64,000 nucleotides of DNA from Catellatospora paridis. Lineage in GTDB: Bacteria > Actinomycetota > Actinomycetes > Mycobacteriales > Micromonosporaceae. The first letter of the stretch is position 1. Each line of letters begins with the position of its first letter. The notes below the pieces were generated by a model, which was given only the letters and a program-made list of their open reading frames with translations, searched no databases and was not told the DNA's origin. Shown here in pieces: positions 1 to 64,000 of the stretch. The position numbers and the translations under genes are program-made. The stretch covers positions 124,001 to 188,000 of the forward strand of contig NZ_WBZD01000016.1 in assembly GCF_009720365.1 (NCBI RefSeq). Direction: 5' to 3'.

Positions 1-43
1 GGAACAGCCCCTTCGCCGTGCCTATGAGTAGCAGAACGGTCAT
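1..43 (-). CDS. Start of a sialidase/BNR-repeat-like protein (partial)
   Basis: Only the first 14 codons lie in the window; the gene continues past the left edge. The N-terminus reads MTVLLLIGTAKGLF. The GT-x-KGLF opening is typical of WD40/YVTN/BNR-repeat proteins annotated as exo-alpha-sialidase-like in actinomycetes. A GAGG element six bases before the ATG supports the start. It is divergent from the PH-domain gene at 189. The family assignment rests on 14 residues and is tentative; that a gene starts here is more certain than what it encodes. Confidence 0.5.
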   Translation of the reverse strand, partial: MTVLLLIGTAKGLF

Positions 44-188
44 CGTCGACCTCACTTCTTCCCAGTTTCACCGCGTCTTCAGTTTTCGCGCCCCTCGGGT
101 CTCACTGCGACGCACCAGGAGCGCGCGGGCCCGTCGGTCAGTATGCCCGTGACGTCCGACACAACACACTACGTGGAACAATCGTGGC

Positions 189-545
189 GTGACCCGCTTC
201 CGCCTCCCCGCTTCCATCAGCGTCGCCGCCCTGCTCACCGCGCTCGGCGGGGTGCCGCTCGCCGCACAGGGCGGGTTCTGGTGGCTGGTCCCGGCCGTGC
301 CCGTCGTGATCATGATCTGGGCCTGGCGGGCCGGCACCGACGCCAATGAGCGCGGGATGCGCGTGCGCGCGCTGCTGGGCAACCGGGTGGTGCTGTGGCC
401 GCAGGTCGCCGAGCTGCGCGCGGACGGCCCGAAGCGGGTCGTCGCGGTGCTCACCGACGGCACCGCGCTCCCGCTGACGGCGGTGCGCCCGGCTGACCTT
501 CCCGCGCTGGTCAAGGCCGCCGGCCAGTCCCTCGCCACGGCCTGA
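189..545 (+). CDS. PH domain-containing small membrane protein
   Basis: 118 residues with a GTG start. Two hydrophobic segments (about residues 5-25 and 31-47, the latter with FWWLVPAVPVVIMIWAW) are followed by a short cytoplasmic domain in which a GMRVRALLGNRVVLWPQV stretch and a TDGTALPLTAVRP strand match the bacterial PH domain of the Cfp6/low-molecular-weight antigen 6 type. These are small membrane-associated proteins of unknown role. It is convergent with the 2-hydroxyacid dehydrogenase gene, and the two stop codons lie inside one hairpin. No clear Shine-Dalgarno precedes the GTG, so the exact start is less certain than the frame. Confidence 0.75.
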   Translation: MTRFRLPASISVAALLTALGGVPLAAQGGFWWLVPAVPVVIMIWAWRAGTDANERGMRVRALLGNRVVLWPQVAELRADGPKRVVAVLTDGTALPLTAVRPADLPALVKAAGQSLATA

Positions 546-576
546 CGGCTCCTGTCCGCCGCGGCGAAGCCGTCAG
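542..576. terminator. Hairpin containing both convergent stop codons
   Basis: Perfect 9-bp arms CTGACGGCT (542-550) and AGCCGTCAG (568-576) around a GC-rich loop. The stop codon of the plus gene (543-545) and that of the minus gene (573-575) occupy symmetric positions in the arms, so this likely ends transcription from both sides. No U-tract is present. Confidence 0.55.
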
Positions 577-1496
577 TAGCCGTCGCGGACCTGGTTGTCG
601 AGGGGATCGCCGGCGGCATACCGGCGCAGCTGCCGGCCCACCAGGCGGTACGCCCGCGGCAGCAGTCCCCGCACCGAACCGGCCACGTGCGGCGTGATCA
701 GGACGTTCGGCATGTCCCACAGCGGGTGCCCGGCGGGCAGCGGCTCGGGGTCGGTGACGTCGAGCGCCGCGCCGATCCGGCCGGAGGCCAGCTCCTTGGT
801 CAGCGCCGCGGTGTCGGCGACCGGCCCCCGGGCGGCGTTGACCAGCAGCGCCCCGTCGGCCATCGCGGACAGGAACGACGCGTCGACCAGGCCCCGGGTC
901 TGCGGGGTCAGCGGCACCAGCAGCACCACCACGTCGGCCTGCGGGAGCAGCCGGGGCAGCTCGTCGACGCCGTGCACGCCGTCACGGGCGGTGCGGGCCA
1001 CGTACGCCAGATCCACCTCGAACGGGGCCAGCCGCGCCGCGACCGCCGCGCCGATGGAGCCCGCGCCCACGATCAGCACCCGCTTGCCACCCAGCTCGTC
1101 GGTGGGCGTGACCTCGGCGTACGCCCAGCGGTGCGCCGCCTGCGCCCGCGCGAAGTGGTCGAACCGGCGCAGCGAGGCCAGGATCGCCGTGACCACCCAC
1201 TCGGCGGTGTGCGAGTCGTGCACGCCGCGCGCGTCGCACAGCGTCACACCCTCGCGCAGCCGGCCGACCCAGGCGTCGGCCCCGGCGGTGATCAGCTGCA
1301 CGACCTTCAGGTTGCTCATCCGGGCGGCCACGCCGACCATGTCGCCACTACTCAGGAACGGGGGCACCCAGAACTCGACCTCGGCCGGGTCGCCCGGCAG
1401 CGGCGCGTCCGGGCGGGGCAGCACCGCCACCTCGACGCCCGCCGGCAGCGGGCCCATCAGTTCACGTCCGGCCTCATGGGCGATCCACATCCGCAC
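573..1496 (-). CDS. D-isomer-specific 2-hydroxyacid dehydrogenase
   Basis: 307 residues, a normal length for NAD(P)-dependent D-2-hydroxyacid dehydrogenases. The Rossmann motif VGAGSIGAAVAARL is near residue 147. The catalytic triad of the family is visible: Arg in VNAARGPV, Glu in DVTDPEPLPAGHPLW and His in ITPHVAGSV. It should reversibly reduce a 2-keto acid to the D-2-hydroxy acid in the cytoplasm; the substrate cannot be read from sequence. The start is GTG with a TAGCGT element ending six bases upstream (1503-1508, complement), so a leaderless transcript is likely. It is monocistronic; the next minus-strand gene ends 175 bp upstream. Confidence 0.9.
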   Translation of the reverse strand: MRMWIAHEAGRELMGPLPAGVEVAVLPRPDAPLPGDPAEVEFWVPPFLSSGDMVGVAARMSNLKVVQLITAGADAWVGRLREGVTLCDARGVHDSHTAEWVVTAILASLRRFDHFARAQAAHRWAYAEVTPTDELGGKRVLIVGAGSIGAAVAARLAPFEVDLAYVARTARDGVHGVDELPRLLPQADVVVLLVPLTPQTRGLVDASFLSAMADGALLVNAARGPVADTAALTKELASGRIGAALDVTDPEPLPAGHPLWDMPNVLITPHVAGSVRGLLPRAYRLVGRQLRRYAAGDPLDNQVRDGY

Positions 1497-1671
1497 GGCC
1501 CCACGCTATCGACCGGCCTGCCCGCCCCGCGCGCGGGACCGCCGCCCCACGGGCGGGACGATCGTCCGCCCGGTGTCCCACCCGGGACCAGGCGCGGCAC
1601 GGAGCATCCAGGGGCGCGGGTGTCTCGTGGCGGGCACGATGCTGCCGTGCCCGCCACGCGACACCGGCGGA

Positions 1672-3087
1672 TCAGGACCAGGCGTCGATCGGCTCGACGC
1701 TCAGCAGGTGCATCGGCTTCGGCTGCGGCAACGTCGTGTTGCCGGTGCCGACCTGGGTACCGGCGGCGTCCAGCGCCCGCAGCCGGGCGGGACGGGTCAG
1801 CAGCAGCGTGCCCACCCCGTCGGTCAGGCTCGCCGAGGTCACCACCGCGCCGTCGTCGTCGAGCGCCTCCACGGTGACCGCGCCGCGCGGAGCCAGCACC
1901 AGGAACGGCACCGGGGACGCCGGCGGTGTCGCGCTCGGGCGCATCCGGTCCGTCTGCTCGTCGATGAGCCAGCCCGCCTCGATGCCGAGCACCGTCTCGC
2001 CGGTGCTGACGTCCGCCGAGGTGTCGAAGCCCTGGCTCATGCCGTCCCGCCGTACGAGGTTCAGCATCCAGCCGCCGTCGGTCCGGCGCTGGATCAGGAG
2101 GGCAGCCCGTTGCACGTCCTCCGCCGCGCCCGGCAGGCGTCCCTGGTAGAGGATGCTCGGCAGGTCAGCCGTGTCCCTGATCCCATCGTGGCGCAGTAGT
2201 TCACCGGCCCACTCGCGGTCCAGCTCGCCACGGGCTCCGACCAGGCCCTGCTCGATCTCCGCCGCCGACAGCCGCGCCCGGCCGAAGCCGTGGGCCATAC
2301 CCCGGTCGGCGTCGCCCTGGTAGCGCACCACCCCGTCACAGGTGAGCCGCAGCAGCTGATACCTGGTCTGCAGCACGAAGTAGCCGTCCGTCGGGCTCGG
2401 CCGCCAGGACAGCGTGGCAGCACGCCCGTCGGCCAGTTCGATCGCGCACCCCTGCGGCACGACACCGACCGTCAGGTAGCCCGCCCAGAGCCCGTCCACC
2501 CCGAGGATCGTCTCCGTCAACAGCGGCCCGATGCCGTCGGTGAAGACGCTCACCGAACCTTCCCGCCGCTGTTCGGTGGAGGCGACGGCCAGTTCGGCAG
2601 CGGTGGCGCCGGGCTTGTCGAGGATCGTGATGCCGACCTGGTGGGTGGCGCTGTGCCGGGCCGCGAGCACCACCGTGCCGCCACCCGCCTCGCCCGCGAA
2701 GAGCAGCGTCACCCGCCCGCCGGCCACCATCTCGGGAAACCTCGCGTCCAGGCGTTCGGTCAACTCGTTCAGGAACGCGGTGTCACCGGCCAGGCTGCCG
2801 CGGGTCGGCGCGGACAGCAGCCGGGCCACCCACGGGGTGACCGGCCCGCCCGGCGTGACGTCCGCCGGCGTCGACGGGCCGCCGAGCACCGGCGTCGCCG
2901 CGCCCTGGATGCCGATCGGCCCCAGCAGCGCCGCGACCACCGCCAGCACCGCCGCCGTGGCCCAACCCCCGGCCTTCGTCCGCCGCGACCGGCGGTGCCG
3001 GCGCATCAGGCGGCCGTACGGGTCCTCGCCCGGCACCACCGGCTCGGCCAGCCGGGCCAGCCCGTCGATCAACTCACGCTCGCTCAC
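1672..3087 (-). CDS. Single-pass membrane protein partnered with ECF sigma factor
   Basis: 471 residues from a GTG that overlaps the stop codon of the upstream sigma gene by 4 nt (GTGA), which fixes the start. About 35 basic/polar residues (RRHRRSRRTK) precede one membrane helix (about residues 42-62). The remaining 400 residues, rich in beta-type segments and with no enzyme motif I recognise, would be extracytoplasmic. The topology and coupling suggest a membrane-bound regulator of the sigma factor. It lacks the HxxxCxxC zinc motif of classical ZAS anti-sigma factors. An equivalent layout occurs at 54715-56421. The anti-sigma role is inference. Confidence 0.7.
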   Translation of the reverse strand: MSERELIDGLARLAEPVVPGEDPYGRLMRRHRRSRRTKAGGWATAAVLAVVAALLGPIGIQGAATPVLGGPSTPADVTPGGPVTPWVARLLSAPTRGSLAGDTAFLNELTERLDARFPEMVAGGRVTLLFAGEAGGGTVVLAARHSATHQVGITILDKPGATAAELAVASTEQRREGSVSVFTDGIGPLLTETILGVDGLWAGYLTVGVVPQGCAIELADGRAATLSWRPSPTDGYFVLQTRYQLLRLTCDGVVRYQGDADRGMAHGFGRARLSAAEIEQGLVGARGELDREWAGELLRHDGIRDTADLPSILYQGRLPGAAEDVQRAALLIQRRTDGGWMLNLVRRDGMSQGFDTSADVSTGETVLGIEAGWLIDEQTDRMRPSATPPASPVPFLVLAPRGAVTVEALDDDGAVVTSASLTDGVGTLLLTRPARLRALDAAGTQVGTGNTTLPQPKPMHLLSVEPIDAWS

Positions 3088-3590
3088 GCGATCACCCCCG
3101 CCACGTCGGCCGCACGCCGGGGCTCCGGGCGCAGCACCTCCCGCAACCTGGCCAGCCCGCGGCTGGCCTGGGACTTCACCGAACCCACCGAGCAGCCCAT
3201 CAGCGCGGCGGTGTCCGCTTCGGACATGTCCTCCCAGTAACGGAGCACCAGCACGGCGCGCATGCGCACCGGCAGCTTCGCCAGCGCCGCCATCAGCTCG
3301 TCGCGGTCCGCGTGCGCGGCGCTCCCGTCTGCCCGACCCCGGTCCGGCAGCACGCCGGTGAGCAGCTCGCGGGAACCGATCCGGCGCCACACGCTGGTGC
3401 GCTGGTTGACCAGCGCCCGGCGCAGGTACGCCATGGGCTCGTCCACCAGCTCCCAGCGCCGGTACGCCTTCAGCAGTGCCGACTGCACCAGGTCTTCGGC
3501 CGCGTGGGTCGAGCCCGTGAGCAGGTATGCGGTACGCAACAGCTCGCCGTAGCGAAGCTGCACGAACTCGCGGAACCCCTCGTCCGCCAT
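3084..3590 (-). CDS. SigE-family ECF RNA polymerase sigma factor
   Basis: 168 residues. Region 2 (residues 5-70, FREFVQLRYGELLRTAYLLT, AEDLVQ, YLRRALVN) and region 4 (about 105-155, LPVRMRAVLVLRYWEDMSE, then the helix-turn-helix GCSVGSVKSQASRGLARLRE) match the actinobacterial SigE-type short ECF family. It directs RNA polymerase to alternative promoters. A strong AAGGAGGAG site precedes the ATG. It overlaps the downstream membrane protein by 4 nt, so the two are co-translated. It is divergent from the sugar dehydrogenase gene across about 100 bp. Confidence 0.92.
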   Translation of the reverse strand: MADEGFREFVQLRYGELLRTAYLLTGSTHAAEDLVQSALLKAYRRWELVDEPMAYLRRALVNQRTSVWRRIGSRELLTGVLPDRGRADGSAAHADRDELMAALAKLPVRMRAVLVLRYWEDMSEADTAALMGCSVGSVKSQASRGLARLREVLRPEPRRAADVAGVIA

Positions 3591-3692
3591 ACGGCTCCTC
3601 CTTCCGTCGCCCTTCCGACGCGGATGTGCGGGCGGGGGTTGAGAGAAATGAGGCAGTAGTTGAGCACAGCGCAACGAGTTAGGCTCGACCGC

Positions 3693-4835
3693 ATGTCTTC
3701 GCGCCGGGCACGGAACGGGATCATCGCGGCATTGACCGCGTTCGCTTTCACCGCAGGGTGCAGCAAGGAGCCCGAAACGGTCGCCACCCAGGCGCCGACG
3801 CTGCCGGCCGCCCCGTCGTCGGCCGCTCCGTCGCCTGCGGCGGCGACCTTCAGCCCGCGTACCGCCGAGGTGAAGACCCTGGCCACCGGCCTGCGCGCGC
3901 CGTGGGGTGTCGCGTTTTTGCCCGACGGCGGCGCGCTGGTGACCGAGCGCGACTCCCGGCGGATCGTGCAGGTCGGTCCCGGCTCGTCCGGCGGCAGGCT
4001 CACCGTCACCGAGGTCGGCACCATCCACGAAGCGGACGCCAACAGCGAGGGCGGCCTGCTCGGCATCGCCGTCTCGCCGCAGTACGCGCAGGACAAGACG
4101 GTGTTCCTGTACTACACCTCGAACAAGGACAACCGCATCGCACGCTGGAAGCTCGGCGGCCGGCCGCAGCCGATCGTCACCGGCATCCCGGTCTCGGGCA
4201 TCCACAACGGCGGGCGGCTGGCCTTCGGGCCGGACGGCTTCCTCTACGCGACCACCGGCGACGCCTCGACCGTGGGGAACTCGCAGAACCTGAAGAGTCT
4301 GGGCGGGAAGATCCTGCGGATGACACCGGACGGCAAACCCGCGCCGGGCAACCCGTTCGGGACGCTGGTCTGGTCCTACGGCCACCGCAACGTGCAGGGC
4401 ATCGCCTGGGACTCCGGCGGCCACCTGTGGGCGACCGAGTTCGGCCAGAACACCTGGGACGAGGTCAACCGGATCGAGCCGGGCAAGAACTACGGCTGGC
4501 CCAAGGTCGAGGGCGCGACCGGCCAGGCGCCGTACGTCGACCCGGTGGTGGCCTGGTCGACCGCCGAGGCGTCGTGCTCGGGCGCGGCGATGACCGGGGA
4601 CGTCCTGGTCGCCGCCTGCCTGCGTGGCGAGCGCCTGTGGCTGGTGCCGGTGCGGGCCGACGGCACCATGCGAGCCGCGCCGGCGGCAGCGCTGGTCGGT
4701 GAGTACGGCCGCCTGCGCGACGCGCACACCGCCCCGGACGGCTCGGTGTGGGTGCTCACCAGCAACCACGACGGCCGGGGTAAACCCGTCGCGGCCGATG
4801 ATCGAATTCTGGCTGTCACGCTCGCTCCCGCGTGA
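3693..4835 (+). CDS. PQQ-dependent sugar dehydrogenase-like lipoprotein
   Basis: 380 residues of the glucose/sorbosone dehydrogenase beta-propeller family. A signal peptide ends in FTAGC (lipobox, Cys near residue 22), followed by a Pro/Ala/Ser linker, so the protein is probably membrane-anchored and extracytoplasmic. Family features include [48 protein letters not shown] and [13 protein letters not shown]; the HN of SGIHNGGR matches the catalytic His region of soluble glucose dehydrogenases. A TTG eleven codons upstream (3660) is in frame, but the ATG is preferred because TAGGCT (3680-3685) lies 7 nt before it, giving a leaderless start. Substrate and cofactor use are family-level inference. 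Confidence 0.88.
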
Positions 4836-4856
4836 CAGCCGGGGCATGATGGGGCG

Positions 4857-6443
4857 ATGACTCGGTTGCCGAGGTGGGCACGGCCGCTGGGACGCGACAT
4901 GGGGGACGGGTCGGGCGACGATTCGCGCCCGCGTGGACGCGCCATGCTGGCGGCCGTGTACGGCCGGGTGCCGTGGCGACGGCTGGGCTCGGCGTTCGGC
5001 CTGGTGGTCGTGTCGCTGACCGGGCTCGCGCTCGGCCTCTACCTGGCCGCCGCCACCAGCGTGGACGTAGGCCCGTTCCGCTCGACGATGGCGCTCACCC
5101 CGTCGCTGTACGGCGACACCGAGGTGGTCCTGCCGCCGCTGGGTTCGCTGCAACTGGACAGCCACGACGGCCCGGCGCGGCTGATGGTCCGGCTGGACGC
5201 GCTCGACCGCACCCGCACCGAGGCGCTGATCACCGATCCCGCGGGCATCACCACGGCCAGCCGCACCGCCGTCGACGACGTACGCGCCGGGGTCACCCGG
5301 CTGGTGCTGCGCGCCACCGCGGTCGCGGTGCTCGGCGCGATGCTGCTGGCCGCGCTCGTGTACCGGCGGATGCGCCGGGTCGCCTGGGCGGGCGGACTCG
5401 CGCTGACGATCATGCTGGGCGCGTTCGGTTCGGCGTTCGGCACGTTCAACCCGGGCGCGCTGCGTGAACCGCGGTACGAGGGCCTGCTGGCCAATGCGCC
5501 GTCGGTGCTGGGCAACGCGCAGCGCATCGCCGACCGGTACGACGAGTACGCCGCGCAGCTGCAGAAGCTGGTGAGCAACGTCGGCAGCCTCTACGCCACG
5601 GTGCAGAACCTGCCGGTGTACTCCCCCGAGGACAACACCCTGCGCGTGCTGCACGTCTCCGACCTGCACCTGAACCCCGCGGCGTGGGGCGTGATCCGCA
5701 CCGTGGTGGACAACTTCCACATCGACGTCGTGGTCGACACCGGCGACATCACCGACTGGGGCAGCGAGCCCGAGAAGGCGTTCGTGGCGTCGATCTCGCT
5801 GCTGAAGGTGCCGTACGTCTTCGTGCGCGGCAACCACGACTCGGCCGTGACCCAGGCCGCGGTCGCCGCCCAGCCCAACGCGGTCGTGCTGGACAACCGG
5901 GTGGTGCGGGTGGCCGGGCTGAGCATCGGCGGGATCGGCGACCCGCGCTTCACCCCGGACAAGGGGGCGGAGCCGGCCGGCTCGGGCGAGTCCAAGCAGA
6001 CCGTGGAGCGGGTCCTCGACGTCGGCGACCAGCTCGCGGACACCATCGCCAAGCAGCGCGACCGGGTCGTCGACCTGGCGCTGGTGCACGACCCGCTGTC
6101 GGCGGGGCCGCTGGCCGGATACGCCCCGGTGGTGCTGGCCGGGCACCGGCACCACCGCGAGGTCGGCAAGCTCGGCGACGACAAGACCATGCTCATGGTG
6201 CAGGGTTCGACCGGCGGGGCCGGGCTGCGCGGGCTGGAGGGCGAGACGCCGACGCCGCTGACGATGTCGGTGCTCTACTTCGACGACAACCGGGCGCTGA
6301 TGGCGTACGACGACATCACCGTCGGCGGCACCGGCCTGGCCGAGGTCGCCCTGTCCCGCCACGTCGTCGACGACACCCCACCGGACCAGGCAGCCGCCCC
6401 GGGCACGTCACCCCGCCCGACCCCCAGCCGCACCACCCGCTGA
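4857..6443 (+). CDS. Membrane-anchored metallophosphoesterase
   Basis: 528 residues. One membrane helix near residues 45-65, an extracytoplasmic stretch, then two helices near 155-175 and 180-200 precede a C-terminal calcineurin-like phosphoesterase domain (about 260-480). The full set of metal ligands is present: HVSDLHLNP, DTGDITDWG, VRGNHDS, LALVHDPLS and AGHRHHREV. It should hydrolyse a phosphomono- or diester; the substrate is unknown. The C-terminal tail is Pro/Ser/Thr rich. The ATG lies 21 bp after the preceding stop and 6 nt after CATGAT, so it may be leaderless or read through from the sugar dehydrogenase gene. Confidence 0.88.
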   Translation: MTRLPRWARPLGRDMGDGSGDDSRPRGRAMLAAVYGRVPWRRLGSAFGLVVVSLTGLALGLYLAAATSVDVGPFRSTMALTPSLYGDTEVVLPPLGSLQLDSHDGPARLMVRLDALDRTRTEALITDPAGITTASRTAVDDVRAGVTRLVLRATAVAVLGAMLLAALVYRRMRRVAWAGGLALTIMLGAFGSAFGTFNPGALREPRYEGLLANAPSVLGNAQRIADRYDEYAAQLQKLVSNVGSLYATVQNLPVYSPEDNTLRVLHVSDLHLNPAAWGVIRTVVDNFHIDVVVDTGDITDWGSEPEKAFVASISLLKVPYVFVRGNHDSAVTQAAVAAQPNAVVLDNRVVRVAGLSIGGIGDPRFTPDKGAEPAGSGESKQTVERVLDVGDQLADTIAKQRDRVVDLALVHDPLSAGPLAGYAPVVLAGHRHHREVGKLGDDKTMLMVQGSTGGAGLRGLEGETPTPLTMSVLYFDDNRALMAYDDITVGGTGLAEVALSRHVVDDTPPDQAAAPGTSPRPTPSRTTR

Positions 6444-6483
6444 CGGCCCGCCCCGGCTTCCTGCCGCTCCCACGACCCGCCCT

Positions 6484-6552
6484 ACATAGACATTGGCCTA
6501 TCTGGATGACAAATTCGCGATCGAAGTCATCCAGATAGGCCAACGTATATGT
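6484..6552. repeat. Dispersed palindromic repeat, family 1 copy 1
   Basis: Perfect 18-bp arms TTGGCCTATCTGGATGAC (6493-6510) and its complement (6526-6543) flank a 15-nt loop; ACATA/TATGT extends the pairing outward. It lies between convergent genes and could stop transcription both ways. A related element of the same length and loop sequence (CGATCGAAGTCATCCAGATA shared) is at 25102-25169, so this is a repeat family and not just a terminator. Confidence 0.8.
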
Positions 6553-6585
6553 AAAGCGGGTCCGGGCAGAGGCCCGGCGGGTCGG

Positions 6586-8082
6586 TCAGCCCGCCAGGCG
6601 GGCGAGGACCAGTTCGCGGACGGTCTTGGCGTCGGCCTGGCCCTTGGTGGTCTTCATGACCGCACCGATGAGGACGCCCGCCGCGGCCTGGTTGCCGCCT
6701 CGGATCTTCTCGGCGACCGCGGGGTTGGCGGCGATGGCCTCGTCGATGGCGGCGGTCAGCGCGCCGGTGTCGGAGACGACCTCCAGGCCGCGGGCGGCCA
6801 TGATCTGCTCCGGGTCGCCCTCGCCGGCCAGCACGCCCTCCAGCACCTGGCGGGCCAGCTTGTCGGTCAGCTTGCCCGACGCGACCAGCACCTGCAGCTT
6901 CGCGACCTGCTCGGGCGTGGCGCCCACGGCCTCCAGCTCGACGCCCTCGGCGTTGGCGCGGCGCGACAGCTCGCCCAGCCACCACTTGCGGGCCGCCTCC
7001 GGCGACGCGCCCGCGGCGACGGTGCGCTCGATCAGCTCGACCGCACCGGCGTTGAGGATCGACTGCATGTCCAGGTCGGACAGGCCCCAATCGGTCTTCA
7101 GCCGGGCGCGGTGCTCGCGGGGCAGCTCCGGCAGCGCGGCCTTGAGCTGCTCCACCCACGCCGGCTCGGGCGCGAGCGGCACCAGGTCGGGCTCGGGGAA
7201 GTAGCGGTAGTCGGTCGCGGTCTCCTTGGAGCGGCCCGACGTGGTGTCGCCGGTGTCCTCGTGGAAGTGCCGGGTCTCCTGCGTGATGGTGCCGCCGCCG
7301 TCGAGCACCATGGCCTGGCGCAGCATCTCCGTACGCACCGAACGCTCGACGCTGCGCAGCGAGTTGACGTTCTTGGTCTCGGTGCGGGTGCCCCACTCCG
7401 CGCCGGGCAGGTTCAGCGAGGTGTTCACGTCGCAGCGCATCGAGCCCTGCTCCATGCGCACGTCGGAGACGCCCAGGGTGCGGATGACGTCACGCAGCTC
7501 GGCGACGTACGCCTTGGCGATCTCGGGGGCGCGCGCGCCGAGGCCGGGCACCGGCTTGGTGACGATCTCGACGAGCGGGATGCCGGCCCGGTTGTAGTCG
7601 ACCAGCGACTCGGTCGCGCCGTGGATGCGCCCGGTGGCGCCGCCGACGTGCAGCGTCTTGCCGGTGTCCTCCTCCAGGTGCACACGCTCGATGCCGATGC
7701 GCACGGTCTCGCCGTCGATCTCGACGTCGAGGTAGCCGTCGGTGCACAGCGGCTCGTCGTACTGGCTGATCTGGAAGTTCTTCGGCATGTCCGGGTAGAA
7801 GTAGTTCTTCCGGGCGAAGCGGCACCAGGTGGCGATCGAGCAGTTCAGCGCGAGCCCGATGCGGATGGTCGCCTCGATCGCGGCGCGGTTGGCGACCGGG
7901 AGGCTGCCGGGCAGGCCCAGGCAGACGGGGCACACCTGGGTGTTGGGCTCGCCGCCGAAGTCGGTCGGGCAGCCGCAGAACATCTTGGTGACCGTGCCCA
8001 GCTCGACGTGGGTCTCCAGGCCGATGACCGGCTCGTAGCGGGAGACGACGTCGTCGTAGGTGGGCAGCACGTTGGTGCTCAT
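6586..8082 (-). CDS. gatB: Asp-tRNA(Asn)/Glu-tRNA(Gln) amidotransferase subunit B
   Basis: 498 residues, the usual GatB size. With GatA and GatC it converts misacylated Glu-tRNA(Gln)/Asp-tRNA(Asn) to the correct aminoacyl-tRNA. GatB phosphorylates the aminoacyl group and binds tRNA. The N-terminal [12 protein letters not shown] signature and the zinc-type cysteines (FCGCP and [10 protein letters not shown]) are present, followed by the cradle domain and a C-terminal helical/YqeY tail ([20 protein letters not shown]). It is 1.07 kb from gatA on the same strand, separated by an oppositely oriented aquaporin gene, so it must have its own promoter or read through. Confidence 0.97.
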
Positions 8083-8398
8083 CTGCTCGCTCCAGGCTTG
8101 GCGTGGGCGTGCGAGACGCCGCCGGACAAAACAACCACCAGCCTAGTAGCCCGCCCGGCCCCGCTCACACCGGGTTATCCGCCCCTCCACGCATCGATCA
8201 TGACAGAACGAGTGGCGTACGTCACAACATGAGCCGATCGGGTGAGCCCTCATTCATTCATTCGTCGCTGTGCGCTGATCACCGCCGCCGTGATCCTGAA
8301 TGCACCCTGAGAACGGGTCGCGCACCGGCCGGTCACCCCTGTCCGGCCAGCCGGTTTCCGCGTCGCGTTCTTTCCCTCATCGATGCACAGGGAGGTGC
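8083..8398. other. Divergent intergenic region, gatB/aquaporin
   Basis: 316 bp between the two start codons. It is less GC-rich near 8200-8260 and holds three tandem ATTC units (8250-8262). A GGGAGG ribosome binding site precedes the aquaporin ATG. No convincing RNA gene or ORF with coding signature was seen. Confidence 0.5.
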
Positions 8399-9067
8399 AT
8401 GATGGGTTCCGCAACGCTGTCCCGCCTCACCGCCGAGGCGCTCGGCACCGCAGTACTGGTCTTCTTCGGTGTCGGCGCGCTGATCGTCGGCGGCGGTCCG
8501 CTGCTGGCGGGCGCGGTCGGCCTGATGATCGCCGCGGCCGCCGCCGCGTGGATCTTCGGCGGCCACTTCAATCCCTGGCTCACCCTCGCCGCCGCGGTCC
8601 GCGGCAGCGTGGACTGGGTCGGCGGCGCTGCGATCATCGCCGCGCAGCTGGTCGGCGGCTTCGTCGGCGGCCTGCTCATGTGGCTGTGCTACGGCGAGAA
8701 CGGCGTGTCCGCCGGGCTCGGCGCGAACCGCCTGTCCGAGGCGGCGAGCTCCGGCAAGGGCCTGATCGCGGCGATCGTCGCCGAGGCGCTGGCCGTGTTC
8801 GTCATCGCCTGCGTCATGTTCGCGGTCGGCGACGGCGAGCGCTCGGGCATCAGCCTCGGCCTGGCGTACGCCGGTGGCACGCTGGCCATCGCGGCGGTCA
8901 CCAGCGCGTCGCTCAACTTCGCCCGCACCTTCGGGCCGGAACTGGCGCTGACCATCGCCGGCGGGGCCAGCGACTGGTCGGACATCTGGGTGTTCGCCGT
9001 CTCCGGCGCCATCGGCGCGGTCCTCGCGGGCCTGCTCTACCCCCGGTTGAAGGGGGCCGCCTCCTGA
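8399..9067 (+). CDS. Aquaporin/MIP-family channel with altered NPA motifs
   Basis: 222 residues with six hydrophobic segments and the internal duplication of the major intrinsic protein family. The first half has GGHFNPWLTLA where the family has GGHxNPAVT; the second has SASLNFARTFGPELA where the family has GGxxNPAR(S/D)xGP. Both NPA boxes are therefore changed (NPW and NFA), while the selectivity-filter Arg following the second box is kept. It likely passes water or a small neutral solute, but specificity may be unusual. The start (ATG 8399, or 8402) follows GGGAGG. The gene is inserted between gatA and gatB on the opposite strand. Confidence 0.85.
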   Translation: MMGSATLSRLTAEALGTAVLVFFGVGALIVGGGPLLAGAVGLMIAAAAAAWIFGGHFNPWLTLAAAVRGSVDWVGGAAIIAAQLVGGFVGGLLMWLCYGENGVSAGLGANRLSEAASSGKGLIAAIVAEALAVFVIACVMFAVGDGERSGISLGLAYAGGTLAIAAVTSASLNFARTFGPELALTIAGGASDWSDIWVFAVSGAIGAVLAGLLYPRLKGAAS

Positions 9068-9100
9068 CCCCGGCTCATCCGCTCCTCAGGCGCTGAGACG

Positions 9101-9138
9101 ACGGCGTCCCCCTCCCCGGGCGGGGAGGGGGACGCCGT
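9101..9138. terminator. Bidirectional terminator hairpin, aquaporin/gatA
   Basis: Perfect arms ACGGCGTCCCCCTCCCC (9101-9117) and its complement (9122-9138) between two convergent stop codons. Very stable GC stem, no U-tract. Confidence 0.75.
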
Positions 9139-9150
9139 ATCGCGTGACCG

Positions 9151-10626
9151 TCAGAGCGCGGGCGGGGTGAAGGTGCCCACCGTCGACTCGACCGCGGCGG
9201 CGATCCGGTACATCCGGTCGTCGGCCATGGTCGGGGCCATGATCTGCAGGCCCACCGGCAGCCCCTCGGACAGGCCGACCGGCACCGAGATGGCCGGGCC
9301 GCCGTACAGGTTCGTCGGGATCGTGTACAGGTCCGCCAGGTACATCTGGTACGGGTCGGCGGTGCGCGCGCCCAGTTCGAACGCGGTGAACGGGGTGGTC
9401 GGCGAGACCAGCACGTCGACCTTCTCGAACGCGGACGTGAAGTCGCGCGTGATCAGGGTGCGCACCTTCTGCGCCTGGCCGTAGTAGGCGTCGTAGTAAC
9501 CCGACGACAGCGCATACGTGCCGATGATGATGCGGCGCTTGACCTCGTCGCCGAAGCCCGCCTCGCGGGTCATCGACATGACGTCCTCGAGCGAGTTGCG
9601 GCCGTCGTCGCCGACGCGCAGGCCGAAGCGCACCGAGTCGAAGCGGGCCAGGTTCGACGAGCACTCGCTCGGCGCGATCAGGTAGTACGCGGGCAGCGCG
9701 TACTGGAAGTGCGGGCAGGAGATCTCGACGACCTCGGCGCCCAGCTTGGTCAGCGCCTCGACGGTGTCGCGGAAGACGGCCATCACGCCGGGCTCCGCGC
9801 CCTCGCCGGAGAACTCCTTGACCAGGCCGACCCGCACGCCGGTGAGGTCGCCGGTCGCGCCCTGCCGGGCCGCGGCGACGACGTCGGGCACGGGCAGCGG
9901 GATGGAGGTGGAGTCACGCGGGTCGTGCCCGGCGATCACCTGGTGCAGCAGCGCGGTGTCGAGCACGGTGCGCGCGACGGGGCCGGGCGTGTCCAGCGAC
10001 GAGGAGAACGCGATCAGGCCGTATCGGGAGGTGCCGCCGTAGGTCGGCTTCGCGCCGACGGTGCCGGTGACCGCGCCGGGCTGGCGGATCGAGCCGCCGG
10101 TGTCGGTGCCGATCGCGAGCGGGGCCTCGTACCCGGCGACCGCCGCCGCCGAGCCGCCCCCGGAGCCGCCCGGGATGCGGGTCAGGTCCCACGGGTTGTA
10201 CGTCGGGCCGTAGGCCGAGTACTCCGTGGAGGAGCCCATCGCGAACTCGTCCATGTTCGTCTTGCCGAGCATGACCATGCCCGCGTCGCGGATGCGGGTC
10301 ATCACCGTCGCGTCGTACGGCGGCCGCCAGCCCTCGAGGATCTTCGAGGCGGCCGTGGTGGGGATGCCCTTGGTCGCGATGACATCCTTGATCGCGATCG
10401 GCACGCCGGCCAGCGGGCCGAGCTTGCCCCCCGCGGCGCGCTGGGCGTCGACGGCCCGCGCGGCCTCGACCGCGCCCGCGTCGTCGACGTGCAGGAAGGC
10501 GTGCACCCGGCCGTCGACCTCGGCGATGCGGTCGAGGTGGGCGCGGGTCACCTCCTCCGCGGAGACGTCGCCGGCGGCGATCTTCGCGCCCAGCTCGGCC
10601 GCGGTCAGCTTGATCAGATCACTCAT
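9151..10626 (-). CDS. gatA: Asp-tRNA(Asn)/Glu-tRNA(Gln) amidotransferase subunit A
   Basis: 491 residues of the amidase-signature family. GatA hydrolyses glutamine and channels ammonia to GatB. The Ser-cisSer-Lys catalytic set is visible: Lys in [12 protein letters not shown], cis-Ser in [12 protein letters not shown] and nucleophile Ser in [12 protein letters not shown]. The ATG at 10626 follows GAGGAG by 8 nt and is preferred to one three codons upstream. gatC ends 5 bp before it, so the two form an operon. Confidence 0.97.
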
Positions 10627-10631
10627 CGGGG

Positions 10632-10931
10632 TCACTCCTCATCCGCAAGGATCTGGGGGACGCGGAACCGGTCCTCGGCGGTGTCCGGCGCGCCCGACAG
10701 TGCCTCTGCACGGGTCAGGCCGGGCACGACGACGTCCTCGCGCAGCACGTTGACCAGCGGCACCGAGTGCGACGTGGGCGGGATGTCATCCGCGGCGACC
10801 TCACCGACCCGCGCCACCGACTGCAGGATCACATCCAGCTGCCCGGCGAAGCGGTCCAGCTCCTGTTCGGTGACGGCGAGCCGCGACAGGCGCGCGAGAT
10901 GCGCGACCTCTTCGCGGGAGATGGCGGCCAT
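10632..10931 (-). CDS. gatC: Asp-tRNA(Asn)/Glu-tRNA(Gln) amidotransferase subunit C
   Basis: 99 residues. GatC wraps around the GatA/GatB interface and stabilises the complex. The N-terminus ([20 protein letters not shown]) and the following [19 protein letters not shown] region are characteristic, as is the DxxPPTSHxxPLxNVLRxD segment that contacts GatA. It is the first gene of gatCA. The upstream 118 bp contains the likely promoter. Confidence 0.96.
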
Positions 10932-11049
10932 GACTGCCCCCTACACGTAGCGGCGAACTCGGACAGCGCGAAGGGTGGCACACGCTCCGCGCCCGTAGCG
11001 AGTCTATTTGTCACCGCAGGTGCGGTTCGCAGCGCCCCTGGCCCCGAGC

Positions 11050-13095
11050 TCAGGCGCTGCGGGCGGGCAGGGTGGTGCGCGACAGCCAGTCGGCCAGCTC
11101 GTCGGGCGGCAGCGGGCGGGCGTAGAACCAGCCCTGGGCCACCTCGCACCCGGCGGACTGGAGCAGGCGCCAGGCCCGCTCGTCCTCCACGCCCTCGGCG
11201 ACCACGCGCAGTCCGAGCGCCCCGGCCAGCTCGATGATCGACCGTACGATCACCAGGTCGTCCGGGTCGTCGGCCATGGCCATCACGAACGAGCGGTCGA
11301 TCTTCACCTCGGACAGCGGCAGCCGGCGCAGGTGCTGCAGCGACGAATACCCGGTGCCGAAGTCGTCCAGCGCGATGCCGACACCGAGCAGCTGCAGCCG
11401 GGTCAGCGTGGCCAGCACCCGGTGCGGGTCGGCCATCAGCGCGCTCTCGGTGATCTCCAGCTGCAGCTGGTACGGCTGGACGCCGTACCGCTGGAGCAGC
11501 TCCTCGATCTGCTCGACGATCGCGCCGGTGTGCAGGTCGCGCACGCTGACGTTGACCGCCATCCGCACCTGCATGCCCGACGCGGACCACTTGGCGAGCT
11601 GGATCACCGCCTCCTCCACCACCCACCGCGTCAGCAGGCGCATCACCGAGCTGGGCTCGGCCACCCGGATCAGCTCGTCCGGGCTGACCGGGCCGCGGGT
11701 CGGGTGCTGCCAGCGCAGCAGCGCCTCCACGCCGACCACCTCACCGGTCGTGATCTCGACCTGGGGCTGGTAGAACAGCCGCAGTCCGCCCCGGTCCGGC
11801 CGGCTGAGCATGGTGCGCAGGTCGGCGAGCAGGCTCAGCCGCTGCGGGGAGTTCTGGTCGGCGTCGGGGTCGTACACGGCGACGCCGTCGCCGTCGTGCT
11901 TGGCCGTGTACATGGCGACGTCGGCATGGCGCAGCAGGGTGGCGAAGTTGGTGCCGTGGTCGGGGTAGACGGCGATGCCGATCGAGCCGCCCACGTCGAG
12001 CGGCAGCCCGTCCAGCACGACCGGGGCGGTCAGCGCCTGCTCGATCTGCTCGGCCAGCTCCCGTGCCTGGTCAGCGTTGTCGAGGCGCTTCGCCACGACG
12101 GCGAACTCGTCCCCGCCCAGTCGCGCGACCAGATCGCCGGGGCGCACCAGCCGGTCCAGCCGGTCGCCGACCGCGATCAGCAGCCGGTCCCCCACCTCGT
12201 GCCCCAGTGAGTCGTTGACGTGCTTGAACCGGTCCAGGTCGAGCAGCAGCAGGCCGAAGCGGCTGCGCGGGTCGCCCTGCACGGCGCGCTGGGCGTGGCC
12301 GGCGACCGCGGCGGACACCTCGCCGATCAGCGCCTTGCGGTTGGCCAGGCCGGTGAGGGTGTCGATGTTGGCCAGGTGGTTCTGCTCGGCGGTGATGATG
12401 GACAGCCGCCGCACCGCCAGCAGCGGCAGGATCAGCGCCAGCACCAGCTCCGGCGCGACCTCGGTCTGCGCGGCGATGACCGGGCCCAGCATGAGCAGCG
12501 CGCCGGTGCTCAGCGCCTCGTTGGCCAGCGGGCCCATGATGATCGGCAGCAGCGAGCCGCCGTCGCGCAGCCAGATCGCCGTCGCCGTGGTCAGGTACTT
12601 CACCGCGAACCACACCGCGGCCGAGGCGGCCAGCGCGGGCAGTCCGGGCGGGGCGTCGCCGCTGAGCAGGTGCAGCACCGCGTAGGCGAACCCGAAGGCC
12701 AGCGTGTACTGGCCGAGGTTGAACACGGCCCGCCACAGCGCGTGCCGCAGCCGCAGCGAGGCGACCGCCACCGCCAGCCCCTGCACCACCACGGCGGCCG
12801 CGAGACCGGAGTCGATCATTATGGCGAACGTGAAACAGATCGACGGATAGATAGCCGACGTGTTCCACCGGCCGGGCAGCGTCACCGGCAGGGCGTCGCC
12901 CGCGACGGCGAGCCCGGCCAGCACCCAGAAGCCGAGGGTGACATGTTCCATGACCTTCGGCAGTTCCGTGAGGTCACGCAGAGTGATGGCAGCTGCTGCC
13001 ACGGTGATGGCGATGACGTACACACCGAAATTACGCCGCCGCTCCGCGGGCACGCGATTGCGATGTGCCTGCAGTGCTTGGGGTGTGGCCGCCAT
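11050..13095 (-). CDS. Membrane GGDEF-EAL cyclic-di-GMP enzyme
   Basis: 681 residues. The N-terminal 235 residues form a multi-helix membrane sensor without a recognised ligand domain. A GGDEF domain (about 245-410) follows with an intact LGGDEFAVV active site, then an EAL domain (about 425-675) with intact GVEALLRWQ, NVSVRDL, DDFGTGYSS and VAEGVED motifs. Both domains look catalytically competent, so it could make and degrade c-di-GMP. The RxxD inhibitory site upstream of GGDEF appears present as RPGD. The ATG at 13095 is preferred because GGAAGG lies five bases upstream; a GTG two codons earlier is possible. Confidence 0.93.
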   Translation of the reverse strand: MAATPQALQAHRNRVPAERRRNFGVYVIAITVAAAAITLRDLTELPKVMEHVTLGFWVLAGLAVAGDALPVTLPGRWNTSAIYPSICFTFAIMIDSGLAAAVVVQGLAVAVASLRLRHALWRAVFNLGQYTLAFGFAYAVLHLLSGDAPPGLPALAASAAVWFAVKYLTTATAIWLRDGGSLLPIIMGPLANEALSTGALLMLGPVIAAQTEVAPELVLALILPLLAVRRLSIITAEQNHLANIDTLTGLANRKALIGEVSAAVAGHAQRAVQGDPRSRFGLLLLDLDRFKHVNDSLGHEVGDRLLIAVGDRLDRLVRPGDLVARLGGDEFAVVAKRLDNADQARELAEQIEQALTAPVVLDGLPLDVGGSIGIAVYPDHGTNFATLLRHADVAMYTAKHDGDGVAVYDPDADQNSPQRLSLLADLRTMLSRPDRGGLRLFYQPQVEITTGEVVGVEALLRWQHPTRGPVSPDELIRVAEPSSVMRLLTRWVVEEAVIQLAKWSASGMQVRMAVNVSVRDLHTGAIVEQIEELLQRYGVQPYQLQLEITESALMADPHRVLATLTRLQLLGVGIALDDFGTGYSSLQHLRRLPLSEVKIDRSFVMAMADDPDDLVIVRSIIELAGALGLRVVAEGVEDERAWRLLQSAGCEVAQGWFYARPLPPDELADWLSRTTLPARSA

Positions 13096-13320
13096 GGACA
13101 CCTTCCCGAGGCCGATTGACGCGCGACCGCGCCGCCCGCCGATCGCGGCTGGTCACTTCACTCTAAGCCCGAAAACGCCCCAGACCACTCTGCGCGTTCG
13201 CGTGTGACGAAGATGTGATTGTTTGACCCTTTCCTCCGTTACTCCACGTAAGACCCATGCGACCTTGCGTATATCTCCATCCGCCACTGCCCCGCGCCCG
13301 GCAGACCTGCCGCCGACGAG

Positions 13321-14271
13321 CTACTGCAGCACCACGCGGATCGCGGTGTTGCGGTACCCGGCGCGGGCGAACGCCGCGGCCATCGGCCGGTTGCCCAGGT
13401 CGGTGTCGGCCCCGATCTCCTGCGCGCCCTGCTCCGCGAGCAGCGCCGTCGCCTCGGCCAGCAGGTCGTCGGCGTAACCGCGGCCGCGCTGCGCGGGCAC
13501 CACGGCGAGGTAGCCGATCACCGCGCGGGCGGGATTGCGGGCTGGCACGACCAGGCCGACCAGGTCGCCGTCCGGGGTGTACGCGGCCCGCCACCACTCG
13601 CGTGGCGACGGCAGTTCGGCCAGGTCGGTGAGCATGATGCGGGCGGCTTCGGCGAGGCCGTGCCGGGCGGCGTCGCGGGCGCTGTGGCCGTCGAGCGTGC
13701 CCTCGATCGAGGCCCGGATGATCGCCAGTGCCTGCTCGTCGCCGACCTCGCGATACACCAGCCGGGTCGAGCGCGCCGGCACCCGGTCCGCGGGAGTCCA
13801 GGTGTAGTTGAACCGCTCGATGAACGGCTCGTACCCGGCGGCGGCCGCGACGGCCAGCCGATCCTCGGCGGCCTCCCGGATGCCCTCGGTGTCCCGCCAG
13901 CCCGGCGGCAGGAACAGGTGGTACTCGGGACGTGCGCCCTCGGCGGTGTGCATCTCGAGCAGCGCCGCGGCGAGCAGCGCCGCGGCGACCTCCCGGCGGT
14001 CGGGCCCGGCCCCCGGCTCCAGCCAGTCGAGACTGTACGGGCTCGCCGACTCCGGGAAGCCCCAGAAGGCGCAGCGCGCGACCGTGTGCCCGGCGCGGCG
14101 TGCCACCCAGCTCCACTCCGGACGGTACTGGCCATCGGCGAGCAGCTCGGACCAGGCCCGGCGGGACTCCACGCCCACGCCGGGCACCGGCTGATGCGGG
14201 TAGGCGAGGAACAGGTGCTCCTCGCCGGCACGCAGCGAGCGGAATTCGAGATCGTTCAGCTTCGTCGTCAT
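13321..14271 (-). CDS. GNAT-family N-acetyltransferase
   Basis: 316 residues. The C-terminal half holds a GNAT domain with the acetyl-CoA loop VVPAQRGRGYADDLL, preceded by GDLVGLVVPA strands and followed by GNRPMAAAFARAGYRN. The N-terminal half resembles a degenerate first GNAT copy (AFWGFPES, LLEMHTAEG), so a tandem-GNAT layout is likely. The substrate is unknown. A TAGCGT box lies 8 nt before the ATG, so it may be leaderless. It ends 24 bp from the ligA stop on the same strand. Confidence 0.8.
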   Translation of the reverse strand: MTTKLNDLEFRSLRAGEEHLFLAYPHQPVPGVGVESRRAWSELLADGQYRPEWSWVARRAGHTVARCAFWGFPESASPYSLDWLEPGAGPDRREVAAALLAAALLEMHTAEGARPEYHLFLPPGWRDTEGIREAAEDRLAVAAAAGYEPFIERFNYTWTPADRVPARSTRLVYREVGDEQALAIIRASIEGTLDGHSARDAARHGLAEAARIMLTDLAELPSPREWWRAAYTPDGDLVGLVVPARNPARAVIGYLAVVPAQRGRGYADDLLAEATALLAEQGAQEIGADTDLGNRPMAAAFARAGYRNTAIRVVLQ

Positions 14272-14295
14272 CGGTGCCGACGCTAGATCATCCGT

Positions 14296-16503
<2,208 letters not shown>

Positions 16504-16505
16504 CG

Positions 16506-17510
16506 TCAGTCCCAGGCGGCCCCGAGCGCGGCGAGCTGGTCGGCGTACTCGATGCGCTCGGCCCAATCGGCCGGCCAGGCCGCCATGCCCGCGGCTGCGC
16601 CGTGGAACGCGCCCGCCAGGCAGGCGATCGAGTCGGAGTCGCCGTTGGTGGCCGCCGCCCGGCCGAGCGTGGCCACCGGGTCGTCGATGTGGCGCAACGC
16701 CGCCAGCAGCGCCGTGGCCAGCGCCTGCTCCGCGATCCAGCCCTCCCCGGTCTCCAGGCAGACGTCACCGCCGGAATCCGGCCGGGCCAGCGCCGCGAGC
16801 AGCAGGTCCAGCGCGTCCGCGCACTCGTCCCAGCCCCGCGCGACGAACTCCTCCGGCGTCAGCACGCCCGGTCGCTGCCACAGGTCGCCGAGCCAGTCCT
16901 CGCGGTAGACGGTGCGCTGGCCGGCGCAGCGGTCCCGCAGCGCGCCCGGCACGTCGGCCAGGTCGAGGCCGTCGCGCAGCAGGCGTACCGCGAACGCGGT
17001 CAGCTCGGCGGCGGCCAGCCCGGTCGGGTGCCCGTGGGTCAGCCCCGCCTGCAACTGCGCCACCCCGGCCAGGGTGTCCAGGTCGTACCCGGCGATCAGG
17101 CCGACCGGGGTGACCCGCATGTTCGCCCCGCAGCCCTTCGACCCGGCCACGGTCGCCTCCTGCCAGCGCAGCCCCTGCGACAGGTTCGCGCAGGCGTTCA
17201 GGCAGGTCATCCCGGGAGCGCGGTTGTTGTCCGGGCTCTGTGCCCAGGCCAGGAAGCGCCCGCGCAGCAGCGGTTCGAGCACCGCCGGGGTCGGCTCGGC
17301 GGCGTCGTGCAGCGCCCAGGCCACCGCGAGGCCCATCTGCGTGTCGTCCGTGACGAGCGCGGGTTCGGGCAGGTCCCGCGGCCCGCCCGGCCCGTGCTGC
17401 GCCGTTATCTCGGCGTACTTGCGGAACTCGGTCGGCTTGCCCAGCGCGTCGCCGTACGCCAACCCGAAGAGCGACCCGCTGGCCGCGTCCATCACCGTCA
17501 CCTGTGGCAT
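16506..17510 (-). CDS. ADP-ribosylglycohydrolase family protein
   Basis: 334 residues. All-helical ADP-ribosyl hydrolase fold. It removes ADP-ribose from a modified protein or small molecule using two Mg ions. The metal-binding motifs are present: the early GSLFGLAYGDALGKPTEF, the VTDDTQM motif (TDDT) and a late AAATNGDSDSIACLAGAF (GDxDS). Metabolic members of this family also exist, so the target is unknown. It ends three bases from a long palindrome. Confidence 0.88.
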   Translation of the reverse strand: MPQVTVMDAASGSLFGLAYGDALGKPTEFRKYAEITAQHGPGGPRDLPEPALVTDDTQMGLAVAWALHDAAEPTPAVLEPLLRGRFLAWAQSPDNNRAPGMTCLNACANLSQGLRWQEATVAGSKGCGANMRVTPVGLIAGYDLDTLAGVAQLQAGLTHGHPTGLAAAELTAFAVRLLRDGLDLADVPGALRDRCAGQRTVYREDWLGDLWQRPGVLTPEEFVARGWDECADALDLLLAALARPDSGGDVCLETGEGWIAEQALATALLAALRHIDDPVATLGRAAATNGDSDSIACLAGAFHGAAAGMAAWPADWAERIEYADQLAALGAAWD

Positions 17511-17578
17511 CCTGCCACCCGGACGCCACTCACCGGACGGGTCGGGCGGCCACCGGAGCGGCCACCCGGGCCCGTAGG

Positions 17579-18277
17579 TCAGGCGACGGCCGGGTACAGG
17601 TTGCGCAGGTCGCCGGAGAGGCCGGACTTGACCTGGCGGCTGACGTCGTCGGCCAGCACCTCGGGCAGCCCCTCCTCCACCGCGTCGAGGACCTGCGCCA
17701 CCACGTGCTCGGGCGCGACCTTCGGACCGTCGACGTGCGCGGCCATGTCGGTGTCGATGTAGCCGATGTGCACCCCGGTGACCAGGGTGCCCTGGTCGTG
17801 CAGCTTCAGGCGCAGCGCGTTGGTGGCTGCCCAGGCGGCGGACTTCGACGCCGAGTAGCCCGCAGTGTTGGGCAGCGCCAGCCAGGACAGCGCGGAGAGC
17901 ACGTTGACGATCGCGCCGCCGCCGTTGGCGGCCAGGATCGGCGCGAACTCGCGGGACACCCGTACCGTGCCGAAGTAGTTGGTGTCCATCTCCCGGCGCA
18001 GCGCCTCGTCGCCGTCCAGGATGCCCGCCCCGGTCGTGATGCCGGCATTGTTGATCAGCAGTTGCACGTCGCCGGCCTGCTTCGCGGCGGCCGCGACCGA
18101 AGCGGGGTCGGTGACGTCGAGCTGGAGCGCGACGACCCGCGGGTCGGTGATCGACGCGGCGACGCGCGCCGTCGCGTACACCTTCGACGCGCCGCGAGCC
18201 AGCAACTCCTCGGTGAACGCCTTGCCGAGGCCGCGGTTGGCACCGGTCACGAGAGCCACAGAACCATTGATCTTCAT
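17579..18277 (-). CDS. Short-chain dehydrogenase/reductase
   Basis: 232 residues, classical SDR. NAD(P) motif TGANRGLG near residue 11, NNAG near 75, and an active site with Ser (VLSALSWLA) and YSASK. The DVTDP segment suggests an NADP/NAD adenine pocket of the usual type. A strong AGGAGG lies just before the ATG. It is divergent from an HxlR regulator across 111 bp carrying a TATA-rich palindrome, a layout in which the regulator commonly controls the oxidoreductase. The substrate is unknown; quinone/aldehyde detoxification is a guess from HxlR context. Confidence 0.9.
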   Translation of the reverse strand: MKINGSVALVTGANRGLGKAFTEELLARGASKVYATARVAASITDPRVVALQLDVTDPASVAAAAKQAGDVQLLINNAGITTGAGILDGDEALRREMDTNYFGTVRVSREFAPILAANGGGAIVNVLSALSWLALPNTAGYSASKSAAWAATNALRLKLHDQGTLVTGVHIGYIDTDMAAHVDGPKVAPEHVVAQVLDAVEEGLPEVLADDVSRQVKSGLSGDLRNLYPAVA

Positions 18278-18313
18278 GCTTGCCTCCTGGTGGAACGGGT
18301 TTCACCAGCGACA

Positions 18314-18330
18314 CTATATTAAAAGTATAG
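18314..18330. promoter_or_regulatory. Candidate HxlR operator
   Basis: CTATATTAAAAGTATAG is an imperfect palindrome with CTATA/TATAG half-sites, the AT-richest spot in the neighbourhood. On the minus strand it contains TATACT, a good -10 for the SDR gene, so binding would block that promoter. A further CATATAG half-site lies at about 18352-18358. Confidence 0.6.
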
Positions 18331-18388
18331 CGCTCGCCTTGAGATACGAATCATATAGCTGTGGCCATGCGAAAGGTATCCTCGAGCC

Positions 18389-19063
18389 ATGCCCAAGCGT
18401 TTGTACGGCCAGCTGTGCCCGATCGCGCGCTCGCTCGACGTGCTCGGTGAGAGATGGACCCTTCTCATCGTGCGCGAGCTGCTGCTCGGGCCGAGGCGGT
18501 TCAAGGAACTCCTGACGCTGCTGCCCGCGATGGGCACCAACCGCCTGGCCGAGCGCCTCCAACTGCTGGAGCGCAGCGGGGTCGTGGTCCGGCGCGCGTT
18601 GCCGGCCGCCTCGGACGTGCGGGCCTACGAGCTGACCGCGTACGGGGAGCGCCTGCGCCCGCTGCTGATCGAGCTCGCGACCTGGGGCAACGAGTTGCCG
18701 ATCGACGACGAGATCGACCCCGGCACCGCCCGGGCCGAGCTGATCGCGCTCTACCTCGCCGAGCAGTGCCCGCCGCAGGCCGGGCGCGGGCGGCCCGAGA
18801 CGTACCGGTTCCAGGTCGGCGACGAGGTCTTCCACGTCACCGTTGACGACGCCGGTGTGCACGCCCGGTCCGGGCCCGGTCCGGTCGCCGCCGACCTCGT
18901 GGTGACCTGCGACCTGACCACCTTCGACGCGCTGACCCGTGGCGAGTTCGGCCCCGCCGAGGCCGTCGCGTCCGGCGTGCTCACCGCCGACGGCGACAGC
19001 GGCGCACTCACCCGCGCCTTCGAGATCCTGCGCTACCGGACCCCGGCAGCCACCGCGGCCTGA
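18389..19063 (+). CDS. HxlR-type regulator with C-terminal SCP2-like domain
   Basis: 224 residues. The N-terminal 95 residues are an HxlR winged helix (CPIARSLDVLGERWTLLIVRELLLGPRRF, then LPAMGTNRLAERLQLLERSG). HxlR proteins are usually 100-130 residues. Here about 100 extra residues (RYRFQVGDEVFHVTVDD-like strands, ADLVVTCDLTTFDALTRGE) resemble a small sterol-carrier-protein-2 domain, suggesting ligand binding. The conserved Cys near the N-terminus (LCPIA), used for redox sensing in some HxlR proteins, is present. TATCCT lies 6 nt before the ATG (leaderless type). Confidence 0.85.
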   Translation: MPKRLYGQLCPIARSLDVLGERWTLLIVRELLLGPRRFKELLTLLPAMGTNRLAERLQLLERSGVVVRRALPAASDVRAYELTAYGERLRPLLIELATWGNELPIDDEIDPGTARAELIALYLAEQCPPQAGRGRPETYRFQVGDEVFHVTVDDAGVHARSGPGPVAADLVVTCDLTTFDALTRGEFGPAEAVASGVLTADGDSGALTRAFEILRYRTPAATAA

Positions 19064-19135
19064 ACCGCGCACACCATGCACCACAGGCGCCTTGGCGCCC
19101 GATGCGCCACCAGCGCCTCACCGAGGTCGGCAGGC

Positions 19136-20176
19136 CTACTGCTCCACCAGGCGCTTACCGGCTTCACGGCAGGCCTTCAGCACGGCCTGGGCGTATGCGG
19201 GCGTCGCCCCGGCCAGGCCGCACGACGGCGTCATCACCACCCGCTGCGCCAACAGCTCTTCGGCGAACCCGAGGTCCCGCCACAGCCGCTTGACGCGGTC
19301 GGCCAGCGCCCCTGCGTCGGGCTGCCGCCCGCTCGCCGCGGGCGTCGTGCGTGCCACACCGGCGAACAGGCCCACCCCGGCGTCGATCAGCTCGCCGATC
19401 GCGTCGAGCTTCTCCGCGCCGACGCCGACCAGGTCCAAGTCCAGTGCGAGCGCGGACGCCCCCGCGTCACGCAGCAGCGCCAGGGGTGCGTCGGGTGCGC
19501 AGCAGTGCACGATCACCGGCACGCCGACCGCGTCGATGATCGAGGTGAGCGTGTCCCGGACGGTCGCCGGGGCCACCGAACGGTAGGTGTGCAGGGTGCT
19601 GGCGGTGCGCACCCGCCCGACCAGCACCGCGGGCAGCGACGGCTCGTCGAGCTGGAGCAGCACCTGCGCGCCCGGCACCCGCCGCCGTACGTCCGCGACG
19701 TGCGTCTTGAGCCCTTCGGCGAGCGATTCGGCCAGGTCACGGGTCGCGCCGTGGTCGGACACCAGCGCCTCGCCCAGGGCCAATTCGATGTTGGCGGCCA
19801 GCGTCCACGGCCCGGCCGACTGCACCTTCAGCGTCCCCGTGAAGCCTTCAGCCTGCTCGGTGAGCTGGTCGAGGTCGCGCTCGCGCAGGTCGTACGCCCG
19901 GCGGAGCTCCCGGCCCGGACTGGCGGCGACCCGCCACCGGCCCGCGTAGATCTCCACCGGCAGCTCGACCAGCAGCCCGGCGCTGCGGCCGATCATGTCC
20001 GCGCCGGGGCCGCGCGCCGGCAGTTCCGGCAGGTAGGGCAGGTCCGGCAGCTCGCCGAGGGTGAACTTGACCGCCTCGGCGATGTCCGTGCCCGGCAGCG
20101 AGCCGATGCCCGTCGCCGACCCGGCGGGCCACAGCGGCTCGGCGGGGGTGGTGCCGTTCTCGTCCGGCGTGCTCAT
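19136..20176 (-). CDS. Short cobalamin-independent methionine synthase-like protein
   Basis: 346 residues equivalent to the C-terminal catalytic half of MetE; the N-terminal half is absent. ATGIGSLPGTD near the N-terminus and zinc-type ligands HCC (VIVHCC) and the late PSCGLAG Cys match the MetE barrel. This short form is common in actinomycetes beside mnmA and ligA; its true methyl donor and acceptor are unproven. ATG 20176 is chosen as the first Met of the conserved frame. It is convergent with the HxlR gene and 169 bp downstream of mnmA. Confidence 0.85.
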   Translation of the reverse strand: MSTPDENGTTPAEPLWPAGSATGIGSLPGTDIAEAVKFTLGELPDLPYLPELPARGPGADMIGRSAGLLVELPVEIYAGRWRVAASPGRELRRAYDLRERDLDQLTEQAEGFTGTLKVQSAGPWTLAANIELALGEALVSDHGATRDLAESLAEGLKTHVADVRRRVPGAQVLLQLDEPSLPAVLVGRVRTASTLHTYRSVAPATVRDTLTSIIDAVGVPVIVHCCAPDAPLALLRDAGASALALDLDLVGVGAEKLDAIGELIDAGVGLFAGVARTTPAASGRQPDAGALADRVKRLWRDLGFAEELLAQRVVMTPSCGLAGATPAYAQAVLKACREAGKRLVEQ

Positions 20177-20345
20177 GGTGTGGCCTCGTTCTGCTGGCGG
20201 GGACAACCCGGTGCGGCCGCTCCGCGGCGCGGAGCAGGCAGGTGGGGCGGCACGCACGTCGCCCGGACGTGGTGATCCGCGGTGGAGGCGGCGCGACGGA
20301 CACCGTGCCGACTTCTCGGCAGGACGCGGCCGGGACCGCGCGCGG

Positions 20346-21425
20346 TCATGACGCGGCGGTGATGGTGGCGCTGCCCAGCACGATGTCACCGGCCGGGTCC
20401 GGCCGGTAGGCGACGACGGCCTGGCCTGCTGCGATGCCGCGCTCGGGACGGCGCAGGCGCGCGCTCATCGCGGACCCGCCCAGCTCGACGACGGCGGGCG
20501 CGGGGCGGCCGTGCGCCCGCAGCTGCACCTCGCACTCGATCGGGCCGACCGGCGGCTCGCCCGCGATCCAGACCGTGCGCGTGCCGTCGACCTGCGAGAC
20601 CTCCAGCGCCTCGGCCGGGCCGACGGTGACCGTGTTGGTGACCGGCGTGATCGACAGGACGTAGCGCGGGCGGCCGTCCGGCGCGGGCCGGCCCAGCGCC
20701 AGCCCCTTGCGCTGGCCCACCGTGTACGCGAACGCGCCGTCGTGCTTGCCCAGCACCTCGCCGGTGCCCGCGTCGACGATGTCGCCCGGCTCGCTGCCCA
20801 GGTGCTTGCGCAGGAAGCCCTGGGTGTCGCCGTCGGCGATGAAGCAGATGTCGTGCGAGTCGGGCTTGTCGGCGACGGCCAGGCCGCGGGCGTGCGCCTC
20901 GGCGCGCACCTGCTCCTTGGTCGAGTCGCCCAGCGGGAACATCGAGTGGCGCAGCTGCTCGGCGTTCAGCACCGCCAGCACGTACGACTGGTCCTTGGCG
21001 AGGTCGACGCTGCGGCGCAGCAGCCCGTCGGCGCCCAGCCGCGCGTGGTGGCCGGTGACCACCGCGTCGAAGCCCAGGGCCAGCGCCCGGTCGAGCACCG
21101 CCGCGAACTTGATCTTCTCGTTGCAGCGCAGGCACGGGTTCGGTGTGCGTCCCGCGGCGTACTCGGCGACGAAGTCCTCGATCACGTCCTCGTGGAAGCG
21201 CTCGGCCATGTCCCACACGTAGAAGGGGATCCCGAGCACGTCCGCCGCCCGCCGCGCGTCGTGCGCGTCCTCCTTGGTGCAGCACCCCCGCGCCCCGGTC
21301 CGGTGCGTCGCCGCATTTTTCGACAGCGCCAGATGCACCCCGGTGACATCGTGCCCGGTCGCCACGGCCCGAGCAGCCGCCACCGCCGAATCCACTCCAC
21401 CAGACATCGCCGCCAGCACTCGCAC
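20346..21425 (-). CDS. mnmA: tRNA-specific 2-thiouridylase MnmA
   Basis: 359 residues. It adds sulfur at position 2 of the wobble uridine in tRNA Lys/Glu/Gln. The PP-loop [12 protein letters not shown] is at the N-terminus; the catalytic cysteines are in [12 protein letters not shown] and [10 protein letters not shown]. The C-terminal beta-barrel ([16 protein letters not shown]) is present. The upstream cysteine desulfurase on the same strand is the obvious sulfur source, although a 206-bp gap holding two palindromes separates them. Confidence 0.96.
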
Positions 21426-21461
21426 GCCCGACAGCCTACCCGCCCGCCCACCCCACCCCGT

Positions 21462-21518
21462 TGATCATGAACTTATGGCACGGGTCACCGGAGTGTCATC
21501 GCCACAAGTTCATGATCA
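21462..21518. repeat. Dispersed palindromic repeat, family 2 copy A
   Basis: 13-bp perfect arms TGATCATGAACTT (21462-21474) and complement (21506-21518), extended by ATGGC/GCCAC. Located between cysteine desulfurase and mnmA, 38 bp from copy B. Confidence 0.75.
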
Positions 21519-21555
21519 CTTCTGCGGTCTGGTCGGACGGCGCCACACCCCTCGG

Positions 21556-21616
21556 TGATCATGAGGTTGTGGACATGACACGCCGTCGAGCCGTGCCATA
21601 CGTTCATGATCAACGC
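21556..21616. repeat. Dispersed palindromic repeat, family 2 copy B
   Basis: Arms TGATCATGAGGT (21556-21567) and the CGTTCATGATCA side (21601-21612) pair imperfectly. The loop and right side (ACACGCCGTCGAGCCGTGCC, then GTTCATGATCAACGCGG) are nearly identical to copy C at 57375-57436, which shows real sequence homology and not only shared palindromy. Confidence 0.75.
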
Positions 21617-21631
21617 GGAAGGGGGCGGCCG

Positions 21632-22795
21632 TCAGCGGGACATGCCGGCGCGGCGGGCGCGGTCGACGGCGGCGGGCAGGGCCGTGATGAGGGCGTCGAG
21701 GTCCGCGCGGGTGGTGGTGTGGCCGAGGGTGAAGCGCAGGGAGGAGCGGGCGGCGAGGGGGTCGGCGCCCATCTGGAGCAGGACGTGCGAGGGCTGGGCC
21801 ACACCGGCGGAGCAGGCCGAGCCGGTGGAGACGGCGATGTCCTGGGCGTCGAGCAGCAGCAGGAGAGCGTCGCCCTCGCAGCCGGGGAAGCCGAAGTGCG
21901 CGTTGCCGGGCAGGCGGGCACCGGGCTGGTCGGTCGGCGCGCCGTTGAGGACCGCGTCGGGGACCACGGCGCGCACCCTTTCGATCAGCTCGTCGCGCAG
22001 CGCGGCCAGCCGCTGGGCGTGCTGCTCCTGGTGCTTGACCGCGTGCTCGACGGCCACCGCGAAGGAGACGATCCCGGGCACGTCCAGCGTGCCGGAGCGT
22101 ACGTCGCGCTCCTGACCACCGCCGTGCAGCAGCGGGGTGCAGGCCACGTCGCGGCCCAGCACCAGCGCGCCGACGCCGAGCGGGCCGCCCAGCTTGTGCC
22201 CGGTGACGGTGAGCGCGGCGACGCCGCTCGCGGCGTAGTCCACCGGCACCTGGCCGACGGCCTGGACGGCGTCGGTGTGCAGCGGCACCCCGCGCGCCGC
22301 GGCCAGCGCGGCCAGCTCGGCGATCGGCTGGACCGTGCCGACCTCGTTGTTGGCCCACATGACGGTGACCAGCGCGACCGTGTCGTCCAGGGCCTCGGCC
22401 AGCGCCTCCGGCCGCACCCGGCCCTCGTGGTCGACCGGCAGCGAGACCACGTCGGCGCCCTCGTGCTCGCCCAGCCAGTGCACCGCGTCCAGCACCGCGT
22501 GGTGCTCGACGGCCCCGACCAGCACCTTCGTGCGTCCTTCCGGGCGGCGGGACCAGTAGACGCCCTTGATCGCGAGGTTGTCGCTCTCGGTGCCACCGCC
22601 CGTGAAGATCACTTCGGACGGACGTGCGCCCAGCACCGCGGCGATGCGCTCACGCGACTCCTCCACCCGGCGACGGGCAGCGCGGCCCGCGCCGTGCAAC
22701 GACGAGGCGTTGCCGACCTCACGGGCGGTCGCGACGTAGGCGTCCAGCGCCTCGGGCAGCATCGGCGTGGTCGCCGCATGATCAAGGTAGGCCAT
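21632..22795 (-). CDS. Cysteine desulfurase (IscS/NifS type)
   Basis: 387 residues. A PLP enzyme that removes sulfur from cysteine as a persulfide. The PLP lysine is in [13 protein letters not shown]; the catalytic Cys loop is [22 protein letters not shown]; the N-terminus [15 protein letters not shown] is typical. It probably feeds MnmA downstream. The start ATG is in a compact region with no alternative nearby. In actinomycetes this copy is usually dedicated to tRNA thiolation rather than Fe-S assembly, which is carried out by SUF. Confidence 0.94.
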
Positions 22796-22849
22796 CTCGC
22801 CGCCAAGCCTAGCCGCAAGGGTGCTTACCCGCGCCCCAGGTGTACGCGA

Positions 22850-22886
22850 GTGAGGGCCCGGCAGGGGGTTCCCGCCGGGCCCTCAC
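22850..22886. terminator. Terminator downstream of etfA
   Basis: Perfect 13-bp arms GTGAGGGCCCGGC (22850-22862) and complement (22874-22886), 12 bp after the etfA stop on the minus strand. It separates the etf operon from the desulfurase gene. Confidence 0.7.
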
Positions 22887-22898
22887 GAAGGCGTACGC

Positions 22899-23855
22899 CT
22901 AACGACGCTTGCGGATCTCCTCGGAGGCCTGCGGAACGACCTGGTTGAGGTCGCCCACCACACCGAAGTCGGCCAGCTCGAAGATCGGCGCCTCGGTGTC
23001 CTTGTTCACCGCGACGATGGTCTTCGAGGTCTGCATGCCGGCCCGGTGCTGGATCGCGCCCGAGATGCCCACCGCGATGTAGAGCTGCGGCGACACCGTC
23101 TTGCCGGTCTGCCCGACCTGGAAGGCGTGCGGGTAGAAGCCGGAGTCGGTGGCGGCGCGCGACGCGCCGACAGCCGCGCCGAGCAGGTCGGCCAGCTCTT
23201 CAATGATCTTGAAGTTCTCCGCCGACGCGACACCGCGGCCGCCGGACACGACGATCGACGCCTCGGTCAGCTCCGGGCGCGCGCCCTTGGCCTCGGCGAC
23301 GCGCTTGGTGACCACGGCCAGCTTGTCCGTGTCGGCGAGCGCGACCTCGACCGGCTCCATCGACGGCGAGGCCGCGGCGGGGCTGGGCGTGAGCGAGTTC
23401 GGCCGTACGGTGACCAGCGGCAGGCCCTTGGTGACCTTGGACTTCACGATGGTCGAGCCCGCGAAGGCGACCTGGGTGGCGGTGCCGTCGGCGGCCAGCT
23501 CGACCACGTCGGTGAGCACGCCGTTGTCCAGCTTGACCGCGAGCCGGCCCGCGATCTCCTTGCCCTCCTGGGTGGAGCCGATCAGCACGGCCGCCGGGGA
23601 GACGGCCTTGACCAGCTGCGCGAGCGCGGTGGCCTTGGGGGCGACCAGGTGCTCGTCGATCTCGGTGCTCTCGGCCGCGTAGACCTTCACCGCGCCGTAC
23701 TCGCCGAGCTTGTCGACGAGCGGGGCGGCCGTGCCGGGCGCGCCCAGCACCACCGCGGCGGGCTCGCCGAGCGAGCGCGCCAGGGTCAGCATCTCCAGCG
23801 TGACCTTCTTGACCGTGCCGCCGGAGGACTCGACGACTACCAGAACCTCAGCCAT
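22899..23855 (-). CDS. etfA: Electron transfer flavoprotein alpha subunit
   Basis: 318 residues. With EtfB it carries electrons from acyl-CoA dehydrogenases to the quinone pool. The C-terminal FAD-binding region is clear ([61 protein letters not shown]). ATG 23855 is chosen (MAEVLVVVE); an in-frame TTG three codons upstream is unlikely. It lies 14 bp after etfB. The operon fits the acyl-CoA metabolism genes elsewhere in the window. Confidence 0.96.
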
Positions 23856-23869
23856 TGTCGGCAAGCCTC

Positions 23870-24649
23870 TCAGACGAACTTCTCGGACGACAGGTAATCG
23901 ACCAGCGCGACGCCGCCCTCACCGGAGTCGGCGACCTTCTGGCCGGCGCTGCGCGCCGGGCGCTTGCTGTGCGACAGCACGGTGGTGGCGGCGCCCGCCC
24001 AGCCCACCTGGTCCGCGGCGACGCCGAGGTCGGCCAGCGACTTGGTGGCCACCGGCTTCTTCTTGGCGGCCATGATGCCCTTGAAGGACGGGTAACGCGG
24101 CTCGTTGATGGTGTCCCACACGCTGACGATCGCGGGGGTGGCGGCCGTGACGACCTCGTACCCCTCCTCGGTCTGGCGCTCGACGGTCAGCTGCGAGCCC
24201 TCGACGGTCAGCTTGCGCGCGCCGGTCAGCGCCGCGAAGCCGAGCCGCTCGGCCAGCATGTGCGGCATGACCTGGCCGCGGGCGTCGGTCGACTCCGCGC
24301 CGGAGATGACCAGGTCGGGGGCGAGTTCGCTGATCGCGGCGGCGAGCACCTTGCTGGTGCCCAGCGCGTCGGTGCCGGCGAGGGCATCGTCGATGACGTG
24401 CACGGCCCCGTCGGGGCCCATGGACAGCGCCTTGCGGATCGACTCGGCGGCCCGCTCCGGGCCCATGGTCAGCACGGTCACCTCACCGCCGTGCGCCTCC
24501 TGCAGCCGCAGCGCCTCCTCGATGGCGTACTCGTCCATCTCGTTGATGACGTTGTTGGCCGAGGCACGGTCGACGGTGTTGTCGTCCGCGCGCAGGTTGC
24601 GCTCGGCGCCGGAGTCCGGCACCTGCTTGACAAGTACGACGATCTTCAT
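23870..24649 (-). CDS. etfB: Electron transfer flavoprotein beta subunit
   Basis: 259 residues with the classical MKIVVLVKQVPDS start, an AMP-binding/recognition region (DEYAIEEALRL, VTVLTMGPERA) and GAESTDARGQVMPHMLAERLG. AGGAGGG precedes the ATG, which fixes the start over longer in-frame options. It is the first gene of etfBA; a 14-bp TTACT/AGTAA palindrome 127 bp upstream overlaps a possible -10. Confidence 0.95.
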   Translation of the reverse strand: MKIVVLVKQVPDSGAERNLRADDNTVDRASANNVINEMDEYAIEEALRLQEAHGGEVTVLTMGPERAAESIRKALSMGPDGAVHVIDDALAGTDALGTSKVLAAAISELAPDLVISGAESTDARGQVMPHMLAERLGFAALTGARKLTVEGSQLTVERQTEEGYEVVTAATPAIVSVWDTINEPRYPSFKGIMAAKKKPVATKSLADLGVAADQVGWAGAATTVLSHSKRPARSAGQKVADSGEGGVALVDYLSSEKFV

Positions 24650-24775
24650 CGCGCTCTGACGACCCTCCTGAGTTGAACGGACGTTCATGCCCTCGCCGCG
24701 AGCCTGTCGCCTGACACGTCGCGGGTCAAGTTCGACCGGCTGTGGACGTTGCCACTTTTGCCAGCCCGCCGCATG

Positions 24776-24789
24776 TTACTGACGAGTAA
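24776..24789. promoter_or_regulatory. Candidate TetR-type operator upstream of etfBA
   Basis: TTACTGACGAGTAA has 5-bp perfect arms around GACG. On the minus strand it overlaps TAACAT, a plausible -10 for etfB, with an AT-rich segment on the -35 side. It may also influence the small plus-strand gene at 24899. The regulator is not encoded nearby. Confidence 0.45.
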
Positions 24790-24898
24790 TTTATTGCTCC
24801 TGCTCGTCTACCCGCCAGGACGGCCGCCAATAGTGACAGAGCTCACCCCGCCATGGGGCCTACCGCGTAGAGTCACGCCTAGCAGGAGGTGTCATGAC

Positions 24899-25075
24899 AT
24901 GACCACGCAAACCGCACCCCTGCCGGGCCGCCCCACGACTGATCCGGGCCTCCCGCCCGAGGCGGAACACCACCGGCAACCCGAGCCAGACGAACACCTG
25001 TGCACCTGTGGCCGCCTACGCGACGACTGCGTCCGCGACACGATCCGCGATCTCTGGCACCCGGCCGACGCCTGA
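24899..25075 (+). CDS. Small Cys-containing protein of unknown function
   Basis: 58 residues with a Pro/Thr-rich N-terminus and a C-terminal segment HLCTCGRLRDDCVRDTIRDLW. The C-x-C and later Cys could bind a metal; I do not recognise a named family. AGGAGG at 24883-24888 and TAGAGT at 24868-24873 give a plausible promoter and ribosome site. A 2-codon ORF (ATG ACA TGA) at 24894 sits between the Shine-Dalgarno and the ATG and overlaps it. Convergent with a GNAT gene. It is likely a real short gene but unproven. Confidence 0.55.
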   Translation: MTTQTAPLPGRPTTDPGLPPEAEHHRQPEPDEHLCTCGRLRDDCVRDTIRDLWHPADA

Positions 25076-25101
25076 TCCGCCGCCTGGCGGCCTCGGTTTC
25101 C

Positions 25102-25169
25102 CATAGACGCCGGCCTATCCAGGTGACATTTCGACGATCGAAGTCATCCAGATAGGCCGACGTCTACAT
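25102..25169. repeat. Dispersed palindromic repeat, family 1 copy 2
   Basis: Arms CGGCCTATCCAGGTGAC (25111-25127) and GTCATCCAGATAGGCCG (25143-25159), three mismatches, plus outer TAGACG/CGTCTA pairs. It aligns with 6484-6552 over its whole length, including the loop (CGATCGAAGTCATCCAGATA) and flanking ATG-AAGCG. Located between convergent genes, as is copy 1. Confidence 0.8.
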
Positions 25170-25211
25170 GAAGCGCGTCGCGGCAGGCCGTCACCGCCCG
25201 GCGCGGAGTCG

Positions 25212-26018
25212 TCAGGCGGCGGGCGGCCGCCAGATGTACGGCGTGGTCGTGGTCACTGCGACCATGCCCAGCCGCTCCAGGATGGGGCGACTGTCCGCGG
25301 ACGCGTCCACCTGCAGGTACGTGAACCCGCGCTCGACCGCGCGGATCGCCCGGTGCGCCACCATGGCCTTGTAGATGCCGCGACCGCGCCACTGCTCCAG
25401 CGTCGACCCGCCCCACAGCCCCGCGAAGTCGGTCCCCTTCTCGTACCGGATCCAGCCGGCGCAGACCACCTCGCCATCGGCCTCGGCGACCACGATGGTC
25501 AGCCCCTGTGGGTCGGCGTCCAGCTCCTTGGCCAGGCCGTGCACCAGGTGACTGCGGTCCTCATTCCAGACCGCCTCCTCCATGGCCGCGATCCGCTCCA
25601 GGTCGGCCTGCGAGGTCACCTCGCGCAGCGTCACCCCGTCGGGCAGCACCGGAGCATTCGCCAGCGGGGCGGCCAGGCCGATGATCACCGTCTCCAGCTC
25701 GTCGGGTGCGAACCCGGCCGCGACCAGCCGGTCCGGCAGGTCGGCGGGCAGGTCGTGGCCGCGCAGCTTCCACTCGACCTCCTCGCCGCGGGCGGCGAAG
25801 TAGTCGCGCTGGCGCGCGATGAGGGCGTCCAGTTCGGGGCCGCTCAGCTGGGACACGTCGCGGTAGGTGACGAATCCGCCGCGGTCGAGCCCGCTCATCC
25901 GGACCACCGGGCCGTCCCATTCGACGACCATTCCGGCGGGCAGGGGGTCGGGGATCTCGGTACGCAGTTGCTCGTCGTACGCGCTGCGCAGGGCGTCGGC
26001 ATCAAGTTCAGAAGTCAT
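25212..26018 (-). CDS. GNAT-family N-acetyltransferase
   Basis: 268 residues. The GNAT domain occupies about residues 130-260, with VVCAGWIRYEKGTDFAGLWG strands, the acetyl-CoA loop WRGRGIYKAMVAHR and a final ADSRPILERLGM helix typical of the fold. The N-terminal 125 residues (Asp/Glu rich, ending EWKLRGHDLPADLPDRL) may be a divergent second lobe. The substrate is unknown. TAGTAT (26026-26031, complement) lies 7 nt before the ATG, giving a leaderless start only 18 bp from the divergent DUF202 gene. Confidence 0.85.
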   Translation of the reverse strand: MTSELDADALRSAYDEQLRTEIPDPLPAGMVVEWDGPVVRMSGLDRGGFVTYRDVSQLSGPELDALIARQRDYFAARGEEVEWKLRGHDLPADLPDRLVAAGFAPDELETVIIGLAAPLANAPVLPDGVTLREVTSQADLERIAAMEEAVWNEDRSHLVHGLAKELDADPQGLTIVVAEADGEVVCAGWIRYEKGTDFAGLWGGSTLEQWRGRGIYKAMVAHRAIRAVERGFTYLQVDASADSRPILERLGMVAVTTTTPYIWRPPAA

Positions 26019-26036
26019 CGCCTTGATACTAGGAAG
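26019..26036. promoter_or_regulatory. Overlapping divergent leaderless promoters
   Basis: The start codons at 26018 (minus) and 26037 (plus) are 18 bp apart. The centre reads GATACTA: TAGTAT on the minus strand is 7 nt from the GNAT ATG, and GATACT on the plus strand is 6 nt from the DUF202 GTG. The two -10 elements overlap, so firing should be mutually exclusive. Confidence 0.55.
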
Positions 26037-26429
26037 GTGCTGGCTAGAGTGCGCAACTGGTTTGATCCGCGCGAAGTTCATGAAACAGGGCAAACTCCTG
26101 ACTACCGTTTCTCGCTGGCCAACGAGCGCACCTTCCTCGCCTGGATCCGCACCGGCCTGGCCATGATCGGCGGCGGGCTGGTGGTGGCCCAGTTCCTGCC
26201 GCCGATGACGGTGCCGCACATGACGAAGATCCTCGGCGTGGCGCTGATCCTGCTCGGCGTGGGCTGCGCGCTGCGCGCCGTCGACCACTGGATCCGTTGC
26301 GAGATCGCGATGCGCAACGGCCGGCCGCTGCCACCGTCACGGTTCCCCGCGGTGCTCGCGATCGTCGTCGCGCTGGGCTCGCTGGCCCTGCTGGCCGAGG
26401 TCTTCGTCGACTGGTTCCGCAGCCGGTGA
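26037..26429 (+). CDS. DUF202 (YidH-type) membrane protein
   Basis: 130 residues from GTG. The N-terminal RFSLANERTFLAWIRTGLAM is the DUF202 hallmark, followed by three membrane helices (about 35-52, 62-80, 102-122). Function unknown; such proteins often occur as pairs, and a second one follows 28 bp downstream. The GTG is supported by the adjacent -10 and by the start of homology. Confidence 0.85.
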   Translation: MLARVRNWFDPREVHETGQTPDYRFSLANERTFLAWIRTGLAMIGGGLVVAQFLPPMTVPHMTKILGVALILLGVGCALRAVDHWIRCEIAMRNGRPLPPSRFPAVLAIVVALGSLALLAEVFVDWFRSR

Positions 26430-26457
26430 GCGGCTCGGCCGACCACGGCAAGCGGCC

Positions 26458-26766
26458 GTGAACACCCTCCCCGACCACGGCGCGCAGCCGGAACGCACCC
26501 GGCTGGCCTGGCGGCGCACCGTGCTGTCGGGCACGGCGTGCGCGCTGCTGCTGTTCCGGCTCGCGTTCACCCGCGGGCTGGACGACGCCGGGGCGTTGGC
26601 CCTCGCCCTGACGATGCTGTCCTGGCTGGCATTGCTGCTGGTCGCGCAGCGGCGGATCCGGGCCATGGAGCAGCAGCATCCGACCGGGGTCGCCCGGACG
26701 ATGGCCGCGGTCACCGTCTCCTGTGTCCTGATGGGCGTCCTGGGGGTACTCCTCATCCTCTGGTGA
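26458..26766 (+). CDS. DUF202-family membrane protein, second copy
   Basis: 102 residues from a GTG. PERTRLAWRRTVLSGTACAL is the diverged DUF202 N-terminal motif; three hydrophobic segments follow (about 24-42, 46-62, 80-101). It probably forms a hetero-pair with the preceding protein. No clear Shine-Dalgarno is seen, and the gene is likely translated from the shared transcript. Confidence 0.8.
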   Translation: MNTLPDHGAQPERTRLAWRRTVLSGTACALLLFRLAFTRGLDDAGALALALTMLSWLALLLVAQRRIRAMEQQHPTGVARTMAAVTVSCVLMGVLGVLLILW

Positions 26767-26783
26767 GGTCTACGCTCTACGCC

Positions 26784-27185
26784 GTGGGACGCCTGTGGAT
26801 GTTCATCTTCCTCGCCGAGCTCGTGCTGACCGTGGCTGCGCTGATCAGCTGCCTGTCCGCGGAGGAGCACCGCCTCAACGCGCTGCCGCGCTGGGGCTGG
26901 GTTCTGATCATCCTGCTGTTCTCGCCGATCGGGGCCATCGCCTGGTTCGTGGTGGGCCGCGAACGGACACCTGATCCGAAGGTGTGGCGGCAGGGCAGCG
27001 GCTTCCCCGAGCAACAGCGCCCGGGGCGCGGGCTCGCCCCCGACGACGACCCGGAGTTCCTGCGCCGGCTCGCCAAGGAGCAGCGGGAGACCGCCGCCGC
27101 CGACCGCGAGCTGCTCAGCAAGTGGGAGATGGACCTGCGCCGCCGCGAAGAGGAGCTGCGCAAGCAGGACAAGGCCGACGACTAG
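26784..27185 (+). CDS. PLDc_N-domain membrane protein
   Basis: 133 residues. Two membrane helices (LWMFIFLAELVLTVAALISC and RWGWVLIILLFSPIGAIAWF) form the phospholipase D/cardiolipin synthase N-terminal-type domain; no catalytic HKD domain is present. A charged coiled-coil tail (residues 90-130, rich in R/E/K) follows. TACGCT lies 7 nt before the GTG. The stop codon TAG overlaps the TAG of the convergent GH1 gene within CTAG, so there is no room for a terminator between them. Confidence 0.82.
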   Translation: MGRLWMFIFLAELVLTVAALISCLSAEEHRLNALPRWGWVLIILLFSPIGAIAWFVVGRERTPDPKVWRQGSGFPEQQRPGRGLAPDDDPEFLRRLAKEQRETAAADRELLSKWEMDLRRREEELRKQDKADD

Positions 27186-28567
27186 GCGCGCTCGCGCAGC
27201 CGCCGCGCGAGCCAGCGGAAGGACTCCTTGGGCGTACGCCGCTGCGTCGGGTAGTCGACGTGCACCAGCCCGAAGCGCTGGCTGTACCCGGCCGCCCACT
27301 CGAAGTTGTCGAGCAGGCTCCACACGAAGTAGCCGCGCAGGTCGAGCCCGTCCGCCCGCTTGCGCAGCGCCACCGCGAGATGCTCGCGCAGGTAGTCCAC
27401 GCGCCGCGGGTCGGGCACCGAGCCGTCCGGGGCGACCTCGTCGGGGAAGCTGGCCCCGCCCTCGGTGATGTACACCGGCGGCAGCCGGTCACCGTAGCGT
27501 TCGGACAGTTCGTCGAGGGTGTCGCCGAGCCCGGCCGGGCTGACCGGCCAGCCGAAGCCGGTCCGCGGCACGCCCTCGATCTCCGCGAAGGCGAACGGCA
27601 GCTCGCCGACCCGCGCGAAGTCGCCCTCGGGCGTGTGGTCGGTGGCCGCGTCCGGATCCGCCATGCCGACCCGGCTCGGGTAGTAGTAGTTGACGCCGTA
27701 GAAGTCCAGCGGTGAGCTGATCACGGCGAGGTCCGCGGCGGGCACGGCGGCGAACGCCCCGAACAGCTCCGTGAACGGCTCCGGGGCCTGCGGATACCGG
27801 CCGAGCAGCACCGGGTCCTCGAAGAACCGGTTGGCGATCAGGTCGTAGAGGGCGGCGGCGAGCTGGTCCTCGGAGCGGTCCGAGGCCGGCACGACGGGCG
27901 TGTGCACGTTGGTGATGCCGATCTGCCCGGCCACTCCGGCGGCGCGCAGTGCCTGCACCGCAAGGCCATGGCCGAGCAGCTGGTGGTGCGCGGCGGGCAG
28001 CGCGTCGAACAGCAGCGCGTGGCCCGGGGCGTGCGCGCCGGTGGCGTAGCCGGCCAGGGTCACCGAGTGCGGCTCGTTGATGGTGATCCACTTGCCGACC
28101 CGGTCGCCGAGGCGCGCGCCCATCAGGGCGGCGTACTCGCCGAAGCGTTCGGCGGTGTCACGCGACAGCCAGCCGCCCGCGTCCTCCAGGGCCTGCGGGG
28201 AGTCCCAGTGGAACAGGGTGGCCACCGGCTCGATGCCGCGGGCCAGCATCGCGTCGACGAGCCGGTCGTAGAACGCCAGTCCGTCCGGGTTGGCCGGTCC
28301 GCTGCCGTCGGGCTGGATGCGCGGCCATGCGACGGAGAAGCGATACGCGTCGGCGCCGAGCTCGCGTACCAGGTCAAGGTCCTGCTCGTAGCGGTGGTAG
28401 TGGTCGCAGGCGACCGCACCGGTGTCGCCGCCGAGCACCCGGCCGGGCTGCGCACAGAACGTGTCCCATACCGACACCCCGCGCCCGCCCTCGGCCACCG
28501 CACCCTCGATCTGGTACGCGGCGGTGGCGACCCCGAGCTGGAAATCCCTAGGAATACTGGGGTCCAT
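27182..28567 (-). CDS. Glycoside hydrolase family 1 beta-glucosidase
   Basis: 461 residues, normal GH1 length. Hydrolyses beta-glucosides or related beta-glycosides by a retaining mechanism. The N-terminal signature FQLGVATAAYQIEGAVAEGG, the acid/base in TINEPH (Glu165) and the nucleophile in YITEGG (Glu369; most relatives have ITENG) are all present. No signal peptide is seen, so it acts in the cytoplasm on imported sugar, consistent with the MFS transporter that heads the operon. Its ATG overlaps the preceding stop codon by one base (TGATG). Confidence 0.95.
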   Translation of the reverse strand: MDPSIPRDFQLGVATAAYQIEGAVAEGGRGVSVWDTFCAQPGRVLGGDTGAVACDHYHRYEQDLDLVRELGADAYRFSVAWPRIQPDGSGPANPDGLAFYDRLVDAMLARGIEPVATLFHWDSPQALEDAGGWLSRDTAERFGEYAALMGARLGDRVGKWITINEPHSVTLAGYATGAHAPGHALLFDALPAAHHQLLGHGLAVQALRAAGVAGQIGITNVHTPVVPASDRSEDQLAAALYDLIANRFFEDPVLLGRYPQAPEPFTELFGAFAAVPAADLAVISSPLDFYGVNYYYPSRVGMADPDAATDHTPEGDFARVGELPFAFAEIEGVPRTGFGWPVSPAGLGDTLDELSERYGDRLPPVYITEGGASFPDEVAPDGSVPDPRRVDYLREHLAVALRKRADGLDLRGYFVWSLLDNFEWAAGYSQRFGLVHVDYPTQRRTPKESFRWLARRLRERA

Positions 28568-29877
28568 CACGCGCCCAGCACCCGGTCCAGGTAGTCGTTG
28601 GCGAAGACGCGCTCGGGGTCGAGCTTGTCGCGCACCGCGAGGAAGTCGCCGAACCGGGGGTACGTCGGGGCGAGCGTGCCCGCGTCCTGGTAGTGCATCT
28701 TGCCCCAGTGCGGGCGGCCGCCGTGCGCGCGGAAGATCTGCTCGGCGAGGCGGAAGTAGGTGTGCGGGTCCTCCTTGAAGAACCGGTGGATCGCCACGTA
28801 GCCGGTCTCGCGCCCGTGCGCGGTGGACAACCAGATGTCGTCCGGCGCGGCGGCCCGCACCTCGACCGGGAAGGAGATGCGCCAGCCGTTCTGCGTGATC
28901 AGGCGGTCCAGCGCGCGCAGCACGTCGGGCACCTCCTCGCGCGGCAGGGCGTACTCCATCTCCCGGAAGCGCACCTCGCGCTTGGTGGTGAAGACCGAGG
29001 TGGACACGTCGGTGAACTCGCGGTTGTTGGTGAGCCGCTGGGCCAGCCGGTTGATCGGCGGGGTCAGTGCGGGCACGGCCTTGCCGAGGTGGCAGACCCC
29101 GTTGAAGACGGTGTTGGACATGAAGTCGTCGTCCAGCCAGCGCTGGAAGCTCCCGAGCGGCTTGCGCGGGGCGTCCATGGGCAGCCGGGTGTTGCTCTTG
29201 GTCAGCGCGGTCTGCGTGTGCGGGAACCAGTAGAACTCGAAGTGGTCCACGCCCGTCGCCCGCTGCTCCCACTGGGCAAGCACCTGCGCCAGCGGCTCCG
29301 GCTTCTCGATCGCCTGGAGCTGGAACGCGGGCACGCACTGCACCGTGATGTCGAGCAGCACGCCGAGCGCGCCCAGGCCGAGCCGAGCCGCGTCGAGCAG
29401 TTCGGGATTGCTGTTCTCGGAGATCTCCAGCACCCGGCCGTCGGCGGTGGCCAGGGTCAGCGCGACGATCTGCGTGGCCAGGCCGCCGAACGCGTGCCCG
29501 GTGCCGTGCGTGCCGGTCGAGGTCGCGCCCGCGATGGTCTGCGCGTCGATGTCGCCCATGTTCTGCAGTGCCAGGCCGTACGGTTTGAGCAGCTCGGGCA
29601 GGCGGTAGAGGTGGGTTCCCGCGGCGAGCTTCACCCGGTGGCGCTGCTCGTCGACGGTCAGTACGCCCTGCAGGTTGCGCAGGTCGAGCTGCACGCCGGG
29701 GGCGACCGCGATGCCGGTGAAGCTGTGGCCCGCGCCGATCGGCTTGACCCGCAGCCCGTCGGCGCGCGCGGCGGCGATCGCCTGCACCACCTCGTCGGGG
29801 CCGCCCGGATACGCCACCCGCGCCGGGGTGACGCTCTCGATCCGACTCCAGTTCCGCCACACGGTGCTGCTGCTCAC
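28567..29877 (-). CDS. FAD-linked sugar-lactone oxidase (D-arabinono-1,4-lactone oxidase family)
   Basis: 436 residues. Vanillyl-alcohol-oxidase-type fold. The N-terminal FAD domain contains VKPIGAGHSFTGIAV, whose His is the usual covalent flavin attachment site in the aldonolactone oxidase family, and TSTGTHGTG. The C-terminal ALO domain ends with HWGKMHY near residue 395, a family hallmark. It oxidises an aldonolactone or polyol with O2 or another acceptor. GTG 29877 is chosen because it forms a GTGA overlap with a preceding 19-codon ORF. Confidence 0.9.
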   Translation of the reverse strand: MSSSTVWRNWSRIESVTPARVAYPGGPDEVVQAIAAARADGLRVKPIGAGHSFTGIAVAPGVQLDLRNLQGVLTVDEQRHRVKLAAGTHLYRLPELLKPYGLALQNMGDIDAQTIAGATSTGTHGTGHAFGGLATQIVALTLATADGRVLEISENSNPELLDAARLGLGALGVLLDITVQCVPAFQLQAIEKPEPLAQVLAQWEQRATGVDHFEFYWFPHTQTALTKSNTRLPMDAPRKPLGSFQRWLDDDFMSNTVFNGVCHLGKAVPALTPPINRLAQRLTNNREFTDVSTSVFTTKREVRFREMEYALPREEVPDVLRALDRLITQNGWRISFPVEVRAAAPDDIWLSTAHGRETGYVAIHRFFKEDPHTYFRLAEQIFRAHGGRPHWGKMHYQDAGTLAPTYPRFGDFLAVRDKLDPERVFANDYLDRVLGA

Positions 29878-29933
29878 AGTGCCACCGTCAGTTCGCGACT
29901 GCGGGACTCGCAAGCTCGTTCCTCGCTGCTCAC
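29874..29933 (-). CDS. 19-codon linker ORF between PLP enzyme and lactone oxidase
   Basis: Starts at a GTG overlapping the stop of the PLP-enzyme gene (GTGA) and ends at a TGA overlapping the GTG of the oxidase gene (GTGA). The peptide would be VSSEERACESRSRELTVAL. It may serve to keep ribosomes moving between the two genes (translational coupling) rather than make a functional peptide. A similar arrangement exists at 42867-42896. No evidence of conservation is available from this window. Confidence 0.4.
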   Translation of the reverse strand: MSSEERACESRSRELTVAL

Positions 29934-31171
29934 AGGAATGCCTTTCCTTCACCACGGTACGTGGGCAGAGCCCCGACGACCGTGTCTGCGTCGATCAGGT
30001 GAAGCTCGTTGACGTGCTCGGACAGCTCGCCCGCCTTGGTGTGCCGCAGCCAGACGCGGTCGCCCAGGCGAAGCCGGGTCGCAGGCTCGCCCGTCACCGG
30101 GGTCTGCACCTCGCCCGCCATCTCGCGGGGCACCATCTTCAGCCCGGCCGGCCAGACGATCTGCGGGAGCCGGTCCACGCCGGGCGGGCCGGAGGCGATC
30201 CAGCCGCCGCCGAGCAGGGTGACCCGGTCCGGGGCGGGGCGGCGTACCACCGGCAGCGCGAACGCGGCCGCGGGCGCCGGGGTGAAGTGGGCGTAGTTGT
30301 CGAACAGGTGCGGGCCGAACAGCCCCGAACCGGCCGCCACCTCGGTCACCGAGCGGTCCGCGCCGGTGACCTCCAGGCTGCCGGTGCCACCGCCGTTGAC
30401 GAACTCCAGCGGGGCCAGCTCCGACACCGCCGCGACGGCCGCACCACGGCGTTCGAGCAGCTCGGCCATGGACGAGCGCTGCAAGGCGCGCACCAGGGCA
30501 CCGCGCACCGGGCTGCCCTTCGGGGCGTTGCCCAGCCCGGCGACCTGCGCTTCGTACCCCATCATGCCGACCAGCCGGAAGCCGCGCCGGGCGACGATCG
30601 CCTCGGCCAGCGCGCGGGCCTGCTCGGGCCCGTGCACCGGCGAGCGCCACACGCCGATGTGCCCGAGCAGCCGCGACTTGAACGACGAGTCCAGCTCGAT
30701 GGCGACCCGGATCTCCGCGCGCGCGGCCGGCGCGACGACGGCGTCCACCAGGTCCAGATGGTCCACGGAGTCGACCATGATGGTGACCCGGCGGGCCAGC
30801 TCGGGCGAGGCGGCCAGCCGCGCGATCGCGTCCCGGTCGGCGCTGGGGTAACCGACGACCACGTCGTCGATCGTCTCGGCCAACCACAGCGCCTCGGCCA
30901 GGGTGTACGCCAGCACTCCGTGGTAGCCCGGCAGTGCCAGCACCGCGTCGAGCACCCCGCGGCAGCGCACCGACTTGCTGGCGATGCGGATCGGCACGCC
31001 GTTCGCGCGGCGGGCCAGGTCGTGCGCGTTGTACGACAGCGCGGCCAGGTTCACCGCGCCGAACACCGGATCCAGCGCCGCGGTCGCCGTGTTCATCGCC
31101 GACCAGTACGCGTCGGCGTCCTCCCACGGCCGGGCCGTGGTCGGCGGCGACACCTGCAGCGCCAGAGTCAT
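29930..31171 (-). CDS. PLP-dependent amino acid deaminase/aldolase (fold type III)
   Basis: 413 residues. Alanine-racemase-like barrel with the PLP lysine in IRIASKSVRC, then a C-terminal D-serine dehydratase/threonine-aldolase-type domain (VNGGGTGS, HTKAGELSEHVNELHLI). Members act on D-threonine, D-serine or related beta-hydroxy D-amino acids; the substrate here is unknown. It overlaps the upstream MFS gene by one base (TGATG) and is coupled downstream through the 19-codon ORF. Neighbours suggest a catabolic operon that also handles a sugar or its lactone. Confidence 0.85.
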   Translation of the reverse strand: MTLALQVSPPTTARPWEDADAYWSAMNTATAALDPVFGAVNLAALSYNAHDLARRANGVPIRIASKSVRCRGVLDAVLALPGYHGVLAYTLAEALWLAETIDDVVVGYPSADRDAIARLAASPELARRVTIMVDSVDHLDLVDAVVAPAARAEIRVAIELDSSFKSRLLGHIGVWRSPVHGPEQARALAEAIVARRGFRLVGMMGYEAQVAGLGNAPKGSPVRGALVRALQRSSMAELLERRGAAVAAVSELAPLEFVNGGGTGSLEVTGADRSVTEVAAGSGLFGPHLFDNYAHFTPAPAAAFALPVVRRPAPDRVTLLGGGWIASGPPGVDRLPQIVWPAGLKMVPREMAGEVQTPVTGEPATRLRLGDRVWLRHTKAGELSEHVNELHLIDADTVVGALPTYRGEGKAFL

Positions 31172-32460
31172 CAGCGCACTCCCTTCACCGGCAGCACGGC
31201 GAGCGCGCCGAGCACCGAGATGACACCGGACGCCAGGTACAGCGTGCCGAAGCCGCCCCACTCGGCGACGACGAACGCGCCGAGCAGCGGGGCCACGGCC
31301 TGCGGCACGGCGGTGGCGATGTTCATGATGCCGAGGTCCTTGCCGCGCGACGCCGGGTCCGGCAGCACCTGGGTGGCCAGTGCCTGGTCCACCGACAGGA
31401 AGCAGCCGTAGCCCAGGCCCAGCAGGCCCGCGCCGACGGTGGCCACGGTCAGGTTCGGGAAGAACGCGAGCAGCAGCGCCGCGACGCCCTGCAACCCCGA
31501 CGAGACGAGAACGAAGACCTTGCGCCGTCCGATGCGGTCGGACAGGCGGCCGAGGAACAGCGCGGCCAGCACCACGAACAGCATGTAGATCAGCGTGAGG
31601 ACGAGCAGCGCGTCCTCGGCCTCCGCCACCTTGACGTGGTACATCAGGAAGTAGAGCAGCAGCGTGGTGCCCAGCGCGTTGCCGACGTTGACCAGGATGC
31701 GGCTGAGCAGCGTCCAGCCGAAGTCGGGGTAGCGGCGCGGGCTGATCCAGAAGCCGGCGGCCAGCTCCTTCAGGCTGAACGGCGACCGGGCCGCGCGCGG
31801 CAGCACCTGGTCGGGCACGCCGAGCACGAACGGCAGCACCAGCAGCACCAGCAGCCCGGCCATCAGGGCGTAGCCGATGATCTGGCTCAGCGCCAGCGCG
31901 GTGACCAGCACGATGCCGAGGATGGTGCCGATCGCCTGCGGCGCGGAGATCCAGCCGGAGACGTAGCCGCGCTGGCCTACCGGGACCTGGTCGGAGATGG
32001 TGGCGGTGAGCGCGGCGGTGAGCACGCAGAAGCCGACCAGGGTCAGCGTCCACCACACGCCGATGCCGACGATGTCGTCCTGCAGGCCGAGCACCACCAG
32101 CGAGGCGGCGAACAGCAGCGCGCCGAAGACGATCCAGGGCCGGCGGCGGCCGAACCGGGACACCGTGCGGTCCGAGAGCGCGCCGGTCAGCGGGTACGCG
32201 ATCAGCGCGAACGCGCCGGCGATGCCGGACACGACGCCGAAGGCGACCACGTTGTCGACCCAGTCCGTGGCTTTCAGCTGCGCCTCGACCTGGATCGGCA
32301 GCATCAGCTGCACGGGGGTCAGCTGCGCCATCCAGATGCCCAGCCAGGCCAGCGCGAACAGGGAAATCCAGCGGCCGGTGATCGGCCGTTCCGGCTCGGC
32401 GAACGGAGCGGGCGGGGGCGTTGCGGGGTCAGCCGTAGCGAGCGTGGCCGGTTCGGTCAT
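31171..32460 (-). CDS. MFS transporter
   Basis: 429 residues with about 12 membrane helices. The loop 2-3 motif LSDRTVSRFGRRRPW and the mirrored loop 8-9 GRLSDRIGRRKVF are the major facilitator signature; a PQAIGTILGI helix follows. It resembles sugar-type/GPH-like carriers more than drug pumps, but this is weak. It is the first gene of the operon with the PLP enzyme, lactone oxidase and GH1, so it probably imports the glycoside. GAGGGA precedes the ATG; a TAAACT box about 60 bp upstream may be the -10. Confidence 0.9.
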   Translation of the reverse strand: MTEPATLATADPATPPPAPFAEPERPITGRWISLFALAWLGIWMAQLTPVQLMLPIQVEAQLKATDWVDNVVAFGVVSGIAGAFALIAYPLTGALSDRTVSRFGRRRPWIVFGALLFAASLVVLGLQDDIVGIGVWWTLTLVGFCVLTAALTATISDQVPVGQRGYVSGWISAPQAIGTILGIVLVTALALSQIIGYALMAGLLVLLVLPFVLGVPDQVLPRAARSPFSLKELAAGFWISPRRYPDFGWTLLSRILVNVGNALGTTLLLYFLMYHVKVAEAEDALLVLTLIYMLFVVLAALFLGRLSDRIGRRKVFVLVSSGLQGVAALLLAFFPNLTVATVGAGLLGLGYGCFLSVDQALATQVLPDPASRGKDLGIMNIATAVPQAVAPLLGAFVVAEWGGFGTLYLASGVISVLGALAVLPVKGVR

Positions 32461-32611
32461 GGGGGGTCCCTCGGGCCAGGTGTGATTCCCGTCGCGCGGA
32501 GTTTAGAGAACTTTTCATGTTTGCACCAGGACTGCCACCCGGACAGATGAAGCAGCGTGTCACCCCACGGGGTCTGGTGTGAATGTGAAAGATTCTCTAG
32601 GCTGCGCCGCC

Positions 32612-34672
32612 ATGAAGGCATACACACGTCTGCTCGGCATCGTCGCCGTGGCGGCGATAGCGATACTCGCTCCGGCCACCGCGGCCTCGGCCCACGAGGA
32701 ACGGCCCACCCGCGAGCTGGACGGCACCGGCAGCGTCCCGGTGTACCGCACCGAGGGGCCGACCCTGCTGGTCTGCAAGACCGACCCGGCCGACTTCGCC
32801 ACCCGCATCGCCGCCTTCCCCGCCGACCTCAAGGCGGCCAACGAGCAGCTGTGGACGCAGTGCCAGAAGGAGGGCTTCCGCCACATCCAGCAGGCCGTGG
32901 ACGCCGCCCACCTGCCGGGCACCAACATCAAGATCCTGCCGGGCGTATACCTGGAGGAGCCGAGCATCGCCCCGGCCAGCCCCACCTGCGCGGCCATGGA
33001 GAACGGCGCGGTACGCGGCCGGATCTACGGCTACCCGGTGCTCACCTGGGACCAGCAGCTCGCCTGCCCGCACCTGGCCAACCTGGTGGCCATCCTCGGC
33101 AAGAAGAACCTCCAGCTGGAGGGCACCGGCGCGGCCCCGGCCGACGTGCTGATCGACGCCCAGTACAAGAAGCTCAACGCGATCCGGGCCGACAACGCCG
33201 ACGGCGTGTACTTCCGCAACATGTCCGCGCAGCGGGCGCAGTTCAACGCCTTCTACATCATGGAGACCGACGGCTTCGTGGTCGACCGGACCATGGGCCG
33301 GTGGAACGACGAGTACGCCTTCCTCACCTTCGCCGTCGACCACGGCCTCTACACCGACTGCGAGGGTTACGGCAACGGCGACTCGGCCTTCTACCCCGGC
33401 GCGGCCTCGAACATCAACAAGGACCGGGGCCACGACGTCCCGCGCTACGCCGTCGAGATCCAGCGCTGCTACGGCCACCACAACACGCTGGGCTACTCCG
33501 GCACCGCCGGTGACTCGGTCTGGGTGCACGACAGCGTGTTCACCGAGAACACCGCGGGCATCGCCACCGACAGCGCCTTCCCCGACCACCCGGGCATGCC
33601 GCAGAACCACTCGAAGTTCGAGAACAACGTCATCGCGAACAACAACACCGACTACTACCGGCACATCGTCGACGGCACCTGCAAGAAGCCGTTCGCCGAG
33701 CGCGGGTACGAGCAAGGTGTGGTCTGCCCGGCCGTCGGCCTGCCGGTCGGCGCGGGCGTGGTCAACCCGGGCGGCAACTACAACATCTGGCGTGGCAACC
33801 ACATCTACGGCAACCGGTACTCCGGGTTCGTGACCAGCTTCGTGCCGGGCTTCGTGCGCAACGACACCGAGTTCGCGCAGCAGTTCGACACCTCGCACCA
33901 CAACCGCTACCTCGACAACGTCATGGGGGTCAGTGAGAAGGGCGAGGCCAAGCCCAACGGGCTGAACTTCTGGTGGGACGGGCAGGGCGTCGGCAGCTGC
34001 TGGACGGACATGTCCGACACGAACATCCGTACCGTGCCCGCCTGCGGCGACGACGACCTGCCCGCCATCGGCTCGCACCGCTACCTCGGTGAGCCCGCCG
34101 GAACGCTGAAGATGTACGCCTGCGCCGGCTACGACGGCGGACGGCAGCACCTGCCCTCGGACTGCGACTGGTACGGCGAGTACGCCGCCTCAGGGTTGGC
34201 GCGCATCGAGGTGAAGTGGGCGTTCGGCGGCGCGGTCCTGCTCGGGCTGCTGGCGATCGGGCTGTACTACCGCCGCCTGCGCGCCTCGAAGCGGGCCCTG
34301 CTCGGGCTGCTGCTGGCGGTCGGCGGCCTGACCGTCGGCGTCTTCGGCACCATCGACATGGGCAGCGTGCTGCACCCGATCGGCCTCGCCCTGTACGGTG
34401 CGGGCTTCGCCCTGCTGGGTCTGGCCCTGCGCGGCACGCATGCCCGCAAGCTGGGCATGACCACGCTGATCGTGGCCGTCTTCGCGCTGCTCGGCGCGAT
34501 CGACCACGGGCTCGTCATGATCCCGTACCTGCCGGTCTCCCCCGCCCTGCTGCGCGTGCTGACCGAGGTCGTCTGGATCCCGTGGGCACTCGGCGCGGTC
34601 CTCGTCGCCGGACGCGCTCCTGCGGCGTCACCCGCCACCCAGGAGTCCGAGCCGGAGCCCGTCACCGCCTGA
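32612..34672 (+). CDS. Exported right-handed beta-helix protein with five-helix membrane tail
   Basis: 686 residues. A signal peptide (cleavage near ASA-HEE, residue 27) is followed by a long extracellular part with beta-helix features: HIQQAVDAA and IKILPGVYLEE at the start, then repeated Asn-rich turns (DNADGVYFRNMSA, ENNVIANNNTDYY, GNHIYGNRYSGF). From about residue 535 to 675 there are five hydrophobic segments, an unusual attachment for this fold. Several Cys pairs probably form disulfides. No lyase active site is identified; carbohydrate binding or cleavage is inference. TAGGCT lies 8 nt before the ATG (leaderless). Confidence 0.8.
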   Translation: MKAYTRLLGIVAVAAIAILAPATAASAHEERPTRELDGTGSVPVYRTEGPTLLVCKTDPADFATRIAAFPADLKAANEQLWTQCQKEGFRHIQQAVDAAHLPGTNIKILPGVYLEEPSIAPASPTCAAMENGAVRGRIYGYPVLTWDQQLACPHLANLVAILGKKNLQLEGTGAAPADVLIDAQYKKLNAIRADNADGVYFRNMSAQRAQFNAFYIMETDGFVVDRTMGRWNDEYAFLTFAVDHGLYTDCEGYGNGDSAFYPGAASNINKDRGHDVPRYAVEIQRCYGHHNTLGYSGTAGDSVWVHDSVFTENTAGIATDSAFPDHPGMPQNHSKFENNVIANNNTDYYRHIVDGTCKKPFAERGYEQGVVCPAVGLPVGAGVVNPGGNYNIWRGNHIYGNRYSGFVTSFVPGFVRNDTEFAQQFDTSHHNRYLDNVMGVSEKGEAKPNGLNFWWDGQGVGSCWTDMSDTNIRTVPACGDDDLPAIGSHRYLGEPAGTLKMYACAGYDGGRQHLPSDCDWYGEYAASGLARIEVKWAFGGAVLLGLLAIGLYYRRLRASKRALLGLLLAVGGLTVGVFGTIDMGSVLHPIGLALYGAGFALLGLALRGTHARKLGMTTLIVAVFALLGAIDHGLVMIPYLPVSPALLRVLTEVVWIPWALGAVLVAGRAPAASPATQESEPEPVTA

Positions 34673-34691
34673 CCGGCGGCCGCCTCAACGA

Positions 34692-34737
34692 ATCTGGATG
34701 GGTTGTGGTCGCCGAAACGGCCACAACCCATCCAGAT
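34692..34737. repeat. Long intergenic palindrome, ATCTGGATG type
   Basis: Perfect 17-bp arms ATCTGGATGGGTTGTGG (34692-34708) and complement (34721-34737), 12-nt loop, between two convergent stop codons. The outer ATCTGGATG is shared with family 1 elements. It probably acts as a bidirectional terminator. Confidence 0.75.
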
Positions 34738-34746
34738 CGACTTTTG

Positions 34747-36897
34747 CTACTTCTTCACGGTGAGCTTGATCGTGTTCGTGTTGTTGGTGAGCACGGGGTC
34801 CGGCGTGGAGCTCTTCACCGTTGCCGTGTTCTCGATCTTGCAGTCGTCCTTGAACTTCAGCCGGATCTCGAAGGCGACCGTCGCGCCGGCCGGCAGGGTC
34901 GTCGCGGTGCAGGTCACCGCGTGGCTGTCCTTATCGTAGGAACACTGCGGCGAGAGGTACTCGACCTCGACCTCCTTCGACTTCAGCGGCAGCTTGTCCA
35001 CCACCACGATGTTCTGCGCATCCGACGGGCCGCCCGCGCCGCAGTTCGGCTGCGGTGTCGACACCGTCTCGGTCTCGCAGCCCTTGTCGTTGTGCACGGT
35101 CACGATGAAGGTCGCCGTCCGCTTGTCCTTCGAGGTCACCGTGCCCGTCTTGTCGATCCACAGCTCTGCCGACGTCGTCACCTGCGTCGTCTCCGTGGCG
35201 GTGTCGTTGCCCGGAGTCGGATCGGGCGTGGCCGAGGAGATCTTCACCGTGTTCGTGAGCGTGGTTCCCGTGGCGACCGACGGCGCCACCAGCACCGTCA
35301 GGTAGACCTTCTTCGTCTGGCCGGGCTGGAGCACACCCAGCGCGCAGACCACCTGGTTCGGCTGCACGAGGGTGCACACCGTGGCGTCGTTGCCGTCGAC
35401 ACCGCTCACGTAGGCGGTGCCCGCCGGCAGGGTGTCGGTCAGGACGGTCACCTGCGCGTCCGAGGGCCCGGCGTTCGCGGCGGTCAGGGTGTAGGTCAGC
35501 TTGTTGCCCGCGAGCACCGTCGCCGGGGAGTCCGTCTTCGTCACCGACAGGTCCGCCGACGCGCTGACGACTGTCGGGACGCTGTCACGGACGTCGTTGT
35601 TGTCCTTGTCGGCGGTCGCGCTGGACACCACCGCCTCGTTGAACAGGCGCGTGCCGGGCACCACGTCGGGCGCCACCAGCCCGACGACGGTGACCGTCGC
35701 GGTCCCGCCGTTGGGCAGGTTGCCCAGACCGCACACCAGGTCCCGGGCGGTCGGCTGGCCGTTGGTGCAGGTCCCCGCCGCGGACGTCGCCGAAACGAAG
35801 CTCACCCCGGCCGGCAGCGTGTCGCGCACGGTCACGTCGTTCGCGGTCGACGGACCGCCGTTCGTCACCTTGATCTCGTACGTCAGTTGCGTGCCTGCCA
35901 CGACCGTGGCCGGACCGGTCTTGTCCAGGCTCAGGTCGGCCGAGCCGACGAAGTCGAGCCGGCCGGTCGCCTTGTTGTTGGAGGCGTCCGGGTCCTTGGT
36001 CGTGCTCTGCACCGTGGCCACGTCGTTGACCTGGGAGACGTCATCGGCGGACACGGTGACCCGGACGACCTTCCGGCCGCCGGCCGGGATCGTGTTCAGG
36101 TCACACTCGATCACGAGCCTGGTGACCGGGCCCGAGCTGGTCGGCAGGCAGGTGTCGGGCGCGAGCAGCCGTACGCCCACCAGCTGGAACGGTGCGGCCG
36201 AGGTGAGCACGTCCGTCAACTCCACCGCCACCGCGTCGGACGGGCCGAGGTTGTCGACGTAGATGTCGCAGAAGCCCTGGGTGCCTGCCGGGGCGGGCAC
36301 GTCGGGCTTGCACACCTTGGTCACGGCGAGGTCGGCCGACCGCTTGACCACGGTGATCGTGGTGGCGGCGTTGTCGCCCGGATCGATGTCGCGTTCGGCC
36401 GCCGCCACGGTGGCCTCGTTGGTGAGGGACCTGGGCTGGAAGTCGGCCGGAAGGCCGACCTGGATCACCAGCGGGACGGTCTGCCCGGGCAGCAGGACCC
36501 CCATCGGCCCCACCGGGCACGTGAGCACGGTGGTGCCGGTGCACGACGGTGTCGAGGACAGCAGTTGCACGCCTGCCGGCAGCGTGTCGGTCACCGTCAC
36601 GCCGGTCGCCGTGGTCAGGCCCTCGTTGGTGACGAAGATCGTGTAGGTCAGCTCCTGCCCGGCGTACACGGGATCCGGAGTGGCCTCCTTGGTGATGCGC
36701 AGGTCGACGGGCAGCGGAACCTCGGCACGCGTGGCGGCGCCGACGGCTCGACCGGCAATGGACTTGGCGGGCGAGGCCGCCTCGAGTCGGCCCGACGGGC
36801 CGGGGGCCGCCGACGCCGTGCCCGGCGTGGCGCCGATCGCGAATGCGCCGGTTATCGCCAGCGCTGCGCCGGCGGAAAGAAGATGTCTACGTGACAC
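34747..36897 (-). CDS. Tat-type exported protein with five DUF11 repeats
   Basis: 716 residues from a GTG with AGGGGA five bases upstream; an ATG 29 bp further upstream is possible. The N-terminus SRRHLLSAGAA is a twin-arginine motif, with cleavage near TASA-APG. Five repeats of about 125 residues each begin with (A)DLxxTK and contain NxGPSxAxxVxVxDTLPAG, the DUF11 Ig-like repeat of bacterial surface proteins; the fifth is more diverged and Cys-rich. No LPXTG, transmembrane tail or wall-binding domain is visible, so it is either secreted or held indirectly. It may be a structural or adhesive protein. Confidence 0.88.
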   Translation of the reverse strand: MSRRHLLSAGAALAITGAFAIGATPGTASAAPGPSGRLEAASPAKSIAGRAVGAATRAEVPLPVDLRITKEATPDPVYAGQELTYTIFVTNEGLTTATGVTVTDTLPAGVQLLSSTPSCTGTTVLTCPVGPMGVLLPGQTVPLVIQVGLPADFQPRSLTNEATVAAAERDIDPGDNAATTITVVKRSADLAVTKVCKPDVPAPAGTQGFCDIYVDNLGPSDAVAVELTDVLTSAAPFQLVGVRLLAPDTCLPTSSGPVTRLVIECDLNTIPAGGRKVVRVTVSADDVSQVNDVATVQSTTKDPDASNNKATGRLDFVGSADLSLDKTGPATVVAGTQLTYEIKVTNGGPSTANDVTVRDTLPAGVSFVSATSAAGTCTNGQPTARDLVCGLGNLPNGGTATVTVVGLVAPDVVPGTRLFNEAVVSSATADKDNNDVRDSVPTVVSASADLSVTKTDSPATVLAGNKLTYTLTAANAGPSDAQVTVLTDTLPAGTAYVSGVDGNDATVCTLVQPNQVVCALGVLQPGQTKKVYLTVLVAPSVATGTTLTNTVKISSATPDPTPGNDTATETTQVTTSAELWIDKTGTVTSKDKRTATFIVTVHNDKGCETETVSTPQPNCGAGGPSDAQNIVVVDKLPLKSKEVEVEYLSPQCSYDKDSHAVTCTATTLPAGATVAFEIRLKFKDDCKIENTATVKSSTPDPVLTNNTNTIKLTVKK

Positions 36898-37068
36898 GGT
36901 GTCCCCTGTCTGGTTGATGCGGGTCATAACCCACGTGATCAACGCAGCAGAGTTACGCAAAGTGACTAGTTGGCGACGTTAAGTGGTCATATGGTGCCAT
37001 CCTGGGACCACGCCGCCGAGCACCCTCGATGTCGGCGAACACATGGCCCTCCTCCGCCTGACCACAGA

Positions 37069-37112
37069 GAAGGGCGCCTTCTGCCGCGGACAGCGGCGAG
37101 AAGGCGCCCTTC
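37069..37112. terminator. Terminator downstream of ThDP enzyme gene
   Basis: Perfect 14-bp arms GAAGGGCGCCTTCT (37069-37082) and complement (37099-37112). It lies just after the stop of the minus-strand gene at 37121 and ahead of the DUF11 gene, insulating the latter. Confidence 0.75.
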
Positions 37113-37120
37113 GTCTTTCG

Positions 37121-38776
37121 TCAGGCGAGGTTGGCGGAGCGGGGGTAGGCGTCGCCCGGGTCGGTGATGACGTTGACCAGGTACGGAACGCCGGCAGCGA
37201 AGGCCCGGGACAGCGCCGCCGGGAGGTCGGCGGCCTTGGCGACGGTCTCGCCGCCGCCGCCCAGCGCCTTGACGACGTCGTCGTAGCGCAGGCCGGGCTG
37301 CAGGTCGGCGGCCACGTCGTAGCCGTACATGGCGCGCATCGGGTGCTTCTCCAGGCCCCAGATGCCGTTGTTGCCGACGACCATGACGACCGGCAGCTGC
37401 TGGCGCACCAGGGACTCGACGTCCATCAGCGAGAAGCCCGCCGCGCCGTCGCCCATCAGCACGCAGATCTGGCGGTCGGGGTAGGTGACCCGGGCGCCCA
37501 TCGCGTAGCCCATGCCGGTGCCGAGGCAGCCGTACGGCCCCGGGTCCAGCCAGCTGCCCGGCACCGAGGGCTCCAGGTAGCGCCCGGCGTACGACACGAA
37601 GTCGCCGCCGTCGCCGATGGTGACCGCGTCCGCGGCGAGCACCTTGCGCAGCTCGCCGTACACCCGGGCCGGCTTGATCAGCTCGGTGTCGGCCTGCATC
37701 TCCAGCTCGTGCTTGGCGGCCTGGGCCTGCTCGGCGGTGCGCAGCGTGGCCACCCAGTCGGTGTGGTCCACCCGGTCTCCGGCGTACGCCGCCAGCCCGG
37801 ACAGGATCGTGCGCAGGTCGCCCGCGGGCGAGACGGCGACGTCGACGTGCGCGGCGCGCTGGCTCGGCGCGTCGACGACGTGCACGACCTTGGCCGCGCC
37901 GAAGTCGCCGAAGCCCAGCCGGAAGTCCAGCGGGGTGCCCACCACGACGACCACGTCCGCCCCGTCCAGGGCCTTGCGGCGGGACTTGGCGAAGGCCAGC
38001 GGGTGGCTCGGCGGCAGCGTGCCGCGGCCCATGCCGTTGGCGAAGACGGGCACGGTCAGCGCCTCGGCAGCGGCCCGCAGCGCCTCGGTCGCGTCCCCGC
38101 CGTACACATCAGAGCCCGCGATGATCACCGGGCGCTGCGCTCCGGCGATGAGGCGGACCGCCTTCTCGACCAGGTCCGGGTCCGGCTCCAGCACCTCGAC
38201 CCGCGGCGCGACCGCCTTGCCGTCGCCGGTGCTGAACACGACCTCCAGCGGCAGATCCAGGAAGGACGGCCCGCGGTGCGGGGTCAGGGCGTGCTCCAGC
38301 GCGGTGGTCACGGCCGAGGTGATGTCGTCGGTGGACGTGACGGTGGCGGCATGCTTGGTGACCGGCGCGACGATCGGCAGGTGGTCGATCTCCTGCAGCG
38401 ACCCGGAGCCCCAGCGGAACTGCGGGGCCCTTCCGCCGAGCACCAGCACCGGTGCCGCGTTGAAGAAGGCGCTGGTCAGGCCGGAGACACCGTTGGTGAC
38501 ACCGGGCCCGGCGGTGAGCACCGCGACGCCGGGGCGGCGCTGCAGTTTGGCGACCGCCTCGGCGGCGAACACGGCGGTCTGCTCGTGTCGCACGTCGTAG
38601 AGCGGCATCACCGCCTTGCCGTCCGAGCCGGCCCCGGCCTGGTGGGCCGCGTCGTACAGCGGGAAGACGTGCCCGCCGGAGAGGGTGAACATCTCGCGTA
38701 CGCCCGCGGCCTGCAACGCGGCCAGCGCGAGCTGCCCGCCGTGGCCGGAAACTGCACTGTCAGAGGTCTCAGCCAT
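37121..38776 (-). CDS. Thiamine diphosphate-dependent enzyme, acetolactate synthase-like
   Basis: 551 residues, the usual size of the family. Pyrimidine domain with the ThDP-activating Glu in VRHEQTAVFAAEA, the GPGVTN loop, a central domain and the pyrophosphate domain with the GDG...NN motif (MGDGAAGFSLMDVE ... VVGNN). It resembles the IlvX/ILVBL group, not the main IlvB; it may act on 2-hydroxyacyl-CoA or pyruvate. No regulatory subunit gene is adjacent. AAGGGA lies seven bases before the ATG. Next upstream on the same strand is an enoyl-CoA hydratase gene, 160 bp away, consistent with acyl-CoA degradation. Confidence 0.85.
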   Translation of the reverse strand: MAETSDSAVSGHGGQLALAALQAAGVREMFTLSGGHVFPLYDAAHQAGAGSDGKAVMPLYDVRHEQTAVFAAEAVAKLQRRPGVAVLTAGPGVTNGVSGLTSAFFNAAPVLVLGGRAPQFRWGSGSLQEIDHLPIVAPVTKHAATVTSTDDITSAVTTALEHALTPHRGPSFLDLPLEVVFSTGDGKAVAPRVEVLEPDPDLVEKAVRLIAGAQRPVIIAGSDVYGGDATEALRAAAEALTVPVFANGMGRGTLPPSHPLAFAKSRRKALDGADVVVVVGTPLDFRLGFGDFGAAKVVHVVDAPSQRAAHVDVAVSPAGDLRTILSGLAAYAGDRVDHTDWVATLRTAEQAQAAKHELEMQADTELIKPARVYGELRKVLAADAVTIGDGGDFVSYAGRYLEPSVPGSWLDPGPYGCLGTGMGYAMGARVTYPDRQICVLMGDGAAGFSLMDVESLVRQQLPVVMVVGNNGIWGLEKHPMRAMYGYDVAADLQPGLRYDDVVKALGGGGETVAKAADLPAALSRAFAAGVPYLVNVITDPGDAYPRSANLA

Positions 38777-38936
38777 GACCGTGTCCCTTCGTGTGCCGGG
38801 AGCCTATCCAGCACGCGAGAAAATATGAAGAGGACTCACAAACTCGCCGGGCGGCGGTTGCCGGCGCGCCACGCGTGATCCGGCGGCGCGCCGGTGTGGG
38901 ACAGGTACCGGGCACGAAGCCCCGGTCGCGGCAGCC

Positions 38937-39710
38937 TCAGCGGCCGATGAACTTCGGCTGGCGGCGCTCCACGAACGCGGTCATGCCCTCGCGCCGGTCC
39001 TCGGTGGCGAACAGCGCCGCGAACAGCTGGGACTCCCAGGCCAGACCGGCCGCGAGGTCGCGGTCCAGGCCGCCGTCGATGGCCATCTTGGCCGCCTTCA
39101 GCGCCTGCGCCGGGCCGTTCACGTAACTCGCGACCAGGGCCTTGGCCTGGTCGTACACCATGTCCGCGGCGCACACCCGGTCGGCGAGCCCGATCTCCAG
39201 GGCCTCCTCGGCGTCGACCATACGGCCGGAGAAGATGATGTCCTTGGCCTTGGCCGGGCCGACCAGGCGCGCCAGCCGCTGGGTGCCGCCCGCGCCGGGG
39301 ATGATGCCCAGCTTGATCTCGGGCTGGCCGAGCTTGGCGTCCTCGGCCACGACCCGCCAGTCGCAGGCGAGCGCCAGCTCGCAGCCGCCGCCGAGGGCGT
39401 AACCGGTGATCGCCGCGACGACCGGCTTCGGGATGCGCGCGACGGCGTCGAAGGCGCTGCTCAGCGCACCGGCGCGAGCCGACATGTCTACGTACGACAT
39501 GTCCGCCATCTCCTTGATGTCGGCGCCGGCCGCGAAGACCTTGGGTCCGCCGTAGACGACGACGGCGGCGATGCGGCTGTCGGCCGTCACGGCCTGCGCG
39601 GCGGCCCGCAGCTCCTCCTGCACCTGAACGTTGAGCGCGTTCATCGGTGGGCGTTCCAACCGGATGGTGCCGATGCCTGCGTCGACTTCCACGTTCACGA
39701 ACTCGCCCAC
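38937..39710 (-). CDS. Enoyl-CoA hydratase/isomerase
   Basis: 257 residues, crotonase fold. It hydrates trans-2-enoyl-CoA in beta-oxidation or amino acid catabolism. Oxyanion-hole segments ([13 protein letters not shown] and [17 protein letters not shown]) and the catalytic Glu region ([18 protein letters not shown]) are present. GTG start with GAGG upstream. The C-terminal helix is ordinary. Its chain-length specificity is unknown. It is divergent from the DUF6232 gene across 80 bp. Confidence 0.93.
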
Positions 39711-39790
39711 CGCTGCCTCCTCATCGAGTGCCGATAGGACGAGCTTAGGCGGTTTGCGTGCATCGCTTACGGTGAGGGCCGGAGGCTGCG

Positions 39791-40267
39791 ATGATCGTCT
39801 ATTACCGCGATCCCGCGGTCGAAGTCACCTCGACCGCGATCCACATCCACGACCGCGTCTTCCGGCTCGAAGAGCTGGAGTACGTCTGGCACCGCGAGAT
39901 CACCGCAGATCCGCGGTCCATGCGCCGGCTGGCCGGGCGCGGCGCCCTCAACGCGGGTGTCGTGGTCGGCGCGGTGCTGGCCCTGCTCGGGCTCATCTAC
40001 CTGGTCGCGGCCACCGTCGGCGATCCCGGCGCGGCGGGCCGGGTGCTGGTGCCGCTGGCCATCGTGGTGCTGCTGGTCGGCCTGGCCGGCCCCGCGCTGG
40101 AGTGGACGCTGCACCGCCTCGACCACAGCTACGACCAGGGCATCTCCATGCACGAGATCTGGGCGGTATGGCGCGGCCGCGAGCTGCTCCTGCTGCGCGT
40201 CGCCGACGAGTCGCGCTTCGGCCGCATCTACCGATCCATCCAGCGCGCCCTCGAACAGCACCGGTAG
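39791..40267 (+). CDS. DUF6232-family membrane protein
   Basis: 158 residues. N-terminal strand region ([33 protein letters not shown]) reminiscent of a PH-like fold, then two membrane helices (about 56-77 and 85-103) and a cytoplasmic tail with the [14 protein letters not shown] strand. This matches the actinobacterial DUF6232 family of unknown function. GGAGG lies five bases before the ATG. Monocistronic, convergent with the YccF gene. Confidence 0.78.
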
Positions 40268-40301
40268 CGCAGCCGCCACCGGCCCGCGGCGGTCGCACGG
40301 C

Positions 40302-40339
40302 GGCCCGCTCGTTCCGGAACGTCACCGGACGAGCGGGCC
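40302..40339. terminator. Bidirectional hairpin, DUF6232/YccF
   Basis: Perfect 11-bp arms GGCCCGCTCGT (40302-40312) and complement (40329-40339) around a loop that itself contains GTTCCGGAAC. Lies between convergent stops. Confidence 0.65.
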
Positions 40340-40357
40340 ACGGCACGGACAGGCCGG

Positions 40358-40735
40358 TCAGGGGCGCTCGACGATCTCTCGGCCGAGCGGCCACAGCGCG
40401 GCCGGCACCAGCTTGAAGTTGGCGACGCCGAACGGGATGCCGATCAGCGTGATGCACAGCGCGATGCCGGCGACGATGTGGGTCAGCGCCAGCCACCAGC
40501 CCGCCACGATCAGCCAGACGACGTTGGCCAGCGTGGAGGCCAGCCCGGCACTGGGCTTCTCCACGATGGTGTACCCGAACGGCCACAGCGCGTACCGGGC
40601 GATCCGGAACGAGGCCACGCCGAACGGAATGGTCACGATCAGGATGAAGCAGATGATGCCCGCCAGGCCGTACGCGATGGCCAGCAGGAAACCGCTGCCG
40701 AAGATGAACCACAGAATGTTCAGGAGCGTGCGCAT
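40358..40735 (-). CDS. YccF-domain inner membrane protein
   Basis: 125 residues made of two YccF repeats, each with a helix pair and the conserved ITLIGIPFGVANFKL / IVTIPFGVASFRIARYALWPFG pattern. Membrane protein of unknown function found widely in bacteria. The start MRTLLNILWFIFG is the family's standard N-terminus. The gene is about 140 bp from the start of the ABC ATPase gene's 3' end on the same strand. Confidence 0.88.
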   Translation of the reverse strand: MRTLLNILWFIFGSGFLLAIAYGLAGIICFILIVTIPFGVASFRIARYALWPFGYTIVEKPSAGLASTLANVVWLIVAGWWLALTHIVAGIALCITLIGIPFGVANFKLVPAALWPLGREIVERP

Positions 40736-40876
40736 ACCTACGATCGTGACCGGTCGGAGCAAGGCCGGCGGCGGTTCCGCCCACCTGGGCGGCGGCGACC
40801 GCACCGACCAGGGCGGACCGTGTCCGCAGCCGCGGCGCGCCCGGTGACCGGGTGCCGCGATCTCAGCGGGCGCGGG

Positions 40877-41725
40877 TCAGCGGGCGCGGGCGGTGAAGCG
40901 GCCCTCGACCGAGGTGACCTCCAGCGGCAGGCCGAACGTCGCCGACAGGTTGTCCGACGTGATCGTCTCCGGGATCGGCCCGGCCGCGACGATGCCGCCC
41001 TCACGCAGCAGCAGCGCGTGCGTGAAGCTCGGCGGGATCTCCTCGACGTGGTGCGTCACCAGCACCAGCGCGGGGGCGTCGGGGTCGGCGGCCAGCTCGG
41101 ACAGCCGCGCCACCAGGTCCTCCCGGCCGCCCAGGTCCAGCCCGGCCGCGGGCTCGTCCAGCAGCAGCAGCTCGGGGTCGGTCATCAGGGCGCGAGCGAT
41201 CTGGGTGCGCTTGCGCTCGCCCTCGGAGAGCGTGCCGTACTGGCGCTGGGCCAGCCCGGCCATGCCCCACTCGTCGAGCAGCTCGGCGGCTCGGGCTTCG
41301 TCCATCGGGTCGTAGGACTCGTTGAAGCGGCCCACCACCGACCAGGACGCGGTGACCACCACGTCGCGGACCAGCTCGCCCGGGGGCACCCGCTCGGCCA
41401 GCGCCGCCGTGGACAGCCCGATCCGGGTGCGCAGCTCGTTCATGTCGACGCGGCCGATGCGCTCGCCGAGCACGTACACCGCGCCCTTGGTCGGGTGCGC
41501 GCGGCCCGCGGCCAGGTGCAGCAGCGTGGTCTTGCCCGCCCCGTTGGGGCCGAGCACCACCCAGCGCTCGTCCAGCTCGACCCGCCACGAGATGTCACGC
41601 AGCAGGTGCTTGCCCTCGCGTACGACGTCGACGGCTTCGGCGGCGATCACGAGATCGGGGTCGTCCGGGGCGACGGCCCGGTTGACCTCGTGGACGTTCT
41701 GGGCGACGCGGTGCAGTCCTGACAC
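40877..41725 (-). CDS. ABC transporter ATP-binding protein (stand-alone)
   Basis: 282 residues. Walker A GPNGAGKTT, Q-loop region, signature LSEGERKR, Walker B LLLLDEPAAGLD and an H-loop VTHHVEEIPP. The family resembles ModF-like/unpaired ATPases in actinomycetes that have no adjacent permease. GTG 41725 is chosen as the most plausible start (VSGLHRVAQ); a GGATAT box lies 5 nt upstream. The in-frame extension upstream has no family similarity. Divergent from another ABC operon across 137 bp. Confidence 0.88.
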   Translation of the reverse strand: MSGLHRVAQNVHEVNRAVAPDDPDLVIAAEAVDVVREGKHLLRDISWRVELDERWVVLGPNGAGKTTLLHLAAGRAHPTKGAVYVLGERIGRVDMNELRTRIGLSTAALAERVPPGELVRDVVVTASWSVVGRFNESYDPMDEARAAELLDEWGMAGLAQRQYGTLSEGERKRTQIARALMTDPELLLLDEPAAGLDLGGREDLVARLSELAADPDAPALVLVTHHVEEIPPSFTHALLLREGGIVAAGPIPETITSDNLSATFGLPLEVTSVEGRFTARAR

Positions 41726-41862
41726 AGGCGATATCCAATCACGCTCGCCCCCGCACCGGTGCGACCTGCCAGCCAGATCACAGTCTGGCCGCCGCCGGGA
41801 CCCCACGACCGCCGCCGGATCGCATACGGTGTGGCGGCACACAGACCGATTGGGGAGGCGCT

Positions 41863-42870
41863 GTGACCGCCGTGATCGAGATCAGCGGGCTGTGCAAGAC
41901 GTTCCACAGCCTGTTTCGCGAGGAGAAGACCGCGCTCGACGGATTCGACATGTACGTCGAGAAGGGCCAGGTCCACGGCTTCCTCGGACCCAACGGCTCG
42001 GGCAAGACCACCACGTTGCGTACGCTGCTCGGCCTGCTGCGGCCCGACGAGGGAGAGATGCGGATCCTCGACACGCCCAGCGCCCGGTTCGGCGACGTGG
42101 CCCACCGGGTCGGCGCGATCGTCGAGAGCCCGGCCTTCTTCACCCCGTTCAGCGGGCGCAAGACCCTCCAGTTGCTGGCCACCGCGGGCGGGCTGCCCCG
42201 CGGCCGGGTGGACGAGGCGCTGACCACGGTCGGGCTGCGCGACCGCGCCGACGAGCCGGTCAAGGTGTACTCGCTCGGCATGCGCCAGCGGCTCGCCGTC
42301 GCGTCCGCCCTGCTCAAGCAGCCGGAACTGCTGATCCTGGACGAGCCCGCGAACGGGCTGGACCCCTCCGGCATCCACGCCATGCGCACCCTGATGAGCG
42401 ACCTCGCCGCCCAGGGCGTCACCGTGCTGCTCTCCAGCCACCTGCTGTCCGAGATCGAGCAGGTCTGCGACTCGGTCACCATCATCGACCGCGGCCGCCG
42501 GGTCGCCCACGGCCCCGTCTCGGTGGTGTTGGCCGGGCACGACACCGGCGAGCACCTGGTTCGTGTCGCCGACACCGAGCAGGCCGCGCAGCTGCTGCGG
42601 GCGGCGGGCGCGACGGTGCGCACGGCCGACGGCGCGCTGTTCGTCGCCGGCGTCAGCGGCCCGGCCGCGATCAGCGAGGCGCTCGGCCGGGCCGGTCTCT
42701 GGCTGACCGAGCTCACCCCGCTCACCCCCGACCTGGAGAGCGTCTTCCTGGACCTCACCGGCACCCGGCCCGTCCCCGACGCCCCTCCGCAGGTCGCGGT
42801 GCCGACGCGCCGCCGCCCGCCCACGGACAACTTCATCGACCTCGACGTGCGAAGCGAGGAGCAAGCATGA
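41863..42870 (+). CDS. ABC transporter ATP-binding protein
   Basis: 335 residues, GTG start with GGGGAGG upstream. Walker A GPNGSGKTTT, signature YSLGMRQR, Walker B LLILDEPANGLDP and a conserved switch SSHLLSEIEQ. The C-terminal 100 residues are the extension typical of DrrA/CcmA-type exporters. Its partner is the permease at 42893, linked through a 9-codon ORF: the stop TGA forms ATGA with that ORF's ATG. Confidence 0.93.
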   Translation: MTAVIEISGLCKTFHSLFREEKTALDGFDMYVEKGQVHGFLGPNGSGKTTTLRTLLGLLRPDEGEMRILDTPSARFGDVAHRVGAIVESPAFFTPFSGRKTLQLLATAGGLPRGRVDEALTTVGLRDRADEPVKVYSLGMRQRLAVASALLKQPELLILDEPANGLDPSGIHAMRTLMSDLAAQGVTVLLSSHLLSEIEQVCDSVTIIDRGRRVAHGPVSVVLAGHDTGEHLVRVADTEQAAQLLRAAGATVRTADGALFVAGVSGPAAISEALGRAGLWLTELTPLTPDLESVFLDLTGTRPVPDAPPQVAVPTRRRPPTDNFIDLDVRSEEQA

Positions 42871-42896
42871 GCGAGCGCAGCGAGGAGACGGCATGA
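42867..42896 (+). CDS. 9-codon linker ORF between ABC ATPase and permease
   Basis: ATG overlaps the ATPase stop (ATGA) and its own TGA overlaps the permease ATG (ATGA). The peptide would be MSERSEETA. The DNA is GAGCGAG/AGCGAGG repetitive, as is the segment just upstream (GAAGCGAGGAGCAAGC). It includes GAGGAG, a Shine-Dalgarno for the permease. It is probably a coupling device rather than a functional peptide. Confidence 0.4.
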   Translation: MSERSEETA

Positions 42897-43867
42897 ATCT
42901 GGTGCGTGCGGAGGTGAGCCGGCTGCTGTCGCGGCGGTTCACCCACGTCATGGTGATCGGCCTGCTCGCCGTCTTCGGTATCACGGCCGCGACGACGCTG
43001 GCCAGCTCGGCGCGGCCCGGCGGTGAGGCCTGGGCATCCGCGGAACGGACCGCTGCGGAACGGCGTGCGAGCCTGATCGAGTTCAAGGCCAACTGCGAGG
43101 CGGCGTTCCGCCAGGACAGGGAGGCCGCGGAGGACGCGTTCACCGGCGGCTGCGACGCCGCGGGCGATCCGGCCGACGTCCAGGCCTGGCACTACCTCGA
43201 GGACGCGTTCGTGTTCGAGCAGGAGATCCGGGGCCTGACCGTCTTCCTGGCGGTGTATCTCAGCTTCTTCGCCTTCGTGATCGCGGCATCGTTCATCGGG
43301 GCCGAGATGAGCAGCGGCGGCATCACCAACCTGCTGCTGTGGCGACCGCAGCGCTCCTCGATCCTCGGGGCCAAGCTCGCCGCGCTGACCGGCTGCGTCG
43401 CGCTGTTCTCGACCCTGTTCACGGTGCTCTACGTGGGTGTGTTCTATCTGATCGCGTACACCTCGGGCTGGACCGGCGACGTCGACGCGGCCTTCTGGGT
43501 CGAGCTCGCCGGGCTGAGCGGGCGCGGCATCGCGCTGTCGGCGGCCGCCGCGGCGTGCGCCTTCGCGCTGGCCACGCTGGCCCGGCACACGGCGGCCGCA
43601 CTGGGCATCGCGGTCGGCTACTTCCTGGTCTGGGAGGCGGGCGCGCGCATCGTCTTCGAGATCGGCGGCATGCTGCCGTACGACCCGTACTTCCTGTCCA
43701 GCTACCTGTCCGCCTTCGTCACCGGCGACCTGAAGTACTGGTCAGGCCTGGACGGCTCGGGCGACCTGGTGATCACCCGGCTCAGTGGCGGCATGGTCCT
43801 GGCGGGTCTCACGGCCGCCCTGATCGCCGCCGCGTTCGCGAACTTCCGCCGCCGCGACCTGACCTGA
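42893..43867 (+). CDS. ABC transporter permease
   Basis: 324 residues with six hydrophobic segments; a large loop (about residues 40-110) follows the first helix. The ABC2-type pattern AEMSSGGITNLLLWRPQRSSILGAKLAAL near the middle is typical of exporters that pair with DrrA-like ATPases. The substrate is unknown. It is translated in close coupling with the ATPase. It ends 15 bp before a strong hairpin. Confidence 0.88.
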   Translation: MNLVRAEVSRLLSRRFTHVMVIGLLAVFGITAATTLASSARPGGEAWASAERTAAERRASLIEFKANCEAAFRQDREAAEDAFTGGCDAAGDPADVQAWHYLEDAFVFEQEIRGLTVFLAVYLSFFAFVIAASFIGAEMSSGGITNLLLWRPQRSSILGAKLAALTGCVALFSTLFTVLYVGVFYLIAYTSGWTGDVDAAFWVELAGLSGRGIALSAAAAACAFALATLARHTAAALGIAVGYFLVWEAGARIVFEIGGMLPYDPYFLSSYLSAFVTGDLKYWSGLDGSGDLVITRLSGGMVLAGLTAALIAAAFANFRRRDLT

Positions 43868-43881
43868 CCCTCCTGCCGGGC

Positions 43882-43914
43882 GCGAGGGGGATGAGTCGAT
43901 CTCATCCCCCTCGC
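43882..43914. terminator. Bidirectional terminator, ABC permease/ROK
   Basis: Perfect 14-bp arms GCGAGGGGGATGAG (43882-43895) and complement (43901-43914) with a 5-nt TCGAT loop, between convergent stops. A short TT follows on the plus strand. Confidence 0.8.
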
Positions 43915-43930
43915 TTCACGCGGTGGAGAC

Positions 43931-45121
43931 TCAGTCGACGGTGGAACCGAAGACCTCGTCGCGGACCGCGTCGAGGGCGGTGAGCAGCGCGCCTTGGAGC
44001 ACGGGTTCGTCGGCGACGCCGGTCACCACGACCCGCGGGGCCACCGGGCTGATCGCGGCGACCTCGTGCTGCACGCGCTCGGCCAGCGGCGTGCCGCCTG
44101 CCGCGCCGACCTCGCCGGCCAGCACGACCAGCGGCGGGTCGAGCACGATGCAGGAGGCGGCCACGCCCAGCGCCAGCCGCCGGGCGACCTCGTCGAGCAC
44201 GGGACCGCCCTTGGTGCCGGCCGCGATGGCCGCCTTGACCGCCTCGGCCGCGGTGCCCGCCCGGAAGCCGTGTTCGCGGGCCACCTGGCGGACCGCGTCC
44301 GCGCCCGCGACCTGCTGGAAGGCGCCCTTGCCGCGCCGACTGACCTCGCGCGGGATCTCCGCGCCGGGCACCGGCAGGTAGCCGATCTCGCCCGCCGCGC
44401 CGGAGGTGCCGCGGTGCAGCCGGCCGCCGAGCATGACGGCCAGACCGGTGCCCTGGCCGATCCAGACCAGCAGGAAGTCGCCGACCTCGCGGGCCGCGCC
44501 CGCGTGGGCCTCGGCGACGGCGGCCAGGTTCACGTCGTTCTCGAACACGATCGTGGTGTGCAGGTCGTCGCGCAGGGCCGCGGCCAGGCCGCGCTGCCAG
44601 CGGGGCAGGTTGAAGGCGAAGACGATGTCGCCGGTGTTCGGGTCGACCAGACCCGGGGTGCCCAGCACTATCCGCCGCACGTCGCCGAGCTGCGCGCCGG
44701 CCTGCTCGGCCGCCTGGACGACGGCGTTGTGCACCAGCCGGACCGGGTCCTCGCCGCCGCCGTTCGCGTCCGGCTTGGTGGAGACCTCCACCCGGCCCAC
44801 CACCGCGCCCGTGATGTCGGCACAGGCGGCCACCACGTGCTCGTCGCCCACCTCGACGCCCACCACGTATGCGCTGTTCGGGGCGACGTTGTAGAGCTGC
44901 GCGTTGGGCCCGCGCCCGCCCGCCTGCTCGCCGACCCGGCGCACCAGGCCGCGCTCCTCCAGCCGCTCGACCAGCTGGGAGGCGGTGACCTTGGAGAGTC
45001 CGGTCAGCTCGCCGAGCTGGGAACGGGTGAGCGGGCCCCGGGCCAGCAGCAGCTCGAGCGCGGCGCGGTCGTTCAGCGCGCGGAGCAGTCGAGGGGTGCC
45101 GGGTTGGGAAACTGCGGCCAT
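43931..45121 (-). CDS. ROK-family transcriptional regulator lacking zinc ligands
   Basis: 396 residues. N-terminal winged helix (LLLARGPLTRSQLGELTGLSKVTASQLVERLEERG), then an ROK sugar-kinase-like domain with FENDVNLAAVAEA and WIGQGTGLAVML. The usual zinc site is missing: the GEIGH His is Tyr (GEIGY) and the CxCGxxGCxE cluster is replaced by EVSRRGKGAFQQ. It likely represses the divergent GH3 gene and perhaps itself in response to a sugar. TAGGAT lies 8 nt before the ATG. Confidence 0.88.
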   Translation of the reverse strand: MAAVSQPGTPRLLRALNDRAALELLLARGPLTRSQLGELTGLSKVTASQLVERLEERGLVRRVGEQAGGRGPNAQLYNVAPNSAYVVGVEVGDEHVVAACADITGAVVGRVEVSTKPDANGGGEDPVRLVHNAVVQAAEQAGAQLGDVRRIVLGTPGLVDPNTGDIVFAFNLPRWQRGLAAALRDDLHTTIVFENDVNLAAVAEAHAGAAREVGDFLLVWIGQGTGLAVMLGGRLHRGTSGAAGEIGYLPVPGAEIPREVSRRGKGAFQQVAGADAVRQVAREHGFRAGTAAEAVKAAIAAGTKGGPVLDEVARRLALGVAASCIVLDPPLVVLAGEVGAAGGTPLAERVQHEVAAISPVAPRVVVTGVADEPVLQGALLTALDAVRDEVFGSTVD

Positions 45122-45179
45122 GGTGCGTCATCCTAGAGTTCGGCGTGCAGCAACACCGGTATCGGCGCGCGCTGGCTTT

Positions 45180-45237
45180 TAGTAAAGTTTCTTATTAGAT
45201 TGGGTTACCTTAACCGGTACGGCCGTAGCCTACGGCC
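45180..45237. promoter_or_regulatory. Cluster of three inverted repeats in ROK/GH3 intergenic region
   Basis: TAGTAAAGTTTCTTA (45180-45194) resembles the AAACTTT-centred operators of ROK regulators. GGTTACCTTAACC (45203-45215) has perfect 5-bp arms. GGCCGTAGCCTACGGCC (45221-45237) has perfect 8-bp arms around one base. All lie between the divergent starts at 45121 and 45324. Confidence 0.6.
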
Positions 45238-45323
45238 TACGCGCACAAAACCACTATGGATGGCAAGACCCGACACACTGGCCGAAGGGCCCACCACCAA
45301 GTCGGGTCGAAGCGGAGGACACC

Positions 45324-46772
45324 GTGACCACTGATCCAGGTCTGCGCCGGCTTGCACTGCGCACCATGCTCGCCGCGTTCCCGGGCCACACCGCCCCCGA
45401 CTGGGCCACCCGCCTGCTCGGCGAAGGCCTGGCCGGCTACACGCTGTTCGGGTTCAACGTGGCCGACCCGGTGCAGCTCGCCGGGCTCACCGCGCAGCTG
45501 CGCGCCGCGCGCCGCGACACCCTGATCGCCATCGACGAGGAGGGCGGCGACGTCACCCGGCTCGCCCACCGCACCGGGAGCCCGTACCCGGGCAACGCGG
45601 CGCTGGGCGCGATCGGCGACCTGGACCTGACCCGCCGCGTCTACCACTCCATCGGCCGGGAGCTGGCCGACGTCGGCATCAACCTGAACCTCGCGCCGAC
45701 CGTCGACGTCAACACCGCCACCGACAACCCGGTCATCGGCACCCGCTCGTTCGGCGCGGACCCGGTCCGCGTCGCCGCGCACGCCGCCGCGGCCGTGGTC
45801 GGCCTGCAGCAGGCCGGCGTCGCCGCCTGCGCCAAGCACTTCCCCGGGCACGGCGCGACCATCGCCGACTCCCACCTCGAGCTGCCGACCGTCGACGTGT
45901 CCCCGCAGCTGCTGCGCGACCGCGAGCTGCCCCCGTTCGCGGCCGTCATCGCGGCGGGCACCAAGGCGATCATGACGGCGCACATCCGGGTGCCCGCGAT
46001 CACCGGCGACGACCCGGCCACCTTCAGCGAGACGCTGCTCGTGGACGTGCTGCGCAAGGAGTACGGCTTCACCGGTTGCGTGGTCACCGACGCGCTGGAG
46101 ATGCAGGGCGCGGCACGGGCCGCGGGCGGCATCGGCCCGGCGGCGGTGCGGGCCCTGCGGGCCGGCGCGGACCTGCTGTGCCTCGGCGCCGACATCGACC
46201 TGGAGATCACCGAGCATGTCGCCGCCGCGATCGCCGGTGCGATCGCCGACGGCACGCTGCCCGTCGCGCGGGTCGAGCAGGCCGTCGCCCGCAACCAATC
46301 CCTCGCCGCCTGGACGCACGGCATCGAGGAGATCGAGCTCAGCCCGCGGCTGGGCTACGACGCGGCGCGGCGCGCGGTGAGTGTCGAGGGCAGCCTGACC
46401 GGCTTCGAGCAGCCGTTCGTGGTGCAGCTGCGGGCCGGGCACACCATCGCCGAGGGCGCGGTGCCGTGGGGCCTGTCCCCGCACCTCGACGGCACCCCGC
46501 AGCTGGCCGTGGCCGCCGACGAGACCAGCGCCGGCGCGCTCATCGACGCCGCCGCCGGGCGGCCGATCGTGCTCGTCGGCCGGCACACCCACCGCAACCC
46601 CGCCGCCCGGTCACTGGCCGAGCAGCTGGCCGCGGTGCACCCGCTGGCCGTGGTGGAGATGGGCTGGCCCGCCGGGTGGCGGCCGAGCGGCGTGAAGGCC
46701 TTCGTCACCACGTACGGCGCGAGCCACGCCAACGGCCGCGCCGCCGCCGAGATCCTGGGCCTCGCCTCGTAA
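45324..46772 (+). CDS. Glycoside hydrolase family 3 (NagZ-like)
   Basis: 482 residues. The N-terminal barrel has the NagZ-type features: IDEEGGDVTRL, KHFPGHGATIADSH (His general acid with Asp) and the nucleophile Asp in VVTDALEMQGA. It should cleave beta-N-acetylglucosaminides or related glycosides. The final 140 residues form an alpha/beta domain of GH3 C-terminal type. No signal peptide, so cytoplasmic. Controlled in all likelihood by the divergent ROK regulator. Confidence 0.92.
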   Translation: MTTDPGLRRLALRTMLAAFPGHTAPDWATRLLGEGLAGYTLFGFNVADPVQLAGLTAQLRAARRDTLIAIDEEGGDVTRLAHRTGSPYPGNAALGAIGDLDLTRRVYHSIGRELADVGINLNLAPTVDVNTATDNPVIGTRSFGADPVRVAAHAAAAVVGLQQAGVAACAKHFPGHGATIADSHLELPTVDVSPQLLRDRELPPFAAVIAAGTKAIMTAHIRVPAITGDDPATFSETLLVDVLRKEYGFTGCVVTDALEMQGAARAAGGIGPAAVRALRAGADLLCLGADIDLEITEHVAAAIAGAIADGTLPVARVEQAVARNQSLAAWTHGIEEIELSPRLGYDAARRAVSVEGSLTGFEQPFVVQLRAGHTIAEGAVPWGLSPHLDGTPQLAVAADETSAGALIDAAAGRPIVLVGRHTHRNPAARSLAEQLAAVHPLAVVEMGWPAGWRPSGVKAFVTTYGASHANGRAAAEILGLAS

Positions 46773-46822
46773 CCGGCGTCACGTCCCTCCGGACTGGACT
46801 GCCGGTCCGGCTCGATGGCAGT

Positions 46823-46857
46823 ATTCATGCTCACGCATCTAATGCGTGAGCATGAAT
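46823..46857. promoter_or_regulatory. Perfect 16-bp palindrome ahead of flavin reductase
   Basis: ATTCATGCTCACGCAT (46823-46838) and its exact complement (46842-46857) are separated by CTA. It ends 23 bp before the GTG start, within the promoter or leader. Length and perfection suggest a dimeric repressor operator; a transcript hairpin is also possible. Confidence 0.6.
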
Positions 46858-46880
46858 CATTTCCGACGGGAGAACCGGCC

Positions 46881-47441
46881 GTGCCGCACGACGACCCGAG
46901 CACCTACCTCTTCCTGCTCGCTGGGGCGCGGGAAGGCGGCAACACCGAGACGCTGGCCCGCGCCGCCGCCGCCGAACTGCCCGCACACGCCAAGCAGACC
47001 TGGCTCGACCTGCGCGAGCTGCCGCTGGCCCCGTTCGACGACGTCCGGCACGCCGGCGACGGCGTCTACCCCCAGCCCGAGGGTGCCGAGAAGATCCTGC
47101 TCGACGCCACTCTGGCCGCCGACAACCTGGTCATCGTCTCGCCGCTGTACTGGTACAGCGTGTCCGCGTCCGCCAAGCTCTACCTCGACTACTGGGCAGG
47201 CTGGCTGCGCGTGCCCGGCGCCGGCTTCAAAGCCCGGATGCGCGGCAGGACGCTGTGGACGGTCAGCGTGCTCAGCTCCACCGACCACACCACCGCCGAC
47301 CCGCTCGTCGGCACCCTGCGCCTGTCCGCCGAGTACCTGAAGATGAACTGGGGCGGCGCCCTGCTGGGCTACGGCAACCGCCCCGGCGACATCACCGCCG
47401 ACTCCGAAGCCCTCACCCGCGCAAAGACCTTCTTCGGCTGA
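46881..47441 (+). CDS. NAD(P)H-dependent flavin reductase/flavodoxin-fold oxidoreductase
   Basis: 186 residues from GTG 46881 (GGGAGA upstream); longer in-frame starts fall inside the palindrome. Flavodoxin-like fold: LLAGAREGGNTETLARAA is the FMN phosphate loop and SPLYWYSVSASAKLYLDYW matches the flavin-binding turn of NADPH-dependent FMN reductases and quinone reductases. It may reduce quinones, azo compounds or other xenobiotics. A palindrome in front suggests inducible expression. Convergent with NAD-GDH. Confidence 0.85.
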   Translation: MPHDDPSTYLFLLAGAREGGNTETLARAAAAELPAHAKQTWLDLRELPLAPFDDVRHAGDGVYPQPEGAEKILLDATLAADNLVIVSPLYWYSVSASAKLYLDYWAGWLRVPGAGFKARMRGRTLWTVSVLSSTDHTTADPLVGTLRLSAEYLKMNWGGALLGYGNRPGDITADSEALTRAKTFFG

Positions 47442-47456
47442 CCCGCACCTCGAGAC

Positions 47457-47535
47457 CGCGACGATCTTGCGCGAGCTGTTGGGGATACGCCCTGTTCGGG
47501 CGTGTCATCCCCACAGTCCACGCAAGATCGTCGCG
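47457..47535. repeat. Long nested intergenic palindrome, ACGATCTTG type
   Basis: Perfect 15-bp outer arms CGCGACGATCTTGCG (47457-47471) and complement (47521-47535). Inside is a second stem with GGGGAT/ATCCCC and ACGCCC/GGGCGT around TGTTC. In total 79 bp between convergent stops. The ACGATCTTG core recurs as a half-element at about 59527-59535. Confidence 0.75.
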
Positions 47536-47543
47536 ACGGCGGG

Positions 47544-50500
47544 TCAGGCGGCGGCGGTGCGGACCAGGGTGCGGATCTGGCGGAGGAGGACGGAGAGGGG
47601 GGCCAGGTCGGCCTTGATGCCCTCCAGCTCGGCGATGGATTTGCGGGCCTGGGCGATCGTGGCGGCGTTGCGCTGCTCCCACTGGGTCACGCGCTCCTGG
47701 GGGGTGCCGGACGGGGAGGCCGCGAGGACCTCGCCGGTCAGGGCCGCCAGGGCCGCGTAGAGGTCGTAGCGCAGGGCCATCCGGGCCAGGGTCTGCCAGC
47801 GGTCGTCGCGGGGCAGCATCGAGATCTTCGTGAGCAGCTCGTCGACGCGGAAGCGCTCGGACAGCACGAAGTAGACGCCGGCCACCTCGTCGAGGTCACG
47901 GCCGGTCGCCGAGGCGACCTCCACCACGTCCAGCAGGGCGAAGCTGTACAGCGTGCGGGCGCCCCACTCGGCCAGGTCCTGCGGCGCGCCGAGGCCGACC
48001 AGCTCCGCCTCGTGCTCGGCGATGCCCTCACGCTCCGCGCCCAGGAACATCTCCTTCATGCGCGGAGCCAGCGCGGACACGCCGGGCTTGAGCCGGGCGA
48101 TCTCGCCGGGCACGTCGAGCGGCGAGCGCCGGTTCTGGATGAGCCAGCGCACCGCCCGGTCCATGAGCCGGCGGGCCTTCAGGTAGACCGCGGTCTGCGC
48201 GGCCGTCGGCACCCGGTTGTCGGTCGCCTCCACGGCCGCCCAGAGTGCGGGCAGGTCGAAGACCTCCCACACGATCTCGAAGGCCCGCAGCACGTCCGCG
48301 GCGGACGCACCCGTCTCCTCGACCGTACGGTGCACGAACGTGATGCCGCCCCGGTTGACCGTCTCGTTGACCAGCACCGTGGTGACGATCTCGCGACGCA
48401 GCCGGTGCTCGGCCATCTGCCGGCTCATGCCGTGCAGCGGCGTCGGGAAGTAGTCGGCCATGGTCTGCGCGGTCCACGCGTCGTCGGGCAGGTCGGAGTG
48501 GACGATCTCCTCCTCCAGCGCGATCTTCACGTACGCCATGAGCACGGCGAACTCGGGCGTGGACAGGCCCTCGCCGTTCTCCGCGCGAGACAGCAGCTCC
48601 TCGTCGGTGGGCAGGCCCTCCAGTGCCCGGTCCAGCCGTCCGGAGCGCTCCAGTTCGGTGATGAGCCGGCGGTGCACCGGAAGCAGGGACAGGGTCTGTG
48701 CGCGGGCGTTGCCCAGCGCCGTGGCCTGGCCGTAGTTGTCGCGCAGCACCAGTGCGGCGACCTCGTCGGTCATGCTGGCCAGCAGCTGGTTGCGGGCTTC
48801 GAGGGTGAGGTCGGCGTCCGCGCCCAGCAGGATCTTGATGTTGACCTCGTGGTCGGAGCAGTCGACGCCGGCCGTGTTGTCGATGAAGTCGGTGAAGATC
48901 CGGCCGCCCGCGCCCTGCGCGCCCCTGCGGGCGTACTCGATGCGTCCGGCCTGGGTCAGGCCCAGGTTGCCGCCCTCGCCGACGACCCGGGCGCGCAGGT
49001 GCCCGCCGTTGACCCGGATAGCGTCGTTGGCCTTGTCGCCTACCTCGGCATGCGACTCGGTCGTCGCCTTGACGTAGGTGCCGATGCCGCCGTTCCACAG
49101 CAGGTCGACCGGCGCGAGCAGGATCGCCTTCATCAGCTCGGCCGGGCTCATCGCGGTCACCGTGTCCGCCAGCCCGAGCGCGGCCCGGACCTGCGGCGTG
49201 ACCGGGATCGACTTGGCGGTGCGCGGGTGCACGCCGCCGCCCTCGGAGACGAGCGTGGTGTCGTAGTCGGCCCAGGAGCTGCGCGGCAGCGCGAACATGC
49301 GGGCCCGCTCGGCGAACGAGGCCGCCGGGTCCGGGTTCGGGTCGAGGAAGATGTGCCGGTGGTCGAACGCGGCGACCAGCCGGATGTGCTCGGACAGCAG
49401 CATCCCGTTGCCGAACACGTCACCGGACATGTCACCCACGCCGACGACGGTGAAGTCCTCGGTCTGGGTGTCCTGGCCCAGGTCGCGGAAGTGGCGCTTG
49501 ACCGACTCCCACGCGCCCCGGGCGGTGATGCCCATGCCCTTGTGGTCGTAGCCCGCCGAGCCGCCCGAGGCGAACGCGTCGCCCAGCCAGAACCCGTACG
49601 ACGCGGAGATCTCGTTGGCGATGTCGGAGAACGTGGCGGTGCCCTTGTCCGCGGCCACGACCAGGTACGGGTCGTCACCGTCGTGGCGCACCACGTCGGC
49701 CGGCGGCACGATCTTGCCCGCGTCGAGGTTGTCGGTGATGTCCAGCAGCGCCGAGATGAACCGCTTGTAGCAGGCCACCCCCTCGGCCTGCAGGGCGTCG
49801 CGGTCACCCGCGGCGGGGGCCTGCTTGAGCACGAACCCGCCCTTGGCCCCGACCGGCACGATGACCGCGTTCTTGACCATCTGCGCCTTGACCAGGCCCA
49901 GGACCTCGGTCCGGAAGTCGTCGCGGCGGTCCGACCAGCGCAACCCGCCCCGGGCCACCGCGCCGAAGCGCAGGTGCACGCCCTCGAACCGGGGCGAGTA
50001 CACGAAGATCTCGAACTTGGGCCGCGGCGCGGGCAGGTCCGGGATCGCCTGCGGGTCCAGCTTGAACGCGATGTAGGACTTCGGCCGCCCGTCGGCCGCC
50101 TTCTGGAAGAAGGACGTACGCAGGGTGGCCTGCATCAGCGTCAGGTAGTTGCGCAGGATCCGGTCCTGGTCCAGGCTCGACACGGACTCCAGCTGGCGGC
50201 CGATCGCCGAGATCAGCTCCTTGGCCTGGCTGCTGCGCTCGGCGTCGCTCAGCTGCAGCTTCGGGTTGAACCGGGTCTCGAACAGCGCCACCAGCATCGC
50301 CGCGATCTGCGGGTATGCCGTGAACGTGGCCTCCATCGACTCCTGCGCGAAGACCGTGCCGGCCTGGCGCAGGTACTTGGCGTATGCCCGCAGCACCACG
50401 ACCTGCCGCCAGGTCAGGCCCGCGCGCAGCACCAGCTCGTTGAAGCCGTCGACCTCGGCCTCACCCCGCCACGCGGCGGCGAAGGCGTTCTCCACGTGTG

Positions 50501-52562
50501 CGCGCACCTCGGCCAGGTCCCGCGCGCCCGCGGGCAACTGCAGGCCGAAGTCGTACACGAACACGGTCGCGTCGTCGCGGCGCACCTCGTACGGCCGCTC
50601 GTCGGTGACCCGCACGCCCAGCGAGTGCAGCACCGGCAGCACCGCCGACAGCAGCATCGGCTCGCCGTGCCGGTACACCTTGAACCGCACGTCGTTGCCG
50701 GGCGTGGTGGCCTCGACCACGCTGCCCGAGCCGGCCGTGAAGCGCCGCCGGAACAGGTGCATCTCCAGCTGGCCGGGCTCGTCCAGCAGCTCCAGCTTGG
50801 CCAGGTCCTGCGCGCCCTCGTACGGGAGGTGCCCGTCCTTGTACGTCTCCGGCAGCGCGTCGGTGTACCGCGCGGCCAGCAGCTTGGCCTGCTCGTCGCC
50901 GACCTTGCGCTCCAGCACCAGCCGGAAGTCGTCGTCCCAGTTGCGGGTGGCGTCGCCCAGCATCTCGGCCAGCGCGTCGGCGTCGACCTCGCCGGGCGGG
51001 TCGTTGGGGTCGGTGCGCACGATGAAGTGGATCCGCGCCAGGTTGGACTCGCTGACCCGGGTGGTGTAGTCGACGCCGACGCCGTTCAGCTCGCGCAGCA
51101 GGATGTCCTGCATGGCCAGCCGGTGCGCGGTGGTGAACCGGTCCCGCGGCAGGTAGATCAGGCAGGAGATGAACCGGCCGTAGCCGTCCCGGCGCAGGAA
51201 CAGCCGCAGCTGGCGGCGGCCCGCCATGCGCAGCACCCCGGTCACGGCCTGGTACAGGTCGTCGGTGCTGATCTGGAACAGCTCGTCGCGCGGGTAGGTC
51301 TCCAGGATCTCCAGCAGGTCCTTGCCGGAGTGGCTGCGCGCGGACAGGCCGGAGCGCTCCAGCACGTTGTCCACCTTGCGGCGGATCACCGGCAGGTCCC
51401 GCACGCTGGTGCGGTAGGCCGCCGACGAGAACAGGCCGAGGAAACGGCGCTCGCCGACGACGTTGCCGTCGGTGTCGAACATCTTGAAGCCGATGTAGTC
51501 CAGGTAGGCCGAGCGGTGCACGGTGGCCCGCGAGTTCGCCTTGGTGATCACCAGCAGGCGCTTCTCCAGCGCCTTCTGCTGCGCCTCCGGCGTCATCGAC
51601 TCCAGCGTGCGGGCGGTGGACTCGTCGCCGCGCAGGATGCCCAGACCGGTGCCGGGCACGGCCCGCATCAGGTCGGTCTCCGACCCGGCCGCGCCGGGCA
51701 CGTGGATCAGCTCGTACTCGCGGTAGCCGAGGAAGGTGAAGTGGTGGTCGGCCAGCCAGCGCAGCAGGTCCACCGAGTCGGTGATGTCGCGGTCGGGCAC
51801 GGGCAGCTCGGCCCCGGAGATCTCGTCGGCCAGCGCGAGCGCCTGCGCCCGCATCCGCGGCCAGTCCTCCACCGCCCGGCGTACGTCGCCGAGCACCCGT
51901 TCCAGGTCGGCCCGCAGGCCCGCCAGCTCCGCCTCGTCGCGGATGGCGCCGACCTCGATCCGCATCCAGCTCTCGACCAGGTCGCCGGCGATGGCGTCGT
52001 CCGGCTCGACGTCGGCGCAGACCTCGGTCAGGTCGCCCTGCTCGTCGCGGCGCACCACCATCACCGGGTGCACCAGCAGTTGCACGTCCTTACGCGCGGA
52101 CAGCGCCGCGGTGACCGAGTCGACCAGGAACGGCATGTCGTCGGTGACGACCTCCACGACGGTGTGGCGCGGTTCCTGGGACAGCGACAGGCGCAGTTTC
52201 AGCTCGCCGGGCATCCGCGACGCGGCCAGCTGCCGGTGCGCGCGGGCGGCCTCGACCAGGCGGGCCGGGGTCAGGTCGACGAGTTCCTCGTCCGGGGCGA
52301 ACCGCCAGTACCGCTGCACCAGCTGCGCCTCGGCCAGCCGGTCGTCGGACAGGCTCGGGGTGTCGGGGCTGCCGCCGGCGGCCAGCGCGACCGCGGCCGC
52401 GATCAGGCGCTCGCCGTTGGGCAGCGGCTCGTCGAGATCGCTGTCGTCCAGGTCGTCCGGGTGCGCCTGAGGCAGACCCTCATTCCTGATGGTGTCGCCG
52501 CTCGCACCGGCTTCGACCTCGGCGGAAGCGCTGCCGCCGACGATTGCGCCGCCAGACTCCAT
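47544..52562 (-). CDS. NAD-specific glutamate dehydrogenase, large (GDH-180 type)
   Basis: 1672 residues, the expected size for the large hexameric NAD-GDH of actinomycetes. It oxidatively deaminates glutamate to 2-oxoglutarate. The N-terminal 700 residues are the regulatory ACT-like part. The catalytic core around residues 790-1250 includes GGLRWSDRRDDFRTEVLGLVK, KNAVIVPVGAKGGFV, GVGDMSGDVFGNGML and DHRHIFLDPNPD. A C-terminal helical domain follows. ATG 52562 is preferred, with GGGGAG about nine bases upstream. The reverse strand carries a long open frame that is an artefact of GC bias. Confidence 0.95.
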   Translation of the reverse strand: MESGGAIVGGSASAEVEAGASGDTIRNEGLPQAHPDDLDDSDLDEPLPNGERLIAAAVALAAGGSPDTPSLSDDRLAEAQLVQRYWRFAPDEELVDLTPARLVEAARAHRQLAASRMPGELKLRLSLSQEPRHTVVEVVTDDMPFLVDSVTAALSARKDVQLLVHPVMVVRRDEQGDLTEVCADVEPDDAIAGDLVESWMRIEVGAIRDEAELAGLRADLERVLGDVRRAVEDWPRMRAQALALADEISGAELPVPDRDITDSVDLLRWLADHHFTFLGYREYELIHVPGAAGSETDLMRAVPGTGLGILRGDESTARTLESMTPEAQQKALEKRLLVITKANSRATVHRSAYLDYIGFKMFDTDGNVVGERRFLGLFSSAAYRTSVRDLPVIRRKVDNVLERSGLSARSHSGKDLLEILETYPRDELFQISTDDLYQAVTGVLRMAGRRQLRLFLRRDGYGRFISCLIYLPRDRFTTAHRLAMQDILLRELNGVGVDYTTRVSESNLARIHFIVRTDPNDPPGEVDADALAEMLGDATRNWDDDFRLVLERKVGDEQAKLLAARYTDALPETYKDGHLPYEGAQDLAKLELLDEPGQLEMHLFRRRFTAGSGSVVEATTPGNDVRFKVYRHGEPMLLSAVLPVLHSLGVRVTDERPYEVRRDDATVFVYDFGLQLPAGARDLAEVRAHVENAFAAAWRGEAEVDGFNELVLRAGLTWRQVVVLRAYAKYLRQAGTVFAQESMEATFTAYPQIAAMLVALFETRFNPKLQLSDAERSSQAKELISAIGRQLESVSSLDQDRILRNYLTLMQATLRTSFFQKAADGRPKSYIAFKLDPQAIPDLPAPRPKFEIFVYSPRFEGVHLRFGAVARGGLRWSDRRDDFRTEVLGLVKAQMVKNAVIVPVGAKGGFVLKQAPAAGDRDALQAEGVACYKRFISALLDITDNLDAGKIVPPADVVRHDGDDPYLVVAADKGTATFSDIANEISASYGFWLGDAFASGGSAGYDHKGMGITARGAWESVKRHFRDLGQDTQTEDFTVVGVGDMSGDVFGNGMLLSEHIRLVAAFDHRHIFLDPNPDPAASFAERARMFALPRSSWADYDTTLVSEGGGVHPRTAKSIPVTPQVRAALGLADTVTAMSPAELMKAILLAPVDLLWNGGIGTYVKATTESHAEVGDKANDAIRVNGGHLRARVVGEGGNLGLTQAGRIEYARRGAQGAGGRIFTDFIDNTAGVDCSDHEVNIKILLGADADLTLEARNQLLASMTDEVAALVLRDNYGQATALGNARAQTLSLLPVHRRLITELERSGRLDRALEGLPTDEELLSRAENGEGLSTPEFAVLMAYVKIALEEEIVHSDLPDDAWTAQTMADYFPTPLHGMSRQMAEHRLRREIVTTVLVNETVNRGGITFVHRTVEETGASAADVLRAFEIVWEVFDLPALWAAVEATDNRVPTAAQTAVYLKARRLMDRAVRWLIQNRRSPLDVPGEIARLKPGVSALAPRMKEMFLGAEREGIAEHEAELVGLGAPQDLAEWGARTLYSFALLDVVEVASATGRDLDEVAGVYFVLSERFRVDELLTKISMLPRDDRWQTLARMALRYDLYAALAALTGEVLAASPSGTPQERVTQWEQRNAATIAQARKSIAELEGIKADLAPLSVLLRQIRTLVRTAAA

Positions 52563-52765
52563 GAAAAGCCACTCCCCTTCGCCCACCGCGCTGTGGGTCG
52601 TTGGTGGGACGGGCCGTTGCAGGGGCCGTCCCGTCGTCGACCCCAGCCTAGTCAGCACCCCCGGCCAGGCACTCGTTCGGGGGCCGCCCACATGGGCGAC
52701 GCTCAAGTCCGGTGCCGGACAGCGCTGATGCCACACCGGCGCTGCCGTTACGGCAGAATGCCCGC

Positions 52766-54694
52766 ATGGCTCTGCGCTCGAAGGTACGCCGTCCCAAGAT
52801 TGTCCTCTCTCTGGTGGCGATGTCGCTGCTGTTCCCCGCACTTGCCGCCTGCTCGAAGGACGACGGCCCCGAGCCCATGCTCGACGCGTTCCTGACCGGC
52901 TGGCGCACGGGGACCTACGACAAGGTCACTTTCGTCAGCCCGACCGGCCAGGGTGTCGCCGCCGACACGGTCAAGACCGAGCTGCGGGCGCTGGAGGGCG
53001 TCTTCCGGGACACTCCTCCGACGCTGACCAAGCAGGCCCCGGCGGTGAACCAGGGCCTGGCGACCACCCAGATCAAGGTCGCCCAGCCGCTGCCGGACAA
53101 GACCGTCTGGGAGTACACGACCACGGTCCGGATGACCAAGGCCAAGGACAACTGGCAGGTCGTCTGGGAGCCGGCGATCGTGCACGAGAAGCTGACCAAG
53201 GGCGACGAGCTGGCCGTACGCCGGCTGGCCCCGGCCCGTGCCGGCGTCTTCGACGGCACCGGCGCGGAGATCGTCCGGCCCCGGCCGGTCGTCGTCATCG
53301 GCATCGAGCCGCAGAAGGTGAAGGACATCGACGCGCTGGTCAAGGAGCTGACCACGATCTTCACGTCGGGGGCGTACGACGTCAGCAAGGACGACCTGGC
53401 CAAACTGCCCGCCCGGGTGAAGGAGGCCAAGCCCGACGCCCTGGTCGAGATCGTGACCCTGCGCCGGGAGATCTACGAGCCGATCCGGGACCGCCTGCGC
53501 GCGCTGATGGACCGGGGAGTGCAGTTCCGTGAGGAGGAGTGGCTGCTCTCGCCGACCCGTACGTTCGCGCGGGCGCTGCTCGGCACGGTCGGGCCGGTCA
53601 CCAAGGAGATCATGGACAGCAAGCCCGGGGCCTACCAGGTGGGCGACCAGGCCGGTCTCGGCGGCATCCAGCGCACCTACGACGACCGGCTGCGCGGCAC
53701 CGCCGGCGTGAGCGTGGTCTCCAGCCGCAAGGCCTCCGACGGCACCGTCCAGGACACCCCGCTCTACACCGTCGAGGACAAGGACGGCCAGAAGCTCCAG
53801 CTCGCCATCGACCAGAAGGCCCAGATCGCGGCCGAGAAGGCGCTCGCCGCGGTCAAGCAGCGCAGCGCGATGGTGGCGATCCGGATCAGCGACGGCCGGC
53901 TCGTCGCGGTGGCCAACAGCGGCGCGGACAACCTCGCCTTCACCGCGCAGGTCCCGCCGGGCTCGACCTTCAAGGCCGTGTCCGCGTACGGCCTGCTCGA
54001 CGCCGGCAAGGTGACCGCGAACCAGATCGTGCCGTGCCCGAAGTTCCTCACCGTCGAGGGCCGCCAGTTCAAGAACTCGAACTTCCTGGAACTCGGCAAC
54101 GTCCCGTTCCACACGGACTTCGCGAAGTCCTGCAACACCGCGTTCGCCTCGCTGGCCCCGCAGCTGGGCCCCGACGGCCTGCTCAACGCCGGCACCGCAC
54201 TGGGCCTGGGCCAGACCTGGGACCTGGGCGTGCCCGCCTTCACCGGCCGGGTCTCCGCGGGCGGCACTGCCACCGAACTGGCCGCGGCCACCTTCGGCCA
54301 GGGCCAGACCATCGTCAGCCCGGTCGCCATGGCCGGCGTCGCCGCCGCGATCGCCCGCGGCCAGTGGAAGCAGCCGGTCCTGCTGCTCGACCCCGCCCCA
54401 GCCAAGCCCGCCGCCGACGGCCCGGCCCTCAAGCCGACCACCGTCGACCCGCTGCGCGCGATGATGCGCGAGGTCGTCACCGTCGGCACCGCCACCGCCC
54501 TTAAGGACGTCCCCGGCGGCGCGGTCTTCGGCAAGACCGGCACCGCCGAGTACGACGACAACCCCGCGCACACCCACGCCTGGTTCATCGGCTGGCAGGG
54601 CGACATCGCCTTCGCCGTCTTCGTCGAGGACGGCATCAAACCCAGCGAAACCGCCGTCCCCGTGTCCGCCGCCTTCCTCCGCAACCTCCGCTGA
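52766..54694 (+). CDS. Penicillin-binding protein 2-like lipoprotein
   Basis: 642 residues. A lipoprotein signal (LLFPALAAC, Cys29) leads to an NTF2-like MecA N-terminal domain (about 35-150), a dimerisation domain and a transpeptidase domain with all three motifs: STFK (Ser400), SCN (Ser455) and KTG (Lys590). It cross-links peptidoglycan outside the membrane. The combination resembles MecA/PBP2a-like class B enzymes of actinomycetes; MecA_N does not by itself imply beta-lactam resistance. CAGAAT lies 6 nt before the ATG. Divergent from NAD-GDH across 203 bp. Confidence 0.93.
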   Translation: MALRSKVRRPKIVLSLVAMSLLFPALAACSKDDGPEPMLDAFLTGWRTGTYDKVTFVSPTGQGVAADTVKTELRALEGVFRDTPPTLTKQAPAVNQGLATTQIKVAQPLPDKTVWEYTTTVRMTKAKDNWQVVWEPAIVHEKLTKGDELAVRRLAPARAGVFDGTGAEIVRPRPVVVIGIEPQKVKDIDALVKELTTIFTSGAYDVSKDDLAKLPARVKEAKPDALVEIVTLRREIYEPIRDRLRALMDRGVQFREEEWLLSPTRTFARALLGTVGPVTKEIMDSKPGAYQVGDQAGLGGIQRTYDDRLRGTAGVSVVSSRKASDGTVQDTPLYTVEDKDGQKLQLAIDQKAQIAAEKALAAVKQRSAMVAIRISDGRLVAVANSGADNLAFTAQVPPGSTFKAVSAYGLLDAGKVTANQIVPCPKFLTVEGRQFKNSNFLELGNVPFHTDFAKSCNTAFASLAPQLGPDGLLNAGTALGLGQTWDLGVPAFTGRVSAGGTATELAAATFGQGQTIVSPVAMAGVAAAIARGQWKQPVLLLDPAPAKPAADGPALKPTTVDPLRAMMREVVTVGTATALKDVPGGAVFGKTGTAEYDDNPAHTHAWFIGWQGDIAFAVFVEDGIKPSETAVPVSAAFLRNLR

Positions 54695-54714
54695 CCCGCC
54701 CCGCCGCGCGGCGG

Positions 54715-55908
54715 TCAGGGGCGGAGTCTGGCGGCGAGGGTGACCAGGTGGTCCACGGTGAGGCGGGATACCAGGGGGCCGGTTACGCGCAGGGTCACGG
54801 TGCCGGTGGCGGCGGTGTAGACGCGGACCGTGCGTGTCGTCGCGTCGTCGCGGACCGTCACCCTGCTGCCGTCGCCGCGCACGGTGCAGGAGGTGTCGCC
54901 AGGTCCCGGGCAGGGCGGCGGCGCCGGGCAGGTGGGGCCGGAACAGGCCGGGGTCACCTCGACCGACACCGAACCCTCGTCCGCGACGGTCACCGACGTC
55001 CGGTAGCCGGTTTCCGCTGAACCCTGCACCGGGGACGACGCGAACTCCTGGTCCGGGAACTTCTGGCGCAACAGCAACGTGAACAGGCCGACCAGATCCT
55101 CCACCGCCGCGTCCCTGGTCGGGCGTGCGCTGGGCGAGCGGCCCGGGAACAGGGACAGCCCAGGAGCCTCCGCGATGTCGACGAGCTGCGCCATGGTCAG
55201 CGGCGGCACCGCGCCGGGCGGCCGGGTCTCCCCCGCCACCCCGGGCACGCCGACCGCGACCATGACCCGCGTCCCGTCCGCCCGGTGCGCCTCCACCTGG
55301 CGGGTGTCGGCGTAGTCGGTCACGAACACCACGGCCCCGGTCGCGTGGACCTCGTACGAGCAGCCGCGGCCGACCGAGCCCTCCGGGCACACCTGCACCG
55401 CGCTGGGCGGATCCTCGGTCAGCTCCGAGACCACCACGTGCAGCAGACCGCGACCGCCGGGGCCGGACAGGTGCACGTCGGCCTCGTACTGCGCGTAGCG
55501 CGGCTGGTACACGAAGGCGATCCCGGCGAACGGGCCCGTGGCCCGGTCCGGGGCGGTCACCGCGAGCACGTCCCGCAGCGCCGCCGACAGCCGCGCCACC
55601 GTGGCGGCGCACTCCTGCGCGGACGGCGCGGCGGGCAGCGTCGCGCCGTCGGACGGCACCTCGGTCGGGTTCGGGCTGGGCGTCGGGCACGCGGCGCCGC
55701 CGAGCCCTGAGGTGAGTCCCGTGCCGCCGGCGTACAGCGCGGGCACCGCCAGCAGCGCGGCGACCAGCACGGCGGCTCCCGCGCTCGCGCCGCTCCAGCG
55801 CAGCAGGCGGGTGCGCCGCTGCTCCCGGGCGATGAAGGAGTCGAGATCGATGCGGCTGGGCGGCGCGTCGTCGGTCGCGGCGCGCAGCTGTTCGGGCAGG
55901 TCGTTCAT
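54715..55908 (-). CDS. Single-pass membrane protein partnered with ECF sigma factor
   Basis: 397 residues. A short cytoplasmic N-terminus (MNDLPEQLRAATDDAPPSRI; FIAREQRRTRLLRW) precedes one membrane helix (about 41-60), then a long exported region rich in Thr/Val with a CPTPSPNPTE linker and a Cys-rich stretch (CSGPTCPAPPPC ... CT). It follows the sigma gene by 3 bp. As in 1672-3087 there is no zinc anti-sigma motif. Likely a sensor/anchor for the sigma factor; the role is inference. Confidence 0.75.
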   Translation of the reverse strand: MNDLPEQLRAATDDAPPSRIDLDSFIAREQRRTRLLRWSGASAGAAVLVAALLAVPALYAGGTGLTSGLGGAACPTPSPNPTEVPSDGATLPAAPSAQECAATVARLSAALRDVLAVTAPDRATGPFAGIAFVYQPRYAQYEADVHLSGPGGRGLLHVVVSELTEDPPSAVQVCPEGSVGRGCSYEVHATGAVVFVTDYADTRQVEAHRADGTRVMVAVGVPGVAGETRPPGAVPPLTMAQLVDIAEAPGLSLFPGRSPSARPTRDAAVEDLVGLFTLLLRQKFPDQEFASSPVQGSAETGYRTSVTVADEGSVSVEVTPACSGPTCPAPPPCPGPGDTSCTVRGDGSRVTVRDDATTRTVRVYTAATGTVTLRVTGPLVSRLTVDHLVTLAARLRP

Positions 55909-55911
55909 GGG

Positions 55912-56421
55912 TCAGGCCTCCTCTGCGACAAGCTCGGCACCCTGCAGGCGCGCGCGCAGCGCCTCCAGGGCCCGGGACGTCTGGCTCTTGACGGTGCCGG
56001 TGGAGCAGCCGAGTTCCGCCGCCGTCTGTTCGACCGACAGGTCGCAGAAGTACCGCAGCACGAGCACGGCCCGGCGGCGTGCCGGCAGTTCGGCGAGCAG
56101 GGCGACGACGGCCAGCCGGTCGGCGACGCCGTCGGCGCCCGGCTCGGTCGAGGCCCGTTCGGGCAGCACGTCGAGGACGCGTTCGCGGCGCCACGGTCGG
56201 CGGCGCTCGTTGAGCATCGCCCGCAGCATCGAGGTACGTACGTAGGCGTCGGGATTCTCCATCCGCGACACCCGGTCCCAGTGGCGGTAGAGCCCGGTCA
56301 GCGCGGTCGACACCATGTCGTCCGCGAGGAACCAGTCACCGCTGAGCAGGTACGCCGTGCGCCGCCACTTCTCCAGGCGGCCCGCCGTGTACTCGCGGAA
56401 CCCCTCGACGTCCTTCGCCAT
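55912..56421 (-). CDS. SigE-family ECF RNA polymerase sigma factor
   Basis: 169 residues. Region 2 (FREYTAGRLEKWRRTAYLLSGD, ADDMVSTALTGLYRHW, PDAYVRTSML) and region 4 (LPARRRAVLVLRYFCDLSVEQTAAELGCSTGTVKSQTSRALEALR, quoted here in parts of the HTH ELGCSTGTVKSQTSRALEAL) match the same short ECF group as 3084-3590. It is transcribed just ahead of its membrane partner (3-bp gap). The DNA-binding helix is intact. Confidence 0.92.
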   Translation of the reverse strand: MAKDVEGFREYTAGRLEKWRRTAYLLSGDWFLADDMVSTALTGLYRHWDRVSRMENPDAYVRTSMLRAMLNERRRPWRRERVLDVLPERASTEPGADGVADRLAVVALLAELPARRRAVLVLRYFCDLSVEQTAAELGCSTGTVKSQTSRALEALRARLQGAELVAEEA

Positions 56422-56478
56422 CGCGCCCCCTCGCTCCGCCCCTTGAACACGGGCCGGCGGGTGCGGGGTTGCCCGGTC

Positions 56479-56880
56479 TCAGGATGCGGTGACGGGAGCC
56501 TTGCGGCGCAGCCAGATCAGGCCGAGCACGGGCAGCACGAGCGGCAGGTAGCCATACCCCTCGCCGAAGCCGGACCAGACGGTGGCGTCCGGGAAGTCCT
56601 GCGGCTGGAGCACGCTGAGCGTGCCGACGGCGAGCACGCCGACCAGTTCGACGGTGAAGCAGGCCTGCGCCAGCCGGCGGCCGCCCGCGTCGCCGCGCAC
56701 CAGGCCCACGGTGGCCACGATGTAGAGCACCGCGGCCAGCGCGCTGAGCAGGTACGAGACCGGGGCCTCGCCGAACTTCATGATGATCTGCACGGTCGCG
56801 CGGCACGTCGCGGCGACGGCGAACAGGCCGTACACGAAGACGAGGACGCGACCGAGCCCCGTGTTGACCGGCTTAGGCAC
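56479..56880 (-). CDS. Small four-helix membrane protein
   Basis: 133 residues, GTG start, with four hydrophobic segments (about 10-28, 41-62, 72-90, 107-124). No family recognised with confidence. It overlaps the end of the upstream membrane gene by 8 bp (GTGCCTAA), so the two are translated together and probably form a complex or act in one process. It ends 57 bp from the sigma start. Confidence 0.65.
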   Translation of the reverse strand: MPKPVNTGLGRVLVFVYGLFAVAATCRATVQIIMKFGEAPVSYLLSALAAVLYIVATVGLVRGDAGGRRLAQACFTVELVGVLAVGTLSVLQPQDFPDATVWSGFGEGYGYLPLVLPVLGLIWLRRKAPVTAS

Positions 56881-57229
56881 CGAACACCTGCCCGATGCGC
56901 AGCACGAGCACGGGCACGATGAGCGCGGCCACCCCGATGATCACGCTGCCGAAGCGGGTGGGCTCCATCTTGCCGACGATCCAGGCGCCCGCGGGCAGGA
57001 GCACCATCGTCAGGGCGTACCCGAGGAAGGTCGTGGTCTCCCGCGGCGAGTGACCGCCGATCCAGCTCGCCACCGCCGCGCCCACCAGCACCACCGCGGC
57101 GATGCTGACCACGACGGTGCCGATCAGCTGCACGCGGTCCGGGGCTCGGTCGCGCGCCGCCGCCAGCAGGGCGAGCGCGGCCAGCAGCAGGGCGACGACG
57201 GTCGTCGCGGTGGAGAGCACAGCGGGCAT
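56873..57229 (-). CDS. Small membrane protein, operon partner
   Basis: 118 residues with four hydrophobic segments (about 5-25, 35-55, 72-90, 97-115). ATG 57229 is chosen; TAGGGT (57237-57242, complement) lies 7 nt upstream, giving a leaderless start, and the longer in-frame extension has no membrane-protein character. No enzymatic motif. It is translationally coupled to the next gene by an 8-bp overlap. Confidence 0.68.
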   Translation of the reverse strand: MPAVLSTATTVVALLLAALALLAAARDRAPDRVQLIGTVVVSIAAVVLVGAAVASWIGGHSPRETTTFLGYALTMVLLPAGAWIVGKMEPTRFGSVIIGVAALIVPVLVLRIGQVFGA

Positions 57230-57374
57230 GGGGGCCACCCTAACCGCCGGGGCCGTTCCCGCCGCGCGCACCTCCGCCCCGGGTAGCCCACACCACCACC
57301 GCGCCACCCCGGCCTGCCGCCGGACAGCGCGCCCGGCGACGGCGGGCCGCCGCGGCCGAGCCGCCCTCCCCAGA

Positions 57375-57431
57375 TGATCATGAGGTTATGGCAGCGACAC
57401 GCCGTCGAGCCGTGCCATAAGTTCATGATCA
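57375..57431. repeat. Dispersed palindromic repeat, family 2 copy C
   Basis: 19-bp arms TGATCATGAGGTTATGGCA (57375-57393) and complement (57413-57431) with two mismatches. Loop and right arm match copy B at 21556-21616 over more than 40 bp. It sits between minus-strand genes, upstream of the small membrane operon and downstream of the arginase-family gene. Confidence 0.8.
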
Positions 57432-57448
57432 ACGCGGGGAAGTGGGGG

Positions 57449-58429
57449 TCAGGCGGCGGTGCGTTTTTCGGAGGGGGTGCGCGGGGTGGGGACGCGGGGG
57501 GCGCGGGCGGGGCGTTTGGGGGGCATGAGGGGGGCCAGGCCGGCGACCAGGGTGCTGACCAGTTCGGCGGCGTGGCGGCCGTCGGGGTCGTGGTCGGGGT
57601 CGAAGACGGTCAGTTCCATACCCAGGCAGTCGGGGGTGTTGACCAGGCCGGTGAGCAGGAGTTCCAGCTCGGTGAGGGCGATGCCGCCGGGCTCGGGGGC
57701 GTCGACGGCGGGCATCACCGCGGGGTCGAGCACGTCCACGTCGATGTGCACCCAGAAGCCGGCGCAGTCGGCCAGGCGCTCGCGGGCCCACTGCGCGGTG
57801 CGCCGGGCGCCCTCGGCCCGCACCGCGGTCGCCGGGCGGGTCGCGAAACCGGCCGCCTGCAGGTCCAGGCGGTACTCGTCGTGCTCGCGGATGCCGAGCA
57901 CCACCACGTCGCTGTCGCGGAAGTAGGGCCGGCGGCCCTCGATCCCGGCCAGCTCGGTCTGGCCCCGGCCGGTGACCAGCGCGAGGTCCTCGCCCGCGGC
58001 CGCGCCGACGTACGGCGCGTTGCCGGGGTGCCGGAAGTCGGAGTGCCCGTCCACGAAGACCAGCCCGATGCGGCCGCCGACCTCCTCGCCCAGCCGCCGC
58101 ATGGCCAGCGCCGAGCCCAGCAGGATCGAGCAGTCGCCGCCCAGCACCAGCGGGAACTCCCCGCCGTCGACGATCGCGCCGATCCGCTCCGCCAGCCGCA
58201 CGCTGTACGAGTGGATCTGCAGCGCGTGCGCCACCCCGTCGCCGGGACGCCAGTCACCGGGGTCGTAGCGGGGCGGGGTGACGCAGCCGGCGTCGCGCGC
58301 GTCGAGCCGAGTCAGCAGCTTCTTGTCGCGCAGCGCCCCGGGCGCCTTGGCACAGCCGGGCACGGAGGTCTCGGTCGGCGGGCGCAGGCCCAGGTTCGAC
58401 GGCGCGTCGAGAACCGCGATGCGGCGCAT
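57449..58429 (-). CDS. Arginase/agmatinase-family ureohydrolase
   Basis: 326 residues. The Mn-binding motifs are VFVDGHSDF (DxHxD) and VHIDVDVLDP (DxDxxDP); the first motif is GGDCSILLG, with Cys in place of the usual His of GGDHS, a pattern known in some arginase-like subgroups. It may act on arginine, agmatine, guanidino acids or another amidine; not certain. GGGAGAGG precedes ATG 58429. The C-terminus has a basic Pro-rich tail (PPKRPARAPRVPTPRTP) not needed for catalysis. Confidence 0.87.
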   Translation of the reverse strand: MRRIAVLDAPSNLGLRPPTETSVPGCAKAPGALRDKKLLTRLDARDAGCVTPPRYDPGDWRPGDGVAHALQIHSYSVRLAERIGAIVDGGEFPLVLGGDCSILLGSALAMRRLGEEVGGRIGLVFVDGHSDFRHPGNAPYVGAAAGEDLALVTGRGQTELAGIEGRRPYFRDSDVVVLGIREHDEYRLDLQAAGFATRPATAVRAEGARRTAQWARERLADCAGFWVHIDVDVLDPAVMPAVDAPEPGGIALTELELLLTGLVNTPDCLGMELTVFDPDHDPDGRHAAELVSTLVAGLAPLMPPKRPARAPRVPTPRTPSEKRTAA

Positions 58430-58474
58430 ACCTCTCCCCCCTGGCCTCATGCACGCTGGTGGGGAGTTCCCGTA

Positions 58475-58495
58475 GGCCCGCCGTTCTGGCGGGCC
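58475..58495. terminator. Hairpin downstream of YbbN-like gene
   Basis: Perfect 8-bp arms GGCCCGCC (58475-58482) and complement (58488-58495) with a 5-nt loop. It follows the stop of the minus-strand gene at 58520. Confidence 0.6.
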
Positions 58496-58519
58496 GTCCG
58501 GGACGGGCCACGAGCGGTT

Positions 58520-59461
58520 CTAGAACAATGCACTGGCCAGGGCGCGACGCGCGGCCGCCACCGCGGGGTCGTCCGGGCCGGCGACGGCGAACAGCGACAC
58601 GAGGTGCTGGCGCACCGTCTCCCGATCGTCACCGTAGACGCGGCGCACCAGATTGACCAGCCGCTGATACGCCTGCTCTGCCTGACCGGCCAGCACCTCG
58701 ACGTCGGCCGCCTGCAGCTGCGCGGCCATGTCGTCGGGCGCGGCGTCGGCGGCGGCCACCGCGGCCTGCGGGTCCACGCCCGCGACGCGCTTGGCCAGTA
58801 CCACCTGGGCCAGGCCCGCCTCGGCCGCGGCGTCCTTCGGCGAGTCCGAAAGGATCTTGCGGTACGCCTTCTCGGCCTCGTCCAGGTTGCCCATGATCAG
58901 GGCCTCGTCGGCCTCTTCCAGGCGCGGGTCCTCGGGCACGGCCACGTCGACCCCGCCGGCCCGCAGCACCGCGTCCAGCCACTGGCGCAGCTGCGCGGGC
59001 GGCACGGGCCCGGCGAACGCGTCGATCGGCTGCCCGCCGACCACGGCGTACACGGTGGGCACGCTCTGCACCCGGAACATGGCGGCCAGCCGCGGATCGG
59101 CCTGCGCGTTCACCCGGGCGAGCACCCAGCTGCCGCCGTCGGCGGCGTTGAACTGCGCCAGCGCGTCGGCCAGCTGGTCCACCTCGGGGTAGCCCGGGGC
59201 CAGGAACGCCACCACCACGGGCGTGGTCATCGACTTCTGCAGGACCTCGTCCTGCACGTTGGCCTCGGTCACGTCCACCACGTGACCACCCCCCGCGGGC
59301 GCGCCGGGGAAACCGCCATTGCCCCCGTTGCCGGGACCGGCCGGGGTCGTCGTGGACGCGGCGGAGGTCGCCGCGGGGGCCTGCTGGGTGCGCGCGGCCA
59401 GCGCGCCGAGATCCACGGCACCGCGCGTGAAGATCGACTGTCCGGGTCGGAGATCGCTCAT
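58520..59461 (-). CDS. YbbN/CnoX-type thioredoxin-TPR protein without CxxC
   Basis: 313 residues. A Gly/Ala/Pro-rich N-terminus (residues 25-60), a thioredoxin fold (about 60-165; VVVAFLAPGYPEVDQLA, then FRVQSVPTVYAVVGG) and C-terminal TPR-like helices (about 175-310). The CxxC site is replaced by APGYPE, so it is not a dithiol reductase; it resembles co-chaperone YbbN. A holdase or adaptor role is inference. GGGAGAC precedes the ATG. Confidence 0.88.
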   Translation of the reverse strand: MSDLRPGQSIFTRGAVDLGALAARTQQAPAATSAASTTTPAGPGNGGNGGFPGAPAGGGHVVDVTEANVQDEVLQKSMTTPVVVAFLAPGYPEVDQLADALAQFNAADGGSWVLARVNAQADPRLAAMFRVQSVPTVYAVVGGQPIDAFAGPVPPAQLRQWLDAVLRAGGVDVAVPEDPRLEEADEALIMGNLDEAEKAYRKILSDSPKDAAAEAGLAQVVLAKRVAGVDPQAAVAAADAAPDDMAAQLQAADVEVLAGQAEQAYQRLVNLVRRVYGDDRETVRQHLVSLFAVAGPDDPAVAAARRALASALF

Positions 59462-59591
59462 GGTTACCCAGTCTCCCACGCCCGTAACAATCCCCCCGCA
59501 AAGGTCCCCACCCGCCCATAGATCACGACGATCTTGTACGGATGGCCCGCTGACGCCCGATATGGCGGCGTGGCTGCGCGTCGGGCACGTC

Positions 59592-59629
59592 GGCGACGGG
59601 CCTGTGCCGTGCGGCACGGGCCCGTCGCC
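59592..59629. terminator. Terminator downstream of acyl-CoA mutase
   Basis: 18-bp arms GGCGACGGGCCTGTGCCG (59592-59609) and complement (59612-59629), one mismatch, 20 bp after the mutase stop on the minus strand. Confidence 0.7.
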
Positions 59630-59648
59630 TGATCGTCGGCCCCGAGGG

Positions 59649-61322
59649 TCAGAAGCGGGCGGGCTCCCGGTAGACGCCCCATTCGGCGCGCAAGGCGTCG
59701 CAGATCTCGCCGAGGGTGGCTTCGGCGCGGCAGGCGTCGAGCATGGCGGGGACCATGTTGGCTTCGGTGCGAGAGATGTCGATCATTCGCTTGAGGGCGG
59801 CGTCGACGGCGGCCTGGTCGCGGTCGGTGCGGCGGGCCTGGAGCATCTTGACCTGCTCGCGCTCGACCTCGTGGGAGACACGCATGATCTCCAGGTCCTT
59901 GGCGATGGTGCCGGTGTGGCAGTTCACGCCGACGATGCGCTTGTCGCCCTCCTCCAGCGCGCGCTGGAAGGTGTACGCCGAGTCGGCGATCGCGGAGGTG
60001 AACCAGCCGTCCTCGATGCCGCGCAGGATGCCGCTGGTGATGGTGCCGTCGGTGCCCCGCTCCTTGATGCGCTGGAAGATCGCCTCGGCCTCGGCCTCGA
60101 TCTTGTCGGTGAGCGCCTCGACGTACCAGGAGCCGCCCAGCGGGTCGGCCACGTTGATCACGCCGGTCTCCTCCATCAGCACCTGCTGGGTGCGCAGGGC
60201 GATCTCGGCGGACTCGTCGGTGGGCAGCGCCAGGGTCTCGTCCAGGGCGTTGGTGTGCAGCGAGTTGGTGCCGCCGAGGATCGCCGACAGCGCCTCGACC
60301 GCGGTGCGCACCACGTTGTTGACCGGCTGCTGGGCAGTCAGCGAGACACCGGCGGTCTGCGTGTGGAAGCGCAGCCACTGGGCCTTCTCACTGGTCGCGC
60401 CGTACACGTCGCGCATCCAGCGGGCCCAGATGCGCCGGGCGGCGCGGAACTTCGCGATCTCCTCGAAGAAGTCGACGTGCGCGTCGAAGAAGAAGCTCAG
60501 GCCGGGGGCGAACAGGTTGACGTCCAGGCCGCGGGACAGGCCCAGCTCGACGTAGCCGAAGCCGTCGGCCAGCGTGTACGCCAGCTCCTGCGCGGCCGTC
60601 GCGCCCGCCTCGCGGATGTGGTAGCCCGACACCGACAGCGGCTTGTACTTCGGGATGTTGTGCGCGCAGTACTCCATCAGGTCGCCGATGAGGCGCAAGT
60701 GCGGCTCGGGGTCGAACAGCCACTCCTTCTGCGCGATGTACTCCTTGAAGATGTCGGTCTGCAGGGTGCCGTCGAGCTTGCTCAGGTCGGCGCCCTGGCG
60801 CTCGGCGGCGACCAGGTACATGCAGAACACCGGCACCGCGGGCCCGGAGATGGTCATCGAGGTGGTGACCTTCTGCAGGTCGATGCCACCGAACAGCACG
60901 TCCATGTCGGCGGCCGAGTCGACGGCCACGCCGCAGTGGCCGACCTCGCCCAGCGAGCGGCCGTCGTCGGAGTCGCGGCCCATCAGGGTGGGCATGTCGA
61001 AGGCGACCGACAGGCCGCCGCCGCCCGCGCCCAGGATCAGCTTGTAGCGCTCGTTGGTCTGCACCGCGTTGCCGAAGCCGGCGAACTGGCGGATGGTCCA
61101 GGTGCGGCCCCGGTAGCCGGTCGGGTACAGGCCGCGGGTGAACGGGAACTCACCGGGCCAGCCGATGCGCTCGAAGCCCGGGTACGCGACACCCTCGGCC
61201 GGGCCGTAGAGCGGTTCGACCTCGACCCCGCTGAGCGTGGTGAAGTCCGCGTGGCGCTTGTGCGCCTTGTCGTACCGCTGCTGCCAACGCTCGCGACCGG
61301 CGGCGATCTCGTTCGCGTCCAC
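59649..61322 (-). CDS. Acyl-CoA mutase large subunit (methylmalonyl-/isobutyryl-CoA mutase family)
   Basis: 557 residues: the catalytic barrel only, with no C-terminal B12-binding domain (no DxHxxG). A separate small subunit must supply cobalamin, and none is encoded nearby. [13 protein letters not shown] has Phe where methylmalonyl-CoA mutases have Tyr (IRQY), as in isobutyryl-CoA mutase large subunits (IcmA), which the whole N-terminus ([19 protein letters not shown]) also resembles. It would interconvert branched and straight acyl-CoA. A CTGA-CGATCG-TCAG palindrome lies 62 bp upstream of the ATG. Confidence 0.88.
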
Positions 61323-61383
61323 GTTTCCTCCCGGGGTCTGATACCTGGATCACAGGATTTCGAGCACAGCGTAGCCCGATTGC

Positions 61384-61399
61384 CTGAACGATCGCTCAG
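61384..61399. promoter_or_regulatory. Candidate TetR-type operator upstream of acyl-CoA mutase
   Basis: CTGAACGATCGCTCAG is a 16-bp palindrome with one mismatched pair around CGATCG. It is in the 285-bp divergent region between the mutase (start 61322) and the glycerophosphotransferase gene (start 61608). The spacing suits repression of the mutase. Confidence 0.5.
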
Positions 61400-61607
61400 C
61401 CAGTCGCTACCGGCCGGTCACATCACGCGCCCACCGCGAACCATGCGCGAACAGGTCACGGGCCGTTCGGTGACTGTTTACTCGGACCGGCCCCTCCTGT
61501 TATCTTCTGGCCCACTATGGCCGCGGGCCGCCACTGGCCCGCGCGTCCCGGAGCGGGCGGCCCGGCGGGCCCATCGCCCCAGGTGAACGCACGCGAGGGG
61601 GAAGCCT

Positions 61608-62888
61608 GTGCCGATGCTGCGCCGGATACGGTCGATCAGCGCCAAGGCCCGCCGCGTGACCCGACAGCCGAGCCGCGCCCTCAAGTACGCGCTGTACCGC
61701 GCCCAGCTGCGCCTGCCCCTGGACGAGCACCTCGCCGTCTACTCGGCCTACTGGAACGCCGCCTACAGCTGCAACCCGGCCGCGATCTACGAGAAGGCCC
61801 GCGAGCTGGCCCCGCACATCCGGGGCGTTTGGGTGGTCAAGGCCGACCGCGTGGCGAACATCCCGGCCGGCGTCGACTACGTGATCGAGGAGTCCCCGGC
61901 GTACTTCCGGGCCATGGCCCGGGCCAAGTACTTCATCAGCAACGCGAACTTCCCCGAGTACATCGTCAAGCGCCCGGGATCGGTCGTGGTGCTGACGCAT
62001 CACGGCACCCCGCTGAAGCTGATGGGCATGGACGGGCTCACCTTCGCCGGCCGCGACGGCACGGGCAGCGCCGAGCTGCGCCGACTGGTCGCCCGGTGGG
62101 ACTACAGCATCGCGGCCAACCCGTTCTCCACCGAGGCCTGGCGCACCGCCTTCCCGGGCGGCTACGAGTCGCTGGAATACGGCTACCCGCGCAACGACGT
62201 CCTGGTCTCCGCGACTCCCGAACACGGCGTCCGAGTGCGCGCCGAGCTGGGCATCGAGCCCGGAAAGCGGGTCATCCTGTACGCGCCGACGCATCGCGGC
62301 AGCACCCCGGGCGCCCGCTCCTCCTACCTCGACGCCGCCGCGCTGGCCGAGTCGCTGGGCCCGGACACCGTGATCCTGGCGCGCTCGCACTACTTCTACG
62401 AGGACCGGCCGTCGGCCGCGGCGGGCGCGGCACGGGTCGTCGACGTGACCACCCACCCCCGGGTGGAGGACCTCTACCTGGCCGCGGACGTGCTGATCAC
62501 GGACTACTCGTCGACCATGTTCGATTTCGCCGTGCTCGACCGGCCGATCGCCGTCTACGCCGCGGACTGGTCGTACTACCGGCGGTCCCGCGGCGCGTAC
62601 TTCGACATCGCCGAGGCGCACCCCGGGGTCATCGCCACCACCCAGGACGAGCTGGTCGCCCTGTTCGCCTCGGGCGCGGTCGACGGCCCGGACGCGCGGC
62701 AGCGGCGGGCGGCGTTCCGGGAGCGCTTCTGCGCCCTGGAGGACGGCCGGGCCAGCGAGCGCGTGGTGCGCCGGGTGCTGCTCGGCGAGCAGGTCGACCA
62801 CCGGCCCACGACCGCATCGCGCGTGCCGCAGCAGGCCACCCGCGCCGACCGCCCGGCCGCCACCGCGCAGCAGCCCGCCCTGTCCTGA
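61608..62888 (+). CDS. CDP-glycerol glycerophosphotransferase family protein
   Basis: 426 residues, GTG start with GAGGGGGAAG upstream. A TagF/TagB-type GT-B enzyme: THHGTPLKLMGMD near residue 127, ILYAPTHRG in the middle and the donor-site ITDYSSTMFDFAVLDRPI in the C-terminal half. It should transfer glycerol-phosphate or a similar polyol phosphate from its CDP form onto a wall polymer (teichoic acid). The C-terminal 35 residues are a low-complexity Ala/Pro/Arg tail. No other tag-like genes are in the window. Confidence 0.88.
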   Translation: MPMLRRIRSISAKARRVTRQPSRALKYALYRAQLRLPLDEHLAVYSAYWNAAYSCNPAAIYEKARELAPHIRGVWVVKADRVANIPAGVDYVIEESPAYFRAMARAKYFISNANFPEYIVKRPGSVVVLTHHGTPLKLMGMDGLTFAGRDGTGSAELRRLVARWDYSIAANPFSTEAWRTAFPGGYESLEYGYPRNDVLVSATPEHGVRVRAELGIEPGKRVILYAPTHRGSTPGARSSYLDAAALAESLGPDTVILARSHYFYEDRPSAAAGAARVVDVTTHPRVEDLYLAADVLITDYSSTMFDFAVLDRPIAVYAADWSYYRRSRGAYFDIAEAHPGVIATTQDELVALFASGAVDGPDARQRRAAFRERFCALEDGRASERVVRRVLLGEQVDHRPTTASRVPQQATRADRPAATAQQPALS

Positions 62889-63134
62889 CCCTCGCCCCGC
62901 CGCACCCCGCGCCGAACCCCCGCGCGCCTGCGGCGCTCGCGCGACCCGCCGCGCCATGCGCACGATCGGGCGCATCTCTTTCATCGTGATGAATACTTCG
63001 TTACCATCCGGTACACGAAATTGCTTCACGTAAGTGCGTCGGCGGCGGTGTCACGTCGCGTCAGGCTGCGCGTGGGCCTGCTGTCCGATGCGGATCAGCG
63101 GCCCCCGTCCCGTCCTGCCGAAGGGATCCACCCC

Positions 63135-64000
63135 ATGTCCCGACGCGCCACCCGCCCCCGCCTCCGCGCCAGACGCCCCCTCGCCGCCACGTTCGCACTG
63201 CTCACTGCCGGTGCCTTCGCGGTGGTCGCGCCCTCGGCTCCCGCCGCCGCGGCCGTGCTCGCCCCGAACGACTACTGCCTCGCCGAGTGCGCCGACATCC
63301 TGCCGCCCGGGCAGAACGGCAACGCCACCCTCGTCGACATCCTCGGCCACCAGGTGTTCGGCACCCGGCCCGCGCACTCGGCCGACCAGCTCGACCGGTA
63401 CGCCAACCTCGTCTACAACTACGCCGGGCTCACCGACGAGCAGATCCCGGCGTACTTCAACGACGCCTCGTTCGGGGTGCCCGCCGGGCAGGTCGAACGC
63501 AGCTACGCGCCCCGCTCCGACGTGACCGTGGTGCGCGACAAGGCCACCGGCACGCCGCACGTCACCGGCACCACCCGGGCCGGGACCATGTTCGGGGCCG
63601 GCTACGCCGGCGCCGAGGACCGCCTGTTCACCATGGACCTGCTGCGCCACGTCGGGCGCGGCACGCTCACCCCGTTCGCGGGCGGCGCGGCAGGCAACCG
63701 CTCGCTGGAGCAGAGCGTCTGGCGCAACTCGCCGTACACCGAAGCCGACCTGCAAGCCCAGGTCAACGCGCTGCAGGCGCTCGGCACGCGGGGCGCGCAG
63801 CTCTACACCGACGTGCAGAACTACATCGCGGGCATCAACGCCTACATCGCCAGGTGCATGGCCGATCGCAACTGCCCCGGCGAGTACGTGCTCACCGGCC
63901 ACCTCGACGCGATCACCAACGCGGGCGGCCCGGTCCAGTTCACGATGACCGACCTGATCGCCATCGCGGGCGTGGTCGGCGGGCTGTTCGGCGGGGGCGG
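63135..64000 (+). CDS. Penicillin acylase-family protein (5' part)
   Basis: The first 288 codons; the gene runs off the right edge. AAGGGA precedes the ATG. A signal peptide ends near APAAAA (residue 40), so it is exported. The N-terminal alpha-chain features of Ntn-hydrolase acylases are seen: VTVVRDKATGTPHVTGTT, FGAGYAGAEDRLFTMDLLRH and GRGTLTPFAGG. The catalytic N-terminal Ser of the beta chain would lie outside the window. Relatives include beta-lactam and acyl-homoserine lactone acylases; the substrate is unknown. Confidence 0.88.
   Translation, partial: MSRRATRPRLRARRPLAATFALLTAGAFAVVAPSAPAAAAVLAPNDYCLAECADILPPGQNGNATLVDILGHQVFGTRPAHSADQLDRYANLVYNYAGLTDEQIPAYFNDASFGVPAGQVERSYAPRSDVTVVRDKATGTPHVTGTTRAGTMFGAGYAGAEDRLFTMDLLRHVGRGTLTPFAGGAAGNRSLEQSVWRNSPYTEADLQAQVNALQALGTRGAQLYTDVQNYIAGINAYIARCMADRNCPGEYVLTGHLDAITNAGGPVQFTMTDLIAIAGVVGGLFGGG

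Follow-up and report, generated by a model that had tools for sequence, protein, structure and literature searches.

A large and old family of 57-bp hairpin palindromes in a soil bacterium, Catellatospora paridis, and its relatives

Introduction

MITEs are short, non-coding elements with inverted repeats at their ends, features that are shared by the palindromes described here; however, for the latter no target duplication was shown, no partner transposase was found, and they are constrained as functional DNA is. REP, BIME and REPIN elements are likewise dispersed extragenic palindromes that stand singly or as inverted doublets, and REPs are defined by an unpaired GTAG or CGTC at one foot of the palindrome (PMC3733652, available part). 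In contrast to REPs with their 20-50 bp, the elements of the present family measure 57 bp, lack the GTAG/CGTC tag and belong to Actinomycetota, where they show strong vertical conservation; a RAYT gene flanked by the element was not found among the nine PF01797 places of 11 genomes.

Recurrent palindromes near 3' ends are also represented by the stem-loop families Ype, Efa and Bor, among which Ype and Efa prefer the 3' side of genes and have been suggested to affect mRNA stability (PMC1590033, in the part at hand). They differ in sequence and host from the family treated here, which is of constant length and has a structure that is oriented and conserved in one half. GC-rich actinobacteria have U-less ('I-shaped') terminators and stable hairpins at 3' ends, which resemble our elements in lying behind the stop codon without a U-tract (PMC8269248, PMC12207403); for 353 of the 1,427 3' ends mapped in S. 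clavuligerus the stable hairpin carries fewer than three U (PMC8269248). The accessible parts of these sources do not describe them as a repeated sequence family, whereas here the length is fixed and the loop comprises 19 nt. The Bradyrhizobium pair GAATCCAT(N)23ATGGATTC also lies near 3' ends with a long gap between its arms, 47 of its 52 copies being intergenic; it differs in sequence and phylum, and the available part of the source describes no comparison of sites between species (PMC5217627).

The general kind of element is known, but a literature search by title and abstract opening, with most subscription journals outside its scope, yielded no description of the 57-bp family itself. Since strong U-tracts are rare in GC-rich actinobacteria, gene-end signals are poorly defined there. 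A family whose members can be counted, have one length and a known orientation to the stop codon, and are measurably constrained provides natural test sites for transcript ending.

Results

Three copies in the window belong to a large family

The window, a stretch of 64,000 nucleotides, contains the three palindromes A, B and C (Table 1). The original prediction had placed them correctly and had noted their common outer arms: each copy is exactly 57 bp long and the 9-bp ends are identical, A being oriented opposite to both B and C. The claimed near-identity of B and C across 36 kb also held, with differences at 6 of 57 positions and an uninterrupted common core of 24 bp. The 9-mer TCATGATCA occurs seven times in the window, compared to 0.13 expected occurrences and with seven reached by none of 100 shuffles; A, B and C account for six of these with their ends, while the remaining one (position 307) is solitary. 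A and B do stand next to each other between an mnmA-type gene (PF03054) and a class-V aminotransferase gene (PF00266) consistent with cysteine desulfurase, and copy A faces the mnmA start. All four genes flanking A/B and C lie on the minus strand. At A/B and C, the only sites scored, no canonical terminator with a GC-rich stem followed by a U-tract was found, and the comparison with known RNA families yielded for each of the two a single microRNA match under the threshold, far short of the gathering score.

Table 1 Palindrome copies and their neighbouring genes in the window
Feature	Position	Strand	Remarks
Copy A, 57-bp imperfect palindrome	21462..21518	-	profile score 77.0 bits
Conserved half of copy A	21462-21497		points left, toward mnmA 5' end
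Spacer of A/B inverted doublet, 37 bp	21519..21555	none	
Copy B	21556..21612	+	profile score 74.8 bits
Conserved half of copy B	21577-21612		ends 19 nt from cysteine desulfurase stop codon (minus-strand gene)
Inverted doublet A-B, 151 bp	21462..21612		conserved halves outermost
Copy C	57375..57431	+	profile score 86.9 bits
Conserved half of copy C	57396-57431		ends 17 nt from arginase-family gene stop codon (minus-strand gene)
mnmA-type gene	20346..21425	-	PF03054, PF20259, PF20258
Class-V aminotransferase, consistent with cysteine desulfurase	21632..22795	-	PF00266
Arginase-family gene	57449..58450	-	PF00491
Small open frame, downstream neighbour of copy C	56873..57307	-	without Pfam match

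Searches beyond the window bore out a dispersed family with many more copies, some of them side by side. A strict pattern search of the genome returned 39 matches, all of 57 bp although 43-73 bp were allowed, the 9-bp ends being invariant through the choice of the pattern. A profile search identified 84 half-elements, including A, B and C, in 418 kb of this genome's stretches, and none in the reversed-sequence control. The family is present in all 11 Catellatospora (Micromonosporaceae) genomes examined. Counts per genome from a covariance model (28-148) were not taken as copy numbers, because a palindrome matches both strands and scoring was limited to 150 candidates per genome. Copies of related genera keep the 57-bp design and the 19-bp arms through compensatory changes, and among the matches listed for 12 g2 genomes 48 of 58 copies have 57 bp (43-73 allowed). 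Conservation in distant genera is not perfect, since Micromonospora retains the 57-bp design with different arm and loop sequences. The palindromes of the window are members of a large and old hairpin family.

Neighbouring half-elements closer than 120 bp, as called by the profile in the 418 kb, formed outward-facing inverted doublets in five of five cases, with the conserved halves outermost, while 74 of 79 units are single. A sixth doublet (C4:558275) is visible only with a looser pattern, and further inverted doublets exist in the genomes of relatives. The description of A and B as lying side by side was hence right but incomplete, as they are one case of this recurrent arrangement. The singles do not appear to be decayed doublets: among 73 singles a second half was not generally commoner inside than outside, the median profile scores being -19.4 for the inner and -14.3 for the outer side. 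The two top inner scores, 6.7 and 2.4, lie above every outer score. The conserved halves also face outward around genes in 9 of 13 neighbouring non-doublet pairs closer than 4 kb; despite these outward-facing halves a cargo transposon was rejected, the enclosed genes being, by eye, ordinary chromosomal genes.

The elements can form hairpins and lie behind gene ends

Arm pairs 10-19 are Watson-Crick in 86% of cases among 84 non-Catellatospora copies, compared to 16-37% when the arms are slid by 1-3 positions, and across all 95 copies 799 of 950 cells are paired versus 584 +/- 10.5 after shuffling. The antisense strand folds better than the transcript sense (mean -26.1 versus -23.9 kcal/mol) and is the more stable one in 60 of 84 copies. 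Strand-revealing mismatches (114 GT, 41 AC) likewise favour G-T on the strand opposite to the transcript sense. As a test of the acting strand, however, this wobble is clear in Catellatospora, where it is shared by descent, but weak in other genera: 36 ACACGCC sequences gave 14 with more G-T, 5 with more A-C and 17 ties, and 22 GATCTCC sequences gave 4 G-T and 8 A-C cells.

Both neighbours were callable for 71 single copies, and 58 of these turn their conserved 36-bp half toward a stop codon, at a median distance of 20 nt. As for I-shaped terminators, a stable hairpin, with arms that covary in relatives, can thus fold shortly behind the stop. In co-directional gaps the conserved half faces the stop 33 times and the opposite way 9 times (p 0.0003). 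The 71 gaps include 25 convergent and 4 divergent ones; the co-directional setting that had been stressed for A, B and C applies to these three copies, but not to the family. In named loci, Catellatospora included, 72 copies lie in 40 convergent, 31 co-directional and 1 divergent gap, compared to 84, 186 and 94, respectively, for the 364 gaps >60 bp of the same loci, with median distances of 29 nt to the stop and 124 nt to the start. There, relative to co-directional neighbours, the ACACGCC strand is the antisense one in 12 cases and the sense one in 7, too few to tell. The family sits behind gene ends generally, convergent or co-directional. Gaps free of the element also hold strong inverted repeats: 19 of the 30 convergent and 26 of the 103 co-directional ones do, as against 0 of the 54 divergent ones, and one shuffle per gap gave none.

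Most copies are inherited and constrained

At orthologous gaps single copies can be present or absent: the sister genome G002 is occupied at 36 of 43 comparable sites. Over 30 single sites common with G002, substitutions amounted to 0.060 in the element, 0.119 in the intergenic flank and 0.058 in the coding flank, and gap openings per bp to 0.0047 in the element versus 0.0511 in the intergenic flank. At the compared sites most copies are of old, vertical inheritance and are maintained by purifying selection. The original prediction was right about a dispersed family, but these copies are not recently scattered.

Another palindrome can replace the element at the same site. Such palindromes, exceeding all 100 shuffles, occupy the same gap in G002 at C3:240713 and in G004 at A/B, and the place of C in G007 and G008. 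A candidate seen by eye at C3:637287 in G002 was rejected, its best inverted repeat being reached by 7 of 100 shuffles. No other palindrome rose above shuffles in the element-free G002 gaps C3:664925, C4:277444 and C7:181375, in the A/B gap of G003 and G007 or in the C gap of G002 and G009; a palindrome is therefore not indispensable there. The element-free sites of G002 are not clean, and the element-free A/B gap of G003 shows by eye no obvious target duplication, although its flanks are of low complexity.

Discussion

The family looks mobile by copy number, yet behaves as selected, vertically inherited DNA. We propose that the elements are old 3'-end hairpins that were spread by a REP-like process, have been kept vertically and now act at transcript ends as putative terminators or mRNA-end protectors without U-tract, a reading to which we assign a probability of about 0.5. 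Copies would have spread in an ancestor by REP-like copying, with an enzyme that was not found, and would have been kept where they landed, just behind genes. The transcript may then fold into a long hairpin at the gene end. This hairpin could either stop RNA polymerase without a U-tract or protect a 3' end produced by Rho or nucleases, and would thereby separate neighbouring transcription units. Selection keeps the elements, probably as marks of message ends. The position behind stop codons, the covarying arms, the constraint, the other palindromes in the same gaps, the strong inverted repeats of element-free convergent and co-directional gaps and the S. clavuligerus hairpins speak for this reading. 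The weaker folding of the sense strand, the G-T mismatches on the other strand, the reversed orientation of 9 of 42 co-directional copies, the position of copy A before the mnmA start, the lack of a canonical terminator at A/B and C, the element-free gaps without any other palindrome above shuffles and the long loop of 19 nt argue against it; for E. coli terminators the best loop is said to be 4-8 nt (PMC8269248, available part).

It is rather unlikely that the palindromes are REP/REPIN-like non-autonomous mobile elements that a tyrosine (HUH) transposase moves in the form of single-strand hairpins, with gene ends only as tolerated places of insertion. The many near-identical copies and the fixed outward orientation of the doublets, two opposite units as in REPINs, would fit such a mechanism, and an AC flank on the conserved side only (69/84) together with a G-G stem mismatch (70/84) recalls the tag and stem irregularities of REPs (PMC8266576, in the part available). 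High copy number and extragenic place are also shared with REPs, but the length of 57 bp lies outside their 20-40 or 20-50 nt and none of 84 copies has GTAG, CTAC, CGTC or GACG beside either foot. Y1_Tnp (PF01797) matches occur at nine places in 6 of 11 genomes, in frames of 91-234 aa, two of which contain a stop while one is short; no full half-element lies in any of these loci, and G010 is rich in copies without a Y1_Tnp match. In G000 one copy (C15:44612) starts about 1.5 kb from the short Y1_Tnp frame, on one side of it, cut by the locus end. Moreover, the sister species has most of the compared sites too, and these change at about the same low rate as the coding DNA next to them; a 76-base query around C found no match in phage and plasmid collections at E 1e-5.

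We are equally doubtful that a protein marking gene ends (a nucleoid or roadblock protein, or gyrase) binds the elements as double-stranded DNA, in which case their constant length would determine how far apart the two TGATCATGA ends stand. Gyrase has reportedly been proposed as a binder of BIMEs. The strict length, the sequence-conserved half, the 9-bp ends (whose invariance the pattern imposed) and the weaker RNA hairpin of the sense strand would suit such a site. The same holds for copies of 67-68 bp, longer by about one helical turn, that occur in another family of the order, but copies of 51-52 bp in another family misfit helical spacing. The arms covary as pairs, which a hairpin needs but a protein dyad does not, unless a separate dyad-reading protein exists for each subfamily. 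A hairpin alone, in turn, needs neither a fixed 57 bp nor a sequence-conserved half, and therefore a reader of the element at the DNA level is possible.

That a dead repeat family has left the copies behind as neutral relics, alike only by descent, is already disfavoured and appears very improbable. Orthologous copies are mostly kept in G002 and copy-specific variants are, by eye, in common, so that the copies are old, and 36 of 39 strict G002 copies fall within 1.40-5.78 Mb of the 8.9-Mb contig; however, relics would not be expected to have half the substitutions and about one tenth of the indels of the intergenic flank. DNA uptake signals occur mostly as single copies, within genes as well, whereas six of seven window copies of the 9-mer belong to 57-bp pairs. 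Although inverted pairs behind genes recall H. influenzae, where uptake-signal pairs form terminators (PMC5217627, available part), we give hardly any credence to paired TGATCATGA ends as DNA uptake sequences serving as terminator stems.

Returning to the 3'-end hairpins, a like function is probable for other palindrome families of these genomes, because a different palindrome can occupy the same gap in related species. More speculatively, Micromonosporaceae may possess interchangeable palindrome families at gene ends, with fixed lengths (57 bp here, 63 bp for AGATCGCT...AGCGATCT), in several families a GATC near the foot, compensatory stem changes and mutual replacement at the same gene ends. 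As the better-folding strand is antisense to the adjacent gene, these might mainly counter antisense or read-through transcripts coming from the neighbour, or be recognised at the DNA level, and would then not be ordinary mRNA terminators.

A fixed-length palindrome family

The three palindromes in the window, copies A to C, lie where the original prediction had placed them. Each measures exactly 57 bp and has identical ends (TGATCATGA / TCATGATCA), and A is inverted relative to B and C. The end motif occurs seven times in the window against 0.13 expected, far over chance. The neighbouring genes likewise fit the earlier description, with A and B between an mnmA-type gene and a probable cysteine desulfurase gene; C lies beside an arginase-family gene. 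The existence and layout of the palindromes are thus confirmed, while their interpretation as dispersed elements between co-directional genes is partly supported: further copies do exist, and they also occupy convergent gaps.

A search of the whole 8.97-Mb genome to which the window belongs (G000) yielded 39 copies, all of them 57 bp long with total lengths of 43-73 bp permitted. Profile searching with the 36-bp conserved half gave 84 half-elements in 418 kb of this genome, which is neither a density nor a complete count because these stretches were selected as copy-bearing; the same 418 kb in reversed sequence gave no profile match. The strict pattern is present in all 11 Catellatospora (Micromonosporaceae) genomes compared (1-60 copies each) and in 63 of 397 genomes of the order, there with some other lengths and a few matches perhaps due to chance. 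Among the matches listed, the genera are chiefly Micromonospora, together with Verrucosispora, Catellatospora, Hamadaea, Allorhizocola and a few others. In 12 genomes of a genus (g2) that is presumably Micromonospora, 48 of the 58 copies listed measure 57 bp. On contig C1 of the sister genome (G002), 36 of 39 strict copies fall within 1.40-5.78 Mb of 8.9 Mb, the remainder being sparse.

In the orientation that puts ACACGCC on the top strand, the element has an invariant 9-bp end, then the inner arm and a loop of 19 nt, and its right half is strongly conserved. The middle was of the type ACACGCC in 45, GATCTCC in 22, AGCGCT in 4 and other in 24 of 95 copies. In G000, stem pair 11-47 is a G-G mismatch in 70/84 elements. 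The stem is almost perfect in 84 copies from other genera, where 86% of cells in arm pairs 10-19 show Watson-Crick pairing, with several pair types at each position, and sliding the partner by 1-3 positions lowers this value to 16-37%. Neighbouring pairs less than 120 bp apart in the G000 stretches, including A/B, have their conserved halves outward (5/5), and comparable doublets were found in further Catellatospora genomes.

Orientation at gene ends

Neighbouring genes were called with a purpose-written codon-score gene caller (402 genes). The 71 single copies with callable genes on both sides occupy 25 convergent, 42 co-directional and 4 divergent gaps; for 72 copies in loci of the named genera the numbers are 40, 31 and 1, respectively, against a roughly even spread for all gaps >60 bp there. 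Of the 71 single copies, 58 have the conserved half towards a stop codon (median 20 nt) and 13 towards a start (median 116), and within co-directional gaps stop-facing copies prevail by 33 to 9 (p 0.0003). In the window, the distance from stop codon to conserved half is 19 nt for B and 17 nt for C; copy A is an exception, its conserved half pointing towards the mnmA start.

Conservation between related genomes

Across Catellatospora, copies are present at some orthologous gaps and absent at others. The A/B gap contains the same doublet as G000 in G002 and G010, a diverged doublet in G001, G006, G008 and G009, one single copy in G005, no copy in G003 and other sequence in G004 and G007. The C gap holds one copy in seven genomes (G000, G010, G005, G003, G004, G001, G006), none in G002 and other sequence in G007-G009. 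Both flanks of 43 of 79 units (single copies or inverted doublets) could be placed in G002 stretches, and raw scoring gave 37 present, 4 absent and 2 partial. We use 36 occupied sites, since the alignment at C3:240713 ran over a different palindrome and this site was dropped. At 30 usable single sites, substitutions amount to 6.0% in the element, 11.9% in aligned intergenic flank and 5.8% in coding flank, with 0.0047, 0.0511 and 0.0140 gap openings per bp, respectively. The evolutionary signal is clear: at the sites compared, the family is mostly vertically kept, and it is constrained.

At four places an unrelated palindrome scored higher than each of 100 shuffles: the A/B gap in G004, the C gap in both G007 and G008, and site C3:240713 in G002. 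No palindrome above shuffles was seen at the A/B gap of G003 and G007, at the C gap of G002 and G009, or in G002 at C3:637287, C3:664925, C4:277444 and C7:181375.

Putative function and relation to known repeats

The family is repeated, of fixed length, foldable and in most cases oriented towards the stop codon. We infer that the hairpin acts at transcript ends, where it would halt polymerase or shield the 3' end; at A, B and C, scoring for canonical terminators with a U-tract gave no hit. Several results speak against a plain mRNA hairpin: the sense strand folds more weakly, the loop is long, conservation of sequence and length exceeds the needs of a hairpin, and some related gaps dispense with a palindrome. 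For these reasons the element may instead be a protein site at the DNA level, or may act on antisense transcripts.

REP/REPIN sequences, as defined in PMC3733652 and PMC8266576, resemble the family in spread, doublets and place, but the family is not classed as a REP since the REP tag (0/84), the size and an element-flanked RAYT are all missing. Y1 (PF01797) transposase matches, some broken or short, occur at 9 places in 6/11 Catellatospora genomes, and palindromes flank none of the nine; one copy lies 1.5 kb from the short match in G000. The copies may have dispersed long ago through a REP-like process. Similar to the family are repeated stem-loop families (PMC1590033) and spaced palindromes (PMC5217627) at 3' ends in other phyla, and the U-less 3'-end hairpins of Streptomyces (PMC8269248, PMC12207403). 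The family belongs to a known general kind and has a putative function, and no description of this particular family came up among the papers that our literature searches listed.

Other palindromes at gene ends

In the same G000 stretches, gaps without the 57-bp element contain strong inverted repeats in 19/30 convergent, 26/103 co-directional and 0/54 divergent cases, and one block shuffle per gap gave none. By eye, several of these repeats form recurrent families, which makes the 57-bp family one among a number of palindrome families at gene ends. A second family, AGATCGCT...AGCGATCT, occurs in 10/11 Catellatospora genomes (0-37 copies per genome), is 63 bp long in nearly all copies listed, and its arms covary by eye. 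Ten of the genomes have 100-148 matches each to the 57-bp model (among the matches listed, both strands counted); G004 has far fewer, 28, together with 25 copies of the 63-bp family, as if one palindrome family had been replaced by another. Palindromes whose arms resemble ATAGACGTTGGCCTATCTGGATGAC, with loops 15-21 nt long, recur behind genes and are perhaps family 1 of the original prediction. Another recurrent palindrome, GACGATCTTGCG...CGCAAGATCGTC, has a long loop and lies in convergent gaps, and further gene-end palindromes carry GATC near the foot (CCATGATCTGTTTTCG..., TGATCACTCGAC..., CTTGATCGCTCGAC...).

Positions of the palindromes and associated features (C, contig)
Feature	Window	Genome	Remark
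Copy A	21462-21518		
Copy B	21556-21612		
Copy C	57375-57431		
Lone TCATGATCA	307-315		not part of any 57-bp pair
Small gene between two outward-facing copies		G000:C3:664925-665514	gene and both copies absent in G002
Y1 matches (examples)		G000:C15:42896-43135; G005:C22:41173-41535	
63-bp family (example)		G000:C9:315442-315505	
ATAGACGTTGGCCTATCTGGATGAC-type palindrome	6463-6573; 25104-25166	G000:C7:122130, C27:62234, C26:23504	
GACGATCTTGCG...CGCAAGATCGTC	47457-47535	G000:C4:278619	
GATC-foot palindromes	16434-16503	G000:C21:2328, C3:61256
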